Assembly (NCBI RefSeq): GCF_030813715.1
Contig: NZ_JAUSUZ010000001.1
Coordinates: 3,658,001 to 3,722,000, forward strand
From: Catenuloplanes indicus
Lineage (GTDB): Bacteria; Actinomycetota; Actinomycetes; Mycobacteriales; Micromonosporaceae
Reading direction: 5' to 3'
DNA length: 64,000 nt
A program made the position numbers and the translations under genes. The notes beneath the pieces were generated by a model. It had not been told where the DNA came from. It saw nothing but the letters and a program-made list of their open reading frames with translations, and ran no database searches. Shown here in pieces: positions 1-64,000 of the stretch (the stretch's first letter is position 1; each line of letters starts with the position of its first letter).

Positions 1-1
1 C

Positions 2-244
2 GCGGCGTCCGTCGACGGGCTGTCGCTGCCGTCCTCACCGCGGCTGACCGTGCTGCCCGCCGCGCTGGCCAAGGGCCTGGAGTTCGACCACGTGATCGTG
101 GTCGAACCGGCGGACATCGTGGCGGCCGAGTCGCGCGGCCTGAACCGGCTCTACGTGGTGCTCACCCGCGCGGTCTCCAGGCTCGACGTGATCCACTCCC
201 GGCCGCTCCCGCCGGCACTGCGCAGCCGCCAGGCACCGCAGTGA
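2..244 (+). CDS. C-terminal fragment of a UvrD/Rep-like helicase (partial, enters from the left edge)
   Basis: The reading frame is open from the left edge to a TGA, so only the last 80 residues are visible. They contain KGLEFDHVIVVEP and, 20 residues on, LNRLYVVLTRAVSRL. These match motifs V and VI of superfamily 1 helicases (UvrD, PcrA, HelD), where the VALTRA-type arginine finger closes the ATP site. The N-terminal ATPase core lies outside the window. The internal GTG at 50 is not a real start, because the open frame extends through it. A HelD-like or UvrD-like ATP-dependent 3'-5' helicase or RNA-polymerase recycling factor is possible; the fragment cannot separate these. Confidence 0.75.
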   Translation, partial: AASVDGLSLPSSPRLTVLPAALAKGLEFDHVIVVEPADIVAAESRGLNRLYVVLTRAVSRLDVIHSRPLPPALRSRQAPQ

Positions 245-344
245 CAGCGCTCGTAGCGGACCGGTCCGGTGCTGGTGCGGTGACTGGAGACCGTGCGCCA
301 GGTGTGCTGTTCCGTCATGCGGTCAACGATGATGTAATGCCCTT

Positions 345-869
345 GTGCACATCAACCCTTACGGCGAGGACGCGGTCCTGCTCGCGATAGACCTGCTGCG
401 CCACCCACCGGCGACCGCGGCCGAGCTGGAGGCGCGCTGCCGCGCCGCGGACCTGATGATCGAGCAGCCGGTCACCGACGCGGACCTGGACGCGACGCGC
501 GACTTCCTGCACACCTGGCTCGGCGTGGTGGACGCACCCGACTTCACCACCCGCGCCGACCGGCTCAACGCGCTGCTGGCCGGCTCGTCCGCGCACCCCC
601 GTCTGACCAACCACGCGAACGACGGCTGGCACGTGCACTACCGCGGCACGAATCTGCCGCTCGGCTGGCTGCTGCGCGCACTGATCAGCGTCGGCACCGC
701 GCTGCACCTGGCGGGCCGCGGCATGCACCGCCTCGGCCGCTGCGCCGCCCCGGACTGCGCCGCCCCGTTCGCCGACATCAGCCGCACCGGCCGCCAGCGC
801 TACTGCACCACCACCTGCGCCAACCGCGACGCCGTCCGCCGCCACCGCGCGCGTACCCCCGCGGCCTGA
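345..869 (+). CDS. CGNR zinc-finger protein (ABATE-type transcriptional regulator)
   Basis: A protein of 174 residues. The N-terminal two thirds resemble the stress-induced ABATE domain (YxxDAVLLAIDLL near the start, then helical segments). The C-terminus carries CAAPDC, then RYCTTTCANRDAVRRHR, which is the zinc-binding CGNR motif with Ala in place of the usual Gly. Proteins of this family are putative DNA-binding regulators. The GTG start is in frame with the conserved N-terminal NPYGEDAV segment; the ATG eight bases upstream is in another frame. The gene stands alone, with no obvious operon partner, and its target is unknown. Confidence 0.8.
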   Translation: MHINPYGEDAVLLAIDLLRHPPATAAELEARCRAADLMIEQPVTDADLDATRDFLHTWLGVVDAPDFTTRADRLNALLAGSSAHPRLTNHANDGWHVHYRGTNLPLGWLLRALISVGTALHLAGRGMHRLGRCAAPDCAAPFADISRTGRQRYCTTTCANRDAVRRHRARTPAA

Positions 870-1038
870 TCCTGGTTCGTTCGACGGCCCATCCCCGCCT
901 CGCCGTCCGTCGGCGCGCTCGTTCGCCGAAGGCACCGGCGCGACCGAGGTCCCGGCACAGGCCGCGGGCGGGGTGTGTCGCGGCGACCACTCCTCCGCGG
1001 TCCCCGCACCACCGGTATCGACGTGCCTGGAGTCGCGC

Positions 1039-1119
1039 TCAGCGGCGGCCGCGTGTCGTGGCCAGCGCCCAGGCGATCAGGGCGGGCTGGCCCAGGACCC
1101 GCAACGCGCTCCGCTTCAT
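1039..1119 (-). CDS. Possible small peptide of 26 residues in an otherwise empty intergenic stretch
   Basis: The 321-base stretch between the CGNR gene and the oxidoreductase gene (870-1190) holds no normal-sized gene. On the minus strand an ATG is preceded at suitable distance by GGGGAG and opens a 26-residue frame, MKRSALRVLGQPALIAWALATTRG, ending at TGA. The peptide is basic with a short hydrophobic middle. It lies downstream of, and on the same strand as, the oxidoreductase gene. No homology is recognised and it may be chance; a longer in-frame extension upstream lacks a ribosome site. Confidence 0.25.
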   Translation of the reverse strand: MKRSALRVLGQPALIAWALATTRGRR

Positions 1120-1190
1120 GATCGGCACTCCCCGGGGACGCAGCATGACGACCTTCACGTGATCTCCCGTGCCGCGCCGGCCAATCCTGC

Positions 1191-2051
1191 TCAGAGCGAC
1201 GGCTTGATCAGTTCGTCCGCCACCCATCCGGCCACGCCCTCCGGGTAGAACGGCGGCAGGCCGAGGACGACGTGGCCGAAGCCCGCGTCCCGTGCCTCCG
1301 CGATCCGGTTCCGCGTCGTGCCGGGGTCGTCGTACGAGACCGGCAGGTGGATCGACCGGGTGATGGTGGCCGGATCGCGGCCGATCTCCGCGCAGTACCG
1401 CTCCAGCAGCCGGCTCCGCCGGGCCAGATCCTCGATGTCACCGCCGCCCGCGATGTTCCACAGGTCGGCGTGCGCCGCGACCACGCGCAGCACCGGCGAC
1501 GACCGTCCGCCGATCATGATGGGCGGATGCGGCCGCTGCACCGGTTTCGGGCTGCCGAACGCGCCGCTCAGCCGGACGTGCTCGCCCGCGAAGTCGAACG
1601 GCGCCTCGGACGTCCACAGTCGGCGGATCACGGTCAGCGACTCGCCGAGCGCGTTCACCGACCGGTCGAAGTCGTGGTACGGCAGCCCGTGCGCGTCGTA
1701 CTCCCGCCGGGCCGGCGGATAGTTCGGCCGGGACCCGGCGCCGATGCCGAAGTCCAGCCGTCCGCCGGAGATCACGTCCACCGTCGTCGCGATCTTGGCG
1801 AGCATCGCCGGTGGGCGGAAGCGGTTGCTGGTCACCAGCAGGCCGAGGCGCAGCCGCCGGGTCTGCGCGGCGAGCGCGGAGAGCAGCGTCCAGCCCTCGT
1901 AGATCGGGCCGTCCGGATCGCCGCCGAGCGGCAGGAGGTGATCGAACAGCCAAGCGTGCTCGATCTCCTCGATCGCGTCCGCCTCCCGCCAGACGCGCGC
2001 GATGTCCGCGTACCCGACCTGCATCGGCGCCGTCATGATCCCGAAGCTCAC
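1191..2051 (-). CDS. LLM-class (luciferase-like) F420-dependent oxidoreductase
   Basis: A protein of 286 residues with the TIM-barrel bacterial-luciferase fold. Recognisable are WLFDHLLPLGG near residue 35, GLLVTSNRFRPPAMLAK, the GRLDFGIGAG segment typical of F420-binding members, and PPIMIGGRS in the second half. Such enzymes use reduced F420 (or FMN) to reduce or oxygenate small substrates in the cytosol; the substrate is unknown. The GTG start overlaps the TGA of the upstream hydrolase gene by four bases, so the two are translationally coupled. An ATG five codons further in is an alternative start. Family assignment is firm, cofactor and substrate are inferred. Confidence 0.85.
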   Translation of the reverse strand: MSFGIMTAPMQVGYADIARVWREADAIEEIEHAWLFDHLLPLGGDPDGPIYEGWTLLSALAAQTRRLRLGLLVTSNRFRPPAMLAKIATTVDVISGGRLDFGIGAGSRPNYPPARREYDAHGLPYHDFDRSVNALGESLTVIRRLWTSEAPFDFAGEHVRLSGAFGSPKPVQRPHPPIMIGGRSSPVLRVVAAHADLWNIAGGGDIEDLARRSRLLERYCAEIGRDPATITRSIHLPVSYDDPGTTRNRIAEARDAGFGHVVLGLPPFYPEGVAGWVADELIKPSL

Positions 2052-2899
2052 TTGGACTCGATCCGGCCGAGGTCGTCGCTTCCCGGCAGCGTCTCGCCAC
2101 GCAGGTACGCCGTGGTCACCCGCTGGATGAACGCGACCCGCTCCGGGTTCTCGTCCGTGGTCTCGGTGACCGCGTAGCCGGCGATCCCACCCAGTGAGTG
2201 CTCGCCGCCGTACACCGTGAGCAGGCTCTTCGGCGCCGGGCTGAGGTGGTAGACGTCGGTGAACCACTCCGGGCCGCGCACCGACAGCATCGACTGGTCC
2301 TTGTCGCCGGCCACGATCAGCGCCGGCGTGGTCATCCCGGCGAAGTCCGGGCTCATGAACGGGAAGTGCTCGGCCGCGAACGGCGTCAGGTCGTCCCCGC
2401 CGGTGCCGGTCGCGGCGAGCAGCACACCGGCCGAGATCCGCGGGTCGCGGGCCGGGACCTCCATGCCGACGACACCGGCACCGAGCAGCACGCCCACGGT
2501 CTGCGCACCCCACGAGTGGCCGGCCACCGCGATCCGGTCCCGGTCGAACCGGCCCGGGATCGCGGCCTCCAGCACGTCCAGGTTGTCGAGCACCCGGGTC
2601 ACGTCGTCGATCCGGGTGCGCCAGATGTCCGGCGTGCGTGGGTCGTCCGGCGCGAGGCCGAGCCGGAGTGAGTCGAGGTGGGTCGGCTGGATCACCGCGA
2701 AGCCGTTCGCGGCCCAGTGATCGACGAGCGGCCCGTACCCGATCGCGGACTGGTGGTAACCGTGCGAGAAGACGATGACCGGCAGGTCACCGCCGGTCGC
2801 CGGCGCCGAGATCCGCACCTGCAGGTCGTCGCCGCGTTCCGGGGCGGGCAGGATCACCGGGTGGATCGTGAGAACGGTGTTTGGCGTGCTGGTGGTCAT
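2048..2899 (-). CDS. Alpha/beta-hydrolase (dienelactone-hydrolase/platelet-activating-factor-acetylhydrolase-like)
   Basis: A cytosolic protein of 283 residues without signal peptide. The nucleophile elbow is AVAGHSWGA, the acidic residue is likely the Asp in VAGDKDQSM, and the catalytic His sits in YGGEHSLGG. An early IVFSHGYHQSA gives the oxyanion-hole loop. It probably hydrolyses an ester or amide; substrate unknown. The ATG is preceded by GGAAGG at a good distance. It is first in an operon with the luciferase-like oxidoreductase (four-base overlap) and is transcribed away from a TetR regulator across a 93-base region holding two strong operators, so this regulator very probably represses the pair. 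Confidence 0.85.
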   Translation of the reverse strand: MTTSTPNTVLTIHPVILPAPERGDDLQVRISAPATGGDLPVIVFSHGYHQSAIGYGPLVDHWAANGFAVIQPTHLDSLRLGLAPDDPRTPDIWRTRIDDVTRVLDNLDVLEAAIPGRFDRDRIAVAGHSWGAQTVGVLLGAGVVGMEVPARDPRISAGVLLAATGTGGDDLTPFAAEHFPFMSPDFAGMTTPALIVAGDKDQSMLSVRGPEWFTDVYHLSPAPKSLLTVYGGEHSLGGIAGYAVTETTDENPERVAFIQRVTTAYLRGETLPGSDDLGRIESK

Positions 2900-2932
2900 G
2901 ACGTACCTTCCAGTTCCAGACGGCCCAATAAT

Positions 2933-2973
2933 CGGAACCGTGTTCCGCACCAACGTTACGGAACCATGTTCCG
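2933..2973. promoter_or_regulatory. Two near-identical 15-bp operators between the hydrolase operon and tetR
   Basis: Two inverted repeats, CGGAAC-CGT-GTTCCG (2933-2947) and CGGAAC-CAT-GTTCCG (2959-2973), have perfect 6-bp arms and differ only in the 3-base centre. Their centres are 26 bp apart. They fill the divergent promoter region between the hydrolase and the TetR-family gene. Paired palindromes in this position are the classical layout of TetR autoregulation; binding by the adjacent regulator is inferred. Confidence 0.75.
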
Positions 2974-2992
2974 TTTGCCAAGAGGAGTGACG

Positions 2993-3562
2993 GTGGTCAC
3001 CGACCCCCCCGCGCCACGCAAGCGCGCCGACGCCGAGCGCAACAAGAAGGCGCTGCTGGACGCGGCCGCCGCCGCCTTCGTCGAGTCCGGCGTAGACGTG
3101 CCGGTCCGCGACGTCGCCACCCGCGCCGGCGTGGGCGTCGGCACGATCTACCGCCACTTCCCCACGCGCGCCGACCTGATCGTCGCGGTCTACCGGCATC
3201 AGGTCGAGGCGTGCGCCGAGGCCGGTCCCGCGTTGCTGGCCGCCGGCCCGACGCCGCACGCCGCGCTCGCCGCCTGGATCAACCTGTTCGCCGACTTCCT
3301 GGTCACCAAGCACGGTCTGGCCGAGGCGCTCCAGTCCGACAACGCCGCGTTCGCCACGCTCCACGCGTACTTCCTGGACCGCCTGCTACCGGTCTGCGCC
3401 GACCTGCTCGACGCCGGCATCGCGGCCGGCCAGATCATCCCCGGCATCGACCCGCTCACGCTGCTCCGCGGCATCGGCAACCTCTGCATCGGCGCCGGCG
3501 ACCCGCGCTACGACGCCCGCCTGATGATCACCCTGGTGATCAACGGCCTTCGGCCGGAATAG
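2993..3562 (+). CDS. TetR-family transcriptional repressor
   Basis: A protein of 189 residues. The N-terminal helix-turn-helix domain reads ALLDAAAAAFVESGVDVPVR, then DVATRAGVGVGTIYRHFPTRADL, the hallmark TetR recognition helix. The C-terminal helical part resembles the TetR_C domain seen in SbtR-like regulators. The chosen GTG has AGAGGAG five bases upstream; another in-frame GTG at 2987 sits inside that ribosome site and is unlikely. It is divergent from the hydrolase/oxidoreductase operon and separated from it by two matching palindromes. It probably represses that operon and itself, released by a small hydrophobic ligand. Confidence 0.88.
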   Translation: MVTDPPAPRKRADAERNKKALLDAAAAAFVESGVDVPVRDVATRAGVGVGTIYRHFPTRADLIVAVYRHQVEACAEAGPALLAAGPTPHAALAAWINLFADFLVTKHGLAEALQSDNAAFATLHAYFLDRLLPVCADLLDAGIAAGQIIPGIDPLTLLRGIGNLCIGAGDPRYDARLMITLVINGLRPE

Positions 3563-3574
3563 CGGAGATTCATT

Positions 3575-3622
3575 TTCCCGCTTCCGGCGTGGTGCTGCCC
3601 GTACGCTCCCGCGGGCACCGGT
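3575..3622 (+). repeat. 48-bp interspersed repeat, copy 1
   Basis: The left 15 bases (TTCCCGCTTCCGGCG) and the right 23 bases (starting CGTACGCTCC, ending GCACCGGT) are identical to the reverse complement of positions 31425-31472. Between them lie 10 bases that are almost entirely different in the two copies. The right arm contains three short palindromes in a row (CGTACG, CCGCGG, ACCGGT). This copy lies just after the tetR stop codon. Confidence 0.75.
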
Positions 3623-3649
3623 TCCGTCGCCGGTCACCGAAGAGCCCGA

Positions 3650-4969
3650 TCAGCGGATCTCCATCTCGAAGATGCTGAAGCCCCAGATGGTCGCGACCTC
3701 CGTCCCGTAGAGCCGCACGTACCGCCCGGTGGTGTTCTTCGGCGCGGTCGCCTTCACCGTGCCGCCCGCACCCGCGGTGGTGCTGTAGATCGACTTCCAG
3801 GTACTGCCGTCCCCGGACACCTCGACCCGGTAGGCCCGCCCGTACGCGGTCTCCCAGAACAGCGTGACGCTGCTGATCCGCCACGTCTCCCCCAGATCCA
3901 CCATGATCCACTCCGGAACCGAGTACGCGCTGCTCCACCGCGTGGCCATGTCTCCGTCCACCACGCTCACCGCCCGCGTCCCGTCCGCCTCCGTGGACGC
4001 GAACACCGGCCGCCCACGCGCGATGTTGACCCCGGACGGATTCGTCTTCGGCCCCGCCGGCGTCGGCGCCTTCGTCGACGGCGCCCGGCTGGGCGACGGC
4101 GCCGCCACGGAAGTGGAACTTCCCTGACTCGGACCGGCCGTTACCGACGGCGTTCCGGACGGCGACGGCGACGGCGTGCCCGGCGCCACCGTCGACGGCC
4201 CCGACGGATACCCCAGCTGCCAGGACAGCGTCGCCACCGCACTCGGCAGTGCCACCGGCCCCGCCTCGCGCTCCTCCCCCAGCACCGGCACCACCGCCGC
4301 CGCCAGCCCCACCACCAGCAGAATCCCGGCAGCTACCACCCACGGCACCACCCGCCGCGACCGCGCCCCCGGCACAACGCCACCTTCACCCGGGCCGCGG
4401 CCTTCACCAAGTGCGCCGCCTTCGCCGGGAGCGCGGCTTCCGCCCGCCGCACCGGTTGGCGCCGCCAGCCTGGTCGTCGGCCTCCCGGACACCGGCCCGG
4501 CCCCCACGCGCCCGGAGGCCGCATCCCCGGCCCGCTCCACGGACGCCGCTTCCGCCGCACGTCGGGACCCCGGCGCCGACCCCGCGCCGCCGGCAGGCCG
4601 ATCCGGCAGCTCCGCGAACGTCGGACCGGCTGCACCCGACCCGAACTCAGCAACCGCCCCGCCGGCCTCCGGCGCGCGCTCCGCGAACGTAGGCCCGGGC
4701 GCACTCGCCCCCGGCACCACGGTGGCCGATGCTCCCGCGGACCGCTCCGCGGGCAGCGTTCCGGCCCCCGACTCCGGCGCGGCCTCACCGCCCTCCGGCG
4801 CCCCCGCCATCGACAACCCCCGCAACACGATCGCCCGCTGCGCACGTGGCTGCCCGGACTCCTCGAAGCCACCGAGCCCTCGCTCACCGGCCTCGGCTTG
4901 CGTCTCCGGACGCTCCACACCCGACGGGCCGGCGTCCCTGCCGTCCGGCTGGCGCTCGGGCTTCTCCAT
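3650..4969 (-). CDS. Membrane-anchored protein with extracytoplasmic F5/8 type C (discoidin) domain
   Basis: A protein of 439 residues. Residues 1-205 are a low-complexity, Ala/Gly/Pro/Glu-rich cytoplasmic region containing two THAEL/TFAE-like repeats (PGPTFAERAPEAG, AGPTFAELPDRPA). A single membrane segment follows at about 208-230 (VVPWVVAAGILLVVGLAAAV). A Ser/Thr/Pro linker leads to a C-terminal discoidin domain (about 312-439) beginning NIARGRPVFAS and including ATRWSS and WIMVDLGE, which normally binds carbohydrate. The arrangement suggests a surface-exposed sugar-binding protein whose long disordered tail is inside the cell. The ATG is preceded by GGGGAG. No operon partner is evident. 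Confidence 0.75.
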   Translation of the reverse strand: MEKPERQPDGRDAGPSGVERPETQAEAGERGLGGFEESGQPRAQRAIVLRGLSMAGAPEGGEAAPESGAGTLPAERSAGASATVVPGASAPGPTFAERAPEAGGAVAEFGSGAAGPTFAELPDRPAGGAGSAPGSRRAAEAASVERAGDAASGRVGAGPVSGRPTTRLAAPTGAAGGSRAPGEGGALGEGRGPGEGGVVPGARSRRVVPWVVAAGILLVVGLAAAVVPVLGEEREAGPVALPSAVATLSWQLGYPSGPSTVAPGTPSPSPSGTPSVTAGPSQGSSTSVAAPSPSRAPSTKAPTPAGPKTNPSGVNIARGRPVFASTEADGTRAVSVVDGDMATRWSSAYSVPEWIMVDLGETWRISSVTLFWETAYGRAYRVEVSGDGSTWKSIYSTTAGAGGTVKATAPKNTTGRYVRLYGTEVATIWGFSIFEMEIR

Positions 4970-5130
4970 GTCGGCTCCCCTGCGTGGCGCTGCCTACTGC
5001 CGGAGGAGGTTAACCGGATCACGTCGATGCCTCCGCGTCACCCCGCGACAGACCCGGTCAAGGGCACGACGCCCGCGCCCGTTCTCGCCGGCCGGTGCCC
5101 GACTTCCGCGAGCACATTTACGGACAACGA

Positions 5131-5146
5131 TTGAATGACGTGTCAA
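5131..5146. promoter_or_regulatory. Possible MarR operator
   Basis: The 16 bases TTGAATGACGTGTCAA contain TGAC-GT-GTCA as an inverted repeat, flanked by TTGA/TCAA. It lies 24-40 bases upstream of the chosen marR start, where an autoregulatory operator would be expected. The symmetry is only partial. Confidence 0.35.
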
Positions 5147-5169
5147 CCTGGAGCGCGTACCATGGTGGG

Positions 5170-5640
5170 GTGACTAGCTGGCTGAGCGATGATGAGCAGC
5201 GGGACTGGCGGCGGTTCGTCGTGATGCAGAACCGGTTGATGGCACAGCTGGCGGCGCATCTGCAGGCCGAGGGTGGGCTGTCGATTCCCGACTACGAGGT
5301 GCTGGTGCATCTGTCCGAGGCGCCGGACGGGCGCATGCGTTCCACCGACCTGATCGAGCGCATCTGCTGGGAGAAGAGCCGGCTGTCGCACCACCTCACC
5401 CGGATGGAGAAGCGCGGTTTCGTCACCCGGGAGACCCGGCCGGACGATCTCCGCTACTCGGACGTGGTGATCACCACGGCCGGGCGGGCCGCGATCGAGG
5501 CGGCGGCGCCCATGCACGTGGCGCACGTACGGTCGTGGTTCATCGAGGCGTTGAGCGCGGAGGAGCTCGCCGTGCTGGGCGAGCTGTCCGACAAGGTGAC
5601 CGCGCGGCTGGACGAGGCGACCCCGGCCTGTCCGGCCTGA
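5170..5640 (+). CDS. MarR-family transcriptional regulator
   Basis: A protein of 156 residues with a winged helix-turn-helix. Seen are LSIPDYEVLVHLSEAPDGRM, STDLIERICWEKSRLSHHLTRMEKRGFVTRE (recognition helix and wing) and DDLRYSDVVITTAGRAAIE, all characteristic of MarR proteins. N- and C-terminal helices would form the dimer interface. The GTG start is preceded by a GGTGGGG stretch; an in-frame upstream start at 5095 would add 25 residues with no family match. There is no obvious co-transcribed target. It faces the GH20 gene across a shared terminator. Confidence 0.85.
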   Translation: MTSWLSDDEQRDWRRFVVMQNRLMAQLAAHLQAEGGLSIPDYEVLVHLSEAPDGRMRSTDLIERICWEKSRLSHHLTRMEKRGFVTRETRPDDLRYSDVVITTAGRAAIEAAAPMHVAHVRSWFIEALSAEELAVLGELSDKVTARLDEATPACPA

Positions 5641-5657
5641 GTGCCGGTCAGGCCGGA
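5631..5657. terminator. Bidirectional terminator hairpin between marR and the GH20 gene
   Basis: Perfect 10-bp arms, TCCGGCCTGA and TCAGGCCGGA, with a 7-base loop. The left arm covers the last bases of marR. The hairpin lies between two convergent genes and can serve both strands. Confidence 0.6.
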
Positions 5658-5664
5658 GGCTCGA

Positions 5665-7287
5665 TCAGGAGCCGAGCAACCGCGCGGTCAGGGCGGCGAT
5701 GATCTCGCGGCGTTCCGCGTCGGTGAGCGGGTTGCCGCGCGCGGACGGACGGGTCTGCCACGGCCGTGGGCCGTCCGGGCGCCGGTACTCGACGCCGAGC
5801 GCGTCCAGCCGGGTCAGGTGCGTGGTCAGCCGGCCGGTGAAGCCGGCGGGGTCGCGGCCCGGGCCGGACCAGACCACCTCGGCCAGCGCGCACAGCCGCG
5901 GGAAGGCCATGTAGTCGACCGCGCGTGCGTCCGGCATGTGCTCGGTCCAGATGTTCGCCTGGGCGCCGACGATCCGCTCCGGCGACGTGACGCCGGGCGG
6001 CACCGGGTCGAACGCGTAGACGTCCTCGACGGTGAGCCGGGTGCCGACCGGGACCGGCTCGGCCGGGTCGTCGGACTGGCGATAGTCGAGATAGACGTGC
6101 ATGTCCGGGCAGGAGACCACGTCATGGCCGGCGTTCGCGGCGAACGCGGCCGCGGCCGGGCCACGCCACGCCGCGATCAGCGCGCCCGCCGGTGCACCGC
6201 CCTCCAGGATCTCGTCCCAGCCGTACGTCCGGCGGCCGCGCGACTCCAGCACGGCGGCCAACTGGGCGACGAACCAGGCCTGCAGGTCGTCCGGGTCGAT
6301 GCCGAGGTCGTGGGCGCGCGCGACCGCGGCCGGGCTACGGCGCCACTCGCCGCGGTCGCACTCGTCGCCGCCGATGCCGATCACCGGCGACGGGAACAGA
6401 TCGCAGACCGTGTGCAGCACCGCGCGGCAGAAGTCCAGCGCCTCGTCCGAGACGTTGAGCGTGTGCGTGGAGATGCCCCACGCCTCGCGGACCGCGGGCG
6501 AAGGGCCGTTACCGAGCCGGGGGTACGCCGCGAGCGCCGCCTGCACGTGGCCGGGCAGATCGATCTCCGGCACCACGGTGACGTGCCGGGCCGCCGCGTA
6601 CGCCACGATCTCCCGCACGTCGTCCGCGGTGTAGTACCCGCCGTGCGGCCGGTCGTCGTACTCCTCGTGCTTCTTGGATCCGCGCATGCTGCGCGGCCGC
6701 CAGCCACCGACCGAGGTGAGCAGCGGATAGCCGGGGACCTCCAGGCGCCAGCCCTGGTCGTCCGTGAGGTGCAGGTGCAGCACGTTCAGCTTGTGCAGCG
6801 CGAGCAGGTCGATCAGCCGCAGCACACCGGCCACCGGCATGAAGTGCCGGGCCACGTCCAGCATGGCGCCGCGCCAGCGGAACCGGGGGGCGTCGGTGAT
6901 CTCCACCGCCGGCAGCAGCCATGGGCCGGGCGACACCTCGGCGCGGCGCAGCGCGGCCGGTGGTAGCAGCTGGCGCAGCGTCTGCAGCCCGTAGTGCACC
7001 CCGGCGGCGTCCCCGCCGGTGACCGTGACCTGGGACGCGGAGACCGCCAGCCGGTACGCCTCGGCCGCCATTCGCTCGTCGAGGCGCAGCACGATCGCGC
7101 CGCTGGGCGCCGGCTCGGCCACGACGGACTGCACCGCCGGCGGCAGGAGGCAGCCGGTCGGTGGCCCGAGCGCGGCGCGCAGCCAGGCCGCGGCCCCGGC
7201 CAGCGACTCCGGCGCGATCAGCACGGTGTCCGGGCGCAGCGTGAAGGCGCCGTCGAAGTACGTGGCCGAGGCCGGGCGCGGGATCAA
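5665..7287 (-). CDS. Beta-N-acetylhexosaminidase, glycoside hydrolase family 20
   Basis: A protein of 540 residues with a GH20b-like N-terminal domain (1-130) and the GH20 barrel. HLHLTDDQGWRLE (about 173-184), EIDLPGH (241-247) and GIGGDECD (304-311) are present; Asp308-Glu309 are the expected catalytic pair, acting with substrate assistance from the N-acetyl group. It would remove terminal GlcNAc or GalNAc from chito-oligosaccharides or peptidoglycan fragments. No signal peptide is seen, so it probably acts in the cytoplasm on imported sugar. The TTG start overlaps the TGA of the preceding permease gene by three bases, placing it last in the importer operon. Confidence 0.88.
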   Translation of the reverse strand: MIPRPASATYFDGAFTLRPDTVLIAPESLAGAAAWLRAALGPPTGCLLPPAVQSVVAEPAPSGAIVLRLDERMAAEAYRLAVSASQVTVTGGDAAGVHYGLQTLRQLLPPAALRRAEVSPGPWLLPAVEITDAPRFRWRGAMLDVARHFMPVAGVLRLIDLLALHKLNVLHLHLTDDQGWRLEVPGYPLLTSVGGWRPRSMRGSKKHEEYDDRPHGGYYTADDVREIVAYAAARHVTVVPEIDLPGHVQAALAAYPRLGNGPSPAVREAWGISTHTLNVSDEALDFCRAVLHTVCDLFPSPVIGIGGDECDRGEWRRSPAAVARAHDLGIDPDDLQAWFVAQLAAVLESRGRRTYGWDEILEGGAPAGALIAAWRGPAAAAFAANAGHDVVSCPDMHVYLDYRQSDDPAEPVPVGTRLTVEDVYAFDPVPPGVTSPERIVGAQANIWTEHMPDARAVDYMAFPRLCALAEVVWSGPGRDPAGFTGRLTTHLTRLDALGVEYRRPDGPRPWQTRPSARGNPLTDAERREIIAALTARLLGS

Positions 7288-8102
7288 TCCTTCACCGCCC
7301 CGGCCAGGCCGGACACCAAGCGCCGCTGGACGAGCAGGAAGAAGATCAGCACGGGTACGGTCATCAGCACCGATGCTGCCATGATCCCGCCCCAGTCGTT
7401 CTCGTCCGGCTTGAAGAAGACCAACAGCGCCATCGGCAGCGTCTGGTTCTCGGTCGCGCTGATGATGAACGTGCGCGCGAACAGGAAGTCGTTCCACGCG
7501 GTGATGAACGAGAAGACGCCGGTGGCCGCGAGCCCGGGCGCGACCAGCGGGAACAGGATGCGCCAGAGGATCTGCCAGCGGGACGCCCCGTCCAGCTGCG
7601 CGGCCTCCTCGATCTCGTCCGGGATCGCGGCGACGAACCCGCGCAGCATCCACACCGCGAGCGGCAGCGTGAACGCGAAGTGCACCAGGATCAGCGAGAA
7701 CAGCGTGTTCAGCGCCCCCAGGTCCCGGACCAGGAAGAACAGCGGGATGGTGAGCGCCTCGATCGGCACCATCTGCGCGATCAGGAACAGCACCAGCAGC
7801 GTGGACCGGAACCGGAACCGGAAGCGGGTGAGCGCGACCGCGGCCAGGAACGCTACCAGACCGGACAGAGCGACCACGGCGAGCGCCACGATCAGGCTGT
7901 TCACGAAGTACCGGCCGAAGTCGTTGACCCGCAGCACCCGCTGGAAGCTGTCCAGCGTCGGGTGGAGCGTCCACGGCACCGGCGTGGCCGACTGGATCTC
8001 CCCGGCCGGCTTCAGCGCGGACAGCACCATCCAGTAGATCGGGAACGCCACGACCAGCGCGACCAGCAGCGCGATCGTGTTCGGGACGATTCGACGGGTC
8101 AC
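7284..8102 (-). CDS. Sugar ABC transporter permease, MalG type
   Basis: An integral membrane protein of 272 residues with about six hydrophobic segments. The EAA loop that docks the ATPase reads EEAAQLDGASRWQILWRILFPLVAPG. The C-terminal LVSGLAGAVKD is typical of CUT1-family second permeases. The GTG start overlaps the TGA of the first permease gene by four bases. With its partner it would form the channel for an oligosaccharide. No ATP-binding subunit is encoded nearby, which is usual for actinobacterial importers that share an MsiK-like ATPase encoded elsewhere. Confidence 0.9.
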   Translation of the reverse strand: MTRRIVPNTIALLVALVVAFPIYWMVLSALKPAGEIQSATPVPWTLHPTLDSFQRVLRVNDFGRYFVNSLIVALAVVALSGLVAFLAAVALTRFRFRFRSTLLVLFLIAQMVPIEALTIPLFFLVRDLGALNTLFSLILVHFAFTLPLAVWMLRGFVAAIPDEIEEAAQLDGASRWQILWRILFPLVAPGLAATGVFSFITAWNDFLFARTFIISATENQTLPMALLVFFKPDENDWGGIMAASVLMTVPVLIFFLLVQRRLVSGLAGAVKD

Positions 8103-9025
8103 AGCGGCTCCCCGGAGCGGCGCAGCATGCGCAGGTAGACCAGCGTGACGGCGAGCAGGATCAGCATCATCACGACGCCGATCGCGGAGCCCAGGCCGTA
8201 CTCGGAGGAGGCGAAGGCCTGCTGGTACGCGTACACGTTGAGGGTGAGGTTCTGCCCGGCGATGCCGCCGCCGTTCGTCATCACGTAGATCTGCGTGAAA
8301 ATCTTGAAGTCCCAGATGATCGACTGGATGACCACGATCGCGATGACCGGGCGCAGCATCGGCACGGTGATGCTCCAGAACGACCGCCACGGCCCGGCGC
8401 CGTCCAGCTGCGCGGCCTCCAGCACCTGCTCCGGCAGCGCCTTGATGCCGGCGTACAGCGTGACCATCACGAACGGGAACGAGTGCCACACCACGACCGC
8501 GCCGACCAGCGCGAACGCGGAGAACCGCTCGTACGTCCAGTTGTGTCCCTCCCAGCCGAGCACCCGGTTGACCAGGCCCAGGTTGGTGTCGAAGAGGAAC
8601 ATCCAGACCGTGGAGCCGGTCATCGCGGGCGCGGCCCAGGCGGCCATCGCGGCCAGCGAGAGCGCGATCGCGGCCCACCGGCTGATCTTCGTGAGCAGCA
8701 CCGCGAGAGCGGCGCCGACCGCGAGCGTGACCACCACGAGCGCGGCCGCGAACACCACGGTCGCCCAGAGCACGGACCAGAACCTCGGCGCGGACATCAG
8801 CTCGGCGTAGTTGTCGAAGCCGATGAACCGGGTCGGCTGACCGCCGCTGACCTGCGCCTGCCGGAAGTCCAGCACGGAGAGCAGGCCGAGCTGGTAGATC
8901 GGGTAGACGAACAGCGGCAGCAGCACCGCGGCGGCGGGCAGCAGCATCCACAGCGGCGCGAACTGCCGCTTCCGGCGGGAGCGGGCCCGGACGGTGACGG
9001 CCGGGCCCGCGTCGATCGCTGTCAC
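8099..9025 (-). CDS. Sugar ABC transporter permease, MalF type
   Basis: An integral membrane protein of 308 residues. After a basic cytoplasmic N-terminus come about six membrane segments, starting LWMLLPAAAVLLPLFVYPIY. The EAA loop is LEAAQLDGAGPWRSFWSITVPMLRP. The GTG start lies two bases after the stop of the binding-protein gene and uses its GGAGAAG end as ribosome site. This is the first permease of a CUT1 carbohydrate importer, working with the downstream MalG-like permease, the upstream lipoprotein and a distant ATPase. Confidence 0.9.
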   Translation of the reverse strand: MTAIDAGPAVTVRARSRRKRQFAPLWMLLPAAAVLLPLFVYPIYQLGLLSVLDFRQAQVSGGQPTRFIGFDNYAELMSAPRFWSVLWATVVFAAALVVVTLAVGAALAVLLTKISRWAAIALSLAAMAAWAAPAMTGSTVWMFLFDTNLGLVNRVLGWEGHNWTYERFSAFALVGAVVVWHSFPFVMVTLYAGIKALPEQVLEAAQLDGAGPWRSFWSITVPMLRPVIAIVVIQSIIWDFKIFTQIYVMTNGGGIAGQNLTLNVYAYQQAFASSEYGLGSAIGVVMMLILLAVTLVYLRMLRRSGEPL

Positions 9026-9027
9026 TA

Positions 9028-10284
9028 CTACTTCTCCAGCGCCGCGCTCACCGCGGCGGCGGCCTCGTCGGTGGCGGCGTCCACGGTGGCCCGGCCGGTC
9101 GCGACGTTCTGCAGCATGGTGGGGATGACGGCCTGGCTGTCGATCGCGCCCCAGCCCGGGTCGACCGGGACGAACTTGGTGCCGGCCGCGATCGTGTCCA
9201 GGTACGGCTTGAGCGAGGAGTCCCGCGCCGCCAGCTCGGTGCGCGCCGCGGTCAGCGTCGGCAGGTTGCCCATCGCCTCGTACATCTTCAGCTGGTACGC
9301 CTGGCTGCCGAGCAGCTTCAGGAAGTCCGCGGCCAGCGTCCGGCGTTGGGTGTTCGTCATGATGCCGAGGTTGTTGCCACCGGCGAACGCGGGCGCGATC
9401 GAGCCGGCGGTGATGCCGGGCAGCGGCACCACCGCGTACTTGCCCTTCGCGGCGCCGGCCTCGACCGCGGCACGGTTGAAGTTGCCCAGGATCGCCATGC
9501 CGGCCTTGCCGCCCGCGAACAGCTCCACGGTCTTGCCGCCGGTCAGGTCCGCGCACTGCTGCGGCGGGCAGTTGTCGTCCTTCAGCAGATCGGTGTACGC
9601 GGTCACGCCGGCCCGCGACTCGGCCGAGTTCAGCGCCGTGATGTCGCCGCCGTTCGCCCAGACGAACGGCAGCGCGCCGAACGTGTACTTGCCACCGACC
9701 GCGACGCCGAACAGCTCCGGCTTCTTCTCGCGGATGGTCTTGGCCGTGCTGGTCAGCTCCGCCATCGTGGTCGGCGGCTCGAGGCCCAGCTCGGTGAAGA
9801 CGTCGGTGCGGTAGTAGAGCGCCCGCACGCCGACCCACCAGGGCAGGCCGTAGAGCTTGCCGTCGACCGTGGCGCTGGCGCGCAGGTCGGCACCGAGGTC
9901 GGCGCCCTCGGCCCAGCCGTCGATGTCCGCGGTGACGTCCGCGAGGCCGCCGGCCGCCACGTACTCGGCGATGTCGGTGTTGCCGAACTCGACCACGTCC
10001 GGCGCGCTGGCCGGGTCGTTGAACGCGCCCTTGAAGCGTTCGCCCCGGGTCTCGACCGCGATGTACTGCACGTCGACCGTGACGCCCGAGTGCGTGGCCT
10101 GGAACTCGTCGATCGCGGCCTTGATGACCGCTTCCTTCGGCGCGCGGTTCGGCTCGTCGAAGAGCCACACGCGGAGCGTGCCGGTCTTCTCGTCGGCGCC
10201 GGACGCCTCCGGCGTGCCGGTGGAGGGGGCGCAGCCGGTCAGCAGCGCGGCGGCGAGCGCGACGCCCGCTATCCGCTTCTTCAT
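9028..10284 (-). CDS. Sugar-binding lipoprotein of the ABC importer
   Basis: A protein of 418 residues. The N-terminus MKKRIAGVALAAALLTGCAP is a lipoprotein signal with lipobox LLTGC, so the mature protein is anchored on the outer face of the membrane at the Cys. The body has features of family 1 solute-binding proteins: GTLRVWLFDEP, YGLPWWVGVRALYYRTDVF and the tail region with GGNNLGIMTN. The ATG follows GGAGG at ideal distance. It heads the operon binding protein-permease-permease-GH20, a layout like the chitobiose (Das) system, so an amino-sugar oligomer is the likely ligand by inference. Confidence 0.9.
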   Translation of the reverse strand: MKKRIAGVALAAALLTGCAPSTGTPEASGADEKTGTLRVWLFDEPNRAPKEAVIKAAIDEFQATHSGVTVDVQYIAVETRGERFKGAFNDPASAPDVVEFGNTDIAEYVAAGGLADVTADIDGWAEGADLGADLRASATVDGKLYGLPWWVGVRALYYRTDVFTELGLEPPTTMAELTSTAKTIREKKPELFGVAVGGKYTFGALPFVWANGGDITALNSAESRAGVTAYTDLLKDDNCPPQQCADLTGGKTVELFAGGKAGMAILGNFNRAAVEAGAAKGKYAVVPLPGITAGSIAPAFAGGNNLGIMTNTQRRTLAADFLKLLGSQAYQLKMYEAMGNLPTLTAARTELAARDSSLKPYLDTIAAGTKFVPVDPGWGAIDSQAVIPTMLQNVATGRATVDAATDEAAAAVSAALEK

Positions 10285-10344
10285 CGGACCTCCGTCACAG
10301 GGGAAATATTTCGCGCATGGCTCGTAAATGGTTCGTTGATCGTT

Positions 10345-10362
10345 GGCCACTAGGGTGTGGCC
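10345..10362. promoter_or_regulatory. Inverted repeat upstream of the sugar importer operon
   Basis: GGCCAC-TAGGGT-GTGGCC, with perfect 6-bp arms, lies 61 bases upstream of the binding-protein start and 32 bases downstream of the D-amino-acid enzyme stop. It is a candidate operator for the importer operon. It does not match the DasR consensus closely, and a weak terminator for the preceding gene cannot be excluded. Confidence 0.4.
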
Positions 10363-10393
10363 GCGCTCCGGCGCACGTCAAGACTTTCGGAGG

Positions 10394-11662
10394 TCACAAA
10401 TAAGGCCGAAGCACACCCGAAACGCGTCCGTCATGATCAACGATCGGGAGCGCGCGCCACTTGTCGAACGCGGTGCACGGGTGCGAGATACCGAACAGGA
10501 CCAGATCACCGGGTACGACGTGCGCGGCATCGGTCGACAGGTAGGTGTGGTGGTCGTTCATCCTGGTCACACGCAGTCCGGAGGCATCGCGCACCGTGCC
10601 GTCGGCGGCGCGGATCCACTGCGGTTCCGGCAGGCCCTCGTCGTACGGGGCGTCGCGCTTGCCCATGCCGGCCAGCGCGAGACCGGGCTCCGGCGTGGAC
10701 AGCACCTGCGCCCAGACGCCCAGCGCCGCGTGCAGCGCCCCCTCGCCGGCCAGCCGGTTCCACGGGGTCCGCTCCCGGTAGAAGCCGTCGTCGTGGCTGA
10801 CGTAGGCGCCGGAGCGCAGCAGTGGCACGGTCGTGCGGTCCGGGATCCACTGGCCGGCCAGGCGGTCCGCGACCACGTCGAACCAGGCGCTGCCACCGGC
10901 CGAGACCACGATGTCGCCGTCGACCAGCGTGGCCACCGCGTTCGCGGCGTCCCGCAGCCGGTCCAGGAACGCGGCGACCGCGCCGGCGTGCGGCAGCCCG
11001 CCCTCGTAGGCCGTGACGCCGGCCAGCCGCAGGCCGGGGCGCGCGCCGATCGCCTCGGCCACTTCGAGCAGGCCGGCGATGGTTCGGGCACCGGTCCGGC
11101 CACCGTCGTGGCCCAGCTCCACCAGCACCGGCAGCGTGCCACCCGCCGCGCCCCCGCTTGCCGCGCCACCATCTGCCGGACCGGCCGCCGAGCCGCCGGC
11201 GGCTGAGCCGGTGACCGCCTCGCCGGTGACCGCGGCGGCGGCGATCTCCGCGCCCTCGACCGAGTCGACGGTGATCGTGACGTCGTGTGCGGCGGCCCAG
11301 CGCAGCGCGGTCGGGTCGAGGACCTGGTTGGCGATCAGGATCCGCGGCACGCCCATCGCATGCGCGGCCAGCGCCTGGTTCGCGGTGGCGACCGTGACGC
11401 CCCAGGCGCCGGCGTCGAGCTGCGCCCGTACCAGGGTGGGGCTCATGTGGGTCTTGATGTGCGGCGCGAACATGAGACCGCGCCGCGCGCAGAACGCGGC
11501 CATTGTGGCCACGTTCGCGTCCAGCGCCGCGCGGCGGGCGAACATCAACGGGTACGTGAACGCACCCCCGAACAGGTCGTGACCTGCGGCGACGAAGTCC
11601 TCGTCGGATATCGGCGGCCCCGGGACGAAGAATCCCTTGGTACGCCAGTCGATGACGCTCAC
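10394..11662 (-). CDS. PLP-dependent D-threonine aldolase/D-serine dehydratase-like enzyme
   Basis: A protein of 422 residues in the alanine-racemase N-terminal-domain superfamily. Lys70 in FAPHIKTHMS is the expected Schiff-base lysine for pyridoxal phosphate. Near the C-terminus GISHPCTAFDKWR supplies the His and Cys that bind zinc in D-serine dehydratase-like members. An Ala/Gly-rich insertion at about 150-175 interrupts the barrel. It probably cleaves or deaminates a D-amino acid. The GTG start is preceded by GAGAAGGG. It is divergent from a regulator-amidohydrolase-RidA operon, and RidA commonly detoxifies the enamines such PLP enzymes release, which supports a joint pathway. Confidence 0.8.
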   Translation of the reverse strand: MSVIDWRTKGFFVPGPPISDEDFVAAGHDLFGGAFTYPLMFARRAALDANVATMAAFCARRGLMFAPHIKTHMSPTLVRAQLDAGAWGVTVATANQALAAHAMGVPRILIANQVLDPTALRWAAAHDVTITVDSVEGAEIAAAAVTGEAVTGSAAGGSAAGPADGGAASGGAAGGTLPVLVELGHDGGRTGARTIAGLLEVAEAIGARPGLRLAGVTAYEGGLPHAGAVAAFLDRLRDAANAVATLVDGDIVVSAGGSAWFDVVADRLAGQWIPDRTTVPLLRSGAYVSHDDGFYRERTPWNRLAGEGALHAALGVWAQVLSTPEPGLALAGMGKRDAPYDEGLPEPQWIRAADGTVRDASGLRVTRMNDHHTYLSTDAAHVVPGDLVLFGISHPCTAFDKWRALPIVDHDGRVSGVLRPYL

Positions 11663-11736
11663 TGTGACACCCTTCTCGCAGGACGGGCTTGACCCGCGCG
11701 GGCCGAGGCCCCACTCTTAGTCGAGCTTTAGCGCAC

Positions 11737-11760
11737 TATTTTCGAACCTGATCGAATATT
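11737..11760. promoter_or_regulatory. Operator-like inverted repeat in the divergent promoter of the D-amino-acid gene cluster
   Basis: TATTTTCGA-ACCTGA-TCGAATATT has 9-base arms with two mismatches and an AT-rich character unlike its surroundings. It is centred in the 127-base region between the divergent PLP-enzyme gene and the regulator operon, 30 bases upstream of the regulator start. Binding by that regulator is inferred. Confidence 0.5.
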
Positions 11761-11789
11761 GGACCCGATCGTAGGTGAGGAGCGGCCCC

Positions 11790-13157
11790 GTGGCGATGGT
11801 CATCGGACTCGTGATCCACGCGAGTCATCGGGCGCGGTTCGACGCGGCCGTGCGCACGCTGACCGGCGCCACGCTGGAGTGGATCACCTACGAGAACGAG
11901 CCGGAGATCCGCCCGCGCGTCGGCGAGCTGCTGCGCCGCAAGCGGGTGGACGGGCTGTTGCTCGGCCCGATGCCGTACGCCCGGGCCCGCGAGGTCATCC
12001 CGAGCAGCCTGCCGGTCGCGGTCACCCGCTCCGCCGCGCTCGACCTCGCGCTCGCCTGGGGACGCGCGCTCGCCGCCGGCATCCCCGGCACGCCGGTCAG
12101 CATCGACACGTTCGCCCAGGACACGATCGACGAGGTCGCGGACGCGCTCGGCCTGGACCGCACCGCGGTCGCCGGCCTGCCGTTCGACGAGTCGCAGACC
12201 GTCCCGGACATCATCGACTTCCATCGCCGGGCCGCCGCGCCGCTGGTGATCAGCGTCCGCACCGGTGTGATCGCGGCCGGCATCGAGGGCGCCACCGTGG
12301 TCACCGCGCAGCCGGAGATCGCCACCATCCGCGCGGAGCTGCATCAGCTCGCGCTGCGGGTCAAGTCGAAACAAGCCGACGAGCTGCGGTTCGCGGCCGG
12401 CGTGTTCCTGGTCGCGCCGAACTCCCCCGACCCGGACCGCGCCCGAATAGGCCTGATGAACCTGCTGCTCAACACGCCCGAGTTCGCCGACTGCTGGATC
12501 GAGAACCGCGACCGGCGCGGCGTCGTCGTCTTCGCGCACCGCGCGCTGTTCGAGGCGGTCACCCACCGCTGGGTCGACCTGGACGTGCTGTCCAGGGCAC
12601 AGGAGACACTGGGGGTACGGGTGGTGGCCGGCTTCGGCATCGGCGCGTCCGCCCGCACCTGCGTGGCGCTGGCCGAGCGCGCCGCCGCGCGGGCCGAGCA
12701 GGAACCGGCGCCGGGGGCGTACCTGATCGAGGACTCCGGGCTGGTCATCGGACCGATGGGCGCGGGCAGCACCGCACTGACGTTCACCTACCGCGCACAC
12801 GACGCCGGCCTGGAGGATCTGGCCGCGGAGGTCGGGCTGAGCGCGGGCACGCTGTCCCGCCTCGCCGCGATCGAGCGCGGGCTGGCCGGGCGCCCGGTGT
12901 CGCCGGGCGAGCTGGCCACGTCGCTGGGCATCACGGACCCGAGCGGGCGGCGGCTGATCCGCAAACTCAGCGAACGCGGCCTGGTCATCGACGAGGGCAG
13001 CGCACAGGTGAGCCGCAAGGGCCGGCCGACGCGCCTCTACCGCCTGGCGATCACGGCGGCGGCCACCGGCCCGGCCGCTACGGTCGTCACGGGGACCGGC
13101 GCTACCGGACCGGCCACCGGCGCGGGGACCGGCGTGGCCGGAGCGGTGCGGTCGTGA
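11790..13157 (+). CDS. Transcriptional regulator with C-terminal winged helix, first gene of the amidohydrolase operon
   Basis: A protein of 455 residues. The N-terminal part (1-240) looks like a Rossmann-type sensor domain (MVIGLVIHASHRARF, then RRKRVDGLLLGPMPY), and a middle alpha/beta region includes VRVVAGFGIGASARTCVALAE. A C-terminal winged helix at about 370-430 (SPGELATSLGITDPSGRRLIRKLSERGLV) should bind DNA. A Thr/Gly/Ala-rich tail follows. I do not recognise a named family; it is probably a ligand-sensing regulator of the D-amino-acid genes. The GTG start has GAGGAG seven bases upstream, and its TGA overlaps the next gene by four bases. Confidence 0.6.
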   Translation: MAMVIGLVIHASHRARFDAAVRTLTGATLEWITYENEPEIRPRVGELLRRKRVDGLLLGPMPYARAREVIPSSLPVAVTRSAALDLALAWGRALAAGIPGTPVSIDTFAQDTIDEVADALGLDRTAVAGLPFDESQTVPDIIDFHRRAAAPLVISVRTGVIAAGIEGATVVTAQPEIATIRAELHQLALRVKSKQADELRFAAGVFLVAPNSPDPDRARIGLMNLLLNTPEFADCWIENRDRRGVVVFAHRALFEAVTHRWVDLDVLSRAQETLGVRVVAGFGIGASARTCVALAERAAARAEQEPAPGAYLIEDSGLVIGPMGAGSTALTFTYRAHDAGLEDLAAEVGLSAGTLSRLAAIERGLAGRPVSPGELATSLGITDPSGRRLIRKLSERGLVIDEGSAQVSRKGRPTRLYRLAITAAATGPAATVVTGTGATGPATGAGTGVAGAVRS

Positions 13158-14443
13158 GTGGCGGGGCGGCGGGGGCCGCCGAGGCGTACCCGATGGATCT
13201 GGTCTTCGTCGGTGGGCACGTCGTGGACGTCGGCGGCGAGCACGTCGGCACGTTCGACGTGGGCGTGCGGGACGGCAGGATAGCCGCGGTCGCCCCGTCG
13301 CTGGACGCCACGGGCGCGCGCGAGATCGTCGACGCACGCGGGAAGATCGTCACGCCCGGCTTGGTCGACCTGCACACGCACGTGCACGCGGGCGGCGGCT
13401 ACTGGGGCATCGACCCGGACCCGGTCGCCTGGTACTCCGGCGTGACCACCTGGGTGGACGCGGGCTCCGCGGGTGCATTCACGCTCGGCGGGTTCCGCGA
13501 GGCGGCCGCGCGCAGCCGGGTGCGGATCGCGTCGTTCCTGAACATCTCCGCGGTCGGGCTGGCCGGCCGGACCGGCGAGGCGCGCGACCTCGCGCACTGC
13601 GACGTCGACCTGGCGATCTCCACCATCGCGGCGCACCGCGACCTGGTGCGCGGTATCAAGGTGCGGATGGACCGGGAGACGGTCGGCGGCAACGGCCTGG
13701 AGCCGCTGCGCCGCGGCCTCGCCGCCGCGTCCGCGCTCGGCGTGCCGGTGATGGTCCACATCGGTACCTCGCCGCCCGCGCTCGCCGACGTGCTCGCGCT
13801 GCTCCGGCCCGGCGACCTGGTCACGCACTGCGCGAGCGCGATAGCCGCCGGTTCCACGCCGGCCCATCCGGCGCTAGCGGAGGCGTACCGGCGTGGGGTG
13901 CTTTTTGATCTTGGTCATGGCTCCGGGGGTTTCGCCTTCGACGTGCTGGACGCGCAGCTGCGGGCGGGCCTCGTGCCACACACGCTCAGCTCCGACCTGC
14001 ACGCGCGCAGTCTCTACGGCCCGGTCTTCGACCTGCCGACCACGCTGACCAAAATGCTCGCGGCCGGTATGCCGCTGCCCGACGTGATCGCGCGCGCCAC
14101 CGTCGTCCCGGCCCGTGTGCTCGGGCTGGCCGCCGGCACGCTCGCGGTCGGCGCCCCCGCGGACATCGCGGTGTTCACGCTGCGCGACGGCCCGTTCGAG
14201 GTGGTCGACGCACACCAGCAGCGCCGTGCCGCGTCACAGCGCCTGGTCAACGAGGCCACCTACGTCGGCGGGCGGCTGCTCCCCGCGCGCCTGCCGGAAC
14301 CGCCGCCGTCCTGGATCCCGCTCACCCCGGCCCAGCGCCGGGCACTGCACGACCGGACGCTCACGCTGCGGTCACTGCTGGCTGATCCGCTGGTCAGCGC
14401 GGATGGTCTGACCGAACAGTTTCCTCGATTTCCCGTTGTGTAG
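13154..14443 (+). CDS. Amidohydrolase/deacetylase-family metallohydrolase
   Basis: A protein of 429 residues with the amidohydrolase TIM barrel. The metal-binding HxH is in VDLHTHVHAG (His74, His76). A likely carbamylated lysine sits in GIKVRMD (about 176), further metal ligands in VMVHIGT and VTHCAS, and the catalytic Asp in LSSDLHARSL (about 288). This pattern fits the EF_0837/Atu3266 family, some of which hydrolyse N-acetyl or acyl esters and amides. The GTG start overlaps the regulator stop by four bases. Lying beside a D-amino-acid PLP enzyme and RidA, it may deacylate an N-acyl-D-amino acid; the substrate is inferred. Confidence 0.8.
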   Translation: MSGGAAGAAEAYPMDLVFVGGHVVDVGGEHVGTFDVGVRDGRIAAVAPSLDATGAREIVDARGKIVTPGLVDLHTHVHAGGGYWGIDPDPVAWYSGVTTWVDAGSAGAFTLGGFREAAARSRVRIASFLNISAVGLAGRTGEARDLAHCDVDLAISTIAAHRDLVRGIKVRMDRETVGGNGLEPLRRGLAAASALGVPVMVHIGTSPPALADVLALLRPGDLVTHCASAIAAGSTPAHPALAEAYRRGVLFDLGHGSGGFAFDVLDAQLRAGLVPHTLSSDLHARSLYGPVFDLPTTLTKMLAAGMPLPDVIARATVVPARVLGLAAGTLAVGAPADIAVFTLRDGPFEVVDAHQQRRAASQRLVNEATYVGGRLLPARLPEPPPSWIPLTPAQRRALHDRTLTLRSLLADPLVSADGLTEQFPRFPVV

Positions 14444-14456
14444 AAAGGCGTTCACC

Positions 14457-14837
14457 GTGCCCAAGAAGATCATCGCCACCGACAAGGCAGCTCAGCCGGG
14501 CGGCCCGTACTCCCAGGCCGTCGTCGCCGGCGACTTCGTCTACCTGGCCGGCGCCTGCCCGGTCCACCCGGACGGCACCTGGATCCGCGACGACTTCGAG
14601 GCCGCCGCCCGCCTCGCCTTCACCAACCTGGCCGCGGTCGCCGAGGCCGCCGGCGCGTCCCTCGACCAGGCCGTCCGGGTCGGCGTCTACCTGCGCGACT
14701 TCACCGACTTCCCGAAGATGAACGAGATCTACACCGAGTTCCTCGGCACCGAGAACCTCCCGGCCCGCACCACGCTCCCGGTCCCGCTCGAGGGCTTCCA
14801 GATCGAGATCGACGCGGTCCTCTACACCGATGCCTGA
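14457..14837 (+). CDS. RidA-family reactive enamine/imine deaminase
   Basis: A protein of 126 residues, the normal length for RidA (YjgF/UK114). It has GPYSQAVVAGDFVYLAGACPVHPDG at the front and the conserved PARTTLPVPLEGFQIEIDAV at the end; the Arg in PARTT binds the carboxylate of the substrate. The protein forms a trimer and hydrolyses 2-aminoacrylate-type imines released by PLP enzymes. The GTG start has AAAGG eight bases upstream and lies 13 bases after the amidohydrolase stop, so it is the last gene of this operon. Its presence supports amino-acid deamination as the operon's theme. Confidence 0.92.
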   Translation: MPKKIIATDKAAQPGGPYSQAVVAGDFVYLAGACPVHPDGTWIRDDFEAAARLAFTNLAAVAEAAGASLDQAVRVGVYLRDFTDFPKMNEIYTEFLGTENLPARTTLPVPLEGFQIEIDAVLYTDA

Positions 14838-14846
14838 GCCGTCGTC

Positions 14847-14875
14847 CCGCCGCTCACCCACCCGGTGAGCGGCGG
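14847..14875. terminator. Terminator after ridA
   Basis: A perfect 12-bp stem (CCGCCGCTCACC with GGTGAGCGGCGG) and a 5-base loop, starting nine bases after the ridA stop and ending just before the convergent gene. It can serve both strands. Confidence 0.8.
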
Positions 14876-14878
14876 TTG

Positions 14879-15310
14879 TCATCCCCGGCTCCGCTCCAGG
14901 TCGTCGCGGACCGGGCCGGTGCGGGGCAGCCGGAACCACCACCAGTCGTGCATCGAGTCGGGAAAGTCGGCGGCCCGCTCGACCAGGCCGTCGACGTCGG
15001 GTTCGGTGAACCCCCGGAAGCGATCGTCGATCTCCGCGACGGTGCGGTCGTAGCGGTGCCGCAGATCCGACGGGAGCAGCGCGGAAACCTCCGCGATCCA
15101 GTCCCGGACGCAGAGCGCCGCGACGAGGTCGTGGGCGCCCCAGACGCGGCGGTCATCCGGAGACAGCAGCAGATCGTCCTCGAACTTCGCCAGATGCGCC
15201 CGCCACGCCGCGACCATCGCCACCGCGTTCACCACCCGCCCGGGCGCGACTGCCTTGGTGACCCCGGCCAGAAACGCCAGATCCGCCTCGTCCAGATACC
15301 TGCCGCTCAT
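14879..15310 (-). CDS. Protein of unknown function, 143 residues
   Basis: A soluble, mostly helical protein with no recognised domain. Notable are an acidic/aromatic C-terminal section (DSMHDWWWFRLPRTGPV) and a helical first half (ADLAFLAGVTKAV, AMVAAWRAHLAKFEDDLLL). The ATG overlaps the TGA of the upstream adenylate-kinase-like remnant by four bases, so translation of this gene is probably coupled to that short frame. It ends against the ridA terminator. Codon use is normal for the genome, so it is likely expressed. Confidence 0.6.
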   Translation of the reverse strand: MSGRYLDEADLAFLAGVTKAVAPGRVVNAVAMVAAWRAHLAKFEDDLLLSPDDRRVWGAHDLVAALCVRDWIAEVSALLPSDLRHRYDRTVAEIDDRFRGFTEPDVDGLVERAADFPDSMHDWWWFRLPRTGPVRDDLERSRG

Positions 15311-15534
15311 CGGAGGATCTCGGCCAGGATCTGGCCGGCCGTGCCGGTGGCATCGATCGTGCGGACCCGGCCGGTCGCGCGGTAGTGGGCCAGGATCGGC
15401 GCGATGCTCAGGTGATGGTGATGCAGCTTGATGGCCACCTCTTCAGATTCATCGCCGCGCCGCCGGATGAACGTGCCGCCGCAGGAACCGACACCGCCGG
15501 CGGAGCCGGGGACACCGATGACGGCGATTCGCAC
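15307..15534 (-). pseudogene. Adenylate-kinase-like remnant with internal deletion
   Basis: A frame of 75 residues. Its last two thirds (CGGTFIRRRGDESEEVA, then IAPILAHYRATGRVRTIDATG) match the lid and C-terminal helices of adenylate kinases. Its first ten residues (MRIAVIGVPGS) resemble the beta-strand and P-loop start, but the P-loop Lys and everything between the P-loop and the lid are missing. The NMP-binding and core domains, about 140 residues, are gone, so kinase activity is not possible. The frame is still open and overlaps the next gene by four bases, so it may survive as a leader for translational coupling. Upstream is the VOC gene, 12 bases away. Confidence 0.6.
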
Positions 15535-15545
15535 CGGTTCGCCGG

Positions 15546-15905
15546 TCAGTGCTCGGACCAGACGCCGAGTTCGTTGCCGCTGGGGTCGGTGAAGTGGAAG
15601 CGGCGGCCGCCGGGGAAGTCGTACGGGCCCTCGGTGACGGTGCCGCCGGCGTCGCGGACCGCGGTGGCGGTGGCGTCGAGGCCGGTGGAGTAGAGGAGGA
15701 CGAGGGGGCCGCCACGGCGGGGCTCGCCGGTGGCGTTCAGGCCGCCGACCTCGGGGGCGTCGTCGTGCGGGGAGCGGATGCCGGCGTAGGCGGGGCCGTA
15801 GTCGTTGAACCGCCAGCCGAACGCGTCACCGTAGAAGCGCTTCGCCGCCTCCACATCGGTGACGGTCAGCTCGACGTAGTCGATCGCGTGGTGTTGGTGG
15901 ACCAT
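15546..15905 (-). CDS. VOC-family (glyoxalase/bleomycin-resistance-like) protein
   Basis: A protein of 119 residues holding two beta-alpha-beta-beta-beta modules. [24 protein letters not shown] is the typical start, and [19 protein letters not shown] the typical metal-site end with Glu. Such proteins act as small dioxygenases, isomerases or ligand binders; no substrate can be named. An ATG three codons upstream (15914) is an equally plausible start; neither has a clear ribosome site. It heads a small operon with the adenylate-kinase remnant and the 143-residue protein. Confidence 0.8.
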
Positions 15906-15930
15906 GACGCCCATTCTGCCGTGCGCCGCG

Positions 15931-16144
15931 GGTGCCGGGCTGGACGAGGTCAACCGGCTGGCCGGCTCGCCGAACGAGCGGCCGGCACCGCTGTTCCGGG
16001 ACCGGTTTCGCGCGCATCCGGCGGCGGTTCCGGCGTACTCGCGGTTCACGACAGGAACTGGTCGCGGCCGTCGACGACATCGAGGCCCGCACCCACCTCG
16101 AGGAACCGGTGATCGATCGGAGCCCGGTGTCCGCGGAGCAGTGA
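15931..16144 (+). pseudogene. Unidentified gene remnant with a frameshift
   Basis: The 361-base stretch between the VOC and SDR genes has strongly codon-biased sequence in two successive frames. The first reads [19 protein letters not shown] and continues to AVPAYSRF; the second continues [19 protein letters not shown] to a TGA at 16144. The switch is near 16045. There is no convincing start and no recognised family. It looks like the tail of a decayed gene rather than regulatory sequence. Confidence 0.4.
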
Positions 16145-16266
16145 GCGGCAGCCGCGGCGGCGGAAGGCTGCCGCCTGCCGCCGAGAGGGGGATCGGCCGT
16201 CCGTGGTTCGTGCTGGGCATGGCCCGCATCCTCGAAAGCACCAGTGGCCGACGAGGGAGTGACACC

Positions 16267-17208
16267 ATGGCACGCATTCAACCGGAGTACGGCGTCCCGG
16301 ACCTGTCCGGGAAACGCGCGGTCGTGACCGGAGCCAGCGACGGTGTCGGCCGGGAGATCGCCACCCGGCTGGGCGCCGCCGGCGCCGAGGTCGTCATGCC
16401 GGTCCGCAACCGGGTCAAGGGTGAGGCCGCGATCGCGCGGATCCGGCAGAAGCATCCGGGGGCGACGCTGTCGCTGCGCGACCTGGACCTGTCGTCGCTC
16501 GCGTCGGTCGCGGCGCTCGGTGCCGCGCTGCACGCGGAGGACCGGCCGATCCACATTCTGATCAACAACGCCGGGGTGATGATGCCGCCGCGGCGGAAGA
16601 GTACGGCGGACGGCTTCGAGTTGCAGTTCGGCAGCAACCACCTGGGGCACTTCGCGCTGGTCGGGCACCTGCTGCCGCTGTTGCGCGCGGGCCGGGCCCG
16701 GGTCACCTCGCAGCTCAGCGTGTCGACCGTCGCGGGCCGCATCAACTGGGACGACCTGAACTGGAAGCGTTCGTACCGGGCCATGGGCGCGTACGGTCAG
16801 TCAAAAATCGCGCTCGGGCTGTTCGCGCTGGAGCTGGACCGGCGTAGCCAGGCCGGCGGCTGGGGCGTCACCAGCAACGTCTCGCACCCGGGTATCAGCC
16901 CGACGAACCTGATGCGGGCGCGTCCGGAGATCGGCCGGCTCCGGGAGGCCCCGCAACAACGGGGGATCCGCGCGCTCTCGCGCCGCGGCATTCTGGTCGG
17001 CACCCCCGGCACGGCAGCACTGCCCGCGCTGATGGCCGCCACCGCCCCGGACGCCGGGGGTGGCCGGTTCTACGGTCCGAGCGGCCCCGGCGGCCTGGGC
17101 GGCGCGCCCGCCGAGCGGCGGCTCTACCGCCCGCTGCGCCCGGTGGACGACGCGGGGAAGATCTGGCAGGTCTCCCAGGACCTCACTCACGTCTCCATCC
17201 CGGCCTGA
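16267..17208 (+). CDS. Short-chain dehydrogenase/reductase (SDR family)
   Basis: A protein of 313 residues with a Rossmann fold. The cofactor motif is [14 protein letters not shown] (TGxxxGxG), followed by [14 protein letters not shown] (NNAG), SVSTVAG with the catalytic Ser, and AYGQSK with the YxxxK pair. Arg in the second beta strand (MPVRNRVKG) suggests NADP(H). It resembles retinol-dehydrogenase/WW-oxidoreductase-like SDRs. The ATG has AGGGAG nine bases upstream. A 30-residue membrane peptide gene follows nine bases downstream and may be co-transcribed. The substrate is unknown. Confidence 0.9.
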
Positions 17209-17217
17209 GGAGAACAG

Positions 17218-17310
17218 ATGATCATCGCAGCGGTGGTCGCCGGGATAGCGGCGGCAGCGGCCTGGTTCAGGAAGCGGCGCACACGCCAGGAGCGGGAGCC
17301 GGGCGCCTGA
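17218..17310 (+). CDS. Small membrane peptide, 30 residues
   Basis: An ATG preceded by GAGGAGAACAG opens a frame MIIAAVVAGIAAAAAWFRKR followed by a charged tail RTRQERE and a TGA. It is a single hydrophobic helix with a basic cytoplasmic end, a layout common in genuine small membrane proteins. It begins nine bases after the SDR stop, and the ribosome site overlaps that stop. No homologue is recognised. The good ribosome site and spacing make expression plausible. Confidence 0.5.
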   Translation: MIIAAVVAGIAAAAAWFRKRRTRQEREPGA

Positions 17311-17314
17311 CCAA

Positions 17315-17746
17315 TTACAGGTAGCGGCCGGGCTCCGCGAACGCGGGCCCCGCCTCTATCGCGTGCCGGCCGGTGGGGTCGATCTCCATGATGGCGCGGC
17401 GGGCCTCCGCGTGCCGGCCGCGCGCGTAATGCAGGCCGACCAGCAGGTAGAACGCGAGCTTGTCGCCGGCCAGCGCGCGACGGCGCAGCGCGGCGGCCCG
17501 GCCCTTGCGGTAGAGCAGCCGGTTCAGCCGGCGGCGCGCGTGCTCGTCGGTGCGGCTCATCTGCTCCAGTTCGGCCAGCCGGCCGGCCCGGCCGAGCAGG
17601 TCGACGTGCCACAGATGTGCCTCGTGCCGGTCGAGGTCGTCGCTGAAACACTCGCCGAACGGCCCGACCAGCGCGATCGCCGCGTCGAAGTCACCCCGGT
17701 CCTCCGCAACCCGTGCCGCTGCCGCATCGAACCGCGCCGTCTCCAC
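17315..17746 (-). CDS. TPR-like protein of unknown function
   Basis: A protein of 143 residues, entirely helical in character, with paired helices resembling tetratricopeptide repeats: ARVAEDRGDFDAAIALVGPF near the start and LLVGLHYARGRHAEARRAIM near the end. Such repeats bind protein partners. The GTG start is weakly supported. It converges with the small membrane peptide gene, four bases away, and is divergent from a decayed membrane-protein gene. Specific function is unknown. Confidence 0.6.
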   Translation of the reverse strand: METARFDAAAARVAEDRGDFDAAIALVGPFGECFSDDLDRHEAHLWHVDLLGRAGRLAELEQMSRTDEHARRRLNRLLYRKGRAAALRRRALAGDKLAFYLLVGLHYARGRHAEARRAIMEIDPTGRHAIEAGPAFAEPGRYL

Positions 17747-17813
17747 GGCGACATTATGACGATCTTCTAATTCGTGATCGTCGGCGACACGCTCGGCGCG
17801 TCGCTACGGCGCG

Positions 17814-18271
17814 GTGTCGAAAACGGCCCGCACGGCCGTACCGATCCGGCGCTGGATCGGGTCGGGCACGTTCTTCCTGCGGATACGCCAGCAGGCACAG
17901 TTCGCCACCGGCATCGTGCGCACCGGGGCCGCGGTCCAGTTCGTCACCGGCCTCGCCCTGGCGGGCGTCCGCCACGCCGCCGATCTGGACGTCAACTACG
18001 CCAGGGTGCTCATCAAGCTGGGCATCGGTCTCGCGGTCCTGATCTCCGCCGTGGCCGCCACGCGACGCACGCCGACGTCAAACCCTTGTTCCACACCGCC
18101 GGCGGCCTGGCCACCGGCAACGTCCTGATCGCCACGCTCTGGCAGCAGGCCCGCACCCCGGGCACCGCGCCGGCGGTGCGCCGCTACCGCCCCGACGTGT
18201 TCATCACGCGCTCGATCCGCCGCGGCTTCGGCGAGTCGTGCCCGATCCGGCCGGCCGAGGTGGAGACCTGA
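17814..18271 (+). pseudogene. Frameshifted small integral membrane protein
   Basis: One frame encodes FATGIVRTGAAVQFVTGLAL and then KLGIGLAVLISAVAATR, two membrane helices. Near 18066 the sensible reading continues in another frame as HADVKPLFHTAGGLATGNV, a third hydrophobic stretch, then a charged tail to TGA. The two parts join naturally if one base is restored. The start is uncertain: an in-frame stop at 17775 limits the N-terminus. A sequencing error is the alternative to true decay. The family is a small actinobacterial membrane protein without assigned function. Confidence 0.5.
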
Positions 18272-18478
18272 CGTATCGATACGTTGCCGCCGCTCCGAGC
18301 GGCGGTCGATCGAGCGGCCGCCGATCGTTCACTGGCCGGCCGGGACACCGGCGCCGCTGCCGGCCGATTCCCAGCCCGGGCAGCCGGAAGCCCCGCAAAG
18401 TTACCCGGTTCCGGGAGAACACCCGGGCGCTCGGCGCCGAGGCGGCCCGGAGCGCAACCGGAAGACGTATTCTGAAAT

Positions 18479-18501
18479 GAATTCACGGATAAGGTGAATT
18501 C
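18479..18501. promoter_or_regulatory. Inverted repeat in an AT-rich promoter region
   Basis: GAATTCAC-GGATAAG-GTGAATTC has perfect 8-bp arms in a distinctly AT-rich patch (about 18466-18565) inside a 394-base gap without genes (18272-18665). It lies 165 bases upstream of the secreted-protein start. It is a candidate operator or activator site for that gene. The rest of the gap shows nothing recognisable. Confidence 0.45.
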
Positions 18502-18665
18502 GATTATTAGATAGCCGGCCACAGGCTCAGTCAATAGCTTCGCTTGCCATCCGACATTGCGATTAATTGAGGTTACGGAACTGCGGCACGGGTATTGAGA
18601 CGGTGCGGCCGCAAGCGCAACAAATCCCCCGGAAACGTTCTTCGATCGCAGTGGAGGAAAACAGA

Positions 18666-18965
18666 ATGCGTCGTATCTCCAAGGTTGTCGCCGGTTTCGC
18701 CCTCGCCGGTGCGGCGACGTTCGGTGGGCTCACCATCGCCGGCCCGGCCGCCGCGGGCAGCGGCACCCTGGTGGACGTCACGGTGGAGAACGTGCTGACC
18801 GGCAACGAGGTCACCGTCCTGCAGAACGTGGCCGTGCCGGTCGCGGCGACGATCTGCGGCCTGGACGTGAACGTGCTGTCGAACGTGCTGAACAACACCG
18901 ACGTGACCGAGTGCAAGGCGCTCAGCGTCGCCGGCCAGAAGGTCGGCTGGGTCAAGAAGCACTGA
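18666..18965 (+). CDS. Small secreted chaplin/rodlin-like protein
   Basis: A protein of 99 residues. The signal peptide is MRRISKVVAGFALAGAATFG up to about Ala30 (cleavage near PAAAGS). The mature part is rich in Val, Asn and Leu: NVLTGNEVTVLQNVAVPV, then CGLDVNVLSNVLNNTDVTEC. Two Cys 23 residues apart and the GN..V...V.VPV....CG..VNV pattern recall the chaplin domain of Streptomyces, a surface amyloid coating aerial hyphae, though the match is loose and rodlins are an alternative. GGAGG lies nine bases before the ATG. A strong terminator follows, so the gene is monocistronic. Confidence 0.6.
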   Translation: MRRISKVVAGFALAGAATFGGLTIAGPAAAGSGTLVDVTVENVLTGNEVTVLQNVAVPVAATICGLDVNVLSNVLNNTDVTECKALSVAGQKVGWVKKH

Positions 18966-18991
18966 GGCATCTCTTCCCCCAGTAAAACAGG

Positions 18992-19021
18992 GCCCGGCCA
19001 CCTCGCCCAGGGTGGCCGGGC
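18992..19021 (+). terminator. Terminator after the secreted-protein gene
   Basis: An 11-bp perfect stem (GCCCGGCCACC with GGTGGCCGGGC) and an 8-base loop, 26 bases after the stop codon, preceded by an A-run. Confidence 0.8.
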
Positions 19022-19159
19022 TCTGCCCCGCCGACGGAAGGAAAAGCGACGGGCGATTCTTTCGCGACCGACGCCGCAATGAGATGCCGAAGTCACCGCC
19101 GGCCACAGCGGAATGCGCGCCGGCCCGTGACGACCCGGCCGAGGTGGCGGCCGGGCAGG

Positions 19160-19528
19160 TCACTCCGCGGGCGACGCGATGCGCCGGTGTGCGGCGACCT
19201 CGGCCATGTGCGTCTCCGCCCATTCCCGCAGCACGGCCAGCGGAGCGTCGAGCGACAGACCGAGCGGGGTGAGCCGGTAGTGGACGCGCGGCGGGATAAC
19301 CGGCTCGACACGACGCATGACCAGGCCGTCACCGGCCAGTGTGCGCAATGTCTGGGCGAGCATCTTGTGCGAGACGCCGGGCATGCGGCGTTCCAGCTCC
19401 GCGAAACCGAGCTCGCCGGGGTGTGCCTCGGCCAGCACCTTGACGGCCATCGCCACCCACTTGCCGCCGACCCGGTCCAGCAGCAGGCGGGTCGGGCAGG
19501 CGGGATCGAAGATGTCGCCGCGCGTCAC
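19160..19528 (-). CDS. HxlR-family transcriptional regulator
   Basis: A protein of 122 residues with the HxlR winged helix: PTRLLLDRVGGKWVAMAVKVL at the front, then ELERRMPGVSHKMLAQTLRTLAGDGLV (recognition helix) and VHYRLTPLGLSL (wing). A Cys at residue 10 (FDPACPTR) is in the position of the redox or aldehyde-sensing Cys of several HxlR proteins. The GTG start has GGAGG five bases upstream. It is divergent from an alpha/beta-hydrolase gene across an unusually strong 25-bp inverted repeat, so it most likely controls that gene and itself. Confidence 0.88.
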   Translation of the reverse strand: MTRGDIFDPACPTRLLLDRVGGKWVAMAVKVLAEAHPGELGFAELERRMPGVSHKMLAQTLRTLAGDGLVMRRVEPVIPPRVHYRLTPLGLSLDAPLAVLREWAETHMAEVAAHRRIASPAE

Positions 19529-19543
19529 CGGAGCCTCCAGGCC

Positions 19544-19592
19544 GTGGGGTAACCGTTGGTTACCCCACGCTAGCACCGCACCTCGGGGTAAC
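19544..19592. promoter_or_regulatory. HxlR operator: 25-bp perfect inverted repeat plus a half site
   Basis: GTGGGGTAACC-GTT-GGTTACCCCAC (19544-19568) has perfect 11-bp arms. A third copy of the core, GGGGTAACC, occurs at 19585-19593. The sites lie between the divergent hxlR-like and hydrolase genes, starting 16 bases from the hxlR start codon. Binding by the adjacent HxlR protein is inferred from position. Confidence 0.75.
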
Positions 19593-19650
19593 CACCGCGC
19601 GGCAAGGTGCGTTCTTCCGGCGCCGCTGATCCGTTCCTACGGTTGCCGGC

Positions 19651-20484
19651 ATGGAGGAATTCCGGGTGCTGGCGAACGGCATCGAGATCAACGTGGCGAT
19701 CGCCGGGCGCGGGCCCGCGGCGCTGCTGCTGCACGGGTTCCCGCACACCTGGCGGGTGTGGCGGGACGTCATTCCGGCGCTGGCCCGCACGCACCGGGTG
19801 ATCGCGCCGGACCTGCGCGGGCTGGGCGGGACCACGCGCGCGGACTCCGGCTACGACGTGGCCACGATTGCCGCGGACGCGATCGCGCTGCTGGACGCGC
19901 TCGGCGAGCCGGTCGCGGACGTGGCCGGCATCGACCTCGGCACACCACCGGCTTTCCTGCTCGCCATGCGGCATCCCGCGCGGGTACGCCGGCTGGCCGT
20001 GATGGAGTCGCTGGCCGGCCCGCTGCCCGGCGCGGAGGCGTTCCTGGCCGGCGGCCCGCCCTGGTGGTTCGGCTTCCATGGCGTACCGGGGCTGGCCGAG
20101 CGTGCACTGGCCGGCAACGAGGCGGCCTACCTCGACTTCTTCCTGCGCTCGGGCACCCACTCCGGCGCGGGGGTGGCTCCGGAGGTGCGAGACGCGTTCA
20201 TCAGCGCCTACACCGGGGAGGAGTCGCTGCGCTGCGCGTTCGCGCACTACCGGGCGCTCGGCGTGAGCGGCGCGCAGATCGCGGACGAGGCCGCGGCCAG
20301 GCGGCTGGTCGTGCCGGCCCTGGCGATCGGCGCGCGGCCGGTCGGCGACGCGCTGCACCGCCAGCTCGCTCCGATCGCGGACACGCTGACCGGTCACGTC
20401 ATCCCGGACTGCGGGCACATCATCCCGCTGGACCGGCCACGGGAGTTGCTCGCGCTGCTGGAACCGTTCTTCTCCGGCGCCTGA
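19651..20484 (+). CDS. Alpha/beta-hydrolase, epoxide-hydrolase/haloalkane-dehalogenase-like
   Basis: A protein of 277 residues. LLLHGFPHTWRVWRDVIPAL is the typical HGFP start. The nucleophile elbow reads AGIDLGTPPA, with Asp rather than Ser, as in epoxide hydrolases and dehalogenases. The catalytic His is in CGHIIPLDRP. Cytoplasmic, no signal peptide. The ATG lacks a strong ribosome site. The divergent HxlR regulator and its operator probably control it in response to an electrophile. Substrate is unknown. Confidence 0.85.
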   Translation: MEEFRVLANGIEINVAIAGRGPAALLLHGFPHTWRVWRDVIPALARTHRVIAPDLRGLGGTTRADSGYDVATIAADAIALLDALGEPVADVAGIDLGTPPAFLLAMRHPARVRRLAVMESLAGPLPGAEAFLAGGPPWWFGFHGVPGLAERALAGNEAAYLDFFLRSGTHSGAGVAPEVRDAFISAYTGEESLRCAFAHYRALGVSGAQIADEAAARRLVVPALAIGARPVGDALHRQLAPIADTLTGHVIPDCGHIIPLDRPRELLALLEPFFSGA

Positions 20485-20521
20485 CCGGTGTCCTACGGCC
20501 CGCGGAGGTGCCACGCGTGCC

Positions 20522-21124
20522 CTACAGCGCGCGCAGGCCGACGAGCACGCGGCGGAGGATCTTCTCGGTGGGTGCGGTGGTGGGCGGCTCCCAGGCCGTG
20601 ACCAGGCCGGCGGTGACCAGGTCGCCGAGGAGGACGCGGGTGGTGCCGAGCGGGAGGCCGGCGTGGGCGGCGGCCTCGGCGACGGAGTGCGGGCTGTGGC
20701 AGAGGCGGAGGATCTCGCGCTGCTCCGGCGGGAGCGCGCGGCCGCTGCGCGCGCCCTTGCCGGTAGTGATCATGAGGGTGACCAGGTCGAGGTCGCCGGT
20801 GGCGCGGGTACGACCGCGAGTGACCGCGTACGGACGCACCACCGGCCCGGCCGCGTCGTCATACCAGGCCTCCTCCGCGGCCGAGGCCGGCCCCGCAGCC
20901 GGCGCGGCGCGCGAAACCGCGCCCGCCGGCGGCGAGGCCGCATCCGCGGGCGACGCCGCGCCCGCACCCGAAGTCAGGCCCGCGGCCCCAGCCGTGGCCA
21001 CAGGCCCAGCCATCCTCGCGGGCGAAGCCATGGCCGCCGGCGAAGCCGCACCCGCACGCGACGCCGAGCCCCGCACCGCTCCCGAGGCCGGAGCTGAGGC
21101 GGCAGCCGGCCTATAGGGCGGCAT
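20522..21124 (-). CDS. DUF742-family protein
   Basis: A protein of 200 residues. The first half is Ala/Gly/Pro/Ser-rich and low complexity. The second half is the DUF742 domain: VRPYAVTRGRT, then LDLVTLMITT, and LPPEQREILRLCHSPHSVAEAAAHAGLPLGTTRVLLGDLV, a winged-helix-like fold. In Streptomyces conservons DUF742 proteins act with a membrane histidine kinase, a Roadblock protein and a small GTPase. Here the kinase is directly upstream, overlapping by 14 bases, but Roadblock and GTPase genes are absent. GAGG lies six bases before the chosen ATG; a GTG about ten codons upstream is less likely. Confidence 0.8.
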   Translation of the reverse strand: MPPYRPAAASAPASGAVRGSASRAGAASPAAMASPARMAGPVATAGAAGLTSGAGAASPADAASPPAGAVSRAAPAAGPASAAEEAWYDDAAGPVVRPYAVTRGRTRATGDLDLVTLMITTGKGARSGRALPPEQREILRLCHSPHSVAEAAAHAGLPLGTTRVLLGDLVTAGLVTAWEPPTTAPTEKILRRVLVGLRAL

Positions 21125-22262
21125 CTGCGCCTCGACGCAACCCCGCGCGCGCACCCGGAACGGCGACGGTCCCACCGGCCGGGCCGCCGGCAGGACCGCC
21201 GCGGGCGGGCACGGCGGCGGCCGGGGCCGCCGCCAGCAGATCCGCCGGAATCAGGACCGTGGCCGTGCTCCCCTGTGCGCCGGTCTGCAGCGTGACCGTG
21301 ATCCCTCGCCGCTGCGCCAGCCGTGCCGCGACATGCAGCCCGTGCCCCCGCTGCTGCTCACTGGCGGTAGCCGGCGCACGCAGCAGCTCGTTCGCCGCCG
21401 AAAGCGCGGCCGCGTCCATGGCCGGTCCCAGATCCCGCACCGAGATCAGCACTTCGCCGCGCATCGGCGTGCAGACCACCCGCACCTGCTGCCCGGGCGC
21501 CGCGGCCAGCGCGTTGTCGATCAGCTCGGCCAGCAGGTGGGTGACGTCGATCAGTGCACGGCCGAGCAGCACCGGCCCGCTGACCGGGGCCACGTCCACC
21601 CGGTGATAGTCGGTCGCCTCGGCCGCGGCCGCGCGCAGCACGTCCAGCATCGGCACCGGCTGGCGCCAGCGACGGGCCGGTGTGCTGCCGGAGAGCGTCA
21701 GGTGTTTCTCCACGTTGCGGCGCATGCGGGCGGCGAGGTGGTCGATGGTGAACAGCCGGGCCAGCTCGTCCGGGTCGGTCTGCCGGCTCTCCACCTCGTC
21801 CAGCATGGTCAGTTGCCGGTGCAGCAGCGTCTGGTTGTCCCGGCCGACGCGCAGCGCGAGCTGCTGCGCGTCCCGGCTGATCGTCTCCGCGGTGACCGCG
21901 TCGACCGCGTGGCAGGCGAGCGCGTGCAGTGCCTCGCCGAGCCGCGCGAACGGCCCGCCGTGCGGTGCCGGCAGCGTGGTCGCGGGGTCGACGGGTTCAC
22001 CGGCGCGGATCCGGCGGGTGAGGTCGGGCACGCGTACCGCGGCGAGGTCCTCGGCGTAGGCCGCGGCCACCCGGACCTGGCGGGCGAGCCAGATCACGAC
22101 CGCGCTGGCGATCAGCACGAGCACGCCGAGGACGGCCGCGAACACGATCTGGGGGGAGAACGGGGTCTCAGCGGCGCCGGCACGGGCGACCGCGTTGCCG
22201 GCGGCGTACGCGATCAGCCCGGCACCGGCCGGGATGAGGATGATCAGGGCGGGCTTCGTCAT
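21111..22262 (-). CDS. Membrane sensor histidine kinase of the conservon (nitrate-sensor-like) type
   Basis: A protein of 383 residues with two membrane helices (about 5-27 and 40-63), then a helical linker and kinase module. FTIDHLAARMRRNVEKHLTLSG (about 188-208) is the H-box in the form seen in conservon kinases. LLAELIDNALAAAPGQQV is the N-box, VRDLGPAM the G1-like box and QQRGHGLHVAARLAQRRG the G2 box of the ATPase. The C-terminus is Ala/Gly/Pro-rich. The ATG overlaps the LuxR-gene stop by four bases and the end overlaps the DUF742 gene, so the three are one transcript. Confidence 0.8.
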   Translation of the reverse strand: MTKPALIILIPAGAGLIAYAAGNAVARAGAAETPFSPQIVFAAVLGVLVLIASAVVIWLARQVRVAAAYAEDLAAVRVPDLTRRIRAGEPVDPATTLPAPHGGPFARLGEALHALACHAVDAVTAETISRDAQQLALRVGRDNQTLLHRQLTMLDEVESRQTDPDELARLFTIDHLAARMRRNVEKHLTLSGSTPARRWRQPVPMLDVLRAAAAEATDYHRVDVAPVSGPVLLGRALIDVTHLLAELIDNALAAAPGQQVRVVCTPMRGEVLISVRDLGPAMDAAALSAANELLRAPATASEQQRGHGLHVAARLAQRRGITVTLQTGAQGSTATVLIPADLLAAAPAAAVPARGGPAGGPAGGTVAVPGARAGLRRGADAAL

Positions 22263-24742
22263 TCCGGCGCCTTTCGGGAGGCCGTGGCGCGCAGGCGGGC
22301 GAGCAGCTCCGCGCGGTTGGGCGCGCCGAGCCGGGCGCGCATGCGGGCCACGTGGTGCTCGACGGTCTTGGGCGTGATGAACAGCCGGTCGCCGATCTCC
22401 TTGTAGGTGAGCCCGGCCAGCAGCAGTTCCGCCACTTCCTGCTCGCGCGCGGAGAGCTGACCGGTCGGCGTCGGCTCGGATGCGCTGTCGGTGCGCGGGC
22501 CCGGCTGGCGGCCCTGCAGCAGGCGTGCGGTGTCGAGCAGCGTGACCATGGCACGCCGGTCCGCGGTGCGGGCGGCGGCCTGGCCGGCGAGCCGGGCCGC
22601 ATCCCAGGCCAGGCCGGTGCGGGCCAGGTCGCGGGCGTGCGCGACGACCTCGTCCGGGTCGATGTCGCCGGTCAGCAGCCGGCACCAGCTGCGCGCCGCG
22701 GCGGCGAGCACGGCGGTGTGCGCGGTGGCGTCCGCGTCCACGGCGAGCGCGTCCGCGTGCACGGTCGCGGTGCCGGCGTCCTCGCCGACCACGGCCGCCT
22801 GGAGCAGGTACCAGTGCAGCGTGGCGTGCCACAGCGCCGGCCGGCCGAGCCGATCCAGAAGATCAAGAGCCTGCCGCACCGGTACGTCGAGCGCCGCGCG
22901 CTCGCCGAGCCGTGCCCCCGCGACCGCGAGCTCGCCGAGCGGAAGCAGCGTGAGCAGGTCGACCGGGTGGCGCAGCACGGTCTCCCGGGCGGCGGCCCAG
23001 CCGCGGTGCATCTCCGGCAGGTCGCCGGTGCGCCGGGCCAGCCCGATCTGCAGCGCGGTGGCGAACAGCCCGTCGCGCAGCTGGATCGGTGCGCCACCGG
23101 TGGTGGCCGCGGTGAGCAGCTCGTGCGCCGCCGCGGTGTCACCGCGGAACATCCGGATCCAGCCGGCCAGCAGCCGATGCCGGCGGGCCATGAGTACCGA
23201 GCCCATGCCGGCCGTGACCGCGCGATCGAGCACGGCGTCGGCCGCGTCCAGCTCGCCGTCGTGGAGCGCGACCAGCGCGGCGAGCGCGGCCGGGCTGTCC
23301 GGCAGCAGCACCGCGGGTCCGGCCGGCTCGAGCAGCGCCGCGGCCTGCACCAGCGTGGCGAGCGCGGCCGCGGGCGTACCCTCGATGCTCTCCCGGATGC
23401 CGTCGGCCATCATCGCGGCCGCGTTTGTCAGCAGCGTGGGCGGCCCGTCCGCGGCGTCCGCACCGTCGATCGCGAAACTGCCGCCGGTGACCTGCGTGGC
23501 CAGTGCCGCGAACGACCGGGACGTGGGCGTGCGCGACCAGCGGTACCGCTCCGCGCTGTGCGCCAGCTGGCCGCGGTGCGCGAGCACGGCGGCCGCGACC
23601 GCGGCACCGGCGGCCCGGTCGTTCTCCGCGACCGGTCCGGTACCGGGCGCGCCGACCAGCCGGTCCGCGAGGCGCAGCGCGGTGTCCAGGTCGCCGCCGA
23701 GCGCGGTCGCGAGCGCGTGCCGGGCGCCGGTGGCCGCGCCACCGGCGGCGGCGGCCGCGAACAGCCGCGCCGCGATCTGCGGTGCCGCGACCAGCGCCTC
23801 CTCCGCACCCGCCTGGAACGCCGGGGCGAGCCCGCTGCCACCGATGCCGGCGTCGAGCAGTGAGCGGGCCACGGTGAGCGTGCCGTCGCCGCGGGCCAGT
23901 TGCAGCGCGGCGAGACGCTGCCACAGGTCCGCGCGGTGCGCGACCGGGCCGAGCGCGGTGACCGCCTGCCGGGCGGCCGGGACGAGCGTGTCGTCCAGCG
24001 CGAGCAGGCCGGTGGCGCGCGCGGCCTCCAGCAGCTCGTCGATCCGGGCCGGGTCCCGGCCGAGCAGCTCGGCGAGCACGCCGATCGGCAGCGCGCCACC
24101 GGCCGCGGTGGCCAGCAGCAGCCGGCGTACGTCCGGGTCGAGATGGTCGAGGTCGGCGCGGAACTGGAGCAGCGACGTGTCGGTCAGCTCCGGCCCGGCC
24201 GCGAGCACCGCGGTGATCCGGTGTGCGATGCCCGGCACGCCGCCGCTGAGCCGGTGCACCCGGCCGGCCAGGTCACCGGCGGGCGCACCGCCGGTCCAGG
24301 CGTGCACGGCGCGCGCGGTCTGGTCCGGCGTGAACGGGCCGAGCAGCACCGGCGGGCGTTCCCGGCGCAGCACGGTCAGCAGCGACGTCAGGCCGGCCGG
24401 GCGCGGCCAGGGACGGTAGGCGAGCACGAGCCGGCGGCGGCCGGCGGTCAGCGGGTGCAGCGCGGCCAGACGGCCCTCGTCGAGCAGGTGGGCGTCGTCG
24501 ATCATCAGCACCGCATCGTCGTCCGCGCCGTCCAGCGGGTCGGTCCAGGCGTCGATCACCGGTACGTCGTGCTCCCGCAGCAGACCGGCCAGGTAGGACA
24601 GCAGCGCGGTCTTGCCGTACCCGCCGGGCGCCTGAAGGCTGAGGCGCAGCGGGCCGGCCGGCCCGGCCGCGAGGTCGTCGCAGAGTCGCGCGACCTGCTC
24701 GTCGAGCACCAGCCAGGACGGTGTCATGGTGCGGATCGTCAC
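22259..24742 (-). CDS. Large ATP-binding LuxR-family (LAL/MalT-like) regulator
   Basis: A protein of 827 residues. A P-loop ATPase lies at the N-terminus (LQAPGGYGKTALLSYLAGLL, about 32-52) with Walker B DDAVLMIDDAHLLDEG. The middle is a long helical, TPR-like array. The C-terminal LuxR helix-turn-helix is LSAREQEVAELLLAGLTYKEI followed by TPKTVEHHVARMRARLGA. Such regulators activate operons after ligand and ATP binding. The GTG start has GAGGAG four bases upstream. It lies eight bases after the Hsp70-like gene and is coupled to the kinase downstream, so it may sense membrane or protein stress and control the divergent dynamin operon; that link is inferred. Confidence 0.82.
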   Translation of the reverse strand: MTIRTMTPSWLVLDEQVARLCDDLAAGPAGPLRLSLQAPGGYGKTALLSYLAGLLREHDVPVIDAWTDPLDGADDDAVLMIDDAHLLDEGRLAALHPLTAGRRRLVLAYRPWPRPAGLTSLLTVLRRERPPVLLGPFTPDQTARAVHAWTGGAPAGDLAGRVHRLSGGVPGIAHRITAVLAAGPELTDTSLLQFRADLDHLDPDVRRLLLATAAGGALPIGVLAELLGRDPARIDELLEAARATGLLALDDTLVPAARQAVTALGPVAHRADLWQRLAALQLARGDGTLTVARSLLDAGIGGSGLAPAFQAGAEEALVAAPQIAARLFAAAAAGGAATGARHALATALGGDLDTALRLADRLVGAPGTGPVAENDRAAGAAVAAAVLAHRGQLAHSAERYRWSRTPTSRSFAALATQVTGGSFAIDGADAADGPPTLLTNAAAMMADGIRESIEGTPAAALATLVQAAALLEPAGPAVLLPDSPAALAALVALHDGELDAADAVLDRAVTAGMGSVLMARRHRLLAGWIRMFRGDTAAAHELLTAATTGGAPIQLRDGLFATALQIGLARRTGDLPEMHRGWAAARETVLRHPVDLLTLLPLGELAVAGARLGERAALDVPVRQALDLLDRLGRPALWHATLHWYLLQAAVVGEDAGTATVHADALAVDADATAHTAVLAAAARSWCRLLTGDIDPDEVVAHARDLARTGLAWDAARLAGQAAARTADRRAMVTLLDTARLLQGRQPGPRTDSASEPTPTGQLSAREQEVAELLLAGLTYKEIGDRLFITPKTVEHHVARMRARLGAPNRAELLARLRATASRKAPE

Positions 24743-24750
24743 CGTTCTCC

Positions 24751-26094
24751 TCAACCGATCGGTATGCCGGGCGCGAGTGCCCCGACTGCGAGTACGAGTG
24801 CGGCCGCGCCCGCGTTCATGCCCTGCGCCCTGCGGGTACGGCGGCGGCCGGGCAGATCCGGCGTGCTGATCCGCACGGGTGGCCGCGGTGGTGCGTCCGG
24901 CAGCTGGATGCGCGGTTCGGAGACCGGTGCGGGCAGCACGGACGGCTCCTGCCCCGGCTCCGGCTCCCACACCCCGCCGCCGCGCCGGCCGGTGTCCGGC
25001 GGCGCGTCGTGCAGCCCGGCCGCGAGCTGGGCGGCGACCGCGGCCGCGCCCTCGGCGACGAGCGTGGTGCCGCCCGGCGGGAACGGCGTGACGCCGGGCA
25101 GGTGCGCGGCGACCAGCTCGGTCAGCAGCGGCGTGTGCGCGGTGCCGCCGGTGAGCAGCACGCCGCCGAGGTGGTGCGGTGGCACCCCGGCCACCGCCAC
25201 CAGCCGGGCCAGCGTGGCGGCGGTGTGGTCGAGCAGCGGCCGGAGCAGCGTCTCCAGCGTGGCCCGGGTGACGGTGAGGCGGGTCTCGCCGGGGTGCAGC
25301 GGCAGAATGATCTCGGCGTCGTCCGCGTGGCTGAGCTGCTCGCGCGTGTACCGGGCCTCGGCCCGCAGGTCGTGCAGGATCCGCAGGTGGCGGTCCGGGT
25401 CGCCGGCGAGCGGCGCGATCTGGAGACGCAGCGCGTCGTACGCGTGCTGGGCCAGCACCTCGTCCAGGTCGGCGCCGCCGAGCTGCTGCGCGCCGGTCCG
25501 CGAGGCACGCACCGCGTACGTGATCGGGTTGGTCCGCGTAACGACGGACGCCTCGTAGCTGGTGCCGCCGACCGCGAGCACCGCGAGCGCGCGGGCGTCC
25601 GCTCCACCGCGGGCCGCGTGCCCCTCGGCCGCGAGGACCGGCTCGGGCAGCGGTTCGGCGGCCAGGCCGACGTCGGCGAGCGCGGCGCGCAGCGCGGCGA
25701 CGTGATGTGCCGTGAACGTGGCCGGGTGGGCCAGCACGACGCGGACCGGCGGCTCGCTCTCACGGCCTCGGACCAGGTCGGTGACGCGGCGCGCGACGAT
25801 CGCGGTGAGCGTCTGCGGTGACCAGCGCTCGCCGCGCAGCAGCACCGGCGCGTCCGCGCCGATCCGGCCGGCGAACTCGCGGGCGACCACGCCGGGGCGC
25901 AGCACCGGGCCGCGCTCGGCCGGGTCGCCGACCTGCAGCGCGCCCTCCGGGTCGACGTGCAGGACCGCGGGCGCCTCGTCGGAGTCGCCGCGCAGCCGGA
26001 CCGGCGTGGGACGTTTCCAGACGCCGTCGCCGAGGACGCTGGCGGCCGCGGTGACGTGGGTGCCGCCGATGTCGATGCCGAGCACGTACGCCAT
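24751..26094 (-). CDS. Hsp70-like actin-fold ATPase with C-terminal membrane tail
   Basis: A protein of 447 residues. The actin/Hsp70 fold shows LGIDIGGTHVTAA (phosphate 1), VLAVGGTSYEASVV (phosphate 2) and VLLTGGTAHTPLLTELV (adenosine motif). The substrate-binding domain of DnaK is missing; a Pro-rich linker leads to a single hydrophobic C-terminal helix (GAAALVLAVGALAPGI). It is thus a tail-anchored Hsp70-like ATPase rather than a general chaperone. GGAGG precedes the ATG. First gene of the Hsp70-LuxR-kinase-DUF742 operon, divergent from iniB and two dynamins. Confidence 0.8.
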   Translation of the reverse strand: MAYVLGIDIGGTHVTAAASVLGDGVWKRPTPVRLRGDSDEAPAVLHVDPEGALQVGDPAERGPVLRPGVVAREFAGRIGADAPVLLRGERWSPQTLTAIVARRVTDLVRGRESEPPVRVVLAHPATFTAHHVAALRAALADVGLAAEPLPEPVLAAEGHAARGGADARALAVLAVGGTSYEASVVTRTNPITYAVRASRTGAQQLGGADLDEVLAQHAYDALRLQIAPLAGDPDRHLRILHDLRAEARYTREQLSHADDAEIILPLHPGETRLTVTRATLETLLRPLLDHTAATLARLVAVAGVPPHHLGGVLLTGGTAHTPLLTELVAAHLPGVTPFPPGGTTLVAEGAAAVAAQLAAGLHDAPPDTGRRGGGVWEPEPGQEPSVLPAPVSEPRIQLPDAPPRPPVRISTPDLPGRRRTRRAQGMNAGAAALVLAVGALAPGIPIG

Positions 26095-26550
26095 GCCGCC
26101 TCCCCCTCGTCTCCTCGCTGGGCGGGCGCCCGCATGAGCCGCGGACGCCCGCCCCATCCCTCGTGCCTTCCCTGGGCACCCCTACCCGGGAGAGACCGAG
26201 CCCTCCGTGGTGGCGCGTGGGCACACGCTCACACGGCCGGCCAGGCAGACGGAGTCCGGCCGCGGCCACGGTGGGCTCTGCCCGCCGGCGCCGGAACGGG
26301 ATGGCTGCCGTACCGGCCGCGTTGATCGGCGGGCTGCACTGTTCGTACCAGAAAGCCACCGGGGGACGGACCCCACAAAAACGGCGGCCTCCGGACCCCC
26401 TAATCCCCCATCCCCCACCCCGGGGGTCCCCAGGGGGGTGGGTGCGGAACCCGGTCTCGTCCCCGATGTTCGGCGGGTCGCGCGGCACTAGCTTCGGTGT
26501 TCGGCAGCCGCTGCCCGACCACCGCGAATCCCTGAGAGGCTTGGCGCACG
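26095..26550. other. Long divergent promoter region with a G/C-run hairpin
   Basis: This 456-base stretch separates the Hsp70-like operon from iniB and contains no convincing gene. At 26414-26442 CCCACCCC pairs with GGGGTGGG around an inner GGGGG-T-CCCC, all within a run of C and G tracts. The hairpin lies 109 bases upstream of the iniB start. It could be an attenuator, a terminator-like element or a G-quadruplex-forming control site. No clear sigma-factor box was recognised. Confidence 0.45.
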
Positions 26551-27459
26551 ATGATTTCGACGCTGCACGACTTCGTACTGAACCTGATCACCGACCCGCA
26601 GGCACGGTCGATCTTCGAGCTGGACCCGGAGGCGGCGCTGTGCGCGGCCGGTCTGGGCGACATCACGCCGGCCGACGTGCAGGACGTGGTCCCGCTGGTG
26701 GTCGACTACGCGGCCGTGCCGGGCCTGGCCGGCCTGGCGCTGCCGACCGCGGCGGTGGAGGCGGAGGCCGGTGCCACCGTCTCCGCGACCGCGGTGGCGC
26801 AGCTGCAGTCGGTGACCGCGCACCTGTCGGCCGGTACGCACGCCCCGGGCGACCTGGGCAACACGGCCGCGGCCGCGGGCCTGGTGATCGACCACAGTGG
26901 CGTCGCGGTCGGCGTCGGCGCGCTCTCCGGTCTCGGCCTCGGCACGAGCGCGGAGGCGCTGGTCGAGGTGCCCCTCGGCCCGGACGGTGACCTGTCCGCG
27001 ACGCTGGACGCGGACGTGACCGGCATCGACGGCGCGGTGAACTCGCCGGTCAACGAGCTGACCGGCACGGTGTACGACGTGGCGGACGGCGCGGGCCTCG
27101 GCTCGACCGTGACCGGCGTCGGCAGCACGGTCGGCGGCCTCGACGGCACGGTCGCGGGTCTCGGCGACACCGTTTTCGGCACGGCCGGTCTGGGCCTGGA
27201 CACCGTGGGCAGCACGCTGCACGGCGTGACCGGCACGGTCGGCGGCGTGACCAGCGGCGTCACCGGCATCACGGACGGGCTGACCGCGGGCACCGGCCTG
27301 GACCACACGCTGACCGGCGTCACCTCGACCGTGGACGGGCTGACCGGCTCCACCGGCCTGCACGACGTCACCAGCCCGGTCACCGGCGCGCTCTCCGGGG
27401 GTGCGGCCGAGCAGCAGCACGGACCGGACCTGTCGGGCGTGACCGACATTCTGTTCTAA
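26551..27459 (+). CDS. iniB: IniB N-terminal-domain protein
   Basis: A protein of 302 residues. MISTLHDFVLNLITDPQARS and FELDPEAALCAAGLGDITPADV form the helical IniB N-terminal domain of Mycobacterium. The rest is a Gly/Thr/Val/Leu-rich array of imperfect short repeats (GLGDTVFGTAGLGLDTVGS and similar), almost without charged residues. In mycobacteria iniB heads an operon with the dynamin-like iniA and iniC, induced by cell-wall inhibitors. Here it likewise precedes two dynamin-like genes. GAGAGG lies twelve bases before the ATG, rather far. The symbol is given by domain and context. Confidence 0.75.
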   Translation: MISTLHDFVLNLITDPQARSIFELDPEAALCAAGLGDITPADVQDVVPLVVDYAAVPGLAGLALPTAAVEAEAGATVSATAVAQLQSVTAHLSAGTHAPGDLGNTAAAAGLVIDHSGVAVGVGALSGLGLGTSAEALVEVPLGPDGDLSATLDADVTGIDGAVNSPVNELTGTVYDVADGAGLGSTVTGVGSTVGGLDGTVAGLGDTVFGTAGLGLDTVGSTLHGVTGTVGGVTSGVTGITDGLTAGTGLDHTLTGVTSTVDGLTGSTGLHDVTSPVTGALSGGAAEQQHGPDLSGVTDILF

Positions 27460-27590
27460 TGAGCTTTTTTCAACCCGGCTAGGATCCAGCCAGGTTGATG
27501 AGGCTCGACCACCACGCCTCTGCCGCGCGGCCCCGGAGTCTCGGGTGCCGCGCGGCAGGCGTGGGAGCACAGAAACTGCCGGAGGTGACC

Positions 27591-29360
27591 GTGACGATCG
27601 GCTCGGTGGTGGCGCCGATGTGGGTGGACGTGCTCGACGCGTCGGTCCAGGCCTGCCTGGTGCACGGCCGCACGGACCTCGCGGCCCGGCTGCGCGCCCG
27701 GCGGGCTCAGCTGCTCGACCCGGCACTGTGGGTGATCGTGCTCGGCGAGTCCGGCCAGGGCAAGAGTCAGCTGATCAACGCGCTGATCAACGCGCCGGTC
27801 TGCCCGGTCGGCGACGCCGGCACGACCGGCACGCCGACCGTGGTCCGGCACGCGGAACAGCCGGGCGCGGTGCTGGTGCGGCGGGCCGCCCGCACCGCGC
27901 TCACGGTCGCGGAGGCGGCACCGCACATCCGCGGCCACGAGGCGCTGCGCGCGGAGATCGGGGTGCCCCGCGCGCTGCTGGCCGGTGGCATGACGCTGGT
28001 CGACACGCCCGCGGCCACGCCGACGACCGGCTGGCCTGCGCTGCTCGGCGGGCTGGGCGAGCATCCGCCGGCCGACACCGTGGTGCTCACGTCCGCCGCG
28101 ACCGCGGAGCTGACCGTCGCGGAGCTGGACCTGCTGCGGGACGCGGCCGCGACCGTACCCAACGTGATCGTCGCGCTGACCAAGACCGACCTGGCCGCGG
28201 ACTGGCGCGCGGTCGCGGACCGCAACCGGCAGCGCCTGGCCGCGGCCGGCCTGGCCGCCGCCGTGATCCCGGTGTCCGCGGTGCTGCGCCTGCAGGCCGC
28301 CCGCACCGGCGACGCGGAGCTGAACGCGGAGTCCGGCTTCCCGGAGCTGATCGCCCGGCTGACCCGGGACGTGGCCGGCAAGCCGCACGCGCTGGCCCGG
28401 ACCGCGGCCGCGCAGGCCGCACGCGGCGCGCTGGAACAGGTCGCGGCACCGCTGCGGGCCCGGCTGACGTCCGCGTCCGCGCCGTCCCAGGCGATGGCCC
28501 GGCTGAACGAGGCGCAGCGCGCGCTGGACGACGTGCGGCGCCGGCAGGTCCGCTGGCAGAACACGCTCAACGACGACGTCGCCGACCTGGTGTCCAACGT
28601 GGAGTTCGACCTGCGCGACCGGACCCGGCAGATCCTGCGGAAGGTCGACGCGGCGTTCGAGACCGCGGACCCGATGACCGCGTGGGACGAGTTCGCGTCC
28701 TGGCTGGATCGCGAGCTGAAGGCGGCCGCGGAGGCGAACTTCGGCTGGCTGATCGCCCAGTGCGAGTGGATATCGCACCGGGTCGCGGCGCACTTCGGCG
28801 AGTACGGCCAGGACGCGCTGCCGACGTGGCGCATGCACGTGCCGGACGACCTGGACCGGATGGTCCCGCACATCGAGCAGCCCGGCGTGGAGAAGTTCAC
28901 CATCACACAGAAGGCGCTGACCGGGCTGCGCGGCTCGTACGGCGGGATCCTCATGGTGGGCCTGGCGACCAGCCTGGCCGGCATGCCGCTGATCAACCCG
29001 GTGTCGGTCGGCGCCGGTGCGATCCTCGGCGGCAAGACCGTGCACGACGAGAGCAAGACGCTGCTGAAACGGCGGCAGGCCGCGGCCCGGACCCGCACCC
29101 AGCGGCACGTCGACGACTTCTTCCTGCTGGTCAGCAAGGAGGGCAAGGACACCGTCCGGCAGGCGCACCGGCTGCTGCGGGACCACTTCCTGGACCTGAC
29201 GGACCGGTTGCAGGACGCGATCGTGCACTCCGTGCGCACCGCGAAGCTCGCCGCGGACGCGGACGTGGCACAGACCGAACGCCGCCAGCGCGAGATCGAG
29301 CTCAGTCTGCGCGAGCTGGCCGGCCTCTACCGCCAGGCCCAGCAGTTGCAGCCCGCATGA
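27591..29360 (+). CDS. iniA: Dynamin-like GTPase, IniA-like
   Basis: A protein of 589 residues. The GTPase domain has VLGESGQGKSQLINALI (G1, about 50-66), a Thr-rich switch TTGTPTVV (G2), TLVDTPAA (G3) and ALTKTDLA (G4). A long helical stalk follows, with a hydrophobic segment near 455-485 (GGILMVGLATSLAGMPLIN) that may be a membrane paddle. Bacterial dynamins remodel or seal membranes under stress. The GTG has GGAGG five bases upstream. The stop overlaps the next dynamin gene by four bases, so the pair probably forms a hetero-oligomer. Confidence 0.82.
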   Translation: MTIGSVVAPMWVDVLDASVQACLVHGRTDLAARLRARRAQLLDPALWVIVLGESGQGKSQLINALINAPVCPVGDAGTTGTPTVVRHAEQPGAVLVRRAARTALTVAEAAPHIRGHEALRAEIGVPRALLAGGMTLVDTPAATPTTGWPALLGGLGEHPPADTVVLTSAATAELTVAELDLLRDAAATVPNVIVALTKTDLAADWRAVADRNRQRLAAAGLAAAVIPVSAVLRLQAARTGDAELNAESGFPELIARLTRDVAGKPHALARTAAAQAARGALEQVAAPLRARLTSASAPSQAMARLNEAQRALDDVRRRQVRWQNTLNDDVADLVSNVEFDLRDRTRQILRKVDAAFETADPMTAWDEFASWLDRELKAAAEANFGWLIAQCEWISHRVAAHFGEYGQDALPTWRMHVPDDLDRMVPHIEQPGVEKFTITQKALTGLRGSYGGILMVGLATSLAGMPLINPVSVGAGAILGGKTVHDESKTLLKRRQAAARTRTQRHVDDFFLLVSKEGKDTVRQAHRLLRDHFLDLTDRLQDAIVHSVRTAKLAADADVAQTERRQREIELSLRELAGLYRQAQQLQPA

Positions 29361-30718
29361 CCACGGACCTCGCGGGTACGGTGCAGAGCCTGCTCGACGA
29401 CACGCTGACCGCCTATCCCCGGGTGGTCACGCTGCGGCACCAGCGGCACCGGTGGACCGAGCCACTGCGGGTGGCGGTCGCGGGCCGCGCCGGGACCGGA
29501 AAGTCCACCCTGGTCAACGCGCTGATCGGGGACCGGGTCGCGCCGGTGACCGCGCCCGGCGACGACACCACGGTCTGGTACCAGGACGGCGCCGGGCCGC
29601 GCGCCACCGCGTACCCCCGGGACGGTGATCCTTTCGAATTGCCGCTGACCATGACGCCGGACGGGCCGCGCACCGGCGAGACGGACGGCGACCTGGTGAT
29701 CCACTGGCCGAGCCGGGCGCTGCGGCAGATGACGCTGCTCGACACGCCCGCGGACGGCGCGACGCTGGACGACGCGGACGCGGTGCTGCACCTGACCCCG
29801 GCCGCCCGGCCCGCGGACCTGGAGCCGCTGCGCGCGCACCTGGACAGCGCGGTCGCCCGAGCCACGCCGATCGCGACCGTGCTGGTGCTGTCCCGGGCGG
29901 ACGAGGTGAACGGCGGGCGTACCGACGCGTTCGTCACCGCGCGGCAGATCGCCCGGCGGCACGGACGCGACCCGGCCGTGCGCGACGTCTGCCTGCGCGT
30001 GCACGCGCTCGGCGGGCTGGCCGCCGCGACCGCGCGGACGCTGACCGACACGGAGTTCTCCACGATCGCGCACCTGGCCGCGCTCCCCCGCGCGGACACC
30101 GACGGCGCGCTGCTGAGCACCGACCGGTACCTGCGCGCCGGGCTACCGCCGGACCTGCTGCACCGGCTCGGGCTGCCCGGCGTCCGGCTGGCCACCGTGC
30201 TCGCCCGGACCGGGCACGACACCCGGCTCACACTCGCCGGTGAGCTGGCCCGGCGCAGCGGTCTCACGGAGCTGCGGGACACGATCACCCGCGGCCTGAT
30301 CGCGCGCACCGAGGCACTGAAGGCCCGGGCCACGCTGCTGGCGATCGAGTCGGTGCTGGACGGACAGTGGACGCCGCGCACCGACGCGCTGCGGGTGCGG
30401 CTCGGCCGGATCCTGGCGGAGGCCACCGAGTTCCGGGAGATGCGGCTGGTCGCGGCGCTGCCGGAGCTGCCGGTGCGGTTCACCGCCGAACTGGAGGCGG
30501 AGGCGCACCGGCTGGCCGGCGGCGACGGCACGGACATCCCGTCCCGCCTCGGCCTGGACGAGCCGGCCGACGCGCCGACCATGCGCCGGTACTGCGAGGA
30601 GGCGCTGTTGCGCTGGCAGGTGCTGGCCGAGGGCGGCACCGCGGACCGTCCGCAGCGCCGCGCCGCCGCCGTGGTCGTGGAGAGCTGCGCCGCGATCCTG
30701 GACCGCCTCGGCGCCTGA
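29357..30718 (+). CDS. iniC: Dynamin-like GTPase, IniC-like
   Basis: A protein of 453 residues. AVAGRAGTGKSTLVNALIGD is G1, PGDDTTVWY the G2 region and TLLDTPADG G3. G4 is altered: VLVLSRADEV has SRAD instead of TKAD. The stalk is shorter than in the partner and no strong membrane segment is visible. It overlaps the IniA-like gene by four bases and ends at a hairpin shared with the convergent tetR gene. By analogy with mycobacterial IniC and bacterial dynamin pairs it probably works with the upstream protein at the membrane. Confidence 0.8.
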   Translation: MTTDLAGTVQSLLDDTLTAYPRVVTLRHQRHRWTEPLRVAVAGRAGTGKSTLVNALIGDRVAPVTAPGDDTTVWYQDGAGPRATAYPRDGDPFELPLTMTPDGPRTGETDGDLVIHWPSRALRQMTLLDTPADGATLDDADAVLHLTPAARPADLEPLRAHLDSAVARATPIATVLVLSRADEVNGGRTDAFVTARQIARRHGRDPAVRDVCLRVHALGGLAAATARTLTDTEFSTIAHLAALPRADTDGALLSTDRYLRAGLPPDLLHRLGLPGVRLATVLARTGHDTRLTLAGELARRSGLTELRDTITRGLIARTEALKARATLLAIESVLDGQWTPRTDALRVRLGRILAEATEFREMRLVAALPELPVRFTAELEAEAHRLAGGDGTDIPSRLGLDEPADAPTMRRYCEEALLRWQVLAEGGTADRPQRRAAAVVVESCAAILDRLGA

Positions 30719-30731
30719 CCCGCCGGTCAGG
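30714..30731. terminator. Terminator between the convergent dynamin and tetR genes
   Basis: A perfect 7-bp stem (CCTGACC with GGTCAGG) and 4-base loop, spanning the dynamin stop codon and the end of tetR. Confidence 0.5.
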
Positions 30732-31344
30732 TCTCGGCCGGTGGCGCGCTCATCGCCGCGGACAGGAACGTGATCGCCCAGCGCCGGGCCGCGTCGCCCG
30801 TGCCCGGGGACGGTCCGGTGTTGTAGCGGTCGACGCGGTCCACGGCCGTCACGGCGAGCACGCCGCGGATCCGGAACCACAGCTCCTCCGGGGTCAGCGC
30901 GGGCAGCGCGCGGGCGAACGCGGCCAGGTAGCGGTCGCGGACGTCGTTCTCGGCCGGGCCGGGCCAGGCGCGTGTCTCCTCGGCCGGGTCGCTGAGGATC
31001 GTCACGATCAGCCGGGACCGGCGGGCACCGCCCTCGTCGCCGCTCGGCATCCCGTCGAACATCGGGCCGGCGAACGCCTCCACCAGGTCGGCGACCGACG
31101 GATCCGGCGTGCGGGCGAGCAACCGGTCGAGCCCGGCGGCCTGCGCCTCGGTGATCGGCCCGATCGCGCGGCGGGCGACCGCGACCATCAGATCCGCCTT
31201 CGAGCCGAAGTGGTAGCCGACCGCGGCCAGGTTCGCCCCGGCGAGGTCGGTGACCGCGCGGATCGAGGTGCCGCGGTAACCGTGCTCGGCGAACAGCCGT
31301 TCGGCCGCGTCGAGCAGCTGCGTGCGGGTGTCGGGGGTCGCCAC
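30727..31344 (-). CDS. TetR-family transcriptional regulator
   Basis: A protein of 205 residues. TRTQLLDAAERLFAEHGYRG, then TDLAGANLAAVGYHFGSKADLM, is the TetR helix-turn-helix with the YHFGSK signature of the CerR/YbiH-like group. The C-terminal helical part would bind a ligand. The GTG start lies directly beside an ATACG-GT-CGTAT palindrome, the likely autoregulatory operator. No obvious target besides itself; the divergent 521-residue gene is 200 bases away. Confidence 0.85.
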   Translation of the reverse strand: MATPDTRTQLLDAAERLFAEHGYRGTSIRAVTDLAGANLAAVGYHFGSKADLMVAVARRAIGPITEAQAAGLDRLLARTPDPSVADLVEAFAGPMFDGMPSGDEGGARRSRLIVTILSDPAEETRAWPGPAENDVRDRYLAAFARALPALTPEELWFRIRGVLAVTAVDRVDRYNTGPSPGTGDAARRWAITFLSAAMSAPPAET

Positions 31345-31355
31345 GAACGGCCACT

Positions 31356-31367
31356 ATACGGTCGTAT
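31356..31367. promoter_or_regulatory. TetR operator
   Basis: ATACG-GT-CGTAT, perfect 5-bp arms in an AT-rich patch 12 bases upstream of the tetR start codon. The position suits autorepression. Confidence 0.55.
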
Positions 31368-31424
31368 GAAAGAACGAACGTCCGGATGGGAGGCAGCTGC
31401 GGGTTTGCCGCGACCACCCGCGGG

Positions 31425-31472
31425 ACCGGTGCCCGCGGGAGCGTACGGAACTCGCGCCGCCGGAAGCGGGAA
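31425..31472 (-). repeat. 48-bp interspersed repeat, copy 2
   Basis: Reverse complement of the element at 3575-3622: identical outer arms of 23 and 15 bases around a 10-base core that differs in seven positions. It lies in the intergenic region between tetR and the 521-residue gene. Confidence 0.75.
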
Positions 31473-31545
31473 CACATGTCCTCTGGTCGGAAAACGACGG
31501 ATCGCTCTGCGCGTGTCGCCGCGGCGGGCGGTACGGTTCTCGACC

Positions 31546-33111
31546 ATGCGCATGGTCTTCACGGACGCACCCGAGGACGAGTTCTACCCCGCCCGTGACC
31601 GGCTGATCGACGCGTTCGACCGGTGGGCGCGGCAGGCACGCCGGGCGGTGGACTTGTTCGTGGCCGAGGTGCTGGTCGAGCAGCGGTGGAGCGTGGGCGA
31701 CGGCCGGCTGTGCCGGTGGCAGCCGGAGGACCTGCGGTACGCGCTGATCGAATACTTCCCGCGCGGCGTCTCCACCCGGGAGTGGTCGGCCACGATCCCG
31801 ACGCTGCACGCGTTCGTGGACTTCCTGTTCGACGCGGACCTGGCGGACGCGCGATGCGCGGACGCGGCCGTGCTGCACGCCGCGCTGGACGGGCTGACCG
31901 CGGAGTACGACGCCGCGATGGCCGACGAGACCCGGTTCGGCCCGGCGAAGTTCTGGTCGATGCGCATGCTCGACGCGGGCATCGACGTTCAGGACCACGA
32001 CGCGGTGCAGGCGTTCATCGCGGACGTGCAGGCCGGCAAGGTCCCCTACGACGAGGCCGTGCTGGCGAAGGTGGTGCAGAACCAGCTGACCGAGGACGAC
32101 GAGCCGCCGCCCGCGCTGCCGCCGGTCGACCCGCCGTCCCGGGAGACGGTCGCGGACGCGGCGGCCGGATCGATCACGCTGACCCGCCTGCTCCGCTTCA
32201 CCGAATGGGTCGGTGACGGCCGTGCGCTCACGCCGAAGGGCAACCTCAAGCTCGCCGACGCAGCCGAGCTGATCTCGTTGCTCAGCCTGTCCGACGTGCT
32301 CGACCCGGCGATCGGTGACCGGACCTTCAAGACCACGAGCAGCGCGGAACTGTACGAGACCGGCCTGCTGTTCGCGTGGGCGAAGGAGGCGCGGTTCGTC
32401 CGCGTGGTCAAGGGCCGCCTGCTGCCGGTCAAGTCGGCCGCGAAGACGCTCCGGGACCCGGTGGCCGCCGCGGAGCGCGCGTTCGAGGCGTTCTTCCACA
32501 TCGGCCGGGCCGTGTGCCCGCCCGCATACTTCAGCTCGATCGTGCCGTTCCGCGCCGACGAGTTCACGTTCGCGCTACTGATGGCGATGTACCTGGCACA
32601 GCGGCCGATCGAGCACGACGAGCTCGGTGAGATCGTCGGCGGGCTGGTCGAGGAGTTCCTCGGCTTCGACCCGGACGACAGCGAGACCGGCCTGGCCGCC
32701 GGCCTGCGGGTCCACGACCAGGATGTGGAGCGCCTGCTGACCCAGCTGGACCTGCTCGGCGCGGTCCGGCACGACGGCTCCCGCACGGCGCTGACCGCGT
32801 TCGGCACCGCGTTGTTCCAGGCGCACCTGCGCGGTATGCACGTCGAGGTGCCCACGATCGACGACCTGCTGGATGAGACGGCCGAGGTGGTGGTCGCGCT
32901 GGCCGCGAACACGCCGTCGATCACCGCCGCGCTGCTGACCCGCTGGCGCGACCACCGGCCGGAGGCGGCCCGCGCGGAGCTGCGCGCGCTCGCCGCCCGC
33001 ACGGACGACCCGGAGCACCGGGCGCTGGCCGAGACGTACGGCGGACGGCGGCTCGCCGGACGGCCGCACGCGGTGTCGGCCCGGCGCCGCCCCACGCGAC
33101 GCCGGCGCTGA
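31546..33111 (+). CDS. Protein of unknown function, 521 residues
   Basis: Cytoplasmic, mostly helical, with no recognised enzymatic motif. Residues about 36-165 (DLFVAEVLVEQRW, RLCRWQPEDLRYALIEYFPR, RFGPAKFWSMRMLDAGIDV) align clearly with the C-terminal third of the 409-residue protein encoded at 38752-39981, so both share one uncharacterised domain. A Pro-rich linker (about 178-195) and a larger helical C-terminal domain follow, ending in a basic tail RRRPTRRRR. A second ATG two codons in is an alternative start. Alone in its transcription unit. Confidence 0.6.
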   Translation: MRMVFTDAPEDEFYPARDRLIDAFDRWARQARRAVDLFVAEVLVEQRWSVGDGRLCRWQPEDLRYALIEYFPRGVSTREWSATIPTLHAFVDFLFDADLADARCADAAVLHAALDGLTAEYDAAMADETRFGPAKFWSMRMLDAGIDVQDHDAVQAFIADVQAGKVPYDEAVLAKVVQNQLTEDDEPPPALPPVDPPSRETVADAAAGSITLTRLLRFTEWVGDGRALTPKGNLKLADAAELISLLSLSDVLDPAIGDRTFKTTSSAELYETGLLFAWAKEARFVRVVKGRLLPVKSAAKTLRDPVAAAERAFEAFFHIGRAVCPPAYFSSIVPFRADEFTFALLMAMYLAQRPIEHDELGEIVGGLVEEFLGFDPDDSETGLAAGLRVHDQDVERLLTQLDLLGAVRHDGSRTALTAFGTALFQAHLRGMHVEVPTIDDLLDETAEVVVALAANTPSITAALLTRWRDHRPEAARAELRALAARTDDPEHRALAETYGGRRLAGRPHAVSARRRPTRRRR

Positions 33112-33129
33112 TTTTTCTCCGCCGAACCC

Positions 33130-33156
33130 TTGGCACTCCCCGGTCAGGAGTGCTAG
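33130..33156. promoter_or_regulatory. CIRCE element (HrcA operator) upstream of hsp20
   Basis: TTGGCACTC-N9-GAGTGCTAG differs from the consensus TTAGCACTC-N9-GAGTGCTAA only at the third and last positions and keeps the exact 9-base spacing. It lies 117 bases upstream of the Hsp20 start. HrcA binds CIRCE and represses chaperone genes until heat or misfolding titrates it, so this Hsp20 gene should be heat-inducible through HrcA. Confidence 0.88.
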
Positions 33157-33272
33157 AAAATTAGCTGTAGCCACTGCTCAGAGCAGTGAGCTCCTCGGCA
33201 GAATTGGTTGACAGCCGAGCGCCACACGCCTCGCCGGAAGGCCCGGCGGGCGACCTCGAGGAGGTGGGTTCC

Positions 33273-33719
33273 GTGGTGCTGACTTTCGATCCTTTCCGCG
33301 AGTTCGACCGCATGGCCGGTCAGATGTTCGGCGGTGGCACCGCGATGGCGATGCCGATGGACCTGTACCGTTCCGGTGACCACTTCGTCCTGCACTGCGA
33401 CCTGGCCGGCATCGACCCCGGCTCCGTGCAGGTGGACGTGGACGGGCGCGTGCTGGTGATCCGCGCCGAGCGCTCCCCGCGCACCGACGCCGACGTGCAG
33501 TGGATCCGTCGCGAGCGCGCCACCGGCACGTTCGAGCGCCGCCTCACGCTCGGCGACGGCCTCGACCTGGACCGCATCGCCGCGACCTGGCAGGACGGCG
33601 TGCTGACGCTGACCATCCCGGTCGCGGAGACCGCCAAGCCGCGCCGCATCGAGATCAACACCGGCGGCCAGGTGCTCGAGGGCTCGTCCAAGAGGACCGC
33701 CGCGATCACTCGCTCCTGA
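33273..33719 (+). CDS. Hsp20-family small heat-shock protein
   Basis: A protein of 148 residues with an alpha-crystallin domain. MDLYRSGDHFVLHCDLAGID starts it; VQVDVDGRVLVIRAERS, GTFERRLTLGDGLDLDRIAA and DGVLTLTIPVAE complete it, the last being the conserved GVLTLxIP. It is an ATP-independent holdase that forms oligomers and binds unfolding proteins in the cytoplasm. GAGGAGG lies eight bases before the first of two adjacent GTG codons. A CIRCE element upstream indicates HrcA control, and a strong terminator follows. Confidence 0.92.
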   Translation: MVLTFDPFREFDRMAGQMFGGGTAMAMPMDLYRSGDHFVLHCDLAGIDPGSVQVDVDGRVLVIRAERSPRTDADVQWIRRERATGTFERRLTLGDGLDLDRIAATWQDGVLTLTIPVAETAKPRRIEINTGGQVLEGSSKRTAAITRS

Positions 33720-33735
33720 ACCAGACCCACATCGC

Positions 33736-33762
33736 AGAAGGCCCGCGGTTCGCGGGCCTTCT
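33736..33762 (+). terminator. Terminator after hsp20
   Basis: A perfect 12-bp stem (AGAAGGCCCGCG with CGCGGGCCTTCT) and 3-base loop, 16 bases after the stop codon. Confidence 0.88.
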
Positions 33763-33804
33763 CGCTGTGTCGGGGCCGTCCGGCCGAATCGACGCACGCA
33801 GATA

Positions 33805-33853
33805 TTGACGGGTATCGGATTATCTGTAAACTTTCTTGACAGAGAGCGCTCTC
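33805..33853 (+). promoter_or_regulatory. Promoter and LacI-type operator of the secreted protease gene
   Basis: TTGACG (33805-33810), a 16-base spacer and TAAACT (33827-33832) form a housekeeping-type promoter. The 12-bp perfect palindrome GAGAGCGCTCTC (33842-33853) covers the expected start of transcription and has the central CG of LacI-family sites (compare CebR, GGGAGCGCTCCC). It suggests repression by a sugar-responsive regulator encoded elsewhere. A second TTGACA at 33836 overlaps the operator. Confidence 0.55.
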
Positions 33854-33880
33854 ATCACTCCTCAAAACCGGAGGTATGCG

Positions 33881-35377
33881 ATGAAACGCAGGATGAGTGC
33901 GCTCCTCGGCCTGGTGCTCGGCGGGAGCCTGCTCGCCGCCGTGCCCACGGTGCCGGCCTCGGCCGCGGCGGGCGGCCCCGACCCAGGGCAGGCCGGCGCG
34001 ATCCGGCGGGACCTGCACCTCACCGACGCGCAACTGGCCGCCCGGCTGGTCACCGAGGCGGCGGCCGCGCCGATCGAGAGCCGCCTGGAGAGCACGCTGG
34101 GCAGCGCCTACGCCGGCACCTGGGTCTCGGCGGACGGACGTACCGTGATCGGCGGCGTCACCGACCCGGTGTGGGCGGCGGCGGTCCGCGCGGCCGGTGC
34201 CACGCCGAAAGTCGTCGGCCGCAGCCTCGCGGCGCTGGAATCGCTGGCCGCGACGCTGGACCGGCGCGCCTCCGCAGCCGGGAAGGACGTCCACTCCTGG
34301 TACGTCGACCCGGTCACCAACACCGTCACGATCACGGCGGCCAGCACCGCCGCGGCCGGCGCGTTCGCCCGTACCGCCGGGTTGCCCGCGGACGCGGTCT
34401 CGGTCCTCGCGGCGCCCGCGTACGAGCCGGTCTACGACATCCGTGGCGGCGACCAATACGTGATCAACAACAGCGTGCTGTGCTCCGTCGGGTTCGCGGT
34501 CGCCGGCGGCTTCGTCACCGCCGGGCACTGCGGCGGCGTGGGTGCGACCACCACCGGCAGCGGCGCCGCGCAGGGCACGTTCCGCGGCTCGTCGTTCCCC
34601 GGCGACGATCTCGCCTGGGTGCAGACGAATGCGAACTGGGTGTCCCAGCCGTGGGTGAACAACTACAACGGCGGCGTGGCCACGGTCGCCGGCTCCACCG
34701 AGGCCGCGGTCGGCGCGTCCGTCTGCGGCTCCGGCCGGACCACCGGCTGGCGCTGCGGCACGATCACCGGCAAGAACGTGACCGTCAACTACTCCGGCCA
34801 GCTCGTCTACGGCCTGGTCTCCAGCAGCGCGTGCGCGCAGCCCGGCGACTCCGGCGGCGCGTTCCTCTCCGGCAATCAGGCGCAGGGCGTCACGTCCGGC
34901 GCCGGCGGCGACTGCGCCTCCGGCGGCACCACGGTCTACCAGCCGGTCAACGAGATCCTGTCCCGCTACGGCCTGTCCCTGACCACCACCGGCGGGGGCG
35001 GCAACCGGCTGATCGGGCTGGCGAACAAGTGCATCGACGTCCCGAACTCCAACGCGGTCGACGGGCAGTTCCTGCAGCTCTGGACCTGCAACGGCACGGG
35101 CGCGCAGAACTGGGCCTGGCCCGGCGACGGCACGGTCCGCGCGCTCGGCCTGTGCATGGACGTCGCCTGGGGTTCCACCGCGAACGGCGCGGTCATCCAG
35201 CTCGCCCGCTGCAGCGGCAACCCGGCACAGCAGTGGGTGCTCAGCGGCGCCGGCGACCTCGTCAACCCGCAGGCCAACAAGTGCGTCGACGTCGTCGACT
35301 GGAACACCGCCGACGGCGCCCGCCTGATCCTCTTCGACTGCCACGGCGGCGCGAACCAGAAGTGGCGCCGCGGCTGA
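33881..35377 (+). CDS. Secreted S1 serine protease (streptogrisin/alpha-lytic type) with C-terminal ricin-type lectin
   Basis: A protein of 498 residues. A signal peptide (MKRRMSALLGLVLGGSLLAA to about PASA) is followed by an alpha-lytic-type propeptide (to about 190). The chymotrypsin-fold protease has the catalytic triad in FVTAGHCGG (His), PGDDLAWV (Asp) and CAQPGDSGGAF (Ser), with paired Cys for disulfides. After a GGGG linker, residues about 375-498 form a ricin B-type lectin with three QxW-like repeats (GAQNWAW, PAQQWVL, ANQKWRR), which bind carbohydrate. GGAGG precedes the ATG. It is an extracellular protease targeted to glycans, probably under sugar control. Confidence 0.92.
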   Translation: MKRRMSALLGLVLGGSLLAAVPTVPASAAAGGPDPGQAGAIRRDLHLTDAQLAARLVTEAAAAPIESRLESTLGSAYAGTWVSADGRTVIGGVTDPVWAAAVRAAGATPKVVGRSLAALESLAATLDRRASAAGKDVHSWYVDPVTNTVTITAASTAAAGAFARTAGLPADAVSVLAAPAYEPVYDIRGGDQYVINNSVLCSVGFAVAGGFVTAGHCGGVGATTTGSGAAQGTFRGSSFPGDDLAWVQTNANWVSQPWVNNYNGGVATVAGSTEAAVGASVCGSGRTTGWRCGTITGKNVTVNYSGQLVYGLVSSSACAQPGDSGGAFLSGNQAQGVTSGAGGDCASGGTTVYQPVNEILSRYGLSLTTTGGGGNRLIGLANKCIDVPNSNAVDGQFLQLWTCNGTGAQNWAWPGDGTVRALGLCMDVAWGSTANGAVIQLARCSGNPAQQWVLSGAGDLVNPQANKCVDVVDWNTADGARLILFDCHGGANQKWRRG

Positions 35378-35390
35378 TGCCGGTATGACC

Positions 35391-35420
35391 GGCGGGACGG
35401 CGCACGTCCGCCGTCCCGCC
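35391..35420. terminator. Terminator between the protease gene and the convergent immunity-like gene
   Basis: A perfect 12-bp stem (GGCGGGACGGCG with CGCCGTCCCGCC) and 6-base loop, lying between the two convergent stop codons. Confidence 0.8.
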
Positions 35421-35422
35421 GC

Positions 35423-35776
35423 CTACGTCAGCGCGAGCTCGCCGCCGACCGATCGCGCGGCGATCCGGTGGCCCCCCTCGAACTCGACCTCCAGACCGAA
35501 CCGCTCACCGGCCTCGTCGGTCTCCGGCCGCAGCGCGACGATCCGCCGCCCGCCACCGGTGACCGGCTGCCGGGTGTACGACTCCGGCGGCCACAGGTAG
35601 TCCGGCAGCGCCGCGTCCGGCCGCCGGTCGGTCCGCAGCGACCAGTCCGTCCACACCGTGCACAGCAGCGCCGAGCCGTCCTCGAGCACGATCTGCAGGG
35701 CGGCGAGATCGCCGTCCTCGTCGCGCACCTCGACCACCGCCTCGGCCATCGCCCCGACCAGCCCGAACTCGTCCAC
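35423..35776 (-). CDS. Small acidic protein, candidate immunity protein for the preceding toxin-like gene
   Basis: A protein of 117 residues, acidic, with alternating beta-strand and loop character (AVVEVRDEDGDLAALQIVLEDG; GERFGLEVEFEGGHRIAARS). No named family is recognised. The GTG has AAGGAG four bases upstream and starts 12 bases after the stop of the toxin-like gene. A small acidic protein directly behind a gene with a C-terminal toxin-like domain is the usual layout of polymorphic toxin and immunity pairs; the role is therefore inferred from position, size and charge. Confidence 0.5.
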   Translation of the reverse strand: MDEFGLVGAMAEAVVEVRDEDGDLAALQIVLEDGSALLCTVWTDWSLRTDRRPDAALPDYLWPPESYTRQPVTGGGRRIVALRPETDEAGERFGLEVEFEGGHRIAARSVGGELALT

Positions 35777-35788
35777 CGTCGCTCCTTT

Positions 35789-36316
35789 TCAGTTCCGCAC
35801 CACGGTGGCACCGTTGTACCAGCCGTTTCCCGCCGGCCCGAGCGGGAACATGGTCACGAACGATCCGTCACCCTTGGTGATGAGCAGGTCGTTGCCCTGA
35901 CGATAGAACTGGTAGTCGGTTCCGCCACCGCGCTGCGGGTTCCACGGGCCGACCCGCACCTCGTCCGGGGCGCCGTGCACCGCGTGGATGCGCTCCTCGA
36001 ACCACCGGCGTGCCTCCGGATCGCTCGGATCCAGGCCGTAGTCCTTGGCGTGCTTGCCCCACTTCTTCCCGAACTGCCGGTCCCCGACGCCGCTCAGCGG
36101 CGGGCCGGTCCAATCCGGCGTACCACCCGGTGGTGCGCCGCCGTCGCCCGCGCCGCCTGGCGCCCGGCCGAGACCCGCGTCGTGCGCCGCCCGCTCCTGC
36201 CCCTGCGTGACGCTCCGGGGACGGCCGGGCCCGCCGGACCCGTCGCGCGTGCGGTCGCCACCGTCCGGCGGATCGCCACCGTCGCCGGTACCGGAGGGAT
36301 TTCTAGGCCTGGCCAT
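35789..36316 (-). CDS. Protein with polymorphic-toxin-like C-terminal domain
   Basis: A protein of 175 residues. The first 70 are Gly/Pro/Asp/Arg-rich and disordered. The C-terminal domain starts near residue 80 with RQFGKKWGKHAKDYGLDPSD and contains RRWFEERIHAVHGAPDEVRV, YQFYRQGNDLLITKGDGSFV and a final GNGWYNGAT. The KHAKDYGLDP..P...WFEE pattern recalls toxin domains found at the ends of secreted polymorphic toxins, though I cannot name the family. There is no delivery domain, so it is an orphan module. The ATG overlaps the end of the broken phosphatase gene by 14 bases and has no clear separate promoter. Confidence 0.5.
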   Translation of the reverse strand: MARPRNPSGTGDGGDPPDGGDRTRDGSGGPGRPRSVTQGQERAAHDAGLGRAPGGAGDGGAPPGGTPDWTGPPLSGVGDRQFGKKWGKHAKDYGLDPSDPEARRWFEERIHAVHGAPDEVRVGPWNPQRGGGTDYQFYRQGNDLLITKGDGSFVTMFPLGPAGNGWYNGATVVRN

Positions 36317-36860
36317 CGCTGTCCGACCCTAACAACGCCGCGCATCCCAGCCGCTCGCACACGGCGCGCACGATGTCGCCGGGGATCCAGTCCGCCGGGC
36401 GGAGATCCGCCAGCACCGCCCGGATCGCGTCGTGGACGGTGACGCCGTGCCGGGCCATCCGCCCGGCGATAACATCGCCGGGCGCGGCGTACGCCTCCGC
36501 GAAGTGCGGGCGCAGGCGCTCGGCGCTGCGGGCGTAGTCGGCCGCGATCGCATCCGCGGTGACGCCGGCCAGCGCCAGCAGGAGCAGGGACACCAGCCCG
36601 GTACGGTCCCGGCCGATACCGCAGTGCACGACCACGCCACCGGGCCGCGCCCGGGCGACGGCGGCGACCGCGGCCGCGCAACGCTCCGGGTTACGCGCCA
36701 GGAAGGGCCGGTAATGAGCGGCGTCCCGTCGATCTCCTCGTCGATGCAGCGATACCAGAACTCGGTGTCCGCGGTGTCGTCCAGCGGCAGGATCAATGAA
36801 TGCGATGACCTCGCGGCGGGCCTGTTCGCTCAGTGACGGACGTTGCGCCATGCGAACCAC
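36303..36860 (-). pseudogene. Frameshifted protein-tyrosine-phosphatase-like gene
   Basis: The intact half contains HYRPFLARNPERCAAAV and VVVHCGIGRDRTGL, the CX5R phosphatase loop of tyrosine/serine phosphatases. The matching upstream part of the family, PLDDTADTEFWYRCIDEE, is present but in another frame. The switch lies near 36717, where one missing base would restore EIDGTPL-HYRPFL. The N-terminal third is lost. The gene ends against imperfect repeat copy A, suggesting damage at a rearrangement point. If a start at 36860 is used, the product has an unrelated N-terminus and is unlikely to fold. Confidence 0.65.
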
Positions 36861-36915
36861 CCCATCGCCATCCCCGGAGGCCCACTACAGGGACGTTTGA
36901 CCAGCTCACGTAGCA
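36837..36915 (+). repeat. Imperfect 80-bp direct repeat, copy A
   Basis: Aligned by eye with 40085-40164: 65 of 79 positions agree, with one single-base gap. Both copies start CGGACGTTGC, share ATGCGAACCAC and end with a GGACGTTTG segment and CCAGCTCACG. This copy lies at the broken 5' end of the phosphatase pseudogene and just left of the toxin-antitoxin module. Confidence 0.8.
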
Positions 36916-36927
36916 GGTAGGTGCATT

Positions 36928-36950
36928 CGGGGCCGCCGTCGGCGGCCCCG
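36928..36950. terminator. Hairpin, possible terminator
   Basis: A 10-bp perfect stem (CGGGGCCGCC with GGCGGCCCCG) and 3-base loop. It lies between repeat copy A and the toxin-antitoxin promoter and would insulate the module from transcription on the left. Confidence 0.55.
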
Positions 36951-36989
36951 GGCGGGCGCCAGGAGCGGCACACCGCCACCATCAGAGTG

Positions 36990-37005
36990 GTACCGTATCC
37001 GGTAC
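36990..37005. promoter_or_regulatory. Operator of the toxin-antitoxin operon
   Basis: GTACCG-TATC-CGGTAC, perfect 6-bp arms, ending 16 bases upstream of the antitoxin start. Phd/YefM antitoxins bind such palindromes with their N-terminal domain and, with toxin as corepressor, shut off the operon. Confidence 0.65.
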
Positions 37006-37021
37006 AACCTTGGGAGGCATC

Positions 37022-37279
37022 GTGACTTCAGCGATCAGCGCCAGCGAGGCACGCAAGTCCCTCTTTCCGCTCATCGAGCGCGTCAACGAGGACCACACCC
37101 CGATCGAGATCGTCTCCAAGCGTGGAAACGCGGTCCTGGTGAGTAAAGAGGACTGGGACTCGATCATGGAGACCAACTACCTGCTCCGATCACCCGCCAA
37201 CGCCAAGCGCCTCGTCGAAAGCGTCGAGCAGTGGCGAGCCGGCCGAGCCACCGAGCGCGAGTTCGGCCCCGAGGAGTGA
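37022..37279 (+). CDS. Phd/YefM-family antitoxin
   Basis: A protein of 85 residues. SAISASEARKSLFPLIERVN and IEIVSKRGNAVLVSKEDWDS are the DNA-binding Phd domain; ETNYLLRSPANAKRLVESVE is the flexible toxin-binding tail. GGGAGG lies four bases before the GTG at 37022. An in-frame TTG at 37010 sits inside that region and is not used. It neutralises the YoeB-like toxin encoded downstream with a GTGA overlap, and represses the operon through the palindrome at 36990-37005. Confidence 0.92.
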   Translation: MTSAISASEARKSLFPLIERVNEDHTPIEIVSKRGNAVLVSKEDWDSIMETNYLLRSPANAKRLVESVEQWRAGRATEREFGPEE

Positions 37280-37536
37280 AACTCAGCTGGACCGACCACG
37301 GCTGGGACGACTACCTGTACTGGCAGACCCAGGATCGCAAAACCCTCAAACGCATCAATGCGCTGATCGCCGACATCAAATGCGACCCCGACGGTCAGGG
37401 CATCGGCAAACCGGAGATCCTCCGAAACAACCTTGCAGGACTCCGGTCACGGCGCATCGACGACGAGCACCGCATGGTGTACGCCGTCGAGCCCAACGAG
37501 ATCACCATCATCTCCTGCCGGTACCACTACGAGTAG
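37276..37536 (+). CDS. Txe/YoeB-family mRNA interferase toxin
   Basis: A protein of 86 residues. KLSWTDHGWDDYLYWQTQDRK, KRINALIADI and GIGKPEILRNNLAGLRSRRI are conserved YoeB segments. The C-terminus HRMVYAVEPNEITIISCRYHY carries the catalytic His and Tyr-His-Tyr end. YoeB cleaves mRNA in the ribosomal A site. The GTG start overlaps the antitoxin TGA in GTGA, ensuring translational coupling; longer upstream starts lie inside the antitoxin gene. With the antitoxin this is a complete type II module. Confidence 0.92.
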   Translation: MKLSWTDHGWDDYLYWQTQDRKTLKRINALIADIKCDPDGQGIGKPEILRNNLAGLRSRRIDDEHRMVYAVEPNEITIISCRYHYE

Positions 37537-37557
37537 ATCCGGCCCTGTCGTTGCTGC

Positions 37558-38694
37558 TCAGCGGCGTTTGGCGAGTTCTGCCAAGCGCTCGCTGAGCGGG
37601 CTCACCCGTGGGTGCGGTGGCCGGTCGAAATAGCTTGGCTTGATTTCACGCATCAGCGCCTCACCGTCGCGGCCCCAGTCGAACCGTGGCCGTTTCAGCA
37701 GTCGCCGGAACACGACACTCGCCTTCTTCGGATCCCTCGCCGCAAGCCGACGCAGGACCATCGGCTCCACGCTGTCGTCCTCGAGATAGGACAGCGTGTG
37801 CTCGCGCCACCTGCGACGTCGCAGCAGTTCGGGGTTCACGAACGCTTCCTCCACGAGGCCGAACTCCGCGTAGAAACCGAGCCCGTCCGTCTCGTCGTAG
37901 ATCAGCGCCACCGTCTCCGCCTCGGTCAGGTCCAGCGGCAACGACATCGACACCGCAGACGGGACGTCCTTCGGGTCCGGCCCGAGAACCGAGTCACGGC
38001 AGTACGTGTAGTAGCCGTCGAGCCGCTCCTGCGCCTGCTCCCCCGGGACCACCAGCAGGTCGGTGCCGAAGAACTCGACGAACCGTGCCCGGTCAGCACG
38101 CTGATGCTCCCACGCCTGCGCCAGCTTCTCTGGATTCCGGAACACTGCTTGCGGCGTACGCAACGACATGTCCAGCGCGAGCTGATAGGCGATGTCCCGC
38201 TCGCTCCCACGCAGGGTCTGTACCGGCCCGCTCAGCATCCACTCGTCACCGACCGCAACCAGCCGGGCGATGATGAACGAGCGGCGCGGCATCTGCTTGA
38301 ACACTGCCGGGCCCATGTTCGACCGGACCCGATACGTCAAATCGTCAACCAGGCTCTCCACCACTAGCGCTGACCCGTCCTTGCGCTGAACCTCGAACGG
38401 GCCCTGCACCACATCGCGCCAGCCGAGCACCATCTCCCGCTCGACCTCCGGCAGGTCCGGCCGGGCATCCACGAACTGCTCCACCACCGTCCGGCCGTTC
38501 GCCAGCCGGTGCTCCAGGACGAAACAGTCCCAGAGCAACATCCACCGCTGCTCATCGGCGTCTTCCAGGCCGTTGCCGTACTGGGCCAGAAAACTCGACG
38601 CAGCCCGGTCGTAGCGGGGCTGTTGAGAAAACGCCACCAGCTCGCCCTTGAGGTCACCAGCCCGTCGGAGCAGCGCGGCATCAGACATCGACAT
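37558..38694 (-). CDS. Protein of unknown function, 378 residues
   Basis: Cytoplasmic, no membrane segment. LLWDCFVLEHRLANGRTVVE and REMVLGWRDVVQGPFEVQRK resemble a region often found in uncharacterised actinobacterial proteins next to SEC-C or pRiA4b-like domains (from memory). A helical middle and a C-terminal section FGLVEEAFVNPELLRRRRWR, with a basic end, follow. An ATG two codons further in is an alternative start. It shares strand with the next 409-residue gene upstream (57 bases apart), and both lie between the direct repeats. Confidence 0.55.
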   Translation of the reverse strand: MSMSDAALLRRAGDLKGELVAFSQQPRYDRAASSFLAQYGNGLEDADEQRWMLLWDCFVLEHRLANGRTVVEQFVDARPDLPEVEREMVLGWRDVVQGPFEVQRKDGSALVVESLVDDLTYRVRSNMGPAVFKQMPRRSFIIARLVAVGDEWMLSGPVQTLRGSERDIAYQLALDMSLRTPQAVFRNPEKLAQAWEHQRADRARFVEFFGTDLLVVPGEQAQERLDGYYTYCRDSVLGPDPKDVPSAVSMSLPLDLTEAETVALIYDETDGLGFYAEFGLVEEAFVNPELLRRRRWREHTLSYLEDDSVEPMVLRRLAARDPKKASVVFRRLLKRPRFDWGRDGEALMREIKPSYFDRPPHPRVSPLSERLAELAKRR

Positions 38695-38751
38695 GTCACC
38701 AACCTATGAGCTGTCAGAGCCAGACCGGCGCGGGGTGCCTCGTTCGGGTGA

Positions 38752-39981
38752 TCAATCGATCAGACGCCGAGCGAGGCGCTCGGCGTTGAGTCCCCGCATT
38801 GCTCCGTCGACGGCCTCCGGGTCGGTGAGGTCGATACCGCGGGCCGCCAGTTCCGCGGCGATCTGCTTGGCCGGACCCCACGCCGCCGCGTCGTCGAACG
38901 CCTCCTCGAACGCGGGAAGGAACGTGTCGACAGCCTCGACCACCGGACCGATCCACTCCGGGTCGACCGCACGACGTTCCAGGGCGTACCGGATCCAGCG
39001 CCGCAACACGTCCGGCAGCGCGGCGCGCTGCTCGGCGTCCAGCGCCGCCTTACGCGGCAGCCAGTCGGCCAGGAACAGGCCGACCTGTCCCGGGCTCCAG
39101 CACAGGGGACCACTGGTCATGTAGCCGTCTCCGTAGTCCAGGAACAGGTCGGCCAGCGACCTGGCGACCGTGGCGTCGACCGGCGCGAACCCGCCCACCA
39201 GGCGCTCCCGTTCCTCATCGCCCATCGGCTGCCAGTCACGGAAGTCCGGCAGGTACGGAAGGCATCGCGACCAGGCCAGCGCCCGCAAGTCGACGAAGTC
39301 CTCGTCATCATGGCGGGGCCAGGTCATGTCAGTGGTCCGCAAGGCGTCCGCCAGCTCCGCCAGCGCAACCTCAACCGGGCACTCGACCGCCGGCATCGGC
39401 ACCTCGCCCGGCTCACGCAGCCGGTCCCACGTCTCCTCGGCCCCGGGCTGCAGCACTGCCAGCTTGTCGACCAGCACACCGCCGGCAAGGGAAATCTGCG
39501 CCATCACCGTGTGCGGCGTCTGCCCCGCGAACTCAACGAACAGCACATGCTCGCTGTCCCAGACATCCACCGCCCGCCACGCCCGAACCGGCTCGAAGGC
39601 GGGAACCGCGAACCACGGCGGCGCCGACTGGCTCTCCGACAAGATCTCCAGGGTGCCGTCCAGCATCGACCACTCACCAGGAGCGGCGACACGGCGCAGC
39701 GCCGCCACCGCGGCCAGCCCATGCGGTGACGGCCGGGTCGACGCCCGGCCCACCACCTCCAGGTGGAACGTCTTTTCCGGCTCACGCTCGCCGAACCCCG
39801 CCGCCGACCACGCCGCGCCAAGCCACCCACTGGCCCACCGCTCGACCTTGAGCACACTGTCCTCGGACGCGATCGTGACCGCGTCACGCATCAACCGGTC
39901 CGACAACCGCAGCTCACGCACCGGGCGCTGCGGACGCTTCGGCTTACCTCGTCCCGCGGGACGACCACGACTCTTGGGCAT
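38752..39981 (-). CDS. Protein of unknown function, 409 residues, shares a domain with the 521-residue protein
   Basis: The N-terminus is strongly basic (MPKSRGRPAGRGKPKRPQRP), suggesting nucleic-acid contact. Residues about 278-402 align with residues 36-165 of the protein encoded at 31546-33111: LCWSPGQVGLFLADWLPRK with LCRWQPEDLRYALIEYFPR, and WGPAKQIAAELAARGIDLTD with FGPAKFWSMRMLDAGIDVQD. The middle region (80-270) has beta-rich and acidic parts. The ATG at 39981 opens the conserved part; a longer frame to 40194 runs across repeat copy B and is unlikely to be coding. Probable operon with the 378-residue gene. Confidence 0.55.
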   Translation of the reverse strand: MPKSRGRPAGRGKPKRPQRPVRELRLSDRLMRDAVTIASEDSVLKVERWASGWLGAAWSAAGFGEREPEKTFHLEVVGRASTRPSPHGLAAVAALRRVAAPGEWSMLDGTLEILSESQSAPPWFAVPAFEPVRAWRAVDVWDSEHVLFVEFAGQTPHTVMAQISLAGGVLVDKLAVLQPGAEETWDRLREPGEVPMPAVECPVEVALAELADALRTTDMTWPRHDDEDFVDLRALAWSRCLPYLPDFRDWQPMGDEERERLVGGFAPVDATVARSLADLFLDYGDGYMTSGPLCWSPGQVGLFLADWLPRKAALDAEQRAALPDVLRRWIRYALERRAVDPEWIGPVVEAVDTFLPAFEEAFDDAAAWGPAKQIAAELAARGIDLTDPEAVDGAMRGLNAERLARRLID

Positions 39982-40084
39982 GTACCCATCTACCACATAC
40001 GCCCCGGGGCGACAGGCGAGCGACCCGCGTCGCGCAATGCCACATTTGACCTGTTCGAACACGCAGGTCAGGCGTGAAGTGGGC

Positions 40085-40164
40085 CGGACGTTGCACCCAT
40101 GCGAACCACACCACCACCGTCCCCGGCAACCCACTGCCTGGACGTTTGGCCAGCTCACGCGGCA
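40085..40164 (+). repeat. Imperfect 80-bp direct repeat, copy B
   Basis: Partner of copy A at 36837-36915 (65 of 79 aligned positions agree). It lies in the 303-base gap between the 409- and 145-residue genes; the rest of that gap shows nothing recognisable. The two copies flank 3.2 kb holding the toxin-antitoxin module and two unknown genes. Confidence 0.8.
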
Positions 40165-40284
40165 ATCACAGCCCGGTGTGAGCGCTGACTCCAAGCGGCA
40201 GCGGCTGCGGGCTGCCCGGCTCGCAGCCCTACCAGGAATCCGGACCCGCCATACGGTCGGGCTGGCTCCATCGTTTCCGGCCGG

Positions 40285-40722
40285 TCAGAACTCGACCACG
40301 ACGGCCGGATCGGTGAGCGCGCGGCGTAGTTCGCCGAGGTTACCAATGGTGGCGAGCGGGGACATGCGGGCGACATCGACGATCGCGGTGAGCGACGCCT
40401 GGATGGTCGCGTTATCGCCGGTTTCGCGGGCTTTGGCGAGGTCCTCGAAGAGCCGGTCATGAATCCTGTCCGCCGCGGCGAAGGCCCGGTCGAAATACTC
40501 GCGGACGGTTTGCGCTGCAGTGTCGAGGCGTTTGATTTCGATGTCGCGGCGGGCGCGGATCTCTTCGCGGCGGGTGGCCGCGGTCTCCCGCACTTCGATG
40601 CCCTGCTGCCGTGCGTTGATCAAGGTTTGCAAGGCGGAGACGACATCCGTGGAGTTGACCACGAACGTGGTGTTCGTGCCGGCCGGGGTGGACTCGGGCT
40701 GGCTAATGTCGTAGTCAGGCAT
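40285..40722 (-). CDS. Helical (coiled-coil) protein of unknown function, 145 residues
   Basis: After a short N-terminus, residues about 25-125 form long amphipathic helices (VVSALQTLINARQQGIEVRE; TRREEIRARRDIEIKRLDTA; TVREYFDRAFAAADRIHDRL) with heptad character and many charges. No domain is recognised. The ATG overlaps the end of the upstream membrane-protein gene by eight bases, so the two are coupled and probably form one complex. Confidence 0.6.
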   Translation of the reverse strand: MPDYDISQPESTPAGTNTTFVVNSTDVVSALQTLINARQQGIEVRETAATRREEIRARRDIEIKRLDTAAQTVREYFDRAFAAADRIHDRLFEDLAKARETGDNATIQASLTAIVDVARMSPLATIGNLGELRRALTDPAVVVEF

Positions 40723-41752
40723 CCGGGGACTCCGTGTCGTCGCTGGCGTGGGTGAGGATGAGCTGTTCGGTGGCCGCATCCAGATTGCCGCGTTCGTCGA
40801 TGATCGGCGCGGTGATGATCGCGGTGAGGGACGCGACGTAGTCTCGGGCAAGGTCGAGGCGGTCACCGTGGAACTGGTCGTCGTACGGTTCGGATTCGAG
40901 CAGGTCGAGGGCTTCGACGGCGGGCCTGGTCAGTCGGGCGAGAATTCTCTCCAGCTGGCCGGCACGGGTGGCGGTGGCGCGCATGAACTCACAGCCGAGG
41001 TTCAGCTCGGCGATGTCCTCGTCGATCGTCTTGCACGCCTCGGCGGCCTGCGCGATCGCTTTCACCGTTTGGATCTTGGCGGTCACGCCGATCACGGCTG
41101 CGCCGGCTCCAACGGCGGAGGCTTTGAGGACGAACCGGCCGCCAGCCCGACCGAGGCCGCCCAGGCTTTTTGGGCCGCTGCCGAAGAGCGCTTCGACGGC
41201 GTTGGTCGCAGGCTGGCCGCGGAGAGTCTTGATCATCCGGCCAGTGCCGGCCTTGCCCCATTTCACGGCGATCCGTTTCAGGATCACCGGAACGGCCCCG
41301 GCGACCTGGCCGGCGATGACCACGCCGGGCACGAGGTCGGTGACGTCCAGACCGGGGATGGCTACGTCGAGCGCCTCAGTGCTCATCGCATAGTCGGCTT
41401 CATCCAGGAACCGGTAGTCGACTGTTCGAACGTTCACGCCCAGGGCAGCGACGAAATCTCGCAGCCGGAACACCACTTCTTCGCGTGCCTGCTGTTTCGC
41501 CTGGGAGAGGGATCGCAGCGCACCGTTGGTCTGGTCTCGTTCGGCGCACAGCCGAACGAGGGTGGCCTCACGACGGGTATCGCAGTCGGCGAGCCTGGCC
41601 TGGGCCAGATGCACTTCTCGCCCCCCGGACACCAGCGTCACCGCACTGCCGACGACCAGCGCCCCGCTGGCAGCCAGCAACCCTACCGAGAGTTTCGGTA
41701 TCGCCAACGCCGCACCTCTCCCCAAGGCCACGCCGGCAGGCCCGGCACACAT
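40715..41752 (-). CDS. Membrane-associated helical protein of unknown function, 345 residues
   Basis: The N-terminus has one or two hydrophobic segments (ALAIPKLSVGLLAASGALVV). A charged helical part follows (REVHLAQARLADCDTRREAT; LRSLSQAKQQAREEVV), then a second hydrophobic region near 140-165 (VPGVVIAGQVAGAVPVILKR) and a Gly/Ala-rich stretch (GRFVLKASAVGAGAAVIGVT). The C-terminus is helical and acidic. The pair with the 145-residue coiled-coil gene is tightly coupled and lies beside the BREX locus, so a defence-related membrane role is possible but unproven. Confidence 0.55.
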   Translation of the reverse strand: MCAGPAGVALGRGAALAIPKLSVGLLAASGALVVGSAVTLVSGGREVHLAQARLADCDTRREATLVRLCAERDQTNGALRSLSQAKQQAREEVVFRLRDFVAALGVNVRTVDYRFLDEADYAMSTEALDVAIPGLDVTDLVPGVVIAGQVAGAVPVILKRIAVKWGKAGTGRMIKTLRGQPATNAVEALFGSGPKSLGGLGRAGGRFVLKASAVGAGAAVIGVTAKIQTVKAIAQAAEACKTIDEDIAELNLGCEFMRATATRAGQLERILARLTRPAVEALDLLESEPYDDQFHGDRLDLARDYVASLTAIITAPIIDERGNLDAATEQLILTHASDDTESPDA

Positions 41753-41822
41753 CGCCTGCGAATGGTATCGACTGTGGGGTAGGTGGGCGAAGGCTCGCGG
41801 GTTGACCCGGCATCCGCCTCCG

Positions 41823-42242
41823 CCGCCTACGACTCGACTACCACGTCGGCAACTTCGCGATGCACGGTGAGCCGAGGAAGCTTTGTTAACGGACCCGGCG
41901 GACGTGGCCGAGCCCTCGGCCGGCCGCTGTGAGGGGTTGGCGCCCGTACTTCCGCAGTTGCCCCGTGGTGCGGTTCTCCGATTCGGAGCTACGGGAGTTC
42001 CTCACGACCACTGGCGCCGCCATGGTCTGCGGCTATACCCGTAGCGTCGGCTGGGTTGAGGCTGCGGCGTTCGAGACGGTTCTGCTGGATGTCCTGGCAA
42101 ACAGCCCTCGGCAGGACGGTGCGGAGCAGCGTCTGGTTCCGCCCGCTGGGCCGCACTCTCGGCGGGTCTCGGGTTCAGGGTCGCGTATGCGAGCGGGAAG
42201 AGCTGGCGCCCTCGACCTTACGCTTCGGCTCAGGCCGTATGA
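41823..42242 (+). pseudogene. DUF6642-like gene remnant with several frameshifts
   Basis: Family-like segments appear in order in different frames: DYHVGNFAMHGEPRKL, then DPADVAEPSAGRCEG, then VVRFSDSELREFLTTTGAAM with VCGYTRSVGWVEAAAFETVL, and finally WAALSAGLGFRVAYASGKSW ending at TGA. Joined, they match the second half of a protein family I associate with DUF6642 (from memory). Frame changes occur near 41889, 41942 and 42130; the N-terminal half is missing. It fills the gap between the coiled-coil pair and the BREX operon, which otherwise has no gene. Clearly a decayed gene. Confidence 0.7.
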
Positions 42243-42282
42243 GGAGCCTGGGTCCTTACAATCGATTAGGTTCCTGCCGTGA

Positions 42283-44406
42283 TCATGCGTGCACAAATCG
42301 TACGGATTCGCCGAGAACAGCATCGGCGCCCTCAAGGTCGGACAGTCGGGCGGCCAGCGTGGCCAGCGCGAGCCGTTCCGGCAGCGCTTGGCTGAACTTG
42401 AGTCCGTCGAGGGCCTTCTTGTTGACGTCGGGGAGGCAGAGTCGCTGGCTGGCGTCGGCGATGAGTGCCCGCCATTCGGCGGGGGTGACGTTTTCCCGGA
42501 GTCGGATGTGCCGGTCGTCGAAGCGCTGGATCGGGTCGACGACCTCCGTTAGGGTCGCGGCGAGGGTGGCGTTCGCTCGGAAACCGGCCCAGGTCCACCA
42601 CTGGAGGTCGTCGCCGCGGTTGTCGCGCAGAATGACGCTTCCGCCTGGGTGCACAAGCGGGGATTCATCCTCACGCACCTGCGCGAGACGATCGATAGCT
42701 CGGCGGGTGAGTTTCACCGGCGGGTTCGCACCGAGCAGGACTTCACGCATGGCACGGCTCAACTCGAAGCCGAGACCCGACCAGCCGCCGGTTGTCCAGC
42801 GGGCCTTGCCGCCGCCGTCGGCGGGTTCGACAAAGCAGCGGCGGCGGCGCCAGTCGATGTAGGTGACTCGCCAGCTGCGTCCGTTGAGCAGAAGGCGTCG
42901 GTCGTCCTGGACTTCTTCGGTGAGTAGAGCTGGGTCGACGCGGCCGAGTTCTTCGCGGCCGACGAGCACGGTGAATTCGGGTGCGCCGGTGAAGACGGCG
43001 GTCATGGTCATGAAGTGCCGGTGTCCGAAGCGCCGTTCGGCTTCGGGCCCGATGAAGAGCATGCCGCCGTCGCTGTCCAGGTAGCCCTGATCGATCAGGT
43101 GGCGCAGGATCGGGTCGGCGCTGCGGTCGAACGGGGCGAGTCCATTCCACCACTGCGGCCATGTCTGATCTCCTGCTCGGTGTTCCTGCAGGCAGAGCGC
43201 GAGTATCTGCTGGGCAGCGATGTGCCTGGGTTCGGGTGGCGCGATGACAGGCTCCACCCATCCACGCCCCCAGAGCAACAGCAGAGCAGCGGCTTCGAGC
43301 AGAGCGTCGCCGTCGCGGGCGAGGAACAGGCAGTTGCGGATGCTGCCGGGCCGGCGGCCGGTACGGCCGAGGCGCTGGAGGAACGATGCCACGGTCGTGG
43401 GGGTGTCGATTTGGATGACGCGGTCGAGGTCGCCGACGTCAATGCCGAGTTCCAGGGTGCTGGTGGAGACGATGACGCAGTCACGTGCTTCGGCGAACGC
43501 TTCCTCCGAGCGGCGCCGTTCGTCGGCGGAGAGCGAGGCGTGTGACAGAAACGTGGTGATGCCTTTGCCTCGTAGGAGGCTGCCGAGTTCTTCGACCGCT
43601 TGCCGGGACTCGCAGAAGACCAGGCGCTTCTCCCCGGCGTGAAGGCTAGCGATGATCTTGGCGGCGTTCTGGAGGGAGCCGACGTAGTCGAGCTCGATCT
43701 CTCCGGGCGGCACAGCGGGAGCAGGTTCTCCCGGTACGAGGACGGGCAGGTCTGGCGCGACGACGCGGGCTGGCCGGGTACCGGCGCCCGAACCTTGCAG
43801 CCAGGTCAGGAGCCTGTCCGGGTTACCCACAGTCGCGGATAGCCCGACCCGTTGTACTGGTCGGCCGATCAGGTGGGTGAGGCGCTCCAAAACGGCCAGC
43901 AGGTGCCAGCCTCGGTCGTCCCCGGCGAAGGCGTGAACCTCGTCCACCACGACGGCCTGCAATCCGGCGAAGAACGCCCGGTGGTCGACTTTCTGGCTGA
44001 CCAGCATCGCCTCCAGAGATTCCGGGGTGGTCAGCAGCAGGTCAGGGCGTGCGGCCAGGATGGCTTGCCGGCGGGACGCGGTGACGTCGCCGTGCCAGAG
44101 GGCGGCCTTGCGGCCGAGCCAGTCGGCGTACCGGTCCAGCCGGGGCTGCAGGTTGTTGAGCAGGGCTTTGAGTGGGCAGAGGTACAGCACCGATGTACCG
44201 GACCAGCTCTCCACGGTCATGCGGGAGAGAAGCGGGAAGGCCGCGGCCTCGGTCTTGCCGCCCGCGGTCGGCGCCAGCAGCAGGGCGTCCTCGCCGGCTA
44301 GCAGCGGCTCGACTGCCGCTTCCTGCAATGGCCGCAGGCCGGGCCACTGCAGGGAGTTGACGATGTGGTGCAGCAGGACCGGATGCAGTAGGTCGGTGCT
44401 GCTCAC
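42283..44406 (-). CDS. brxHI: BREX type 2 Lhr-like DEAD/DEAH helicase BrxHI
   Basis: A protein of 707 residues. Superfamily 2 motifs are complete: LLLAPTAGGKTEAA (Walker A, 46-52), VVVDEVHAF (DEVH, 155-158), GLSATVGNP (SAT, about 189) and FLQRLGRTGRRPG (motif VI, about 343-352). The C-terminal half matches Lhr-like accessory domains. BrxHI is the helicase specific to type 2 BREX. The ATG overlaps the end of brxD by four bases. It is the last gene of the pglY-pglZ-brxD-brxHI operon. Confidence 0.88.
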   Translation of the reverse strand: MSSTDLLHPVLLHHIVNSLQWPGLRPLQEAAVEPLLAGEDALLLAPTAGGKTEAAAFPLLSRMTVESWSGTSVLYLCPLKALLNNLQPRLDRYADWLGRKAALWHGDVTASRRQAILAARPDLLLTTPESLEAMLVSQKVDHRAFFAGLQAVVVDEVHAFAGDDRGWHLLAVLERLTHLIGRPVQRVGLSATVGNPDRLLTWLQGSGAGTRPARVVAPDLPVLVPGEPAPAVPPGEIELDYVGSLQNAAKIIASLHAGEKRLVFCESRQAVEELGSLLRGKGITTFLSHASLSADERRRSEEAFAEARDCVIVSTSTLELGIDVGDLDRVIQIDTPTTVASFLQRLGRTGRRPGSIRNCLFLARDGDALLEAAALLLLWGRGWVEPVIAPPEPRHIAAQQILALCLQEHRAGDQTWPQWWNGLAPFDRSADPILRHLIDQGYLDSDGGMLFIGPEAERRFGHRHFMTMTAVFTGAPEFTVLVGREELGRVDPALLTEEVQDDRRLLLNGRSWRVTYIDWRRRRCFVEPADGGGKARWTTGGWSGLGFELSRAMREVLLGANPPVKLTRRAIDRLAQVREDESPLVHPGGSVILRDNRGDDLQWWTWAGFRANATLAATLTEVVDPIQRFDDRHIRLRENVTPAEWRALIADASQRLCLPDVNKKALDGLKFSQALPERLALATLAARLSDLEGADAVLGESVRFVHA

Positions 44407-45716
44407 AGGTCTAGGGCGATCTCGTCGGCGCTGGCGGCGTTGCGCTCTACGTCGGTCATCTCGGCAGTGGTCATCGTGGGCGCGTAGTGCCGACGCGGGT
44501 CGAAGTCGGAGAACTGATCGACCCGGTCCAGAACGTCACTGACGAGCTTCTTGAGGTAGAGGCGGGGCACGATGCCGACCTTGCCACCGAGTCCGCCGGC
44601 CACGGCCCGCGCGAGCTGATCGAGGTACGTGTCGTCGATGAGATCCCGAACCCGCTCGGCTGCGGATGATCCGTCGGCGTAGAGGTCCCGGACCCGGCCG
44701 CCCAACTCGACCAGGGAGTCGATGGTGAAGCCCGGTAACCGGATCTGCACGGCGCGCGGGTTGTCGAACCGAGGGTCGGTGTCGAAGTCGACGGCGAGGC
44801 GCTGTGCCAGGGGTGCCAGGCGTTGCACTCCCTGTTGCCCGTCGTAGAAGGCGGGTGTGCCGGTGATGATCAGGTACAGGCCGGGGAAACGGCCGGAGTA
44901 GACCTCGTCGATCAGTTGCCGTAGCGCGTTCAGGGCCTTGTCGCGGGCGTCGGAACGGACCCGCTGCAGTGTCTCCACCTCGTCGAGCACGAGCAGCAGG
45001 CCGGGATGGCCGCTGTCGCGCAGCACCGCGAGAAGTCCCTGCAGGAAACTCAGTGCGGCGAAATGATCGAGGTTGCCTTTGACACCAGCCACCCGTCGCG
45101 CGGCGGCTGCCACGTGCGGTTGGCCGCCCAACCAGGCCAGGACGGCGTCGGCGGTCGCGGCGTCGCCGGACAGGCCGGCGGTCCGGTAGCCGCGGAGGGC
45201 GGCAGCGAAGGCGGGGGCGCTGCGGCTGACCTCGGCGAGACGCTGATCCAGGAGGACGCTGACCGCGCGGTCGAGGGCTGCCGCGTCGTCGGGGTCGACA
45301 TCGCCGGCGGCCAGCACGTCCTCTTCCAGGGCGTAGAACCAGCCGTCGACGACCGGGCGTAACGCGCTGGGCGGGAACGTCGTGGTGGTGAGCCGCTCGG
45401 TGAGCCTGCGATAGACCGTTTCCAACTTGTGCAGCGGTGTCTCGTTCTCCGAGATCTGCACCTCGGCCGTGGCGAGGTTGACGCGTTTGGCCCGCTCGGC
45501 GATCCAGCGTACGAAGAACGTCTTGCCGGAGCCGTACTCACCGCGGACGGCTTTGAAGACCGAACCGTTGGCGGCGACCGCTTCCAGGTCTTCGTCGATG
45601 GCGCGGTGGAACCGGTCGAGACCGACGGCGAGGAGGTCGAGACCTGCCGAGGGTACGGCGCCGCGGCGCAGGGCGTCGATGACTTCGCGTCGTCGCAGCG
45701 GGCTGGCACTGGTCAC
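44403..45716 (-). CDS. brxD: BREX type 2 P-loop ATPase BrxD
   Basis: A protein of 437 residues. Walker A is VRGEYGSGKTFFVRW (59-66) and Walker B LLLVLDEVETLQ (about 240-251), followed by sensor-like LYLIITGTPAFYDG. The overall arrangement fits the BrxC/D ATPase family with the DUF2791-type core. The C-terminus contains a winged-helix-like region IVPRLYLKKLVSDVLDRVDQ. The GTG start overlaps the pglZ stop in GTGA, and the stop overlaps brxHI. It probably works with the helicase in phage exclusion; the exact role is not established. Confidence 0.85.
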   Translation of the reverse strand: MTSASPLRRREVIDALRRGAVPSAGLDLLAVGLDRFHRAIDEDLEAVAANGSVFKAVRGEYGSGKTFFVRWIAERAKRVNLATAEVQISENETPLHKLETVYRRLTERLTTTTFPPSALRPVVDGWFYALEEDVLAAGDVDPDDAAALDRAVSVLLDQRLAEVSRSAPAFAAALRGYRTAGLSGDAATADAVLAWLGGQPHVAAAARRVAGVKGNLDHFAALSFLQGLLAVLRDSGHPGLLLVLDEVETLQRVRSDARDKALNALRQLIDEVYSGRFPGLYLIITGTPAFYDGQQGVQRLAPLAQRLAVDFDTDPRFDNPRAVQIRLPGFTIDSLVELGGRVRDLYADGSSAAERVRDLIDDTYLDQLARAVAGGLGGKVGIVPRLYLKKLVSDVLDRVDQFSDFDPRRHYAPTMTTAEMTDVERNAASADEIALDL

Positions 45717-48451
45717 GAGCGCTCCCCAGAGAGCCGGAACTGCTCGCGCAGCAGGCGGATGTCCAGCCGTACGGTGCGCCCGTCGTCGATCAGGGTCAGC
45801 ACCGGGTAGTTGTCCACATTGAAGACGCGCTGCAACGTGGAGACGAAACCGGTCGCACGTGCGGGGATCTCACCGGCGCGTTCGGCGAGGACGGCCGCCG
45901 GCAGCACGCCTTTGGCCTCCACCAGGGCGCGCAGCGCCGCTTCGACCTTCTTGATGTCGAGGCGACGCGGGGTGAGGGCGTGCTGTGCCGCGAACAGTTC
46001 GCTGTCCTTCAATTGCTCGACGAGGTTGGCGTCGGCTGTTGGCGGTGTCGTTGTCGGCGTGTCCTGGGGGATGTCGAACAACGTCTCGCCGGCAGCGGGC
46101 GTGACCGGCGGCTTGCGGCGTGACTTGGGTGTGGCGGAGGGGAGCTCCGGTGCCGCTGTCGGCGAAGGTGTGGCCTGCTGCCACCAATCCGGGCTGCGCA
46201 CCTCGACCGCTGACCAGCCCGCCGGTACGTCGGTCACGTGCGGCAGGAGGAAGGCCAGCAGTGGGATGGTGACCTCGGCCAATGACGCTCCGCCGTGGTA
46301 ACCGGCCTTGCTGGGCCGGTAGCGCAGCCGCGGATCCCACAGCGCGATAATCCGGTTGTCCGGGGCGACGACCCGCGGCCCGGTCAGCTCCACCTCTCCC
46401 GGGCCGGCGGGGCCTAGACCGGTCCGATGCCGGGCGGAGGCGGCGTCGGCTGCCCGCACATGGTCACCGCCACGTTCCAAGACGTGCCCGTGGTCGCTGG
46501 TGATGACGACGGCCCGGCCGGACGACCGAGCGAGGTCGAGCAGGCTGCGCAGGAACCCGACGTCGCCGATCTGCCAACCGGCCTCGCTGCCCTCCCGGCC
46601 GTGGGCGAGCGACTCGTCGACCGTGTTGATCACGACGGCCACCAGGTTGCCCGAGTCTGCCACCGCGTCGGCCAGGTCACCGGCGAAAACTTCACCAGCA
46701 CCGCCGCGCGCCGGCCCTTTGTGGAAGACCTTGGCGTCCTTGCCCCAGCGACCGTCGGCGATGAAACGCTTCTCGTTGTCCTGGCTGCCGCTGCGCAGAG
46801 CACCGGCGAACAGCGACGTTCGAGAGACCGCGGTCAGGGTGGGCAGAGCGGCGACGACACCGCGCCGCCGCGAGGTCCCCGACCCGGCGAGCGGATCGTA
46901 TTCCACCCAGTGCTGCGACAGCTCATCGGCCAACTGGATGGCGACGGCCGCACTCATCCCGTCGAGTACGACGAGAAGCACCCGCCGATTCGCCCGCAGC
47001 AGAGGCTCGACGACACGCGGGAGCAGGTTCTCGACGGTCAGCAGCCCGCCGTCGTTGCCAGGCCCGGCTGTGGCCCATGCCTGTAGCCGGCCCGCGAATG
47101 ACTCGTCCAGGCCGCGCCGCCGTTGCCGGGCCCGCTCGTAGATTTCGCGGAAAGCCGCCTGCAGTTCGGGATGCACGTCGTCGCCGGCCCAGACGTGGTC
47201 GACCGCCACATCCACCCAGCCCCAATCGGCGATCTGCCGGTCCACGCCGTCGGCGACGCTGGCCGGCGGTGGGACCGTTTCGCCGAGCCAGCGGACCAGT
47301 CGCTGGGCCATCTGAATCCGGCGGACACGTTCAACCTCGGCGGTGGCCAGGTCATGGTCGGCCAGGCTACTGACCGCCGCGTCGAGTGCCGGGTCGCCCG
47401 GTTTGTCGAGGGCGGCCAGCAGCGTGGTGGCGGCGGTGCTGATCCTGCGGGTGAATCCGGTCCGAAGGATCGGGCTGGCGGCCGCACTGGAGACCGCACC
47501 GAACTGGAGGAGCAGCTCTTCGGCACGATCCAGCACAGCGTGCCCGTCCCGCCGGACCTCCGACTCCGGCGCGGACAACATCCCGCGGACCACCTGAACG
47601 ACGGCGTCGGCGAAACCGGTAACGGTCGCGTCGTCGTCCAGTTTGCCGAAGTACTGATCGATACGTCCCCGGGCCCGGATGGCCTCATTGCCACGGGCCT
47701 GCCAGACCGCGTGACAGACCAGCCCCAGCGGCAAGGCGTCGTCGCCGTGACCAGCGTCGACGAGCGCGAACAACGCTCGCGCGGGCCGACCGTACTGACC
47801 GGTCAGCCACTGTTTGAGGCCTTCTCGTTCAGCGGCTCGCAGCAGCCCGAACGCTTCGACCGCTCCGGGCTCGGAACTCCACCGCAACAGGGCATCGACG
47901 TCGAGATCGTCCGGCCCGGCGCCGCGCCGGTCCAAGCCGAGGCGTACGGCGGCGAGGTGCCGCAAAGCGACGTCGCGGGTCAGCACCGGCGTGGTCAGCT
48001 TCGGCCAGCCCGCCGGCGGCATCGCATCTACAAGCGCTTCGCCGGCCCACGCCTCCTGCTCCAGAGCGCTGTCCGGTTGCCGGGCACCGAAAGCCTCCAC
48101 CACCAGGTCCCAGGGTTCCATGGTGATGACTCGATGACGGAAGACGCGGCTGCGGACACCATCACCGAGAGCGGCCTCGGCGAGATCGGTAAGCAGCACC
48201 AGCACCTCATCCGGCCGGTCGGTGACCAGTTGGTCCCAGATCGCCAGCGGGGATCCGCACGCCACGACGCGGGCGGTTCGCCCGTCGGGCAGCGAGATCG
48301 TCGGGTCGTGCGGCCAGACCGGCTCGGCGCGCAGCAGGATCACCGGGTACGCGTTGCCGTTACGGTGCCGTTCGAGTTGCTGGGCGACCTTCTGCCGCAG
48401 GGCGATCGGATTGACCCGCAGCGCCCGAGCCGACGTGGATGCCTGAGTCAC
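45713..48451 (-). CDS. pglZ: BREX alkaline-phosphatase-fold protein PglZ
   Basis: A protein of 912 residues. The PglZ domain occupies the middle: RRVLLVVLDGMSAAVA (about 490-504, first metal Asp), TLTAVSRTSLFAG with the expected Thr/Ser nucleophile, INTVDESLAHG and VVITSDHGHVLERGG (about 648-662, metal Asp and His). The N-terminal 470 residues are helical; the C-terminal 170 include a Pro/Thr-rich linker and a winged-helix-like end. PglZ is the core signature protein of BREX. The GTG overlaps the pglY stop by four bases. Confidence 0.92.
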   Translation of the reverse strand: MTQASTSARALRVNPIALRQKVAQQLERHRNGNAYPVILLRAEPVWPHDPTISLPDGRTARVVACGSPLAIWDQLVTDRPDEVLVLLTDLAEAALGDGVRSRVFRHRVITMEPWDLVVEAFGARQPDSALEQEAWAGEALVDAMPPAGWPKLTTPVLTRDVALRHLAAVRLGLDRRGAGPDDLDVDALLRWSSEPGAVEAFGLLRAAEREGLKQWLTGQYGRPARALFALVDAGHGDDALPLGLVCHAVWQARGNEAIRARGRIDQYFGKLDDDATVTGFADAVVQVVRGMLSAPESEVRRDGHAVLDRAEELLLQFGAVSSAAASPILRTGFTRRISTAATTLLAALDKPGDPALDAAVSSLADHDLATAEVERVRRIQMAQRLVRWLGETVPPPASVADGVDRQIADWGWVDVAVDHVWAGDDVHPELQAAFREIYERARQRRRGLDESFAGRLQAWATAGPGNDGGLLTVENLLPRVVEPLLRANRRVLLVVLDGMSAAVAIQLADELSQHWVEYDPLAGSGTSRRRGVVAALPTLTAVSRTSLFAGALRSGSQDNEKRFIADGRWGKDAKVFHKGPARGGAGEVFAGDLADAVADSGNLVAVVINTVDESLAHGREGSEAGWQIGDVGFLRSLLDLARSSGRAVVITSDHGHVLERGGDHVRAADAASARHRTGLGPAGPGEVELTGPRVVAPDNRIIALWDPRLRYRPSKAGYHGGASLAEVTIPLLAFLLPHVTDVPAGWSAVEVRSPDWWQQATPSPTAAPELPSATPKSRRKPPVTPAAGETLFDIPQDTPTTTPPTADANLVEQLKDSELFAAQHALTPRRLDIKKVEAALRALVEAKGVLPAAVLAERAGEIPARATGFVSTLQRVFNVDNYPVLTLIDDGRTVRLDIRLLREQFRLSGERS

Positions 48452-51400
48452 GGCACAATTCTCCACGTCACCTCGATGGCGCCGCTGTCGTGCTTGGCGG
48501 CGAAGGCACGCACCTGCTCGACGGCCTCGTCCACGGATGCAGCCCTCACGGTGATGCGCCCGGCAGGCGGAACATCATCCCCGCCGCCCGGCTTCGGAGG
48601 AACGATGATCGGCGGGTTGACGACGGGCGGTGTCGGCGGTTTGCGGGTTGCACGGCGCAACAGTTCGGTGGCGGCACTTCGCGCACGACCCAGGACGGGT
48701 GCCAACGGGGTCGTCAGCTCGTCGGCACGGGCCGCAGCGCGTATCTCCGCGATGATCGACGTGGCCTCGAAGGCGTGTGGTTCCGGCAACCCGGCGATGA
48801 TCTCGAAGGTGTCCCACGGCGCACCGGCCAGTGCCGAAGCCACCTGAGCCGCGCTCTTGACACTGCGCCCGGTGCGATCGGCCGGGCCGCCGAGGTCGGC
48901 ACGGGCCAGCCGCTCGATGATCTCCACCACCGGTAGCCCTTCGTCCAGTGCGGTGAGCAGCTCGGATGCGGCACGGGCGGTCGCCAGCCGGCCGGGGCCG
49001 GACTCCAGGTCGATCTCCAGCCACTTCGCATGCTGTTCGAGACGGGCGACAAGGTCGTCCGCGGCGGCACGGTGCTGGGCGGCCTGCCGGGCGAGGTCCC
49101 GCCCGAAGATCGTCATCAGGCGGCCCCGCCGCAGCGCGTACGTTCGGAACCCGAAGATCGCCATGGCACGGCTCTGGGCTTCCTCCCAGTCCTCCGGGCT
49201 GGGCAGCCGCTGCTCCCGCAACGCATAGTCGGTGTTGATCCGCCCGGGTTCCGGTGGTGGGCTCACCTCGCCGCCGTGCAGGAAGAACGCCCGGTCGCTC
49301 TGCTCGGCGAACGTCGCCACCACGAGCTGGGCCACGATCGGGTCGAGGCCGCGCGGGTTCGGATCGTCGATCCACCGCAGCAGGTCACCGACCCGGATCT
49401 CACCGTCGATGCCCTCGCTGGCGGCCTTCTGCTGGAAATGCTGCGCCCAGCGGCTCTCGATGACGAACGCCGCCTCGTGCATGGTGCCCAACTCAAGAGG
49501 GTTCGCGATGCGGCGCATGATCTGCCGGTGCGGCCTCTCCACCTCGACCCGACCCTCGGTGGATTCGACCGCCCGGCGGACGTAGTCGAGGACCGTCTTG
49601 ACGTCGGCCGCCTTGACCAGGTCGCCCTTGCGGTCGGGGTCGAAGTCCGGGTGAGCCGGGTACTGCTGGGTCAGCATCTGGTCGCCCAGGCTGCGCAGCG
49701 CATCAGCGAACGCCGCCCCGATCGGCAACTTCGGCTCCAAGACCCGGGTGAGTGGCTGCAAATGGTCGTCGAACCCGATCCGAACGTCGGTCGGCAGCTT
49801 CGAGGCCAAGCCGTACGCCTGGCGCAGCACGTTCTGCATCTTGGTCAGCAGCGCGCTGCGCTGATTGGTCAGAGCGGCGTGGGCACGACGCCGGTCGTCG
49901 GGGTTGAGGTGCTCGGCGTGACTGTCGAAGCGCTGACCTTCGAGCAGCTTGTCGATGATCACAAGCTTGCCCAGCTCGTTGAGGCGCTCCACGGTCAGCG
50001 CGGCCGGAATCCAGCACACCGTCCGTGCGGTCGTCCTGCTGAGCAGCTCCTGCACACGGTTCCGGTCGTCGGCGGGGCCGTGGCTGCCGTCGTCGAACGG
50101 GTAGTCGATGATGATCCGCCAGTTGGACGGGCTGTCGGGGTGGAACGACTCGTCGCGGATGTCGTTCGCGTCGCGCACGTTGCCGTACACCAGCTCGATG
50201 GTCCGGCGGCTGCCGCGCCAGGTCAGACCGGCCTCGGCGAAAAACGAGTCGTTCCAGGTCACGCCGAGCTGCTGCCACAACATCCGCTGGACGATGTGTT
50301 TGCGGGCGCCCTCGTTGTCGTAGTGCTTGGCGGTGGACAGCACGCTGCCCACGTCCACGCCGACCAGCTCCAGCGAGACGACCGGGTCGTCACCCTCACT
50401 GATCCGGATCTCGGGGAACTCGCCGGCCCAGTCGCCGAGCTTGCGAGAAACCTGGGCGACCTCACCGCCGGGAATGGGGCTGGTGATGCTGCCGTGGTTC
50501 AGTGCCGACAGCCGCCGGGCCGTCAGGTTCCGCAGTGCTGGCACGCTCGGCGCCAGCGAGGCCAGCAGCAGCGTCTTGATGAGCCGGTCGTCGCCCGTAA
50601 ACGCCCGCACCCGGCCAGCCACGTCGGGCGGGAGGGTGGCACCGCGGCGGGCCGCGTCCAGGTCGTCGTCGGTCAGGCCGTACTGCCCGAGCAGGTACGG
50701 GCGCATCTTGAGCGCGTACAGCTTCTGGGCCATCTCGAACTCGGCCTTGAGCTTCTCGGTGAACGGCTGGTCACCGCCGCTGCTGATCACGTCGTAGAGA
50801 TCGCCGAGCGGCACCAGTTGGCCGAGGCGCAGCGTGTCCCGGCGGTCGACCAACAGTTGGCGCATCAGTTTCAGGGCGGTGCGGGAACGCTGAAGCGCAC
50901 TGGAGACGTGGACCAGCGTGGACAGAAAGGCCGGGCTGAACGGGTACGTCTTCCGGAAGGCATCAATGTCGGCCCCGCTGGCCGAGTCCGTGCCGAGCAG
51001 TGTGTCGAAGACTTCCCGGCGAACCTTGGTGGTGGCGTCGAACGCACGAGAGATCGCGACGCCGGCCTCGTCGGTCAGGGGTTTGAGGACCCGCTTCCTG
51101 GCGATCTCCGGAAGGTTGCGGTCCTCCAGTTGGATCACGTCGAAGCGACCGCTGGCCAGGTTGAGGGTGTCCTGGTAGCTCAGCTCGTTGGCGCCGGTCA
51201 CCTCCTCGCCGACGAGTTCGCGCAGGTCACGCTGCCGGGCGATGAAGCTGATGATGGGAATCGGCCGGCGGGTGTTGCCGCCCTCGACGAAGTTGGTGAT
51301 CTTCTGGATCTCGCGAGAGACGAACTGCTGGTCGCCGATCGAGTTGGCCAGCCACAGAATCAGCTCGTCCAGGAAGAGGATCAGCCCGTCGTACCCGAGC

Positions 51401-52182
51401 TCCTCCTTGGCGTGCCGGCTGATCTCGGTCAGGCCGCGGTCCAGCGAGACGAACGCCTCGGCGTCCTCGCGGGCGTTGCTGAAGAAGCCCTTGTTCCACG
51501 TGGTCAGCAGGTCGTTGACCAGCTTGCGGCGCAACTCGTCGGCGTACGCCCCGCCGAACGCCTGATCCAGCAACTCACCGGTCCAGAACTTCTCGGTCTC
51601 GCCCCACTCGTCCTCGGTGTCGCCGCCCGGCAGCCCGTCGATGAACTGCGCGTCGCCGATCCGCCGGCGCAGGTCGGTAGCTTGCTCCAGAAGCGCGTCG
51701 GTGCGGTGCACCGCCGGAATCGGCTTGTCCGGGTGCAGCGCCCGCACCGTGTCGACGTAGCCACCGAGAACCCGCTGCTCCAACGAACGAGCATCAAGCA
51801 GGTGGTACGGGATGAGCAGGAACCTGCGCCCGTCAAGCCAGGCACTGTGCTTGTTCAGCAGCGGCGCGAACTCGTCCCGGCCTCGCGCCGCCTGGTCACC
51901 GCGCAACAGTGCGTGCAGGACCGCCATGAAATGCGACTTACCCGAACCAAACGAGCCGTGCAGGTAGGCGGCCTTGGAAGCGTGCCCCTCAATCGCCGAC
52001 CGGATCAGCCCGAGCGCCTCGTCGAAGTTGCCCAGTAGCCGGTCGGTGACCACATACTCCTTGAGCGTGGCACCGGAGTCGGCGACGCTGTCGGCGAGCT
52101 GGAGCACGAAGTCGCTGGTGCTCGTCCGCTCCGGGATATCGATGACCTCACGGAGCAGCGGCATGGCGCTGGGCTGTGACAT
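48448..52182 (-). CDS. pglY: BREX type 2 large ATPase PglY
   Basis: A protein of 1244 residues. Walker A is AAYLHGSFGSGKSHFMAVL (76-84) and Walker B GLILFLDELILW (about 266-277), the layout of the PglY/BrxC (DUF6079) family. A very long helical body follows, with a Gly/Pro-rich linker near 1190 (PPIIVPPKPGGG) and a small C-terminal domain. PglY is thought to take the BrxC role, a DNA-bound AAA-like ATPase, in type 2 systems. It is first of a four-gene operon; 12 bases upstream of its ATG begins a 22-bp perfect palindrome that should control transcription. Confidence 0.92.
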   Translation of the reverse strand: MSQPSAMPLLREVIDIPERTSTSDFVLQLADSVADSGATLKEYVVTDRLLGNFDEALGLIRSAIEGHASKAAYLHGSFGSGKSHFMAVLHALLRGDQAARGRDEFAPLLNKHSAWLDGRRFLLIPYHLLDARSLEQRVLGGYVDTVRALHPDKPIPAVHRTDALLEQATDLRRRIGDAQFIDGLPGGDTEDEWGETEKFWTGELLDQAFGGAYADELRRKLVNDLLTTWNKGFFSNAREDAEAFVSLDRGLTEISRHAKEELGYDGLILFLDELILWLANSIGDQQFVSREIQKITNFVEGGNTRRPIPIISFIARQRDLRELVGEEVTGANELSYQDTLNLASGRFDVIQLEDRNLPEIARKRVLKPLTDEAGVAISRAFDATTKVRREVFDTLLGTDSASGADIDAFRKTYPFSPAFLSTLVHVSSALQRSRTALKLMRQLLVDRRDTLRLGQLVPLGDLYDVISSGGDQPFTEKLKAEFEMAQKLYALKMRPYLLGQYGLTDDDLDAARRGATLPPDVAGRVRAFTGDDRLIKTLLLASLAPSVPALRNLTARRLSALNHGSITSPIPGGEVAQVSRKLGDWAGEFPEIRISEGDDPVVSLELVGVDVGSVLSTAKHYDNEGARKHIVQRMLWQQLGVTWNDSFFAEAGLTWRGSRRTIELVYGNVRDANDIRDESFHPDSPSNWRIIIDYPFDDGSHGPADDRNRVQELLSRTTARTVCWIPAALTVERLNELGKLVIIDKLLEGQRFDSHAEHLNPDDRRRAHAALTNQRSALLTKMQNVLRQAYGLASKLPTDVRIGFDDHLQPLTRVLEPKLPIGAAFADALRSLGDQMLTQQYPAHPDFDPDRKGDLVKAADVKTVLDYVRRAVESTEGRVEVERPHRQIMRRIANPLELGTMHEAAFVIESRWAQHFQQKAASEGIDGEIRVGDLLRWIDDPNPRGLDPIVAQLVVATFAEQSDRAFFLHGGEVSPPPEPGRINTDYALREQRLPSPEDWEEAQSRAMAIFGFRTYALRRGRLMTIFGRDLARQAAQHRAAADDLVARLEQHAKWLEIDLESGPGRLATARAASELLTALDEGLPVVEIIERLARADLGGPADRTGRSVKSAAQVASALAGAPWDTFEIIAGLPEPHAFEATSIIAEIRAAARADELTTPLAPVLGRARSAATELLRRATRKPPTPPVVNPPIIVPPKPGGGDDVPPAGRITVRAASVDEAVEQVRAFAAKHDSGAIEVTWRIVP

Positions 52183-52194
52183 GCCGCTTACCGT

Positions 52195-52216
52195 ATAACT
52201 CCAGCGCTGGAGTTAT
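52195..52216. promoter_or_regulatory. 22-bp perfect palindrome in the pglY promoter
   Basis: The half site ATAACTCCAGC is followed directly by its exact complement GCTGGAGTTAT, without spacer or mismatch. It lies 13 bases upstream of the pglY start codon, between the pglX terminator and pglY, so it is placed to block transcription of pglY-pglZ-brxD-brxHI. The regulator is not known. Confidence 0.75.
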
Positions 52217-52270
52217 CACGCCGCTCCGCCGGGTGACCGATAGAACGATCAGCACACCCCACCGAACGGC

Positions 52271-52302
52271 GGAGCCGGGCCGACTGCTGCCGACCCGGCT
52301 CC
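52271..52302 (-). terminator. Terminator after pglX
   Basis: A 9-bp perfect stem (GGAGCCGGG with CCCGGCTCC) around 14 bases, 22 bases beyond the pglX stop on the transcribed strand. It separates pglX from the pglY operon, which therefore needs its own promoter. Confidence 0.65.
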
Positions 52303-52324
52303 TTACCTTCTGCTGATCAGTGAC

Positions 52325-55300
52325 TCACGCCTTCGCGCGACGACCGCGGGTCGCCTTCACCGGGCGCCAGGAGGCCATGGCCCCGTCGGTTAGATGCAGC
52401 CGCCCAGCGGTTTCGGAGAGGAACCCGGTGTACGTGTCGGCCGGCGACTCGCCCCAGACCGGATCGAACTCGCCATGCCATTGCCGCACCCACGGCAGCA
52501 CCTCACGCAGGCCCGCGAGCAACGGAAGCAGCCGATCCGCATCCCAGCCATCCTCCTGTTCACGCGCGACGATCAGGGTGGACAGGGCCTGCGCCTGCTC
52601 ACGGTGATCCCAGCCAGCCCATCCGATCAGCAGTGAAGGGTCACCGTCGCGGCCGCCCCCGGGATAGGAGATGAACCGCTCCTTGGGCACATCGAGCTTG
52701 CCGCGGTGTCGCCAATAGCTCGTCTTGAGAAAGTCGGTTGGCTTGTACTTAGGCGGCACCGGGATTTTCTTGCGGAATTCCTTCTTCGCCGCGTCGTCGC
52801 GGAGCGCATCCTCCTGCCGCTGCAGAACCCAGACGTTCTCCCAGTCTGCCCGCGTCACCAGCCCGGAGTCCTTGTAGCGCAACGCCGCCAGATGTGGCAC
52901 ATGCTCGTCGGCGACCAGGTCCGCGATCACCTTGCCGAGGTCCTGACCGGGGGCATAAAGACCAGCCACTGACAGTACGTCGTCGTCGCGCCGCAACTCG
53001 TCGGCGAGCTGCGCAGTGGTCAGCGGACGCGGCTGCTCCATCCCGTCGACGTGGTGGAACCACAGTTCCCGCGCTTCGCACCGGTCCAGGAGCCAGTCCC
53101 GCAGCGCCTTCGCCTGCATCGCCTCCCAGCCCTCGGTGGCCCAGCGGCGCTTGCACTCCGGCCGCTCGATCAGCGCGATGTTGCGATTGTTCTCGATGAC
53201 CGCGATCCGCTGCTCTACGATCGCCCGATACTCCGCCGTCCAATGCGCGGGCAACTCGGTGATCGGCGTGAACTTATGGTTGTGGTGGACGAACCACGTG
53301 GTCTCCAGCTCGCCCGCCTCTATTTGCCGTGCCATAACGATCTCGAATGCCCGTTCCCCCGGATTCAACTCAGGCACCGCATCGTCTGGAGCAATGAGCT
53401 CGCCGTCCAGTAGCCCGTATAGTGCGTAGAACCGCCAGTCCAACTCCTCCTGCAGCGCGATCATCCTCGCCCGGACTGAGTGCCACTCGCTCTCAGCGGC
53501 ATACAGCCTCTCCCGACTAGGCACGCCAGAAGCGGCAATCTCCATGGGTCTTACCGCAGCAAGCCGCAGTGCCAGCTTGTCCATCTCCCGGCACAGTCCC
53601 AAGGGGTACCCCGTCGGCAGCGGATACTCCTGCAACTTGGTACCTGTGAACTCGAATCGATGCTCCCAAGGCTCGTCTGCACCAGCTTGCTCTGCTCCCG
53701 GTCGCCCCTTGTTGTGGCTGACCTGCTTGAGCCAGAAGCACGCGGTCGAACTGTTGAGCACCCCGAGTAGCCGCAGGTGATCGTCCTCCGTCGCGTCCTC
53801 AGGCAACTTAATCACCGGAGCCGACTGCTTGAATACCTTCCCTCCCCGATCCAGCACAAAGTGGTTATGCGTGGCCACAAAAGCAAAAGAAATAGACCAC
53901 TCATTCGCCTTCTCGTCCCGTGGAATCTGATGCCATTCAAACCAGGGCCTACCGTCGCCGAAATATGTCCCTCGTGAGAATGTAGCTCGATTTCCGAGAT
54001 CGTTCCTAAAAGGCCACAGGCGTTTTCCGTGCTGCGGCATAACGTCTAGCTGGACGAGCTTCCGGGCCGAGTCATAGGGATGAAAGGCATGGTCTCCGTC
54101 AAGAGTTGCCCAGTCGCGCTGCTCGTCACCCACCACGAGCCGGCGATGGTAATCGCCTTCAACTCCTAGGCGCACGAAAGTAGCAGCCGGGGCGGTCATG
54201 GCTTCGTCCGCGCCCATAACTCCGTAGAAGCCGATACGAAACAAATTTGATCCAAGATTGACCGCCGAGGCGGTCTCTATCGATTGCAGCACGCCACCTG
54301 CGCCGCCACCGGCCAAACTCCACGGAAATTTCGCGAGAGCCGACCGAGACGTTTCGGCGGCGCTAACCCACTGACTTTCGGATCCGGGGGTGTCGACCTG
54401 GCCAACGATGGCCTGCCAGACGAGGCCTTTTCGAGGGTCAGCCGGAGCGCTCGGTTCGCCGCGGATACCCATGACCGTTCGGATCGTGCTGGCTCTACCT
54501 CGGTTAGTGTTGCGGCCGACCAGAATCACGGTGGGGGTACCGTGGCCTGGGATATAAGCACCAGAAGTGTCGATGACGTGGGTCAGGTTGACATCGAGGG
54601 CGAACAGGCTCTCAATCATCTTTTTGCCGAACTCGCGTTTCATGAACGAGTTGGCGGTGATCTGGCCGACGAACCCGGCGCCCTTGCCTTCGCCGTCACC
54701 CTGTTTCGCAAGTTGGAAGAAGCGCTGCGCGAACGGGACCGACAGGGCGTACTTGCCGGAGCAGGCGTCGTACATCTCGCGGTAGGCCTCGTTGAGGCCC
54801 TTATCCTTGACCGTGATGTATGGCGGGTTCCCTACCACGACGTGGTAGCTGCCGGCGGTCAGGATGCCCGGATGTTCGGCTACGTCCTCAGTCGCGTAGG
54901 CGAACTCGGTCATCGGGTCCCCGCCGAAGAGCGTGCCCGCACGATGCTTGATCAGCGAGTCGCCGACCGCCAGGTGCATCGGAAAGACGTAGTCGGCCGC
55001 GTCGGCGAGCGTCGCGATTCCGCTCGCGCGTAGAGCCGCCATCAGCAGGCGGAACCGAGCGATGGCCACCGCGAACGGGTTGATGTCGACGCCGTGCACC
55101 GCGTCCAGCGCCAGCCGAACTCGCTCGTGGGCGTCCCGGTTGGGGGCATGGCGTTCCCACTGCTTGAACAGCCGATCGAACGCACCGAGCACGAAGTGGC
55201 CCGAGCCGCAGGTCGGGTCGATCATCTTGACCTGGTCGTGGCCGAACTCATCGATCGCCGGAGTCAGCGTCAGGTCGAGGATAAACTCCTCGACGAACTC

Positions 55301-55912
55301 CGGGGTCTGCAGCAGTGCGTACGTCTTCTTGGCGTACTCGGAAAGGTCTTGATAAAGGTCTCCGAGGAAGCGGGTGTCCCACACCTCGTCGCGGAAGCTG
55401 TGTACCAGGTCGCCGAATTCGCCGCGGCGGCGCCAGAAGCCGATCAGTTCCTTGGCCGCGTCGTGTGACATCGGGATTTGGTAGAGCGGGTTGTGCCGCT
55501 TGTCGAAGAGCGACTTGCCGGCCTGGCTGCGGCCGATCGCGTCGAACCCCTGGTGCAGCCAGTCGCGCAACGTCTTGTCCGGCTGGTCGCGGAAGAACTG
55601 CGCCTCCGCCTCCTCGGCCAGCACCAGCCGGTCGCCTGGCCCGGCCAGGAACGGCTCCGGCAGCAGCCCGTTGTCCTCACAGAAGCGGACGAAGACCGTG
55701 CCGAGAACCCACGCCACTGCGGCCTGGGTGACCCGCTCGTCGCGCCACACCGTCCAGGTCGCGGAGGTGCGGCCCACCTTGAACGCGTAATCGTATTCAC
55801 CGCGCAGTCGGAGGCGTACCTCCTCGACCGACTCAGCCTGCTCCTGCAGGTCCTTTTCCAGGGTCTTGACCTGCTTCTGCAGGTCACTCAAGAGCAGTTT
55901 GCGGTCGATCAC
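52325..55912 (-). CDS. pglX: BREX adenine-specific DNA methyltransferase PglX
   Basis: A protein of 1195 residues. The SAM-binding motif I is MIDPTCGSGHFVLGAF (about 230-244) and the catalytic motif IV VVGNPPYITV (NPPY at 362-365), typical of N6-adenine methyltransferases of the gamma class. An N-terminal helical domain (1-200) and a large C-terminal target-recognition part flank the core. In BREX, PglX methylates host DNA as the self mark and is needed for exclusion. Bases about 53480-54340 (residues about 525-810) are visibly less GC-rich than the rest, as expected for a variable recognition domain. The GTG start has no strong ribosome site. Confidence 0.93.
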   Translation of the reverse strand: MIDRKLLLSDLQKQVKTLEKDLQEQAESVEEVRLRLRGEYDYAFKVGRTSATWTVWRDERVTQAAVAWVLGTVFVRFCEDNGLLPEPFLAGPGDRLVLAEEAEAQFFRDQPDKTLRDWLHQGFDAIGRSQAGKSLFDKRHNPLYQIPMSHDAAKELIGFWRRRGEFGDLVHSFRDEVWDTRFLGDLYQDLSEYAKKTYALLQTPEFVEEFILDLTLTPAIDEFGHDQVKMIDPTCGSGHFVLGAFDRLFKQWERHAPNRDAHERVRLALDAVHGVDINPFAVAIARFRLLMAALRASGIATLADAADYVFPMHLAVGDSLIKHRAGTLFGGDPMTEFAYATEDVAEHPGILTAGSYHVVVGNPPYITVKDKGLNEAYREMYDACSGKYALSVPFAQRFFQLAKQGDGEGKGAGFVGQITANSFMKREFGKKMIESLFALDVNLTHVIDTSGAYIPGHGTPTVILVGRNTNRGRASTIRTVMGIRGEPSAPADPRKGLVWQAIVGQVDTPGSESQWVSAAETSRSALAKFPWSLAGGGAGGVLQSIETASAVNLGSNLFRIGFYGVMGADEAMTAPAATFVRLGVEGDYHRRLVVGDEQRDWATLDGDHAFHPYDSARKLVQLDVMPQHGKRLWPFRNDLGNRATFSRGTYFGDGRPWFEWHQIPRDEKANEWSISFAFVATHNHFVLDRGGKVFKQSAPVIKLPEDATEDDHLRLLGVLNSSTACFWLKQVSHNKGRPGAEQAGADEPWEHRFEFTGTKLQEYPLPTGYPLGLCREMDKLALRLAAVRPMEIAASGVPSRERLYAAESEWHSVRARMIALQEELDWRFYALYGLLDGELIAPDDAVPELNPGERAFEIVMARQIEAGELETTWFVHHNHKFTPITELPAHWTAEYRAIVEQRIAVIENNRNIALIERPECKRRWATEGWEAMQAKALRDWLLDRCEARELWFHHVDGMEQPRPLTTAQLADELRRDDDVLSVAGLYAPGQDLGKVIADLVADEHVPHLAALRYKDSGLVTRADWENVWVLQRQEDALRDDAAKKEFRKKIPVPPKYKPTDFLKTSYWRHRGKLDVPKERFISYPGGGRDGDPSLLIGWAGWDHREQAQALSTLIVAREQEDGWDADRLLPLLAGLREVLPWVRQWHGEFDPVWGESPADTYTGFLSETAGRLHLTDGAMASWRPVKATRGRRAKA

Positions 55913-56026
55913 CCGATGACTCTAGCCGCCGACCGGGCCGCTGAAGAGGACCGTCTTGGCCTGGTTGTCGACCGTTTGGCGGAAGAGCACGCCTCTATGC
56001 TCGTCCGCGTGATTACCAAGGTGACG

Positions 56027-57052
56027 ATGAAGCAGCTGTCGACGGCGCGTGGCTGCGTTCTTGGCCTTGTGCTCGGCGACGCGATCGGTGCCGCAGGCGT
56101 CGAGGTGCCATCCAGCGGCGTGTTGCGAGCGACCAGCGCCGCCCAGCTCGCCTGCTTCACGATCGAGGGCGTCATCCGGGCGCACGTGCGAATGGCCCAC
56201 AAGGGGATCTGTCACCCGCCGGGCGTGGTCTGGCATGCGTACGCACGGTGGGCCACCATGCAGGGGATTTCTGAGATCACGCCGTGGGAGAAGGAGGGCT
56301 GGCCCGACGGCTGGCTCGCTCGGGTGCCGGTGCTGGCCGTTCGGCGTGGCTCGGCGCCGGCCACTGTTACGGCGTTGCAGAGCGGCACGATGGGCCAGTT
56401 CGATAAGCCGGCCGGGAGCAGCATCGGCGCGCACGCGCTGACCCATGTCCTTCCGGCCGGGCTCGTGGGTGACTGGGTTCAGGAGCCTGGACGTTTCGCG
56501 GCGGAGATCGCGGCGACCACTCACGTCGGTGAGGCGGTGTATGCGGCTGCCCTGGGCGCGAGGATCGTCGCCGAGATCGTCAAGGGTCAGGGCATCGAGG
56601 ACGCGATACGACAGGTGCAGCCGGAGAGTCTGACCTTCCTGGAACAGCAGCTCGATTCGCCCCTCGCAGATGCCGTGGAGGTTGCACGAGCTCAACCCCG
56701 GCAGGCTGCGAGGCTTGCTCAGCTCGCGCCCGATGCCCGAGCGGCTTCCGCGCTGGCCGGAGGCGTCTACGTCGCGCTCTCCTTTCCCAGGCGTGACCAG
56801 ATCCGCGATGCCTTGCTCTTCGCCGTCTCCAGCGGCAACGGGAGTCACGTCGCTGCGGTCGCCGGTGCTCTGTTGTGCGCTGCCCACGGTGCTGACGCGT
56901 TGCCCGTCGACTGGGTGTCCCGGCTGGAGTTGGCGTGGGTCGCCGACGTCCTCGCTCGTGACCTCATCGCAGAGTTCGTCGACCAACCATCGGGCACCGA
57001 ATACACCCCCGGTGACGATCCGAACTGGAGGGATCGCTATCCGGGCTGGTGA
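56027..57052 (+). CDS. ADP-ribosylglycohydrolase homologue lacking metal-binding motifs
   Basis: A protein of 341 residues with the DraG fold. GCVLGLVLGDAIGAAGVEVP (10-29) keeps the first conserved block. The usual TDDT metal motif is replaced by ATSAAQLACFTIEG (35-48), and the usual second block GGD(S/T)D(S/T) by SGNGSHVAAVAGALLC (268-283). Loss of both Asp clusters should prevent Mg binding and hydrolysis, so it may only bind ADP-ribose or a partner. It is the only plus-strand gene inside BREX, divergent from pglX and overlapping the nuclease gene tail-to-tail by 16 bases. AAGG is five bases before the ATG; an ATG at 55997 is possible. Confidence 0.75.
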   Translation: MKQLSTARGCVLGLVLGDAIGAAGVEVPSSGVLRATSAAQLACFTIEGVIRAHVRMAHKGICHPPGVVWHAYARWATMQGISEITPWEKEGWPDGWLARVPVLAVRRGSAPATVTALQSGTMGQFDKPAGSSIGAHALTHVLPAGLVGDWVQEPGRFAAEIAATTHVGEAVYAAALGARIVAEIVKGQGIEDAIRQVQPESLTFLEQQLDSPLADAVEVARAQPRQAARLAQLAPDARAASALAGGVYVALSFPRRDQIRDALLFAVSSGNGSHVAAVAGALLCAAHGADALPVDWVSRLELAWVADVLARDLIAEFVDQPSGTEYTPGDDPNWRDRYPGW

Positions 57053-57726
57053 GCAGCCTGTTCGGATCGTGCTGGCTCAACCGCCGCAGCAAGCCATCGG
57101 AGTTGTCCGTTCGTGCCGTCGAGGTTGGAGTAGTCGCGCCAGGTGATCGGGTAGCTGCCGGACAGGGTCCGCTCGCTGCCGGCGTGGTAGCTACCTTCCG
57201 TGCCCCAGCGCAGCAGACCCGACAGGTTTTTCTGCCCTTCGTGGATCCGGAATGCCTGGTCGCGGGTGAGTTTGGCGGTCGCGGGCGGTTGCCAGAGCCG
57301 CTGGTCGTTGGTCAGCATGATCGCGAAGCCGTTCGACGCGCGACCGGAAGCACAGAACTTCTCCAGCCGGGCTATGTCGAAGACAAAGCCCTGCCGTCCG
57401 AGGTCGGTGGCCTCGTGGTTGCGCAGATGGAACGATTCCCCGGTGACCGGGTCCGCGCCGACCCATGTCCTGGTGAAGTACTTGAACTCGACAGCTGTCC
57501 GGGCCCGCGGCCCGAAGCAGAGCAGTTCGACGTACTCACGGGTGTCCTGCCGGACCTCCAGCCGGATCTGAAGCGAAGGCTCAATCTCGCGCAGCACCCA
57601 GGCGAAGGCGTGCTGGAAGTCGGCCTCGGAGTGGAACACCGGCCGCACCGAACTCAGCTTCTCCATGACGGTGCTGACGTCGACGGCTCCTGCGATGAGC
57701 GGCGTCGGGTCATCGTGCCGGATCAC
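57037..57726 (-). CDS. PD-(D/E)XK-like nuclease encoded between pglW and pglX
   Basis: A protein of 229 residues. FHSEADFQHAFAWVLREIEP supplies an early Glu (34), EYVELLCFGPRARTAVEFKY gives Glu67 and the Glu80-x-Lys82 pair, together fitting the E...(D/E)...ExK order of PD-(D/E)XK nucleases. The rest is unassigned, with a Trp-rich end. The GTG start overlaps the pglW stop in GTGA, so the two are co-translated, and it is a natural part of this BREX locus. It may be an effector nuclease or a structural partner; no cleavage specificity can be predicted. Confidence 0.65.
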   Translation of the reverse strand: MIRHDDPTPLIAGAVDVSTVMEKLSSVRPVFHSEADFQHAFAWVLREIEPSLQIRLEVRQDTREYVELLCFGPRARTAVEFKYFTRTWVGADPVTGESFHLRNHEATDLGRQGFVFDIARLEKFCASGRASNGFAIMLTNDQRLWQPPATAKLTRDQAFRIHEGQKNLSGLLRWGTEGSYHAGSERTLSGSYPITWRDYSNLDGTNGQLRWLAAAVEPARSEQAAHQPG

Positions 57727-60700
57727 GCGGTGGCGGCGCTACGGTGCGTGTTCTCGACCCAGGCGTCCGGGAGGGAGATCCATTCGTTGTCGCCGACCCG
57801 GACCACCGTGCCGTCGAGTTTGGGCAGCAGGTCCGGGTCTTCGGTCGGGCACAGCAGCCACAGCTCACCACCGCCGCCGCGGGCCGCGTCCGCCAGTTCG
57901 TACAGTCGCTCCATCGCCCGATAGCGGGCCAGTATCGCCGCGTCGTGCAGCAGCAGCGGGCCGCCGCCGGTCCGGAGTTCGTCGAGCAGTTGCGGGGCGA
58001 CTGATGCCCATGCCTGCTCCACGTACTCGCCGAGCTTGATCGCCGAGCGGGTGCCGGGTTCGGCGATGTCAGCGCCGAGCACGGTTTCCCAGGTCGGTTT
58101 CGGCCGGGCGTCGACCAGGCTGTGCAACGTGGTCAGGAAGCGAGAGGCGACGTTGAGCGGCCGGGCGGAGAAGCGCCGAACGAGTTCTTCACGGGCCAGG
58201 GCGTACCGGGAAAGCCGTACCGTCAAGGCGCGGAAACCGCCGGCGGACGCCGCGCCGGTCAGGCGTTCTTCGGCGCGCAGCGCCGAAGCCAGGATCGGGG
58301 AGTCCGCGGTCCACGCGGTGGGTGCCGTCGACGCCGACGACCGACGCCGCACGATGGTCATGGACGAGGACGCGGCGGCCCGGGTGGGGGCGGTGTAGTG
58401 GTCGCGGTTCCAGATCAGCTCGAAGCCGGCCTCGGTCAGCAGGCGGTCGAGGCGGGGGTGTCCGGGAAGCGGCGCGAGGTCCGGGAAGCGGGCGGCGACC
58501 CGGTCGGCGATCTGCGCGGGGGTGAGGCCGCGCGGTTGACCGGGTAGGCCGGCGGGTGGCAGGACGCCGGCCTGGGCAAGGCGCAGCGCTCGTACGGGGT
58601 CGAGGTTGCGTGGGTAGATCTCCAGCCGGGCGGTGGCGGCGGCGTTCTCCGAGGCCACCGCGGCGAGCAGGACCCGCCGCCGTTCGTCGATGGCGTCGGC
58701 GGCGCCCCCGGGTGCGGTCACCGTCGCGAGGGTGCGCAACACGGTAGCCGGGCTGGGCAGCACCTCGTTGCCGGCGAGGCGGTCGGCAGCCTTGCCGAGC
58801 GCGTCGGCGTAGTCGAGCAGGGCCGGTGCGGCCGGGGTGTCCGGGGCGTCGTCCTCGCCGGCTTCCAGCGCCACGAGCAGCCGGTCGCCGTGGCGGCGCG
58901 TCAGCAGGCGCGGTTCGTCGGCGAGGGCGTCGATCTCGACGGCGGCGCGGACCGCGGCGAGCGCGACGGTGTGGCGTAGCTCGTCACCCGTGCGCATGGA
59001 TCCGCGGCTGGTGAGCAGGGCGGTGGCCAGTTCGTCGACGCCCATCACCCGGCCACCGTCACGCAGCAGGTCGATCAGCTCAGTGCGGACGCTGGACACG
59101 ACCGGGATGTCATTCCAACGTTTGCGCTGTTTACCGAGGATCTGCGCGACCCGGCCAGAGGTCACGTTCAGGGCCGCAGCAACCTGCGGCTGTTGAGGCC
59201 ACGGCGTCAGGCCGGGCAGGGCTCCGGTCTCGTCCGGCAGGCGCAGCAACAGCCGGGTGCCATCGACCTCGGTGGCGTTGCGGCCGTTCTTGGCCGGGAT
59301 GAGCAGGGTGGCGATCGCGTCCAGACCCACCCGGACGAGCTCGGCATCGGCGGGGCCACCGGACAATTCGGCGGACGCCTCGGCGGCGGCGCTGCGGCGG
59401 GCGTTCGGTGAGGTCGGCAGGGTTTCCCGCTCGGCCAGTCGGGCACGCCAGTCCTTGACCCGGCGCTGCAGCTCCTGGCGGGTCTTCGCGCCCAGGCCGG
59501 GTAGGTGGGCCAGCTTGTTCGCCACGGTGAGCAGGTCACCGACCGTGGCGGCGTCCAGGCGGTGGGCGGCGGAGACCGCCCGGGGCGTCAGGCCGGCGGC
59601 TTCCAGGGCGGTGGCCCGGGTTGCCTTGGCGGCAGCCTCGTCGCGGGCGGCCTCGGCGACCTCGACGTCCGGTTCATCCTGCGGCTCGGGGTGCTCGGTA
59701 CCGACCGGCGCACTGGCGTCGGAACGTCGAAAGACCTGCTGCCAGGCGTCGCGCATGTCCTTGAGCGAGGCGAACCGGGCACGACTGTCACGATGCAGGG
59801 CGAGCTGGAAGAAGTCGACCAGGCCGTCGCGGATCGCCGGGTCGAACGCTTCGGCGGCGAGAACCGGTGGGCCCTCGGTGTGCTGAGGTGCGGCGCCGTC
59901 GTCGTCCCAGCCGGGCAGCTCTCCGGAGGCCATCTCGTGCAGGGTGACGGCCAGGGCGTACCACTCGGCGTGTTTGTCGTAGACGGGCCGGTTGACCGTT
60001 CCCAGGAACGGGTCCAGATACCGCGGTGTGCCCGCGGTGATCTCCTTGACCGACACGCCGGCCAGCGAGAAGTCGAAGAGCACGAGCTGGCGGGTGCGGT
60101 TGGGACGGATCCGGATCGCGATGTTGTCCGGCTTGATGTCTCGGTGGTAGACGCCCTCGCCTTCCAGATAGTCCAGGGCGCCGAACAGGTAGTCGCTGTA
60201 GGTTTCCAGCTCGTCGACGGTGAGCCGGCCGTCGTCGCGGAGTTTGCGGGCCAGTGTCAGGTCACCGGCGTGTTCCAGCACGATGATGGTGCGGTTGGCG
60301 ATCCGCAGGGGTTCGGGCCGGGCCAGCCGGATCACCCGGGAGTCGGTCAGCGGGCTGAGAACACGCGCTTCATGGGTGAGGCGGCTGGCTTTCTCGTCGG
60401 AGAGGCCGACCTTGAGTACTTCGGCGCGGCCGGTGCGGTCGTTGTCGGCGAGGAAGGCGCGGCAGGTCGAACCGGTGCCGAGCCGCTTTCGGACGGTCCA
60501 TTCGCCGACCTTGTCGCCGGAGCGTGCCTCGAGCGGGTCGGTCGGCTCGGGTTCCGGCTGGGTGGGATGCACGGATGGGGGCGACGACGGTGTGGTCAGC
60601 TCCTCCTCGACAAGCTCGAGCATCTCGAGGAACTCGGCGGCGGTCGTCAGTCGCTGGGCCGGCACCGGCGCTGTCGCGGCCTGCACGAGTTCGTCGGCGA

Positions 60701-62117
60701 ACTCGGAGATGGAGTCGGCGACCGATGAGGCCCGCAGGCCGTTATCGCGGGTGAGGCGAGACAGCAGCTCAGGACGCTTCGCGGCTGGAGGCTGGCCGGT
60801 GAGGATCAGGTAGGCCAGCGAACCCAGACCGAAGATGTCCATCGCGACCGGATCCGGCCGCGGAGCGGTCATCTCTGGAGCCAGGTACGCCTCCGCCGAT
60901 CGTTCGAGGTGGGCCGCCGCGTGTGATGACAGCGCTACCACGCCGCCGCTGCCGTCACTTCCGGCGGAGTCGGTTCCTCGGGTCGCGGCCTGCCAGTCGC
61001 TGATCTGCAGCTGCGGGAGCAGCCACGCCTCCTCCTCCGAGCCGCCGCGCCGCTTCGGACGGGGAGTAACGAGAATGCTCCGTGCTGACAATGCCCGGTG
61101 ATGAAGGTGACGGCGATGCGCGTACGCCACCGTCTCGGCCAATTGCCGGATCATGGTGAGCCGAGCGGGCGCGTCCAGGCGATCCTGGTACTGGGCCATG
61201 TAGTGGTCCAGTCGCATGGAACGCGGGTCGTACCGGAAAATTAGTGCTGGGCCGGCCTCGTGGGACTCCATCGAGTCGACCTGGACGATGCCGGGATGGC
61301 TGATGCCGTGCAGGACGAGCATCTCCCGTTTGGCCGCCCGCTCGATGCTCGCCCGCTCGGTCTGCACCGCGTTGCGCTCGACCAGGTAGATCCGCACCCG
61401 GCGGCGTTCACGTTCCAAGTCACGATGCTTGGCGAGATGGTCCTGCCAAGTGGGACCGACATCGAACGGCCTGGTCTCCAACTCCCACGACCCGATCTGG
61501 TAATGCCGCCGGCTCCGCGCGATACCGATCTCGGCAAGCAAGTCGGGAAGCGCCCGGGACGTCTCGACGGTGAGCCGCTGCCGCTCGTCCTGCGGCGGGC
61601 GCTGCAGCAGCGCACCGATGGTCGGCAGCCGGTTCGCCGGGTTGGGGCCCACTGGCTCGGGGCCATAGACACCATGCAGGTGGTGGTCCGAGAGCTCAAC
61701 CTGCAGGCCGGGCTTCGACAGGAACACCGCGGCTTGCACAAACGGAATCCGGACAGGCGAGCCGCGCCGCCGGGAGGCCGCGGTTTGCAGGAGCGACTTG
61801 AGCTTCTTCGCCTTGGCATCGGCCAGGTGGAGCGGGTTGTCAAAGGTGCGGGTATGGCTGGGGCCGTGCTGGATCCAGTTCGAGCCGCTGGATACGAGCC
61901 GCCCGTTCAGGCTCTTGATCTCGATGAGGTAGAGGCCACTCGGTGCGGCCACGAGCAGGTCGACCTCGTACGGATGTCCGGTTTGCGCGGTGAAGGTGAA
62001 GTTCGACCAGGCCCGGTACGGCTCAGTGTCCGGTAGCAGTTGCTGTACGTACGCCAACGCCTCGCGCTCGTGCGCGAACTGCGACGGCGTGATCGTGGTC
62101 CACCGGCCCTCCTGCAT
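57723..62117 (-). CDS. pglW: BREX type 2 protein kinase PglW with NERD domain
   Basis: A protein of 1464 residues. Residues about 14-130 are a NERD nuclease-related domain (AHEREALAYV, EVDLLVAAPSGLYLIEIKSL with the D...ExK set). Residues about 205-505 form a first kinase fold with HHRALSARSI instead of HRD and SDWQ instead of DFG, so it is a pseudokinase. Residues about 537-800 form a second kinase with RLGTGSTCRAF, YHRDIKPDN (658-665) and LFDFSLA (DFS for DFG), probably active. The C-terminal 600 residues include a helix-hairpin-helix-like section (LAHLPGLGAKTRQEL). PglW is diagnostic of type 2 BREX. Confidence 0.92.
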   Translation of the reverse strand: MQEGRWTTITPSQFAHEREALAYVQQLLPDTEPYRAWSNFTFTAQTGHPYEVDLLVAAPSGLYLIEIKSLNGRLVSSGSNWIQHGPSHTRTFDNPLHLADAKAKKLKSLLQTAASRRRGSPVRIPFVQAAVFLSKPGLQVELSDHHLHGVYGPEPVGPNPANRLPTIGALLQRPPQDERQRLTVETSRALPDLLAEIGIARSRRHYQIGSWELETRPFDVGPTWQDHLAKHRDLERERRRVRIYLVERNAVQTERASIERAAKREMLVLHGISHPGIVQVDSMESHEAGPALIFRYDPRSMRLDHYMAQYQDRLDAPARLTMIRQLAETVAYAHRRHLHHRALSARSILVTPRPKRRGGSEEEAWLLPQLQISDWQAATRGTDSAGSDGSGGVVALSSHAAAHLERSAEAYLAPEMTAPRPDPVAMDIFGLGSLAYLILTGQPPAAKRPELLSRLTRDNGLRASSVADSISEFADELVQAATAPVPAQRLTTAAEFLEMLELVEEELTTPSSPPSVHPTQPEPEPTDPLEARSGDKVGEWTVRKRLGTGSTCRAFLADNDRTGRAEVLKVGLSDEKASRLTHEARVLSPLTDSRVIRLARPEPLRIANRTIIVLEHAGDLTLARKLRDDGRLTVDELETYSDYLFGALDYLEGEGVYHRDIKPDNIAIRIRPNRTRQLVLFDFSLAGVSVKEITAGTPRYLDPFLGTVNRPVYDKHAEWYALAVTLHEMASGELPGWDDDGAAPQHTEGPPVLAAEAFDPAIRDGLVDFFQLALHRDSRARFASLKDMRDAWQQVFRRSDASAPVGTEHPEPQDEPDVEVAEAARDEAAAKATRATALEAAGLTPRAVSAAHRLDAATVGDLLTVANKLAHLPGLGAKTRQELQRRVKDWRARLAERETLPTSPNARRSAAAEASAELSGGPADAELVRVGLDAIATLLIPAKNGRNATEVDGTRLLLRLPDETGALPGLTPWPQQPQVAAALNVTSGRVAQILGKQRKRWNDIPVVSSVRTELIDLLRDGGRVMGVDELATALLTSRGSMRTGDELRHTVALAAVRAAVEIDALADEPRLLTRRHGDRLLVALEAGEDDAPDTPAAPALLDYADALGKAADRLAGNEVLPSPATVLRTLATVTAPGGAADAIDERRRVLLAAVASENAAATARLEIYPRNLDPVRALRLAQAGVLPPAGLPGQPRGLTPAQIADRVAARFPDLAPLPGHPRLDRLLTEAGFELIWNRDHYTAPTRAAASSSMTIVRRRSSASTAPTAWTADSPILASALRAEERLTGAASAGGFRALTVRLSRYALAREELVRRFSARPLNVASRFLTTLHSLVDARPKPTWETVLGADIAEPGTRSAIKLGEYVEQAWASVAPQLLDELRTGGGPLLLHDAAILARYRAMERLYELADAARGGGGELWLLCPTEDPDLLPKLDGTVVRVGDNEWISLPDAWVENTHRSAATA

Positions 62118-62208
62118 GACAGAATCCTATTGGTCCCAGGCACCCTGGATACGGACGGTGCGGTGGTGACGACTGCGCCGTCGTCCCAGCACCGGTGCGT
62201 TCGGCGCG

Positions 62209-63033
62209 TCACCAGGAAGGGTTATCCGGAACTGTGGGGAAAACGCCCAGCAGTCGGGCTTCGTTCACCGTCTCCGAGTCATCCTCACCAACCGGCACCT
62301 CGAGCACCACTCGCTCGGCGGAACTGGCGCTCTCCCATGCCTTCCGGATACCGGCAGCGTCGTGGCCGATCCGGTGGCCGACCGCGAGGATCTCACCGGC
62401 TCCGGTCTCGGCGAGTTGGATCAGCTCCTGCAATGCCTCGTCCCTGACGTCGATCCCGTCAGCTGATCGAAGGTCGATCGTCAGTACACCGGGGCGTGGG
62501 CGGAGGAGTGTCCGCAGCGAGCCTGTGCTCTTGAGATCGGAGCCCTCCGCTCGGAATCTGAACCGGCTGACCAAGTCGACGCCTGCCGCCCATTGCGCGA
62601 AGGTCGACTTGGTGTCGACCGGGACGACCTCCCACCGGCGGTGTCCGTCGAAGGCTCGCAGCACGATCCTGAGTCCGGACGTGAAGTCTTTCTCCGACAT
62701 GCCGCCTCTGCGTCGTTCATAGACGACAGCCAGGTCAGCGAGCCGTACAGCGAAGGTGACGGTCCGACCGCGGAGTACCGCCTCGTGCTTGAAGTCCTCG
62801 ACACCAGGATCGTAGAGATCGGTATCCTCCTCGGTCTCCCAGCCGAGGCGAGCCACGACATGATCGCCGTCCGATCTGACGCGGCCGATTCGCCAGATCC
62901 GGCTCTTCGCCAGATGCCTCAGACCGGGCGTGATGATGGTTCGGATCGACTCGGGAGGGGCGGGGAAGAGGAGCGGTGGTTCCGGCGGCATGATCCGCGC
63001 CCGAGCAAGCCTGCTGATCGCACCGCTACCCAT
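62209..63033 (-). CDS. Protein of unknown function upstream of pglW, 274 residues
   Basis: Cytoplasmic, beta-rich in the middle (GDHVVARLGWETEEDTDLYD; AVLRGRTVTFAVRLADLAVV; HRRWEVVPVDTKSTFAQWAA) and ending in a helical part (RDEALQELIQLAETGAGEIL; GHDAAGIRKAWESASSAERV). No family is recognised. It lies 91 bases upstream of pglW on the same strand and probably shares its promoter. The ATG at 63033 lacks a ribosome site; an ATG 14 codons in (MPPEPPLL) is an alternative. Direct repeats TCGAAC lie just upstream, as if for regulator binding. Confidence 0.55.
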   Translation of the reverse strand: MGSGAISRLARARIMPPEPPLLFPAPPESIRTIITPGLRHLAKSRIWRIGRVRSDGDHVVARLGWETEEDTDLYDPGVEDFKHEAVLRGRTVTFAVRLADLAVVYERRRGGMSEKDFTSGLRIVLRAFDGHRRWEVVPVDTKSTFAQWAAGVDLVSRFRFRAEGSDLKSTGSLRTLLRPRPGVLTIDLRSADGIDVRDEALQELIQLAETGAGEILAVGHRIGHDAAGIRKAWESASSAERVVLEVPVGEDDSETVNEARLLGVFPTVPDNPSW

Positions 63034-63036
63034 ATA

Positions 63037-63052
63037 TCGAACTTATTCGAAC
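63037..63052. promoter_or_regulatory. Tandem TCGAAC repeat upstream of the 274-residue gene
   Basis: TCGAAC-TTAT-TCGAAC, two copies exactly 10 bp apart (one helical turn), in an AT-rich patch between divergent genes at the right edge of the BREX island. It could bind the winged-helix protein encoded by the divergent gene; that is inference. Confidence 0.4.
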
Positions 63053-63124
63053 TCATCCCGCATGGTCACTCTCGGAAACTGACAGATCTCGGACTGTAAT
63101 CTTGGCCCGTACCGCGTCCACGAC

Positions 63125-63901
63125 ATGGAAGCCGAGTGGGCGCTGGTAGATACTCGCTGGATGTCGGCAGCATCGAATCGCCACCGGATCCTGGAGGCCT
63201 TACGTCTCAGCGGACAGCCGCTGGACGATGATCGGCTTTCGACTGCCGCCGGCGTCTGCCCGAGGCAGCAGGTCAACCAGATCTGTCGAGCGCTGGAGAA
63301 AGACGGGATCGTCCGCCGGTATCGGGGCCCTGGCGAGAAGCTGGTCAACGAGCTGATCGGCGCCGACATCGCGGTCGCTCCGATAGAAGGCGATCAGACC
63401 GGCGGTCGTGGAATCACCAACACCTCCGAGTCGATCGACATAGCCAGAGACCCGATGCTTGACTCCCCGCCGGGCCATTCCCGCGAGCAGCGCGACGCCG
63501 AGCGGGTGATGCTCGACCTTCTCGGTCTTCAGTTGGGAGTGGTGCTTGAGCCGGCCCGCATCGTCGTAACCGACGGCACCCGAGTCGAGGTCGACGGGTC
63601 GGACGCCGGACGCTCCGTGCTGGTGGAGTGCTGGGCCCACCAGGGGCCGCCCAAGGTCGCGCAGAAGCACAAGGTTCTCGCCGACACACTGAAATTGACC
63701 TGGATCGCCACCAAGATCGAGCCGAGACCTCGGCTGTTCCTATGTCTCGGTGATCCGCTTGCTGCCAAGCCGTTTCTGCCGACGTCGAAGTCATGGGCGG
63801 CCCACGCGCTCCAAGACCTTGGCGTGACGATCGCGGTGGTTGACCTCCCTCTTGAGGTGAAAGACAGGGTCCGGGCGGCGCAGCAGCGCCAGTACCGATA
63901 G
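63125..63901 (+). CDS. Winged-helix protein fused to a restriction-endonuclease-like domain
   Basis: A protein of 258 residues. Residues about 17-75 form a winged helix (NRHRILEALRLSGQPLDDDR; RQQVNQICRALEKDGIVRRY). Residues about 118-250 resemble a PD-(D/E)XK fold: SREQRDAERVMLDLLG, TRVEVDGSD and SVLVECWAHQG, with Glu126, Asp157 and Glu169 as candidate metal ligands; the usual Lys is not obvious, so activity is doubtful. Proteins of this build may be regulators or nucleases. It is divergent from the 274-residue gene beside pglW. Start is uncertain; an ATG at 63161 is possible. Only 99 bases follow it in the window and they show nothing. Confidence 0.55.
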   Translation: MEAEWALVDTRWMSAASNRHRILEALRLSGQPLDDDRLSTAAGVCPRQQVNQICRALEKDGIVRRYRGPGEKLVNELIGADIAVAPIEGDQTGGRGITNTSESIDIARDPMLDSPPGHSREQRDAERVMLDLLGLQLGVVLEPARIVVTDGTRVEVDGSDAGRSVLVECWAHQGPPKVAQKHKVLADTLKLTWIATKIEPRPRLFLCLGDPLAAKPFLPTSKSWAAHALQDLGVTIAVVDLPLEVKDRVRAAQQRQYR

Positions 63902-64000
63902 ACACAGCGGTGGCCGCCAGAGCGACATAGCGCACCCGCGTTACGCGGAGCCGGACCATGACCGCATTCGATGGCACGTTCACCTGATCGACCCGGTTGC

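Follow-up and report, generated by a model that had tools for sequence, protein, structure and literature searches.

The window analysed here, a stretch of 64,000 nucleotides from Catenuloplanes indicus, raises two linked questions: whether it carries a complete type 2 BREX (Pgl) phage-defence locus, as had been claimed in the original prediction, and what role, if any, is played by the genes that interrupt that locus. Inspection of the region at 42283-62117 revealed six core open reading frames (ORFs) with no internal stops, all on the minus strand and in the order pglW, two intervening genes, pglX, pglY, pglZ, brxD and brxHI (Table 1). The claim that all six diagnostic genes are intact and full-length was thus borne out at the level of the reading frames. 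The expected motifs were likewise all present. A script located Walker A motifs at residue 59 of BrxD and residue 45 of BrxHI in addition to that of PglY, a DEVH motif at residue 155 of BrxHI, DPTCGSG at residue 232 of PglX upstream of its NPPY motif, and HRDIKPDN at residue 658 of PglW, while Pfam searches returned NERD and kinase domains in PglW and a PglZ domain in PglZ.

Table 1. Features of the BREX-2 locus and its two internal genes (window coordinates).
Feature	Coordinates	Strand	Evidence
brxHI, SF2 helicase, 707 aa	42283..44406	-	PADLOC PDLC02503 BrxHI, 1087.5 bits; Pfam DEAD, Helicase_C
brxD, ATPase, 437 aa	44403..45716	-	NF033438, 663.5 bits (cut-off 350); 4-bp overlap with brxHI
pglZ, BREX-2 type, 912 aa (917 aa from GTG 48466)	45713..48451 (or 48466)	-	NF033446, 884 bits (cut-off 200); PF08665, 25.7 bits (cut-off 25)
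pglY, BrxC-type ATPase, 1244 aa	48448..52182	-	NF047891, 1773.5 bits (cut-off 1700); Walker A at residue 76
pglX, adenine-specific methyltransferase, 1195 aa	52325..55912	-	NF033451, 1769.9 bits (cut-off 400); NPPY at 362
Intergenic region of 84 bp separating the divergent pglX and antisense genes; candidate promoter	55913..55996	.	Coordinates, sequence
ARH-fold protein lacking metal ligands (pseudo-ADP-ribosylglycohydrolase), 351 aa	55997..57052	+	PF03747, 4.1e-19, 69.8 bits (cut-off 26.2); AlphaFold pLDDT 92; Foldseek to ARH3, E 4.6e-8
PD-(D/E)XK-like nuclease candidate, 229 aa	57037..57726	-	Motif E57..E67..E80-x-K82 (alignments A2, A4); AlphaFold pLDDT 83, weak Foldseek matches
pglW, NERD nuclease and tandem kinase domains, 1464 aa	57723..62117	-	NF033442, 1641 bits (cut-off 990); PF08378, PF00069

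Profile searches, which had been proposed as the test of the type 2 BREX assignment, came out in its favour. Five NCBIfam models scored above their cut-offs, and BrxHI was called with the PADLOC model; no BrxHI entry over cut-off was among the NCBIfam matches listed. In sum, PglZ, PglX with NPPY, PglY, PglW with NERD and kinase domains, BrxD and BrxHI were all recovered. Overlaps of 4 bp were observed at the brxHI/brxD, brxD/pglZ and pglW/229-aa gene junctions, and at pglZ/pglY too if translation of pglZ starts at GTG 48451; with this start, four core genes (brxHI, brxD, pglZ and pglY) are joined by four-base overlaps as had been described. By comparison, pglX overlaps neither neighbour, being separated from pglY by 142 bp and from pglW by 1.8 kb. 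Judged from its sequence, the locus is a complete type 2 BREX (Pgl) system with a predicted anti-phage function.

The prevalence of such systems was assessed among genomes of the host's family and phylum. A type 2 PglX was found in 87 of 354 family genomes (E <= 1e-100, partial matches counted) and in 8 of 396 sampled from the phylum as a whole, the genome of the window being counted. Given the former count, a complete BREX-2 is not unusual in the host group; the core itself is ordinary, and it is the arrangement that is less so. Synteny with a genome of the same genus (G004) ends at window position 36789 and returns 957 bp beyond position 64000, at a tRNA-Ala(GGC) gene, which places the BREX locus within a variable region of ∼28 kb that borders a tRNA gene. 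The corresponding region of G004 holds ∼11.5 kb of other DNA. Several further genes were recorded in the surroundings. A 274-aa gene lies upstream of pglW at 62209-63033 (minus strand), and L093, a distant BREX-2 locus, has a 63% identical copy that is likewise upstream of its pglW. It is followed at 63125-63901 (plus strand) by a gene for a 258-aa protein with weak MarR-like helix-turn-helix similarity under the Pfam cut-off. Just downstream of brxHI, the gene at 40715-41752 (minus strand) gave a weak PADLOC match (26 bits) to the candidate defence protein PDC-M09A, and at 27561-30718 (plus strand) a dynamin-like GTPase gene (PF00350) precedes an ORF that it overlaps by 4 bp.

Comparison of PglX with two near relatives (L021 and L042) revealed an uneven pattern of conservation. 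Identity was 82-100% over the first 300 residues and only 23-38% in 60-aa blocks at residues ∼541-660, a drop that was not seen against a third relative (L034). Residues ∼541-660 likely constitute the target-recognition region, and their divergence suggests that DNA specificity has been swapped. These data bear on the possibility that the locus, while intact in sequence, is silent or decaying in its host. In its favour, the pglX match is only partial, or the antisense gene described below is split, in some relatives; here, the core frames are open and full-length, five of them with an NCBIfam model over cut-off, and the divergence of PglX from its near relatives is concentrated in the probable specificity region, which is what a system in use would show. 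Silence or decay is accordingly considered an unlikely description of this locus.

The two accessory genes that had been reported within the gene order were both found, although the ORFs had not been named and one of them proved to lie on the plus strand, where it encodes a protein that matches PF03747. The accompanying remark that the locus is a natural variant was right and, if anything, understated, in that one interrupting gene is antisense to the core and inserts at the same point are common in the family. The antisense gene is divergent from pglX, with 84 bp between the two starts, and convergent with the 229-aa gene, with which it shares a 16-bp overlap. The strand assignment merits some care, since the complementary strand carries a 354-aa ORF (55922-56986) that would be a co-transcribed member of the operon. 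Read in the direction of the operon, this ORF is open in the window, and three relatives likewise lack stops in the in-register frame. However, it has no family match in PADLOC, Pfam or NCBIfam, and the minus frame contains one to five stops in six of nine BREX relatives in which the plus frame is open. In the locus that forms the eleventh case (L031, genome G236) the plus frame is itself split over two frames. At the protein level the plus frame has homologues of 55-83% identity in BREX-2, across nine aligned loci, and of ∼50% identity on two plasmids, in copies that lie outside BREX. Substitutions relative to two near relatives fall at position 3 of plus-frame codons in 81 of 150 and 107 of 197 cases. 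Codon scores at 55.9-57.1 kb part the strands only mildly (62 versus 36), and several of 11 real genes tested in this GC-rich window have long open antisense frames in register, of up to 1033 codons. The plus-strand call is thus made on the basis of homology, minus-frame stops and the substitution pattern; the minus-strand ORF was rejected as a shadow, and the chance that it is the real gene at this position is negligible.

The product of the plus-strand gene is an ADP-ribosylglycohydrolase by fold and by homology, as indicated by the profile match over cut-off and by the AlphaFold model, which superimposes on human ARH3 with a TM score of ∼0.7. Foldseek returned 61 PDB chains at E <= 0.001, and all among the matches listed were ARH-type proteins. 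In ARH3 the catalytic metals are held by Thr76, Asp77, Asp78, Asp314, Asp316 and Thr317 (PMC8141533). Alignment with a paralogue from the same genome and with ARH3 showed that the first of these is kept in the window protein as Thr46, and that the remaining five are replaced by Ser47, Ala48, Asn281, Ser283 and His284. The window copy thus retains one of the six ligands of the two-metal site that is found in active ADP-ribosylglycohydrolases. By contrast, a canonical paralogue in the same genome (L158) has intact TDDTQ and GGDTDT motifs; two more paralogues (L157 and L159) were not picked out by the motif script.

The generality of this loss was established in an alignment of 32 sequences, comprising the window protein and the products of 31 of the 60 loci from a contig scan (see below) selected for near-full coverage, with ARH3 numbering assigned by alignment. 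The equivalents of Asp77 and Asp78 are replaced in all 32 members. Of the 32, 23 retain Asp314 and 16 retain Asp316, for the most part members that do not belong to the BREX-linked branch. In the six pglX-linked members (the window and L097-L101), Asp316 is lost and Thr317 is changed to His without exception, and Asp314 is retained in two. Conservation is far higher at two other positions, the equivalent of Ser148 being kept in 31 of 32 sequences and that of His182 in every one, while Tyr149 is kept in none. These three positions are ADP-ribose-contact residues, of which the window copy has kept the serine and the histidine and not the tyrosine.

Mutational work on ARH3 provides a framework for interpreting this pattern. 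Substitution of metal ligands abolishes hydrolysis (PMC8141533), and the D77/78A, D314A and T317A variants still bind a mono-ADP-ribosylated peptide (PMC5727137). For binding, Tyr149, Ser148 and His182 mattered, as did a single change at Asp77 (PMC5727137), and magnesium raises the affinity of ARH3 for ADP-ribose by ∼60-fold (PMC8141533). By analogy with the ARH3 mutants that bind without hydrolysing, binding without hydrolysis is possible for the ARH-like protein. It would not be expected to hydrolyse ADP-ribose by the known two-metal mechanism and may still be a binder of ADP-ribose or a related nucleotide, serving as a reader or a brake. An active enzyme that removes ADP-ribose after phage or toxin ADP-ribosyltransferases have modified host proteins or DNA would also be in keeping with the PF03747 score and the full ARH fold; with five of the six metal ligands missing from the window copy, against an intact canonical paralogue in the same genome, such an activity is highly improbable.

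The distribution of the ARH-like gene was assessed in a scan of genome contigs, some of them short, which yielded 60 loci. Clear BREX-2 genes were nearby in eight. In six of the 60 (L097-L101 and L155) the gene is upstream of a BREX-2 pglX, and pglW is in view on the other side in five of these (L097, L099, L100, L101 and L155, the last with a partial ARH match); L098 is cut by the contig end. Two are Streptomyces BREX-2 loci (L124 and L126), in which the pseudo-ARH gene follows brxHI at a distance of ∼0.7 kb and in the same orientation. The remaining 52 loci have no clear BREX-2 core, and three of them show weak PglX-like or PglW-like matches. Within the host's family the gene was found in 31 of 354 genomes, being near pglX by coordinates in 11 (in one of these, G236, as a split gene) and having no pglX near it by this measure in the other 20. 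Ten of the 11 best-scoring genomes belong to the former group; the other (G169) is without a PglX match and keeps the same flanking genes. Viewed from the opposite direction, the ARH-like gene is present in 11 of 81 pglX loci, the window included, always antisense and upstream of pglX, with pglW beyond it in 10. Co-inheritance was weak, with Spearman coefficients of 0.27 against PglW (134 of 2000 permutations as high) and 0.35 against PglX (106 of 2000). The ARH-like family is not specific to BREX.

Other neighbours of the ARH-like gene were also recorded. In Micromonospora-type loci (L098, L099, L100, L164, L167, L173 and others) two small genes, one of them DivIVA-like, precede the pseudo-ARH gene on the same strand, and a small gene for a GntR-type regulator diverges from these two, also at L164 and L167, which have no pglX match. 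A search for partners within 5 kb in 68 loci returned a same-strand gene of ∼132 aa in 11 (all Streptomyces, L128 among them) and the DivIVA-like gene in eight. The one representative of the ∼132-aa gene that was scanned had no Pfam match, so that no partner enzyme was identified for the ARH-like gene in these 68 loci. The open-access journal literature searched contained no report of BREX with an ARH-like gene. In the passages that mention them, BREX and ADP-ribosylglycohydrolase appear apart in PMC10544981, and BREX and ADP-ribosylation appear apart in PMC12255303, in text on regulators and on DarTG; the terms 'ribosyl' and 'glycohydrolase' are absent from the main text of PMC12839542.

The second internal gene, which encodes the 229-aa protein, begins inside the stop codon of pglW. 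Its product has no family in Pfam, PADLOC or PHROGs, and no match was found in phage records or in the E. coli genomes searched. The E80-x-K82 element is invariant in all nine members of alignment A2, and Lys82 is absent from one of the eight members of alignment A4 (the BREX-linked L099). Position 67 is Glu in the window copy and Asp in the remaining eight sequences of A2. Foldseek matches to the AlphaFold model were weak, with none at E <= 0.001 and a Holliday-junction resolvase as the best at E 0.1; among those listed were RecU, HincII, MGME1, EndoMS and Hjc, besides unrelated proteins, and several of these weak matches are to PD-(D/E)XK enzymes.

Relatives of the 229-aa protein were found in 28 of the 354 family genomes, and the nine best-scoring are all near a BREX-2 pglX. 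The gene is next to BREX-2 in 12 of the 28: between pglW and pglX in eight, upstream of pglX in G160 and G238 (the latter with a partial pglX match), where pglW was not found or was out of reach, just upstream of pglW in G189 and just after brxHI in G102; G284, where it is ∼22 kb from pglX, was not counted. Relatives also occurred in 15 plasmid records, and the nine examined comprised two haloarchaeal BREX-5 loci, two prophage head-gene clusters and five that were elsewhere or unclear. Pairwise distances of the nuclease-like protein correlated with those of PglW (Spearman 0.53; 10 of 2000 permutations as high), the corresponding value for PglX being only 0.33 (80 of 2000). Stand-alone PD-(D/E)XK genes are a general pattern in BREX loci, in which they are regarded as auxiliary or backup effectors (PMC12839542). 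The 229-aa protein fits this pattern and, by analogy, would be a backup nuclease that is translated together with PglW.

To place both genes in context, the gap between pglW and pglX was compared across the family. From 93 PglX matches, 80 near-full-length loci were fetched, the window's own and 12 partial matches being left out; with the window included, both pglW and pglX were in view in 77 of 81 loci. The gap exceeds 500 bp in 42 of these (one of which, L075, probably reflects an unaligned pglW end) and is no larger than 180 bp in the other 35. Inserts were present in 23 of the 24 loci that branch with the window, for which PglW identity over the best segment is at least 58%, and in 19 of 53 loci of the distant branch. 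One representative of each protein cluster was scanned to identify the contents. A three-gene insert occurs in 16 loci, with representatives that match components A, B and C of the PADLOC candidate system PDC-M55, and an insert protein found in six loci has a representative that matches AbiEi. Relatives in other genera carry the same inserts at the same place, and eight BREX-2 loci of actinobacteria from other families (seven genomes) have neither of the window's two inserts. The pglW-pglX gap is thus a hotspot for insertion.

Such a hotspot could have collected the two genes as independent passengers with no BREX role, beside a core that works as usual. The varying contents of the 42 gaps over 500 bp, including the PDC-M55 set and AbiEi-like genes, are consistent with this, as is the finding that most members of the ARH-like family occur elsewhere. 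However, the two genes recur in fixed orientation within the gap, the ARH-like gene being antisense in 11 of 11 clustered members and the nuclease-like gene sense in nine of nine, and such recurrence in place and orientation is more than would be expected by chance. The 4-bp overlap of the nuclease-like gene with pglW and the correlation of its distances with those of PglW, and less so PglX, point in the same direction. The passenger reading is a serious one, to which we give somewhat less than even odds.

The explanation that we consider best, with a probability of roughly 0.7, is a complete type 2 BREX locus that carries one gene for a backup nuclease and another for a catalytically dead protein resembling an ADP-ribose reader, with both of these roles assigned provisionally. 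By analogy with the family (PMC12839542, PMC4365076), PglX would methylate DNA and so mark self, PglW, with its kinase and NERD domains, and the BrxC-type, BrxD and BrxHI proteins would sense and handle phage DNA, and PglZ would act as the main effector and as a brake on PglX. The 229-aa protein would be co-translated with PglW as a backup nuclease, and the ARH-like protein would bind ADP-ribose or a related nucleotide without hydrolysing it, as a reader or a brake. Several observations weigh against these roles: most ARH-like genes lie away from BREX, and co-inheritance of this gene with PglW or PglX is weak; the Tyr149 equivalent is lost, and Asp314 is kept in two of the six pglX-linked members; the nuclease-like protein shows Glu67 in the window, no Lys82 in L099 and only weak fold matches; and both inserts are absent from the eight loci outside the family. 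Since the ARH-like gene runs away from pglX and towards the nuclease gene, transcription of it could be coupled to that of pglX and could oppose read-through from pglW, and the result would be separate control of PglX. In S. coelicolor, PglX is toxic without PglZ, which suppresses the toxicity (PMC4365076). A more specific proposal is that the ARH-like protein is a built-in infection sensor, in which a dead hydrolase has been turned into a reader of ADP-ribose, NAD breakdown products or ADP-ribosylated proteins and sets PglX activity through the divergent promoter or by contact. This is a long shot; if true, this branch of BREX would watch for phage ADP-ribosylation besides unmethylated DNA.

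The core described here is one more intact BREX-2, and the new part is the recurring, oriented pair of internal genes. If the nuclease-like gene is functional, it would provide BREX-2 with a backup nuclease joined to PglW, and a functional ARH-like gene would link BREX to ADP-ribose biology, for which no precedent was found in the literature searched. The divergent arrangement at pglX would offer a simple handle on the restraint of toxic PglX, and the variable pglW-pglX gap is a place in which to seek further accessory defence genes.

Comparison with known systems brings out what is shared and what is particular to this locus. The Pgl system of S. coelicolor has the same pglW, pglX, pglY and pglZ genes and domain types, in two blocks, W-X and Y-Z (PMC4365076). 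There, pglWX form one operon 6 kb from pglYZ, whereas in the window two genes stand between W and X, and Y, Z, D and HI follow directly after X. In addition, S. coelicolor pglX phase-varies by means of a G tract (PMC4365076), and a search of the present pglX for homopolymers of at least 7 nucleotides returned none. The closest arrangements were found in Actinoplanes utahensis (L097, L021) and in family member G026 (L034), which have the same order of W, nuclease-like gene, antisense ARH gene, X, Y, Z and D; D and HI were found in both, and their PglW proteins are 95-97% identical to that of the window in the best segment. A. utahensis PglX differs most from the window protein at residues ∼541-660 (23 and 30% identity in two 60-aa blocks). 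The nuclease-like gene also has a relative in the plasmid-borne BREX-5 loci of Halocatena salina and Halorarius halobius, either immediately ahead of pglX or behind pglZ and a TBP gene. These loci are archaeal, unlike the present one, with no pglW in the stretches viewed and a nuclease-like identity of only 28-29%. The ARH-like protein has in common with the ARH3/DraG ADP-ribosylhydrolases its fold and the equivalents of Ser148 and His182; it differs from them in the loss of the catalytic metal ligands and of the Tyr149 equivalent, and in being a bacterial protein encoded antisense within a BREX locus. A precedent for a pseudoenzyme with the ARH fold is provided by ADPRHL1, a heart protein of vertebrates (PMC7390403).
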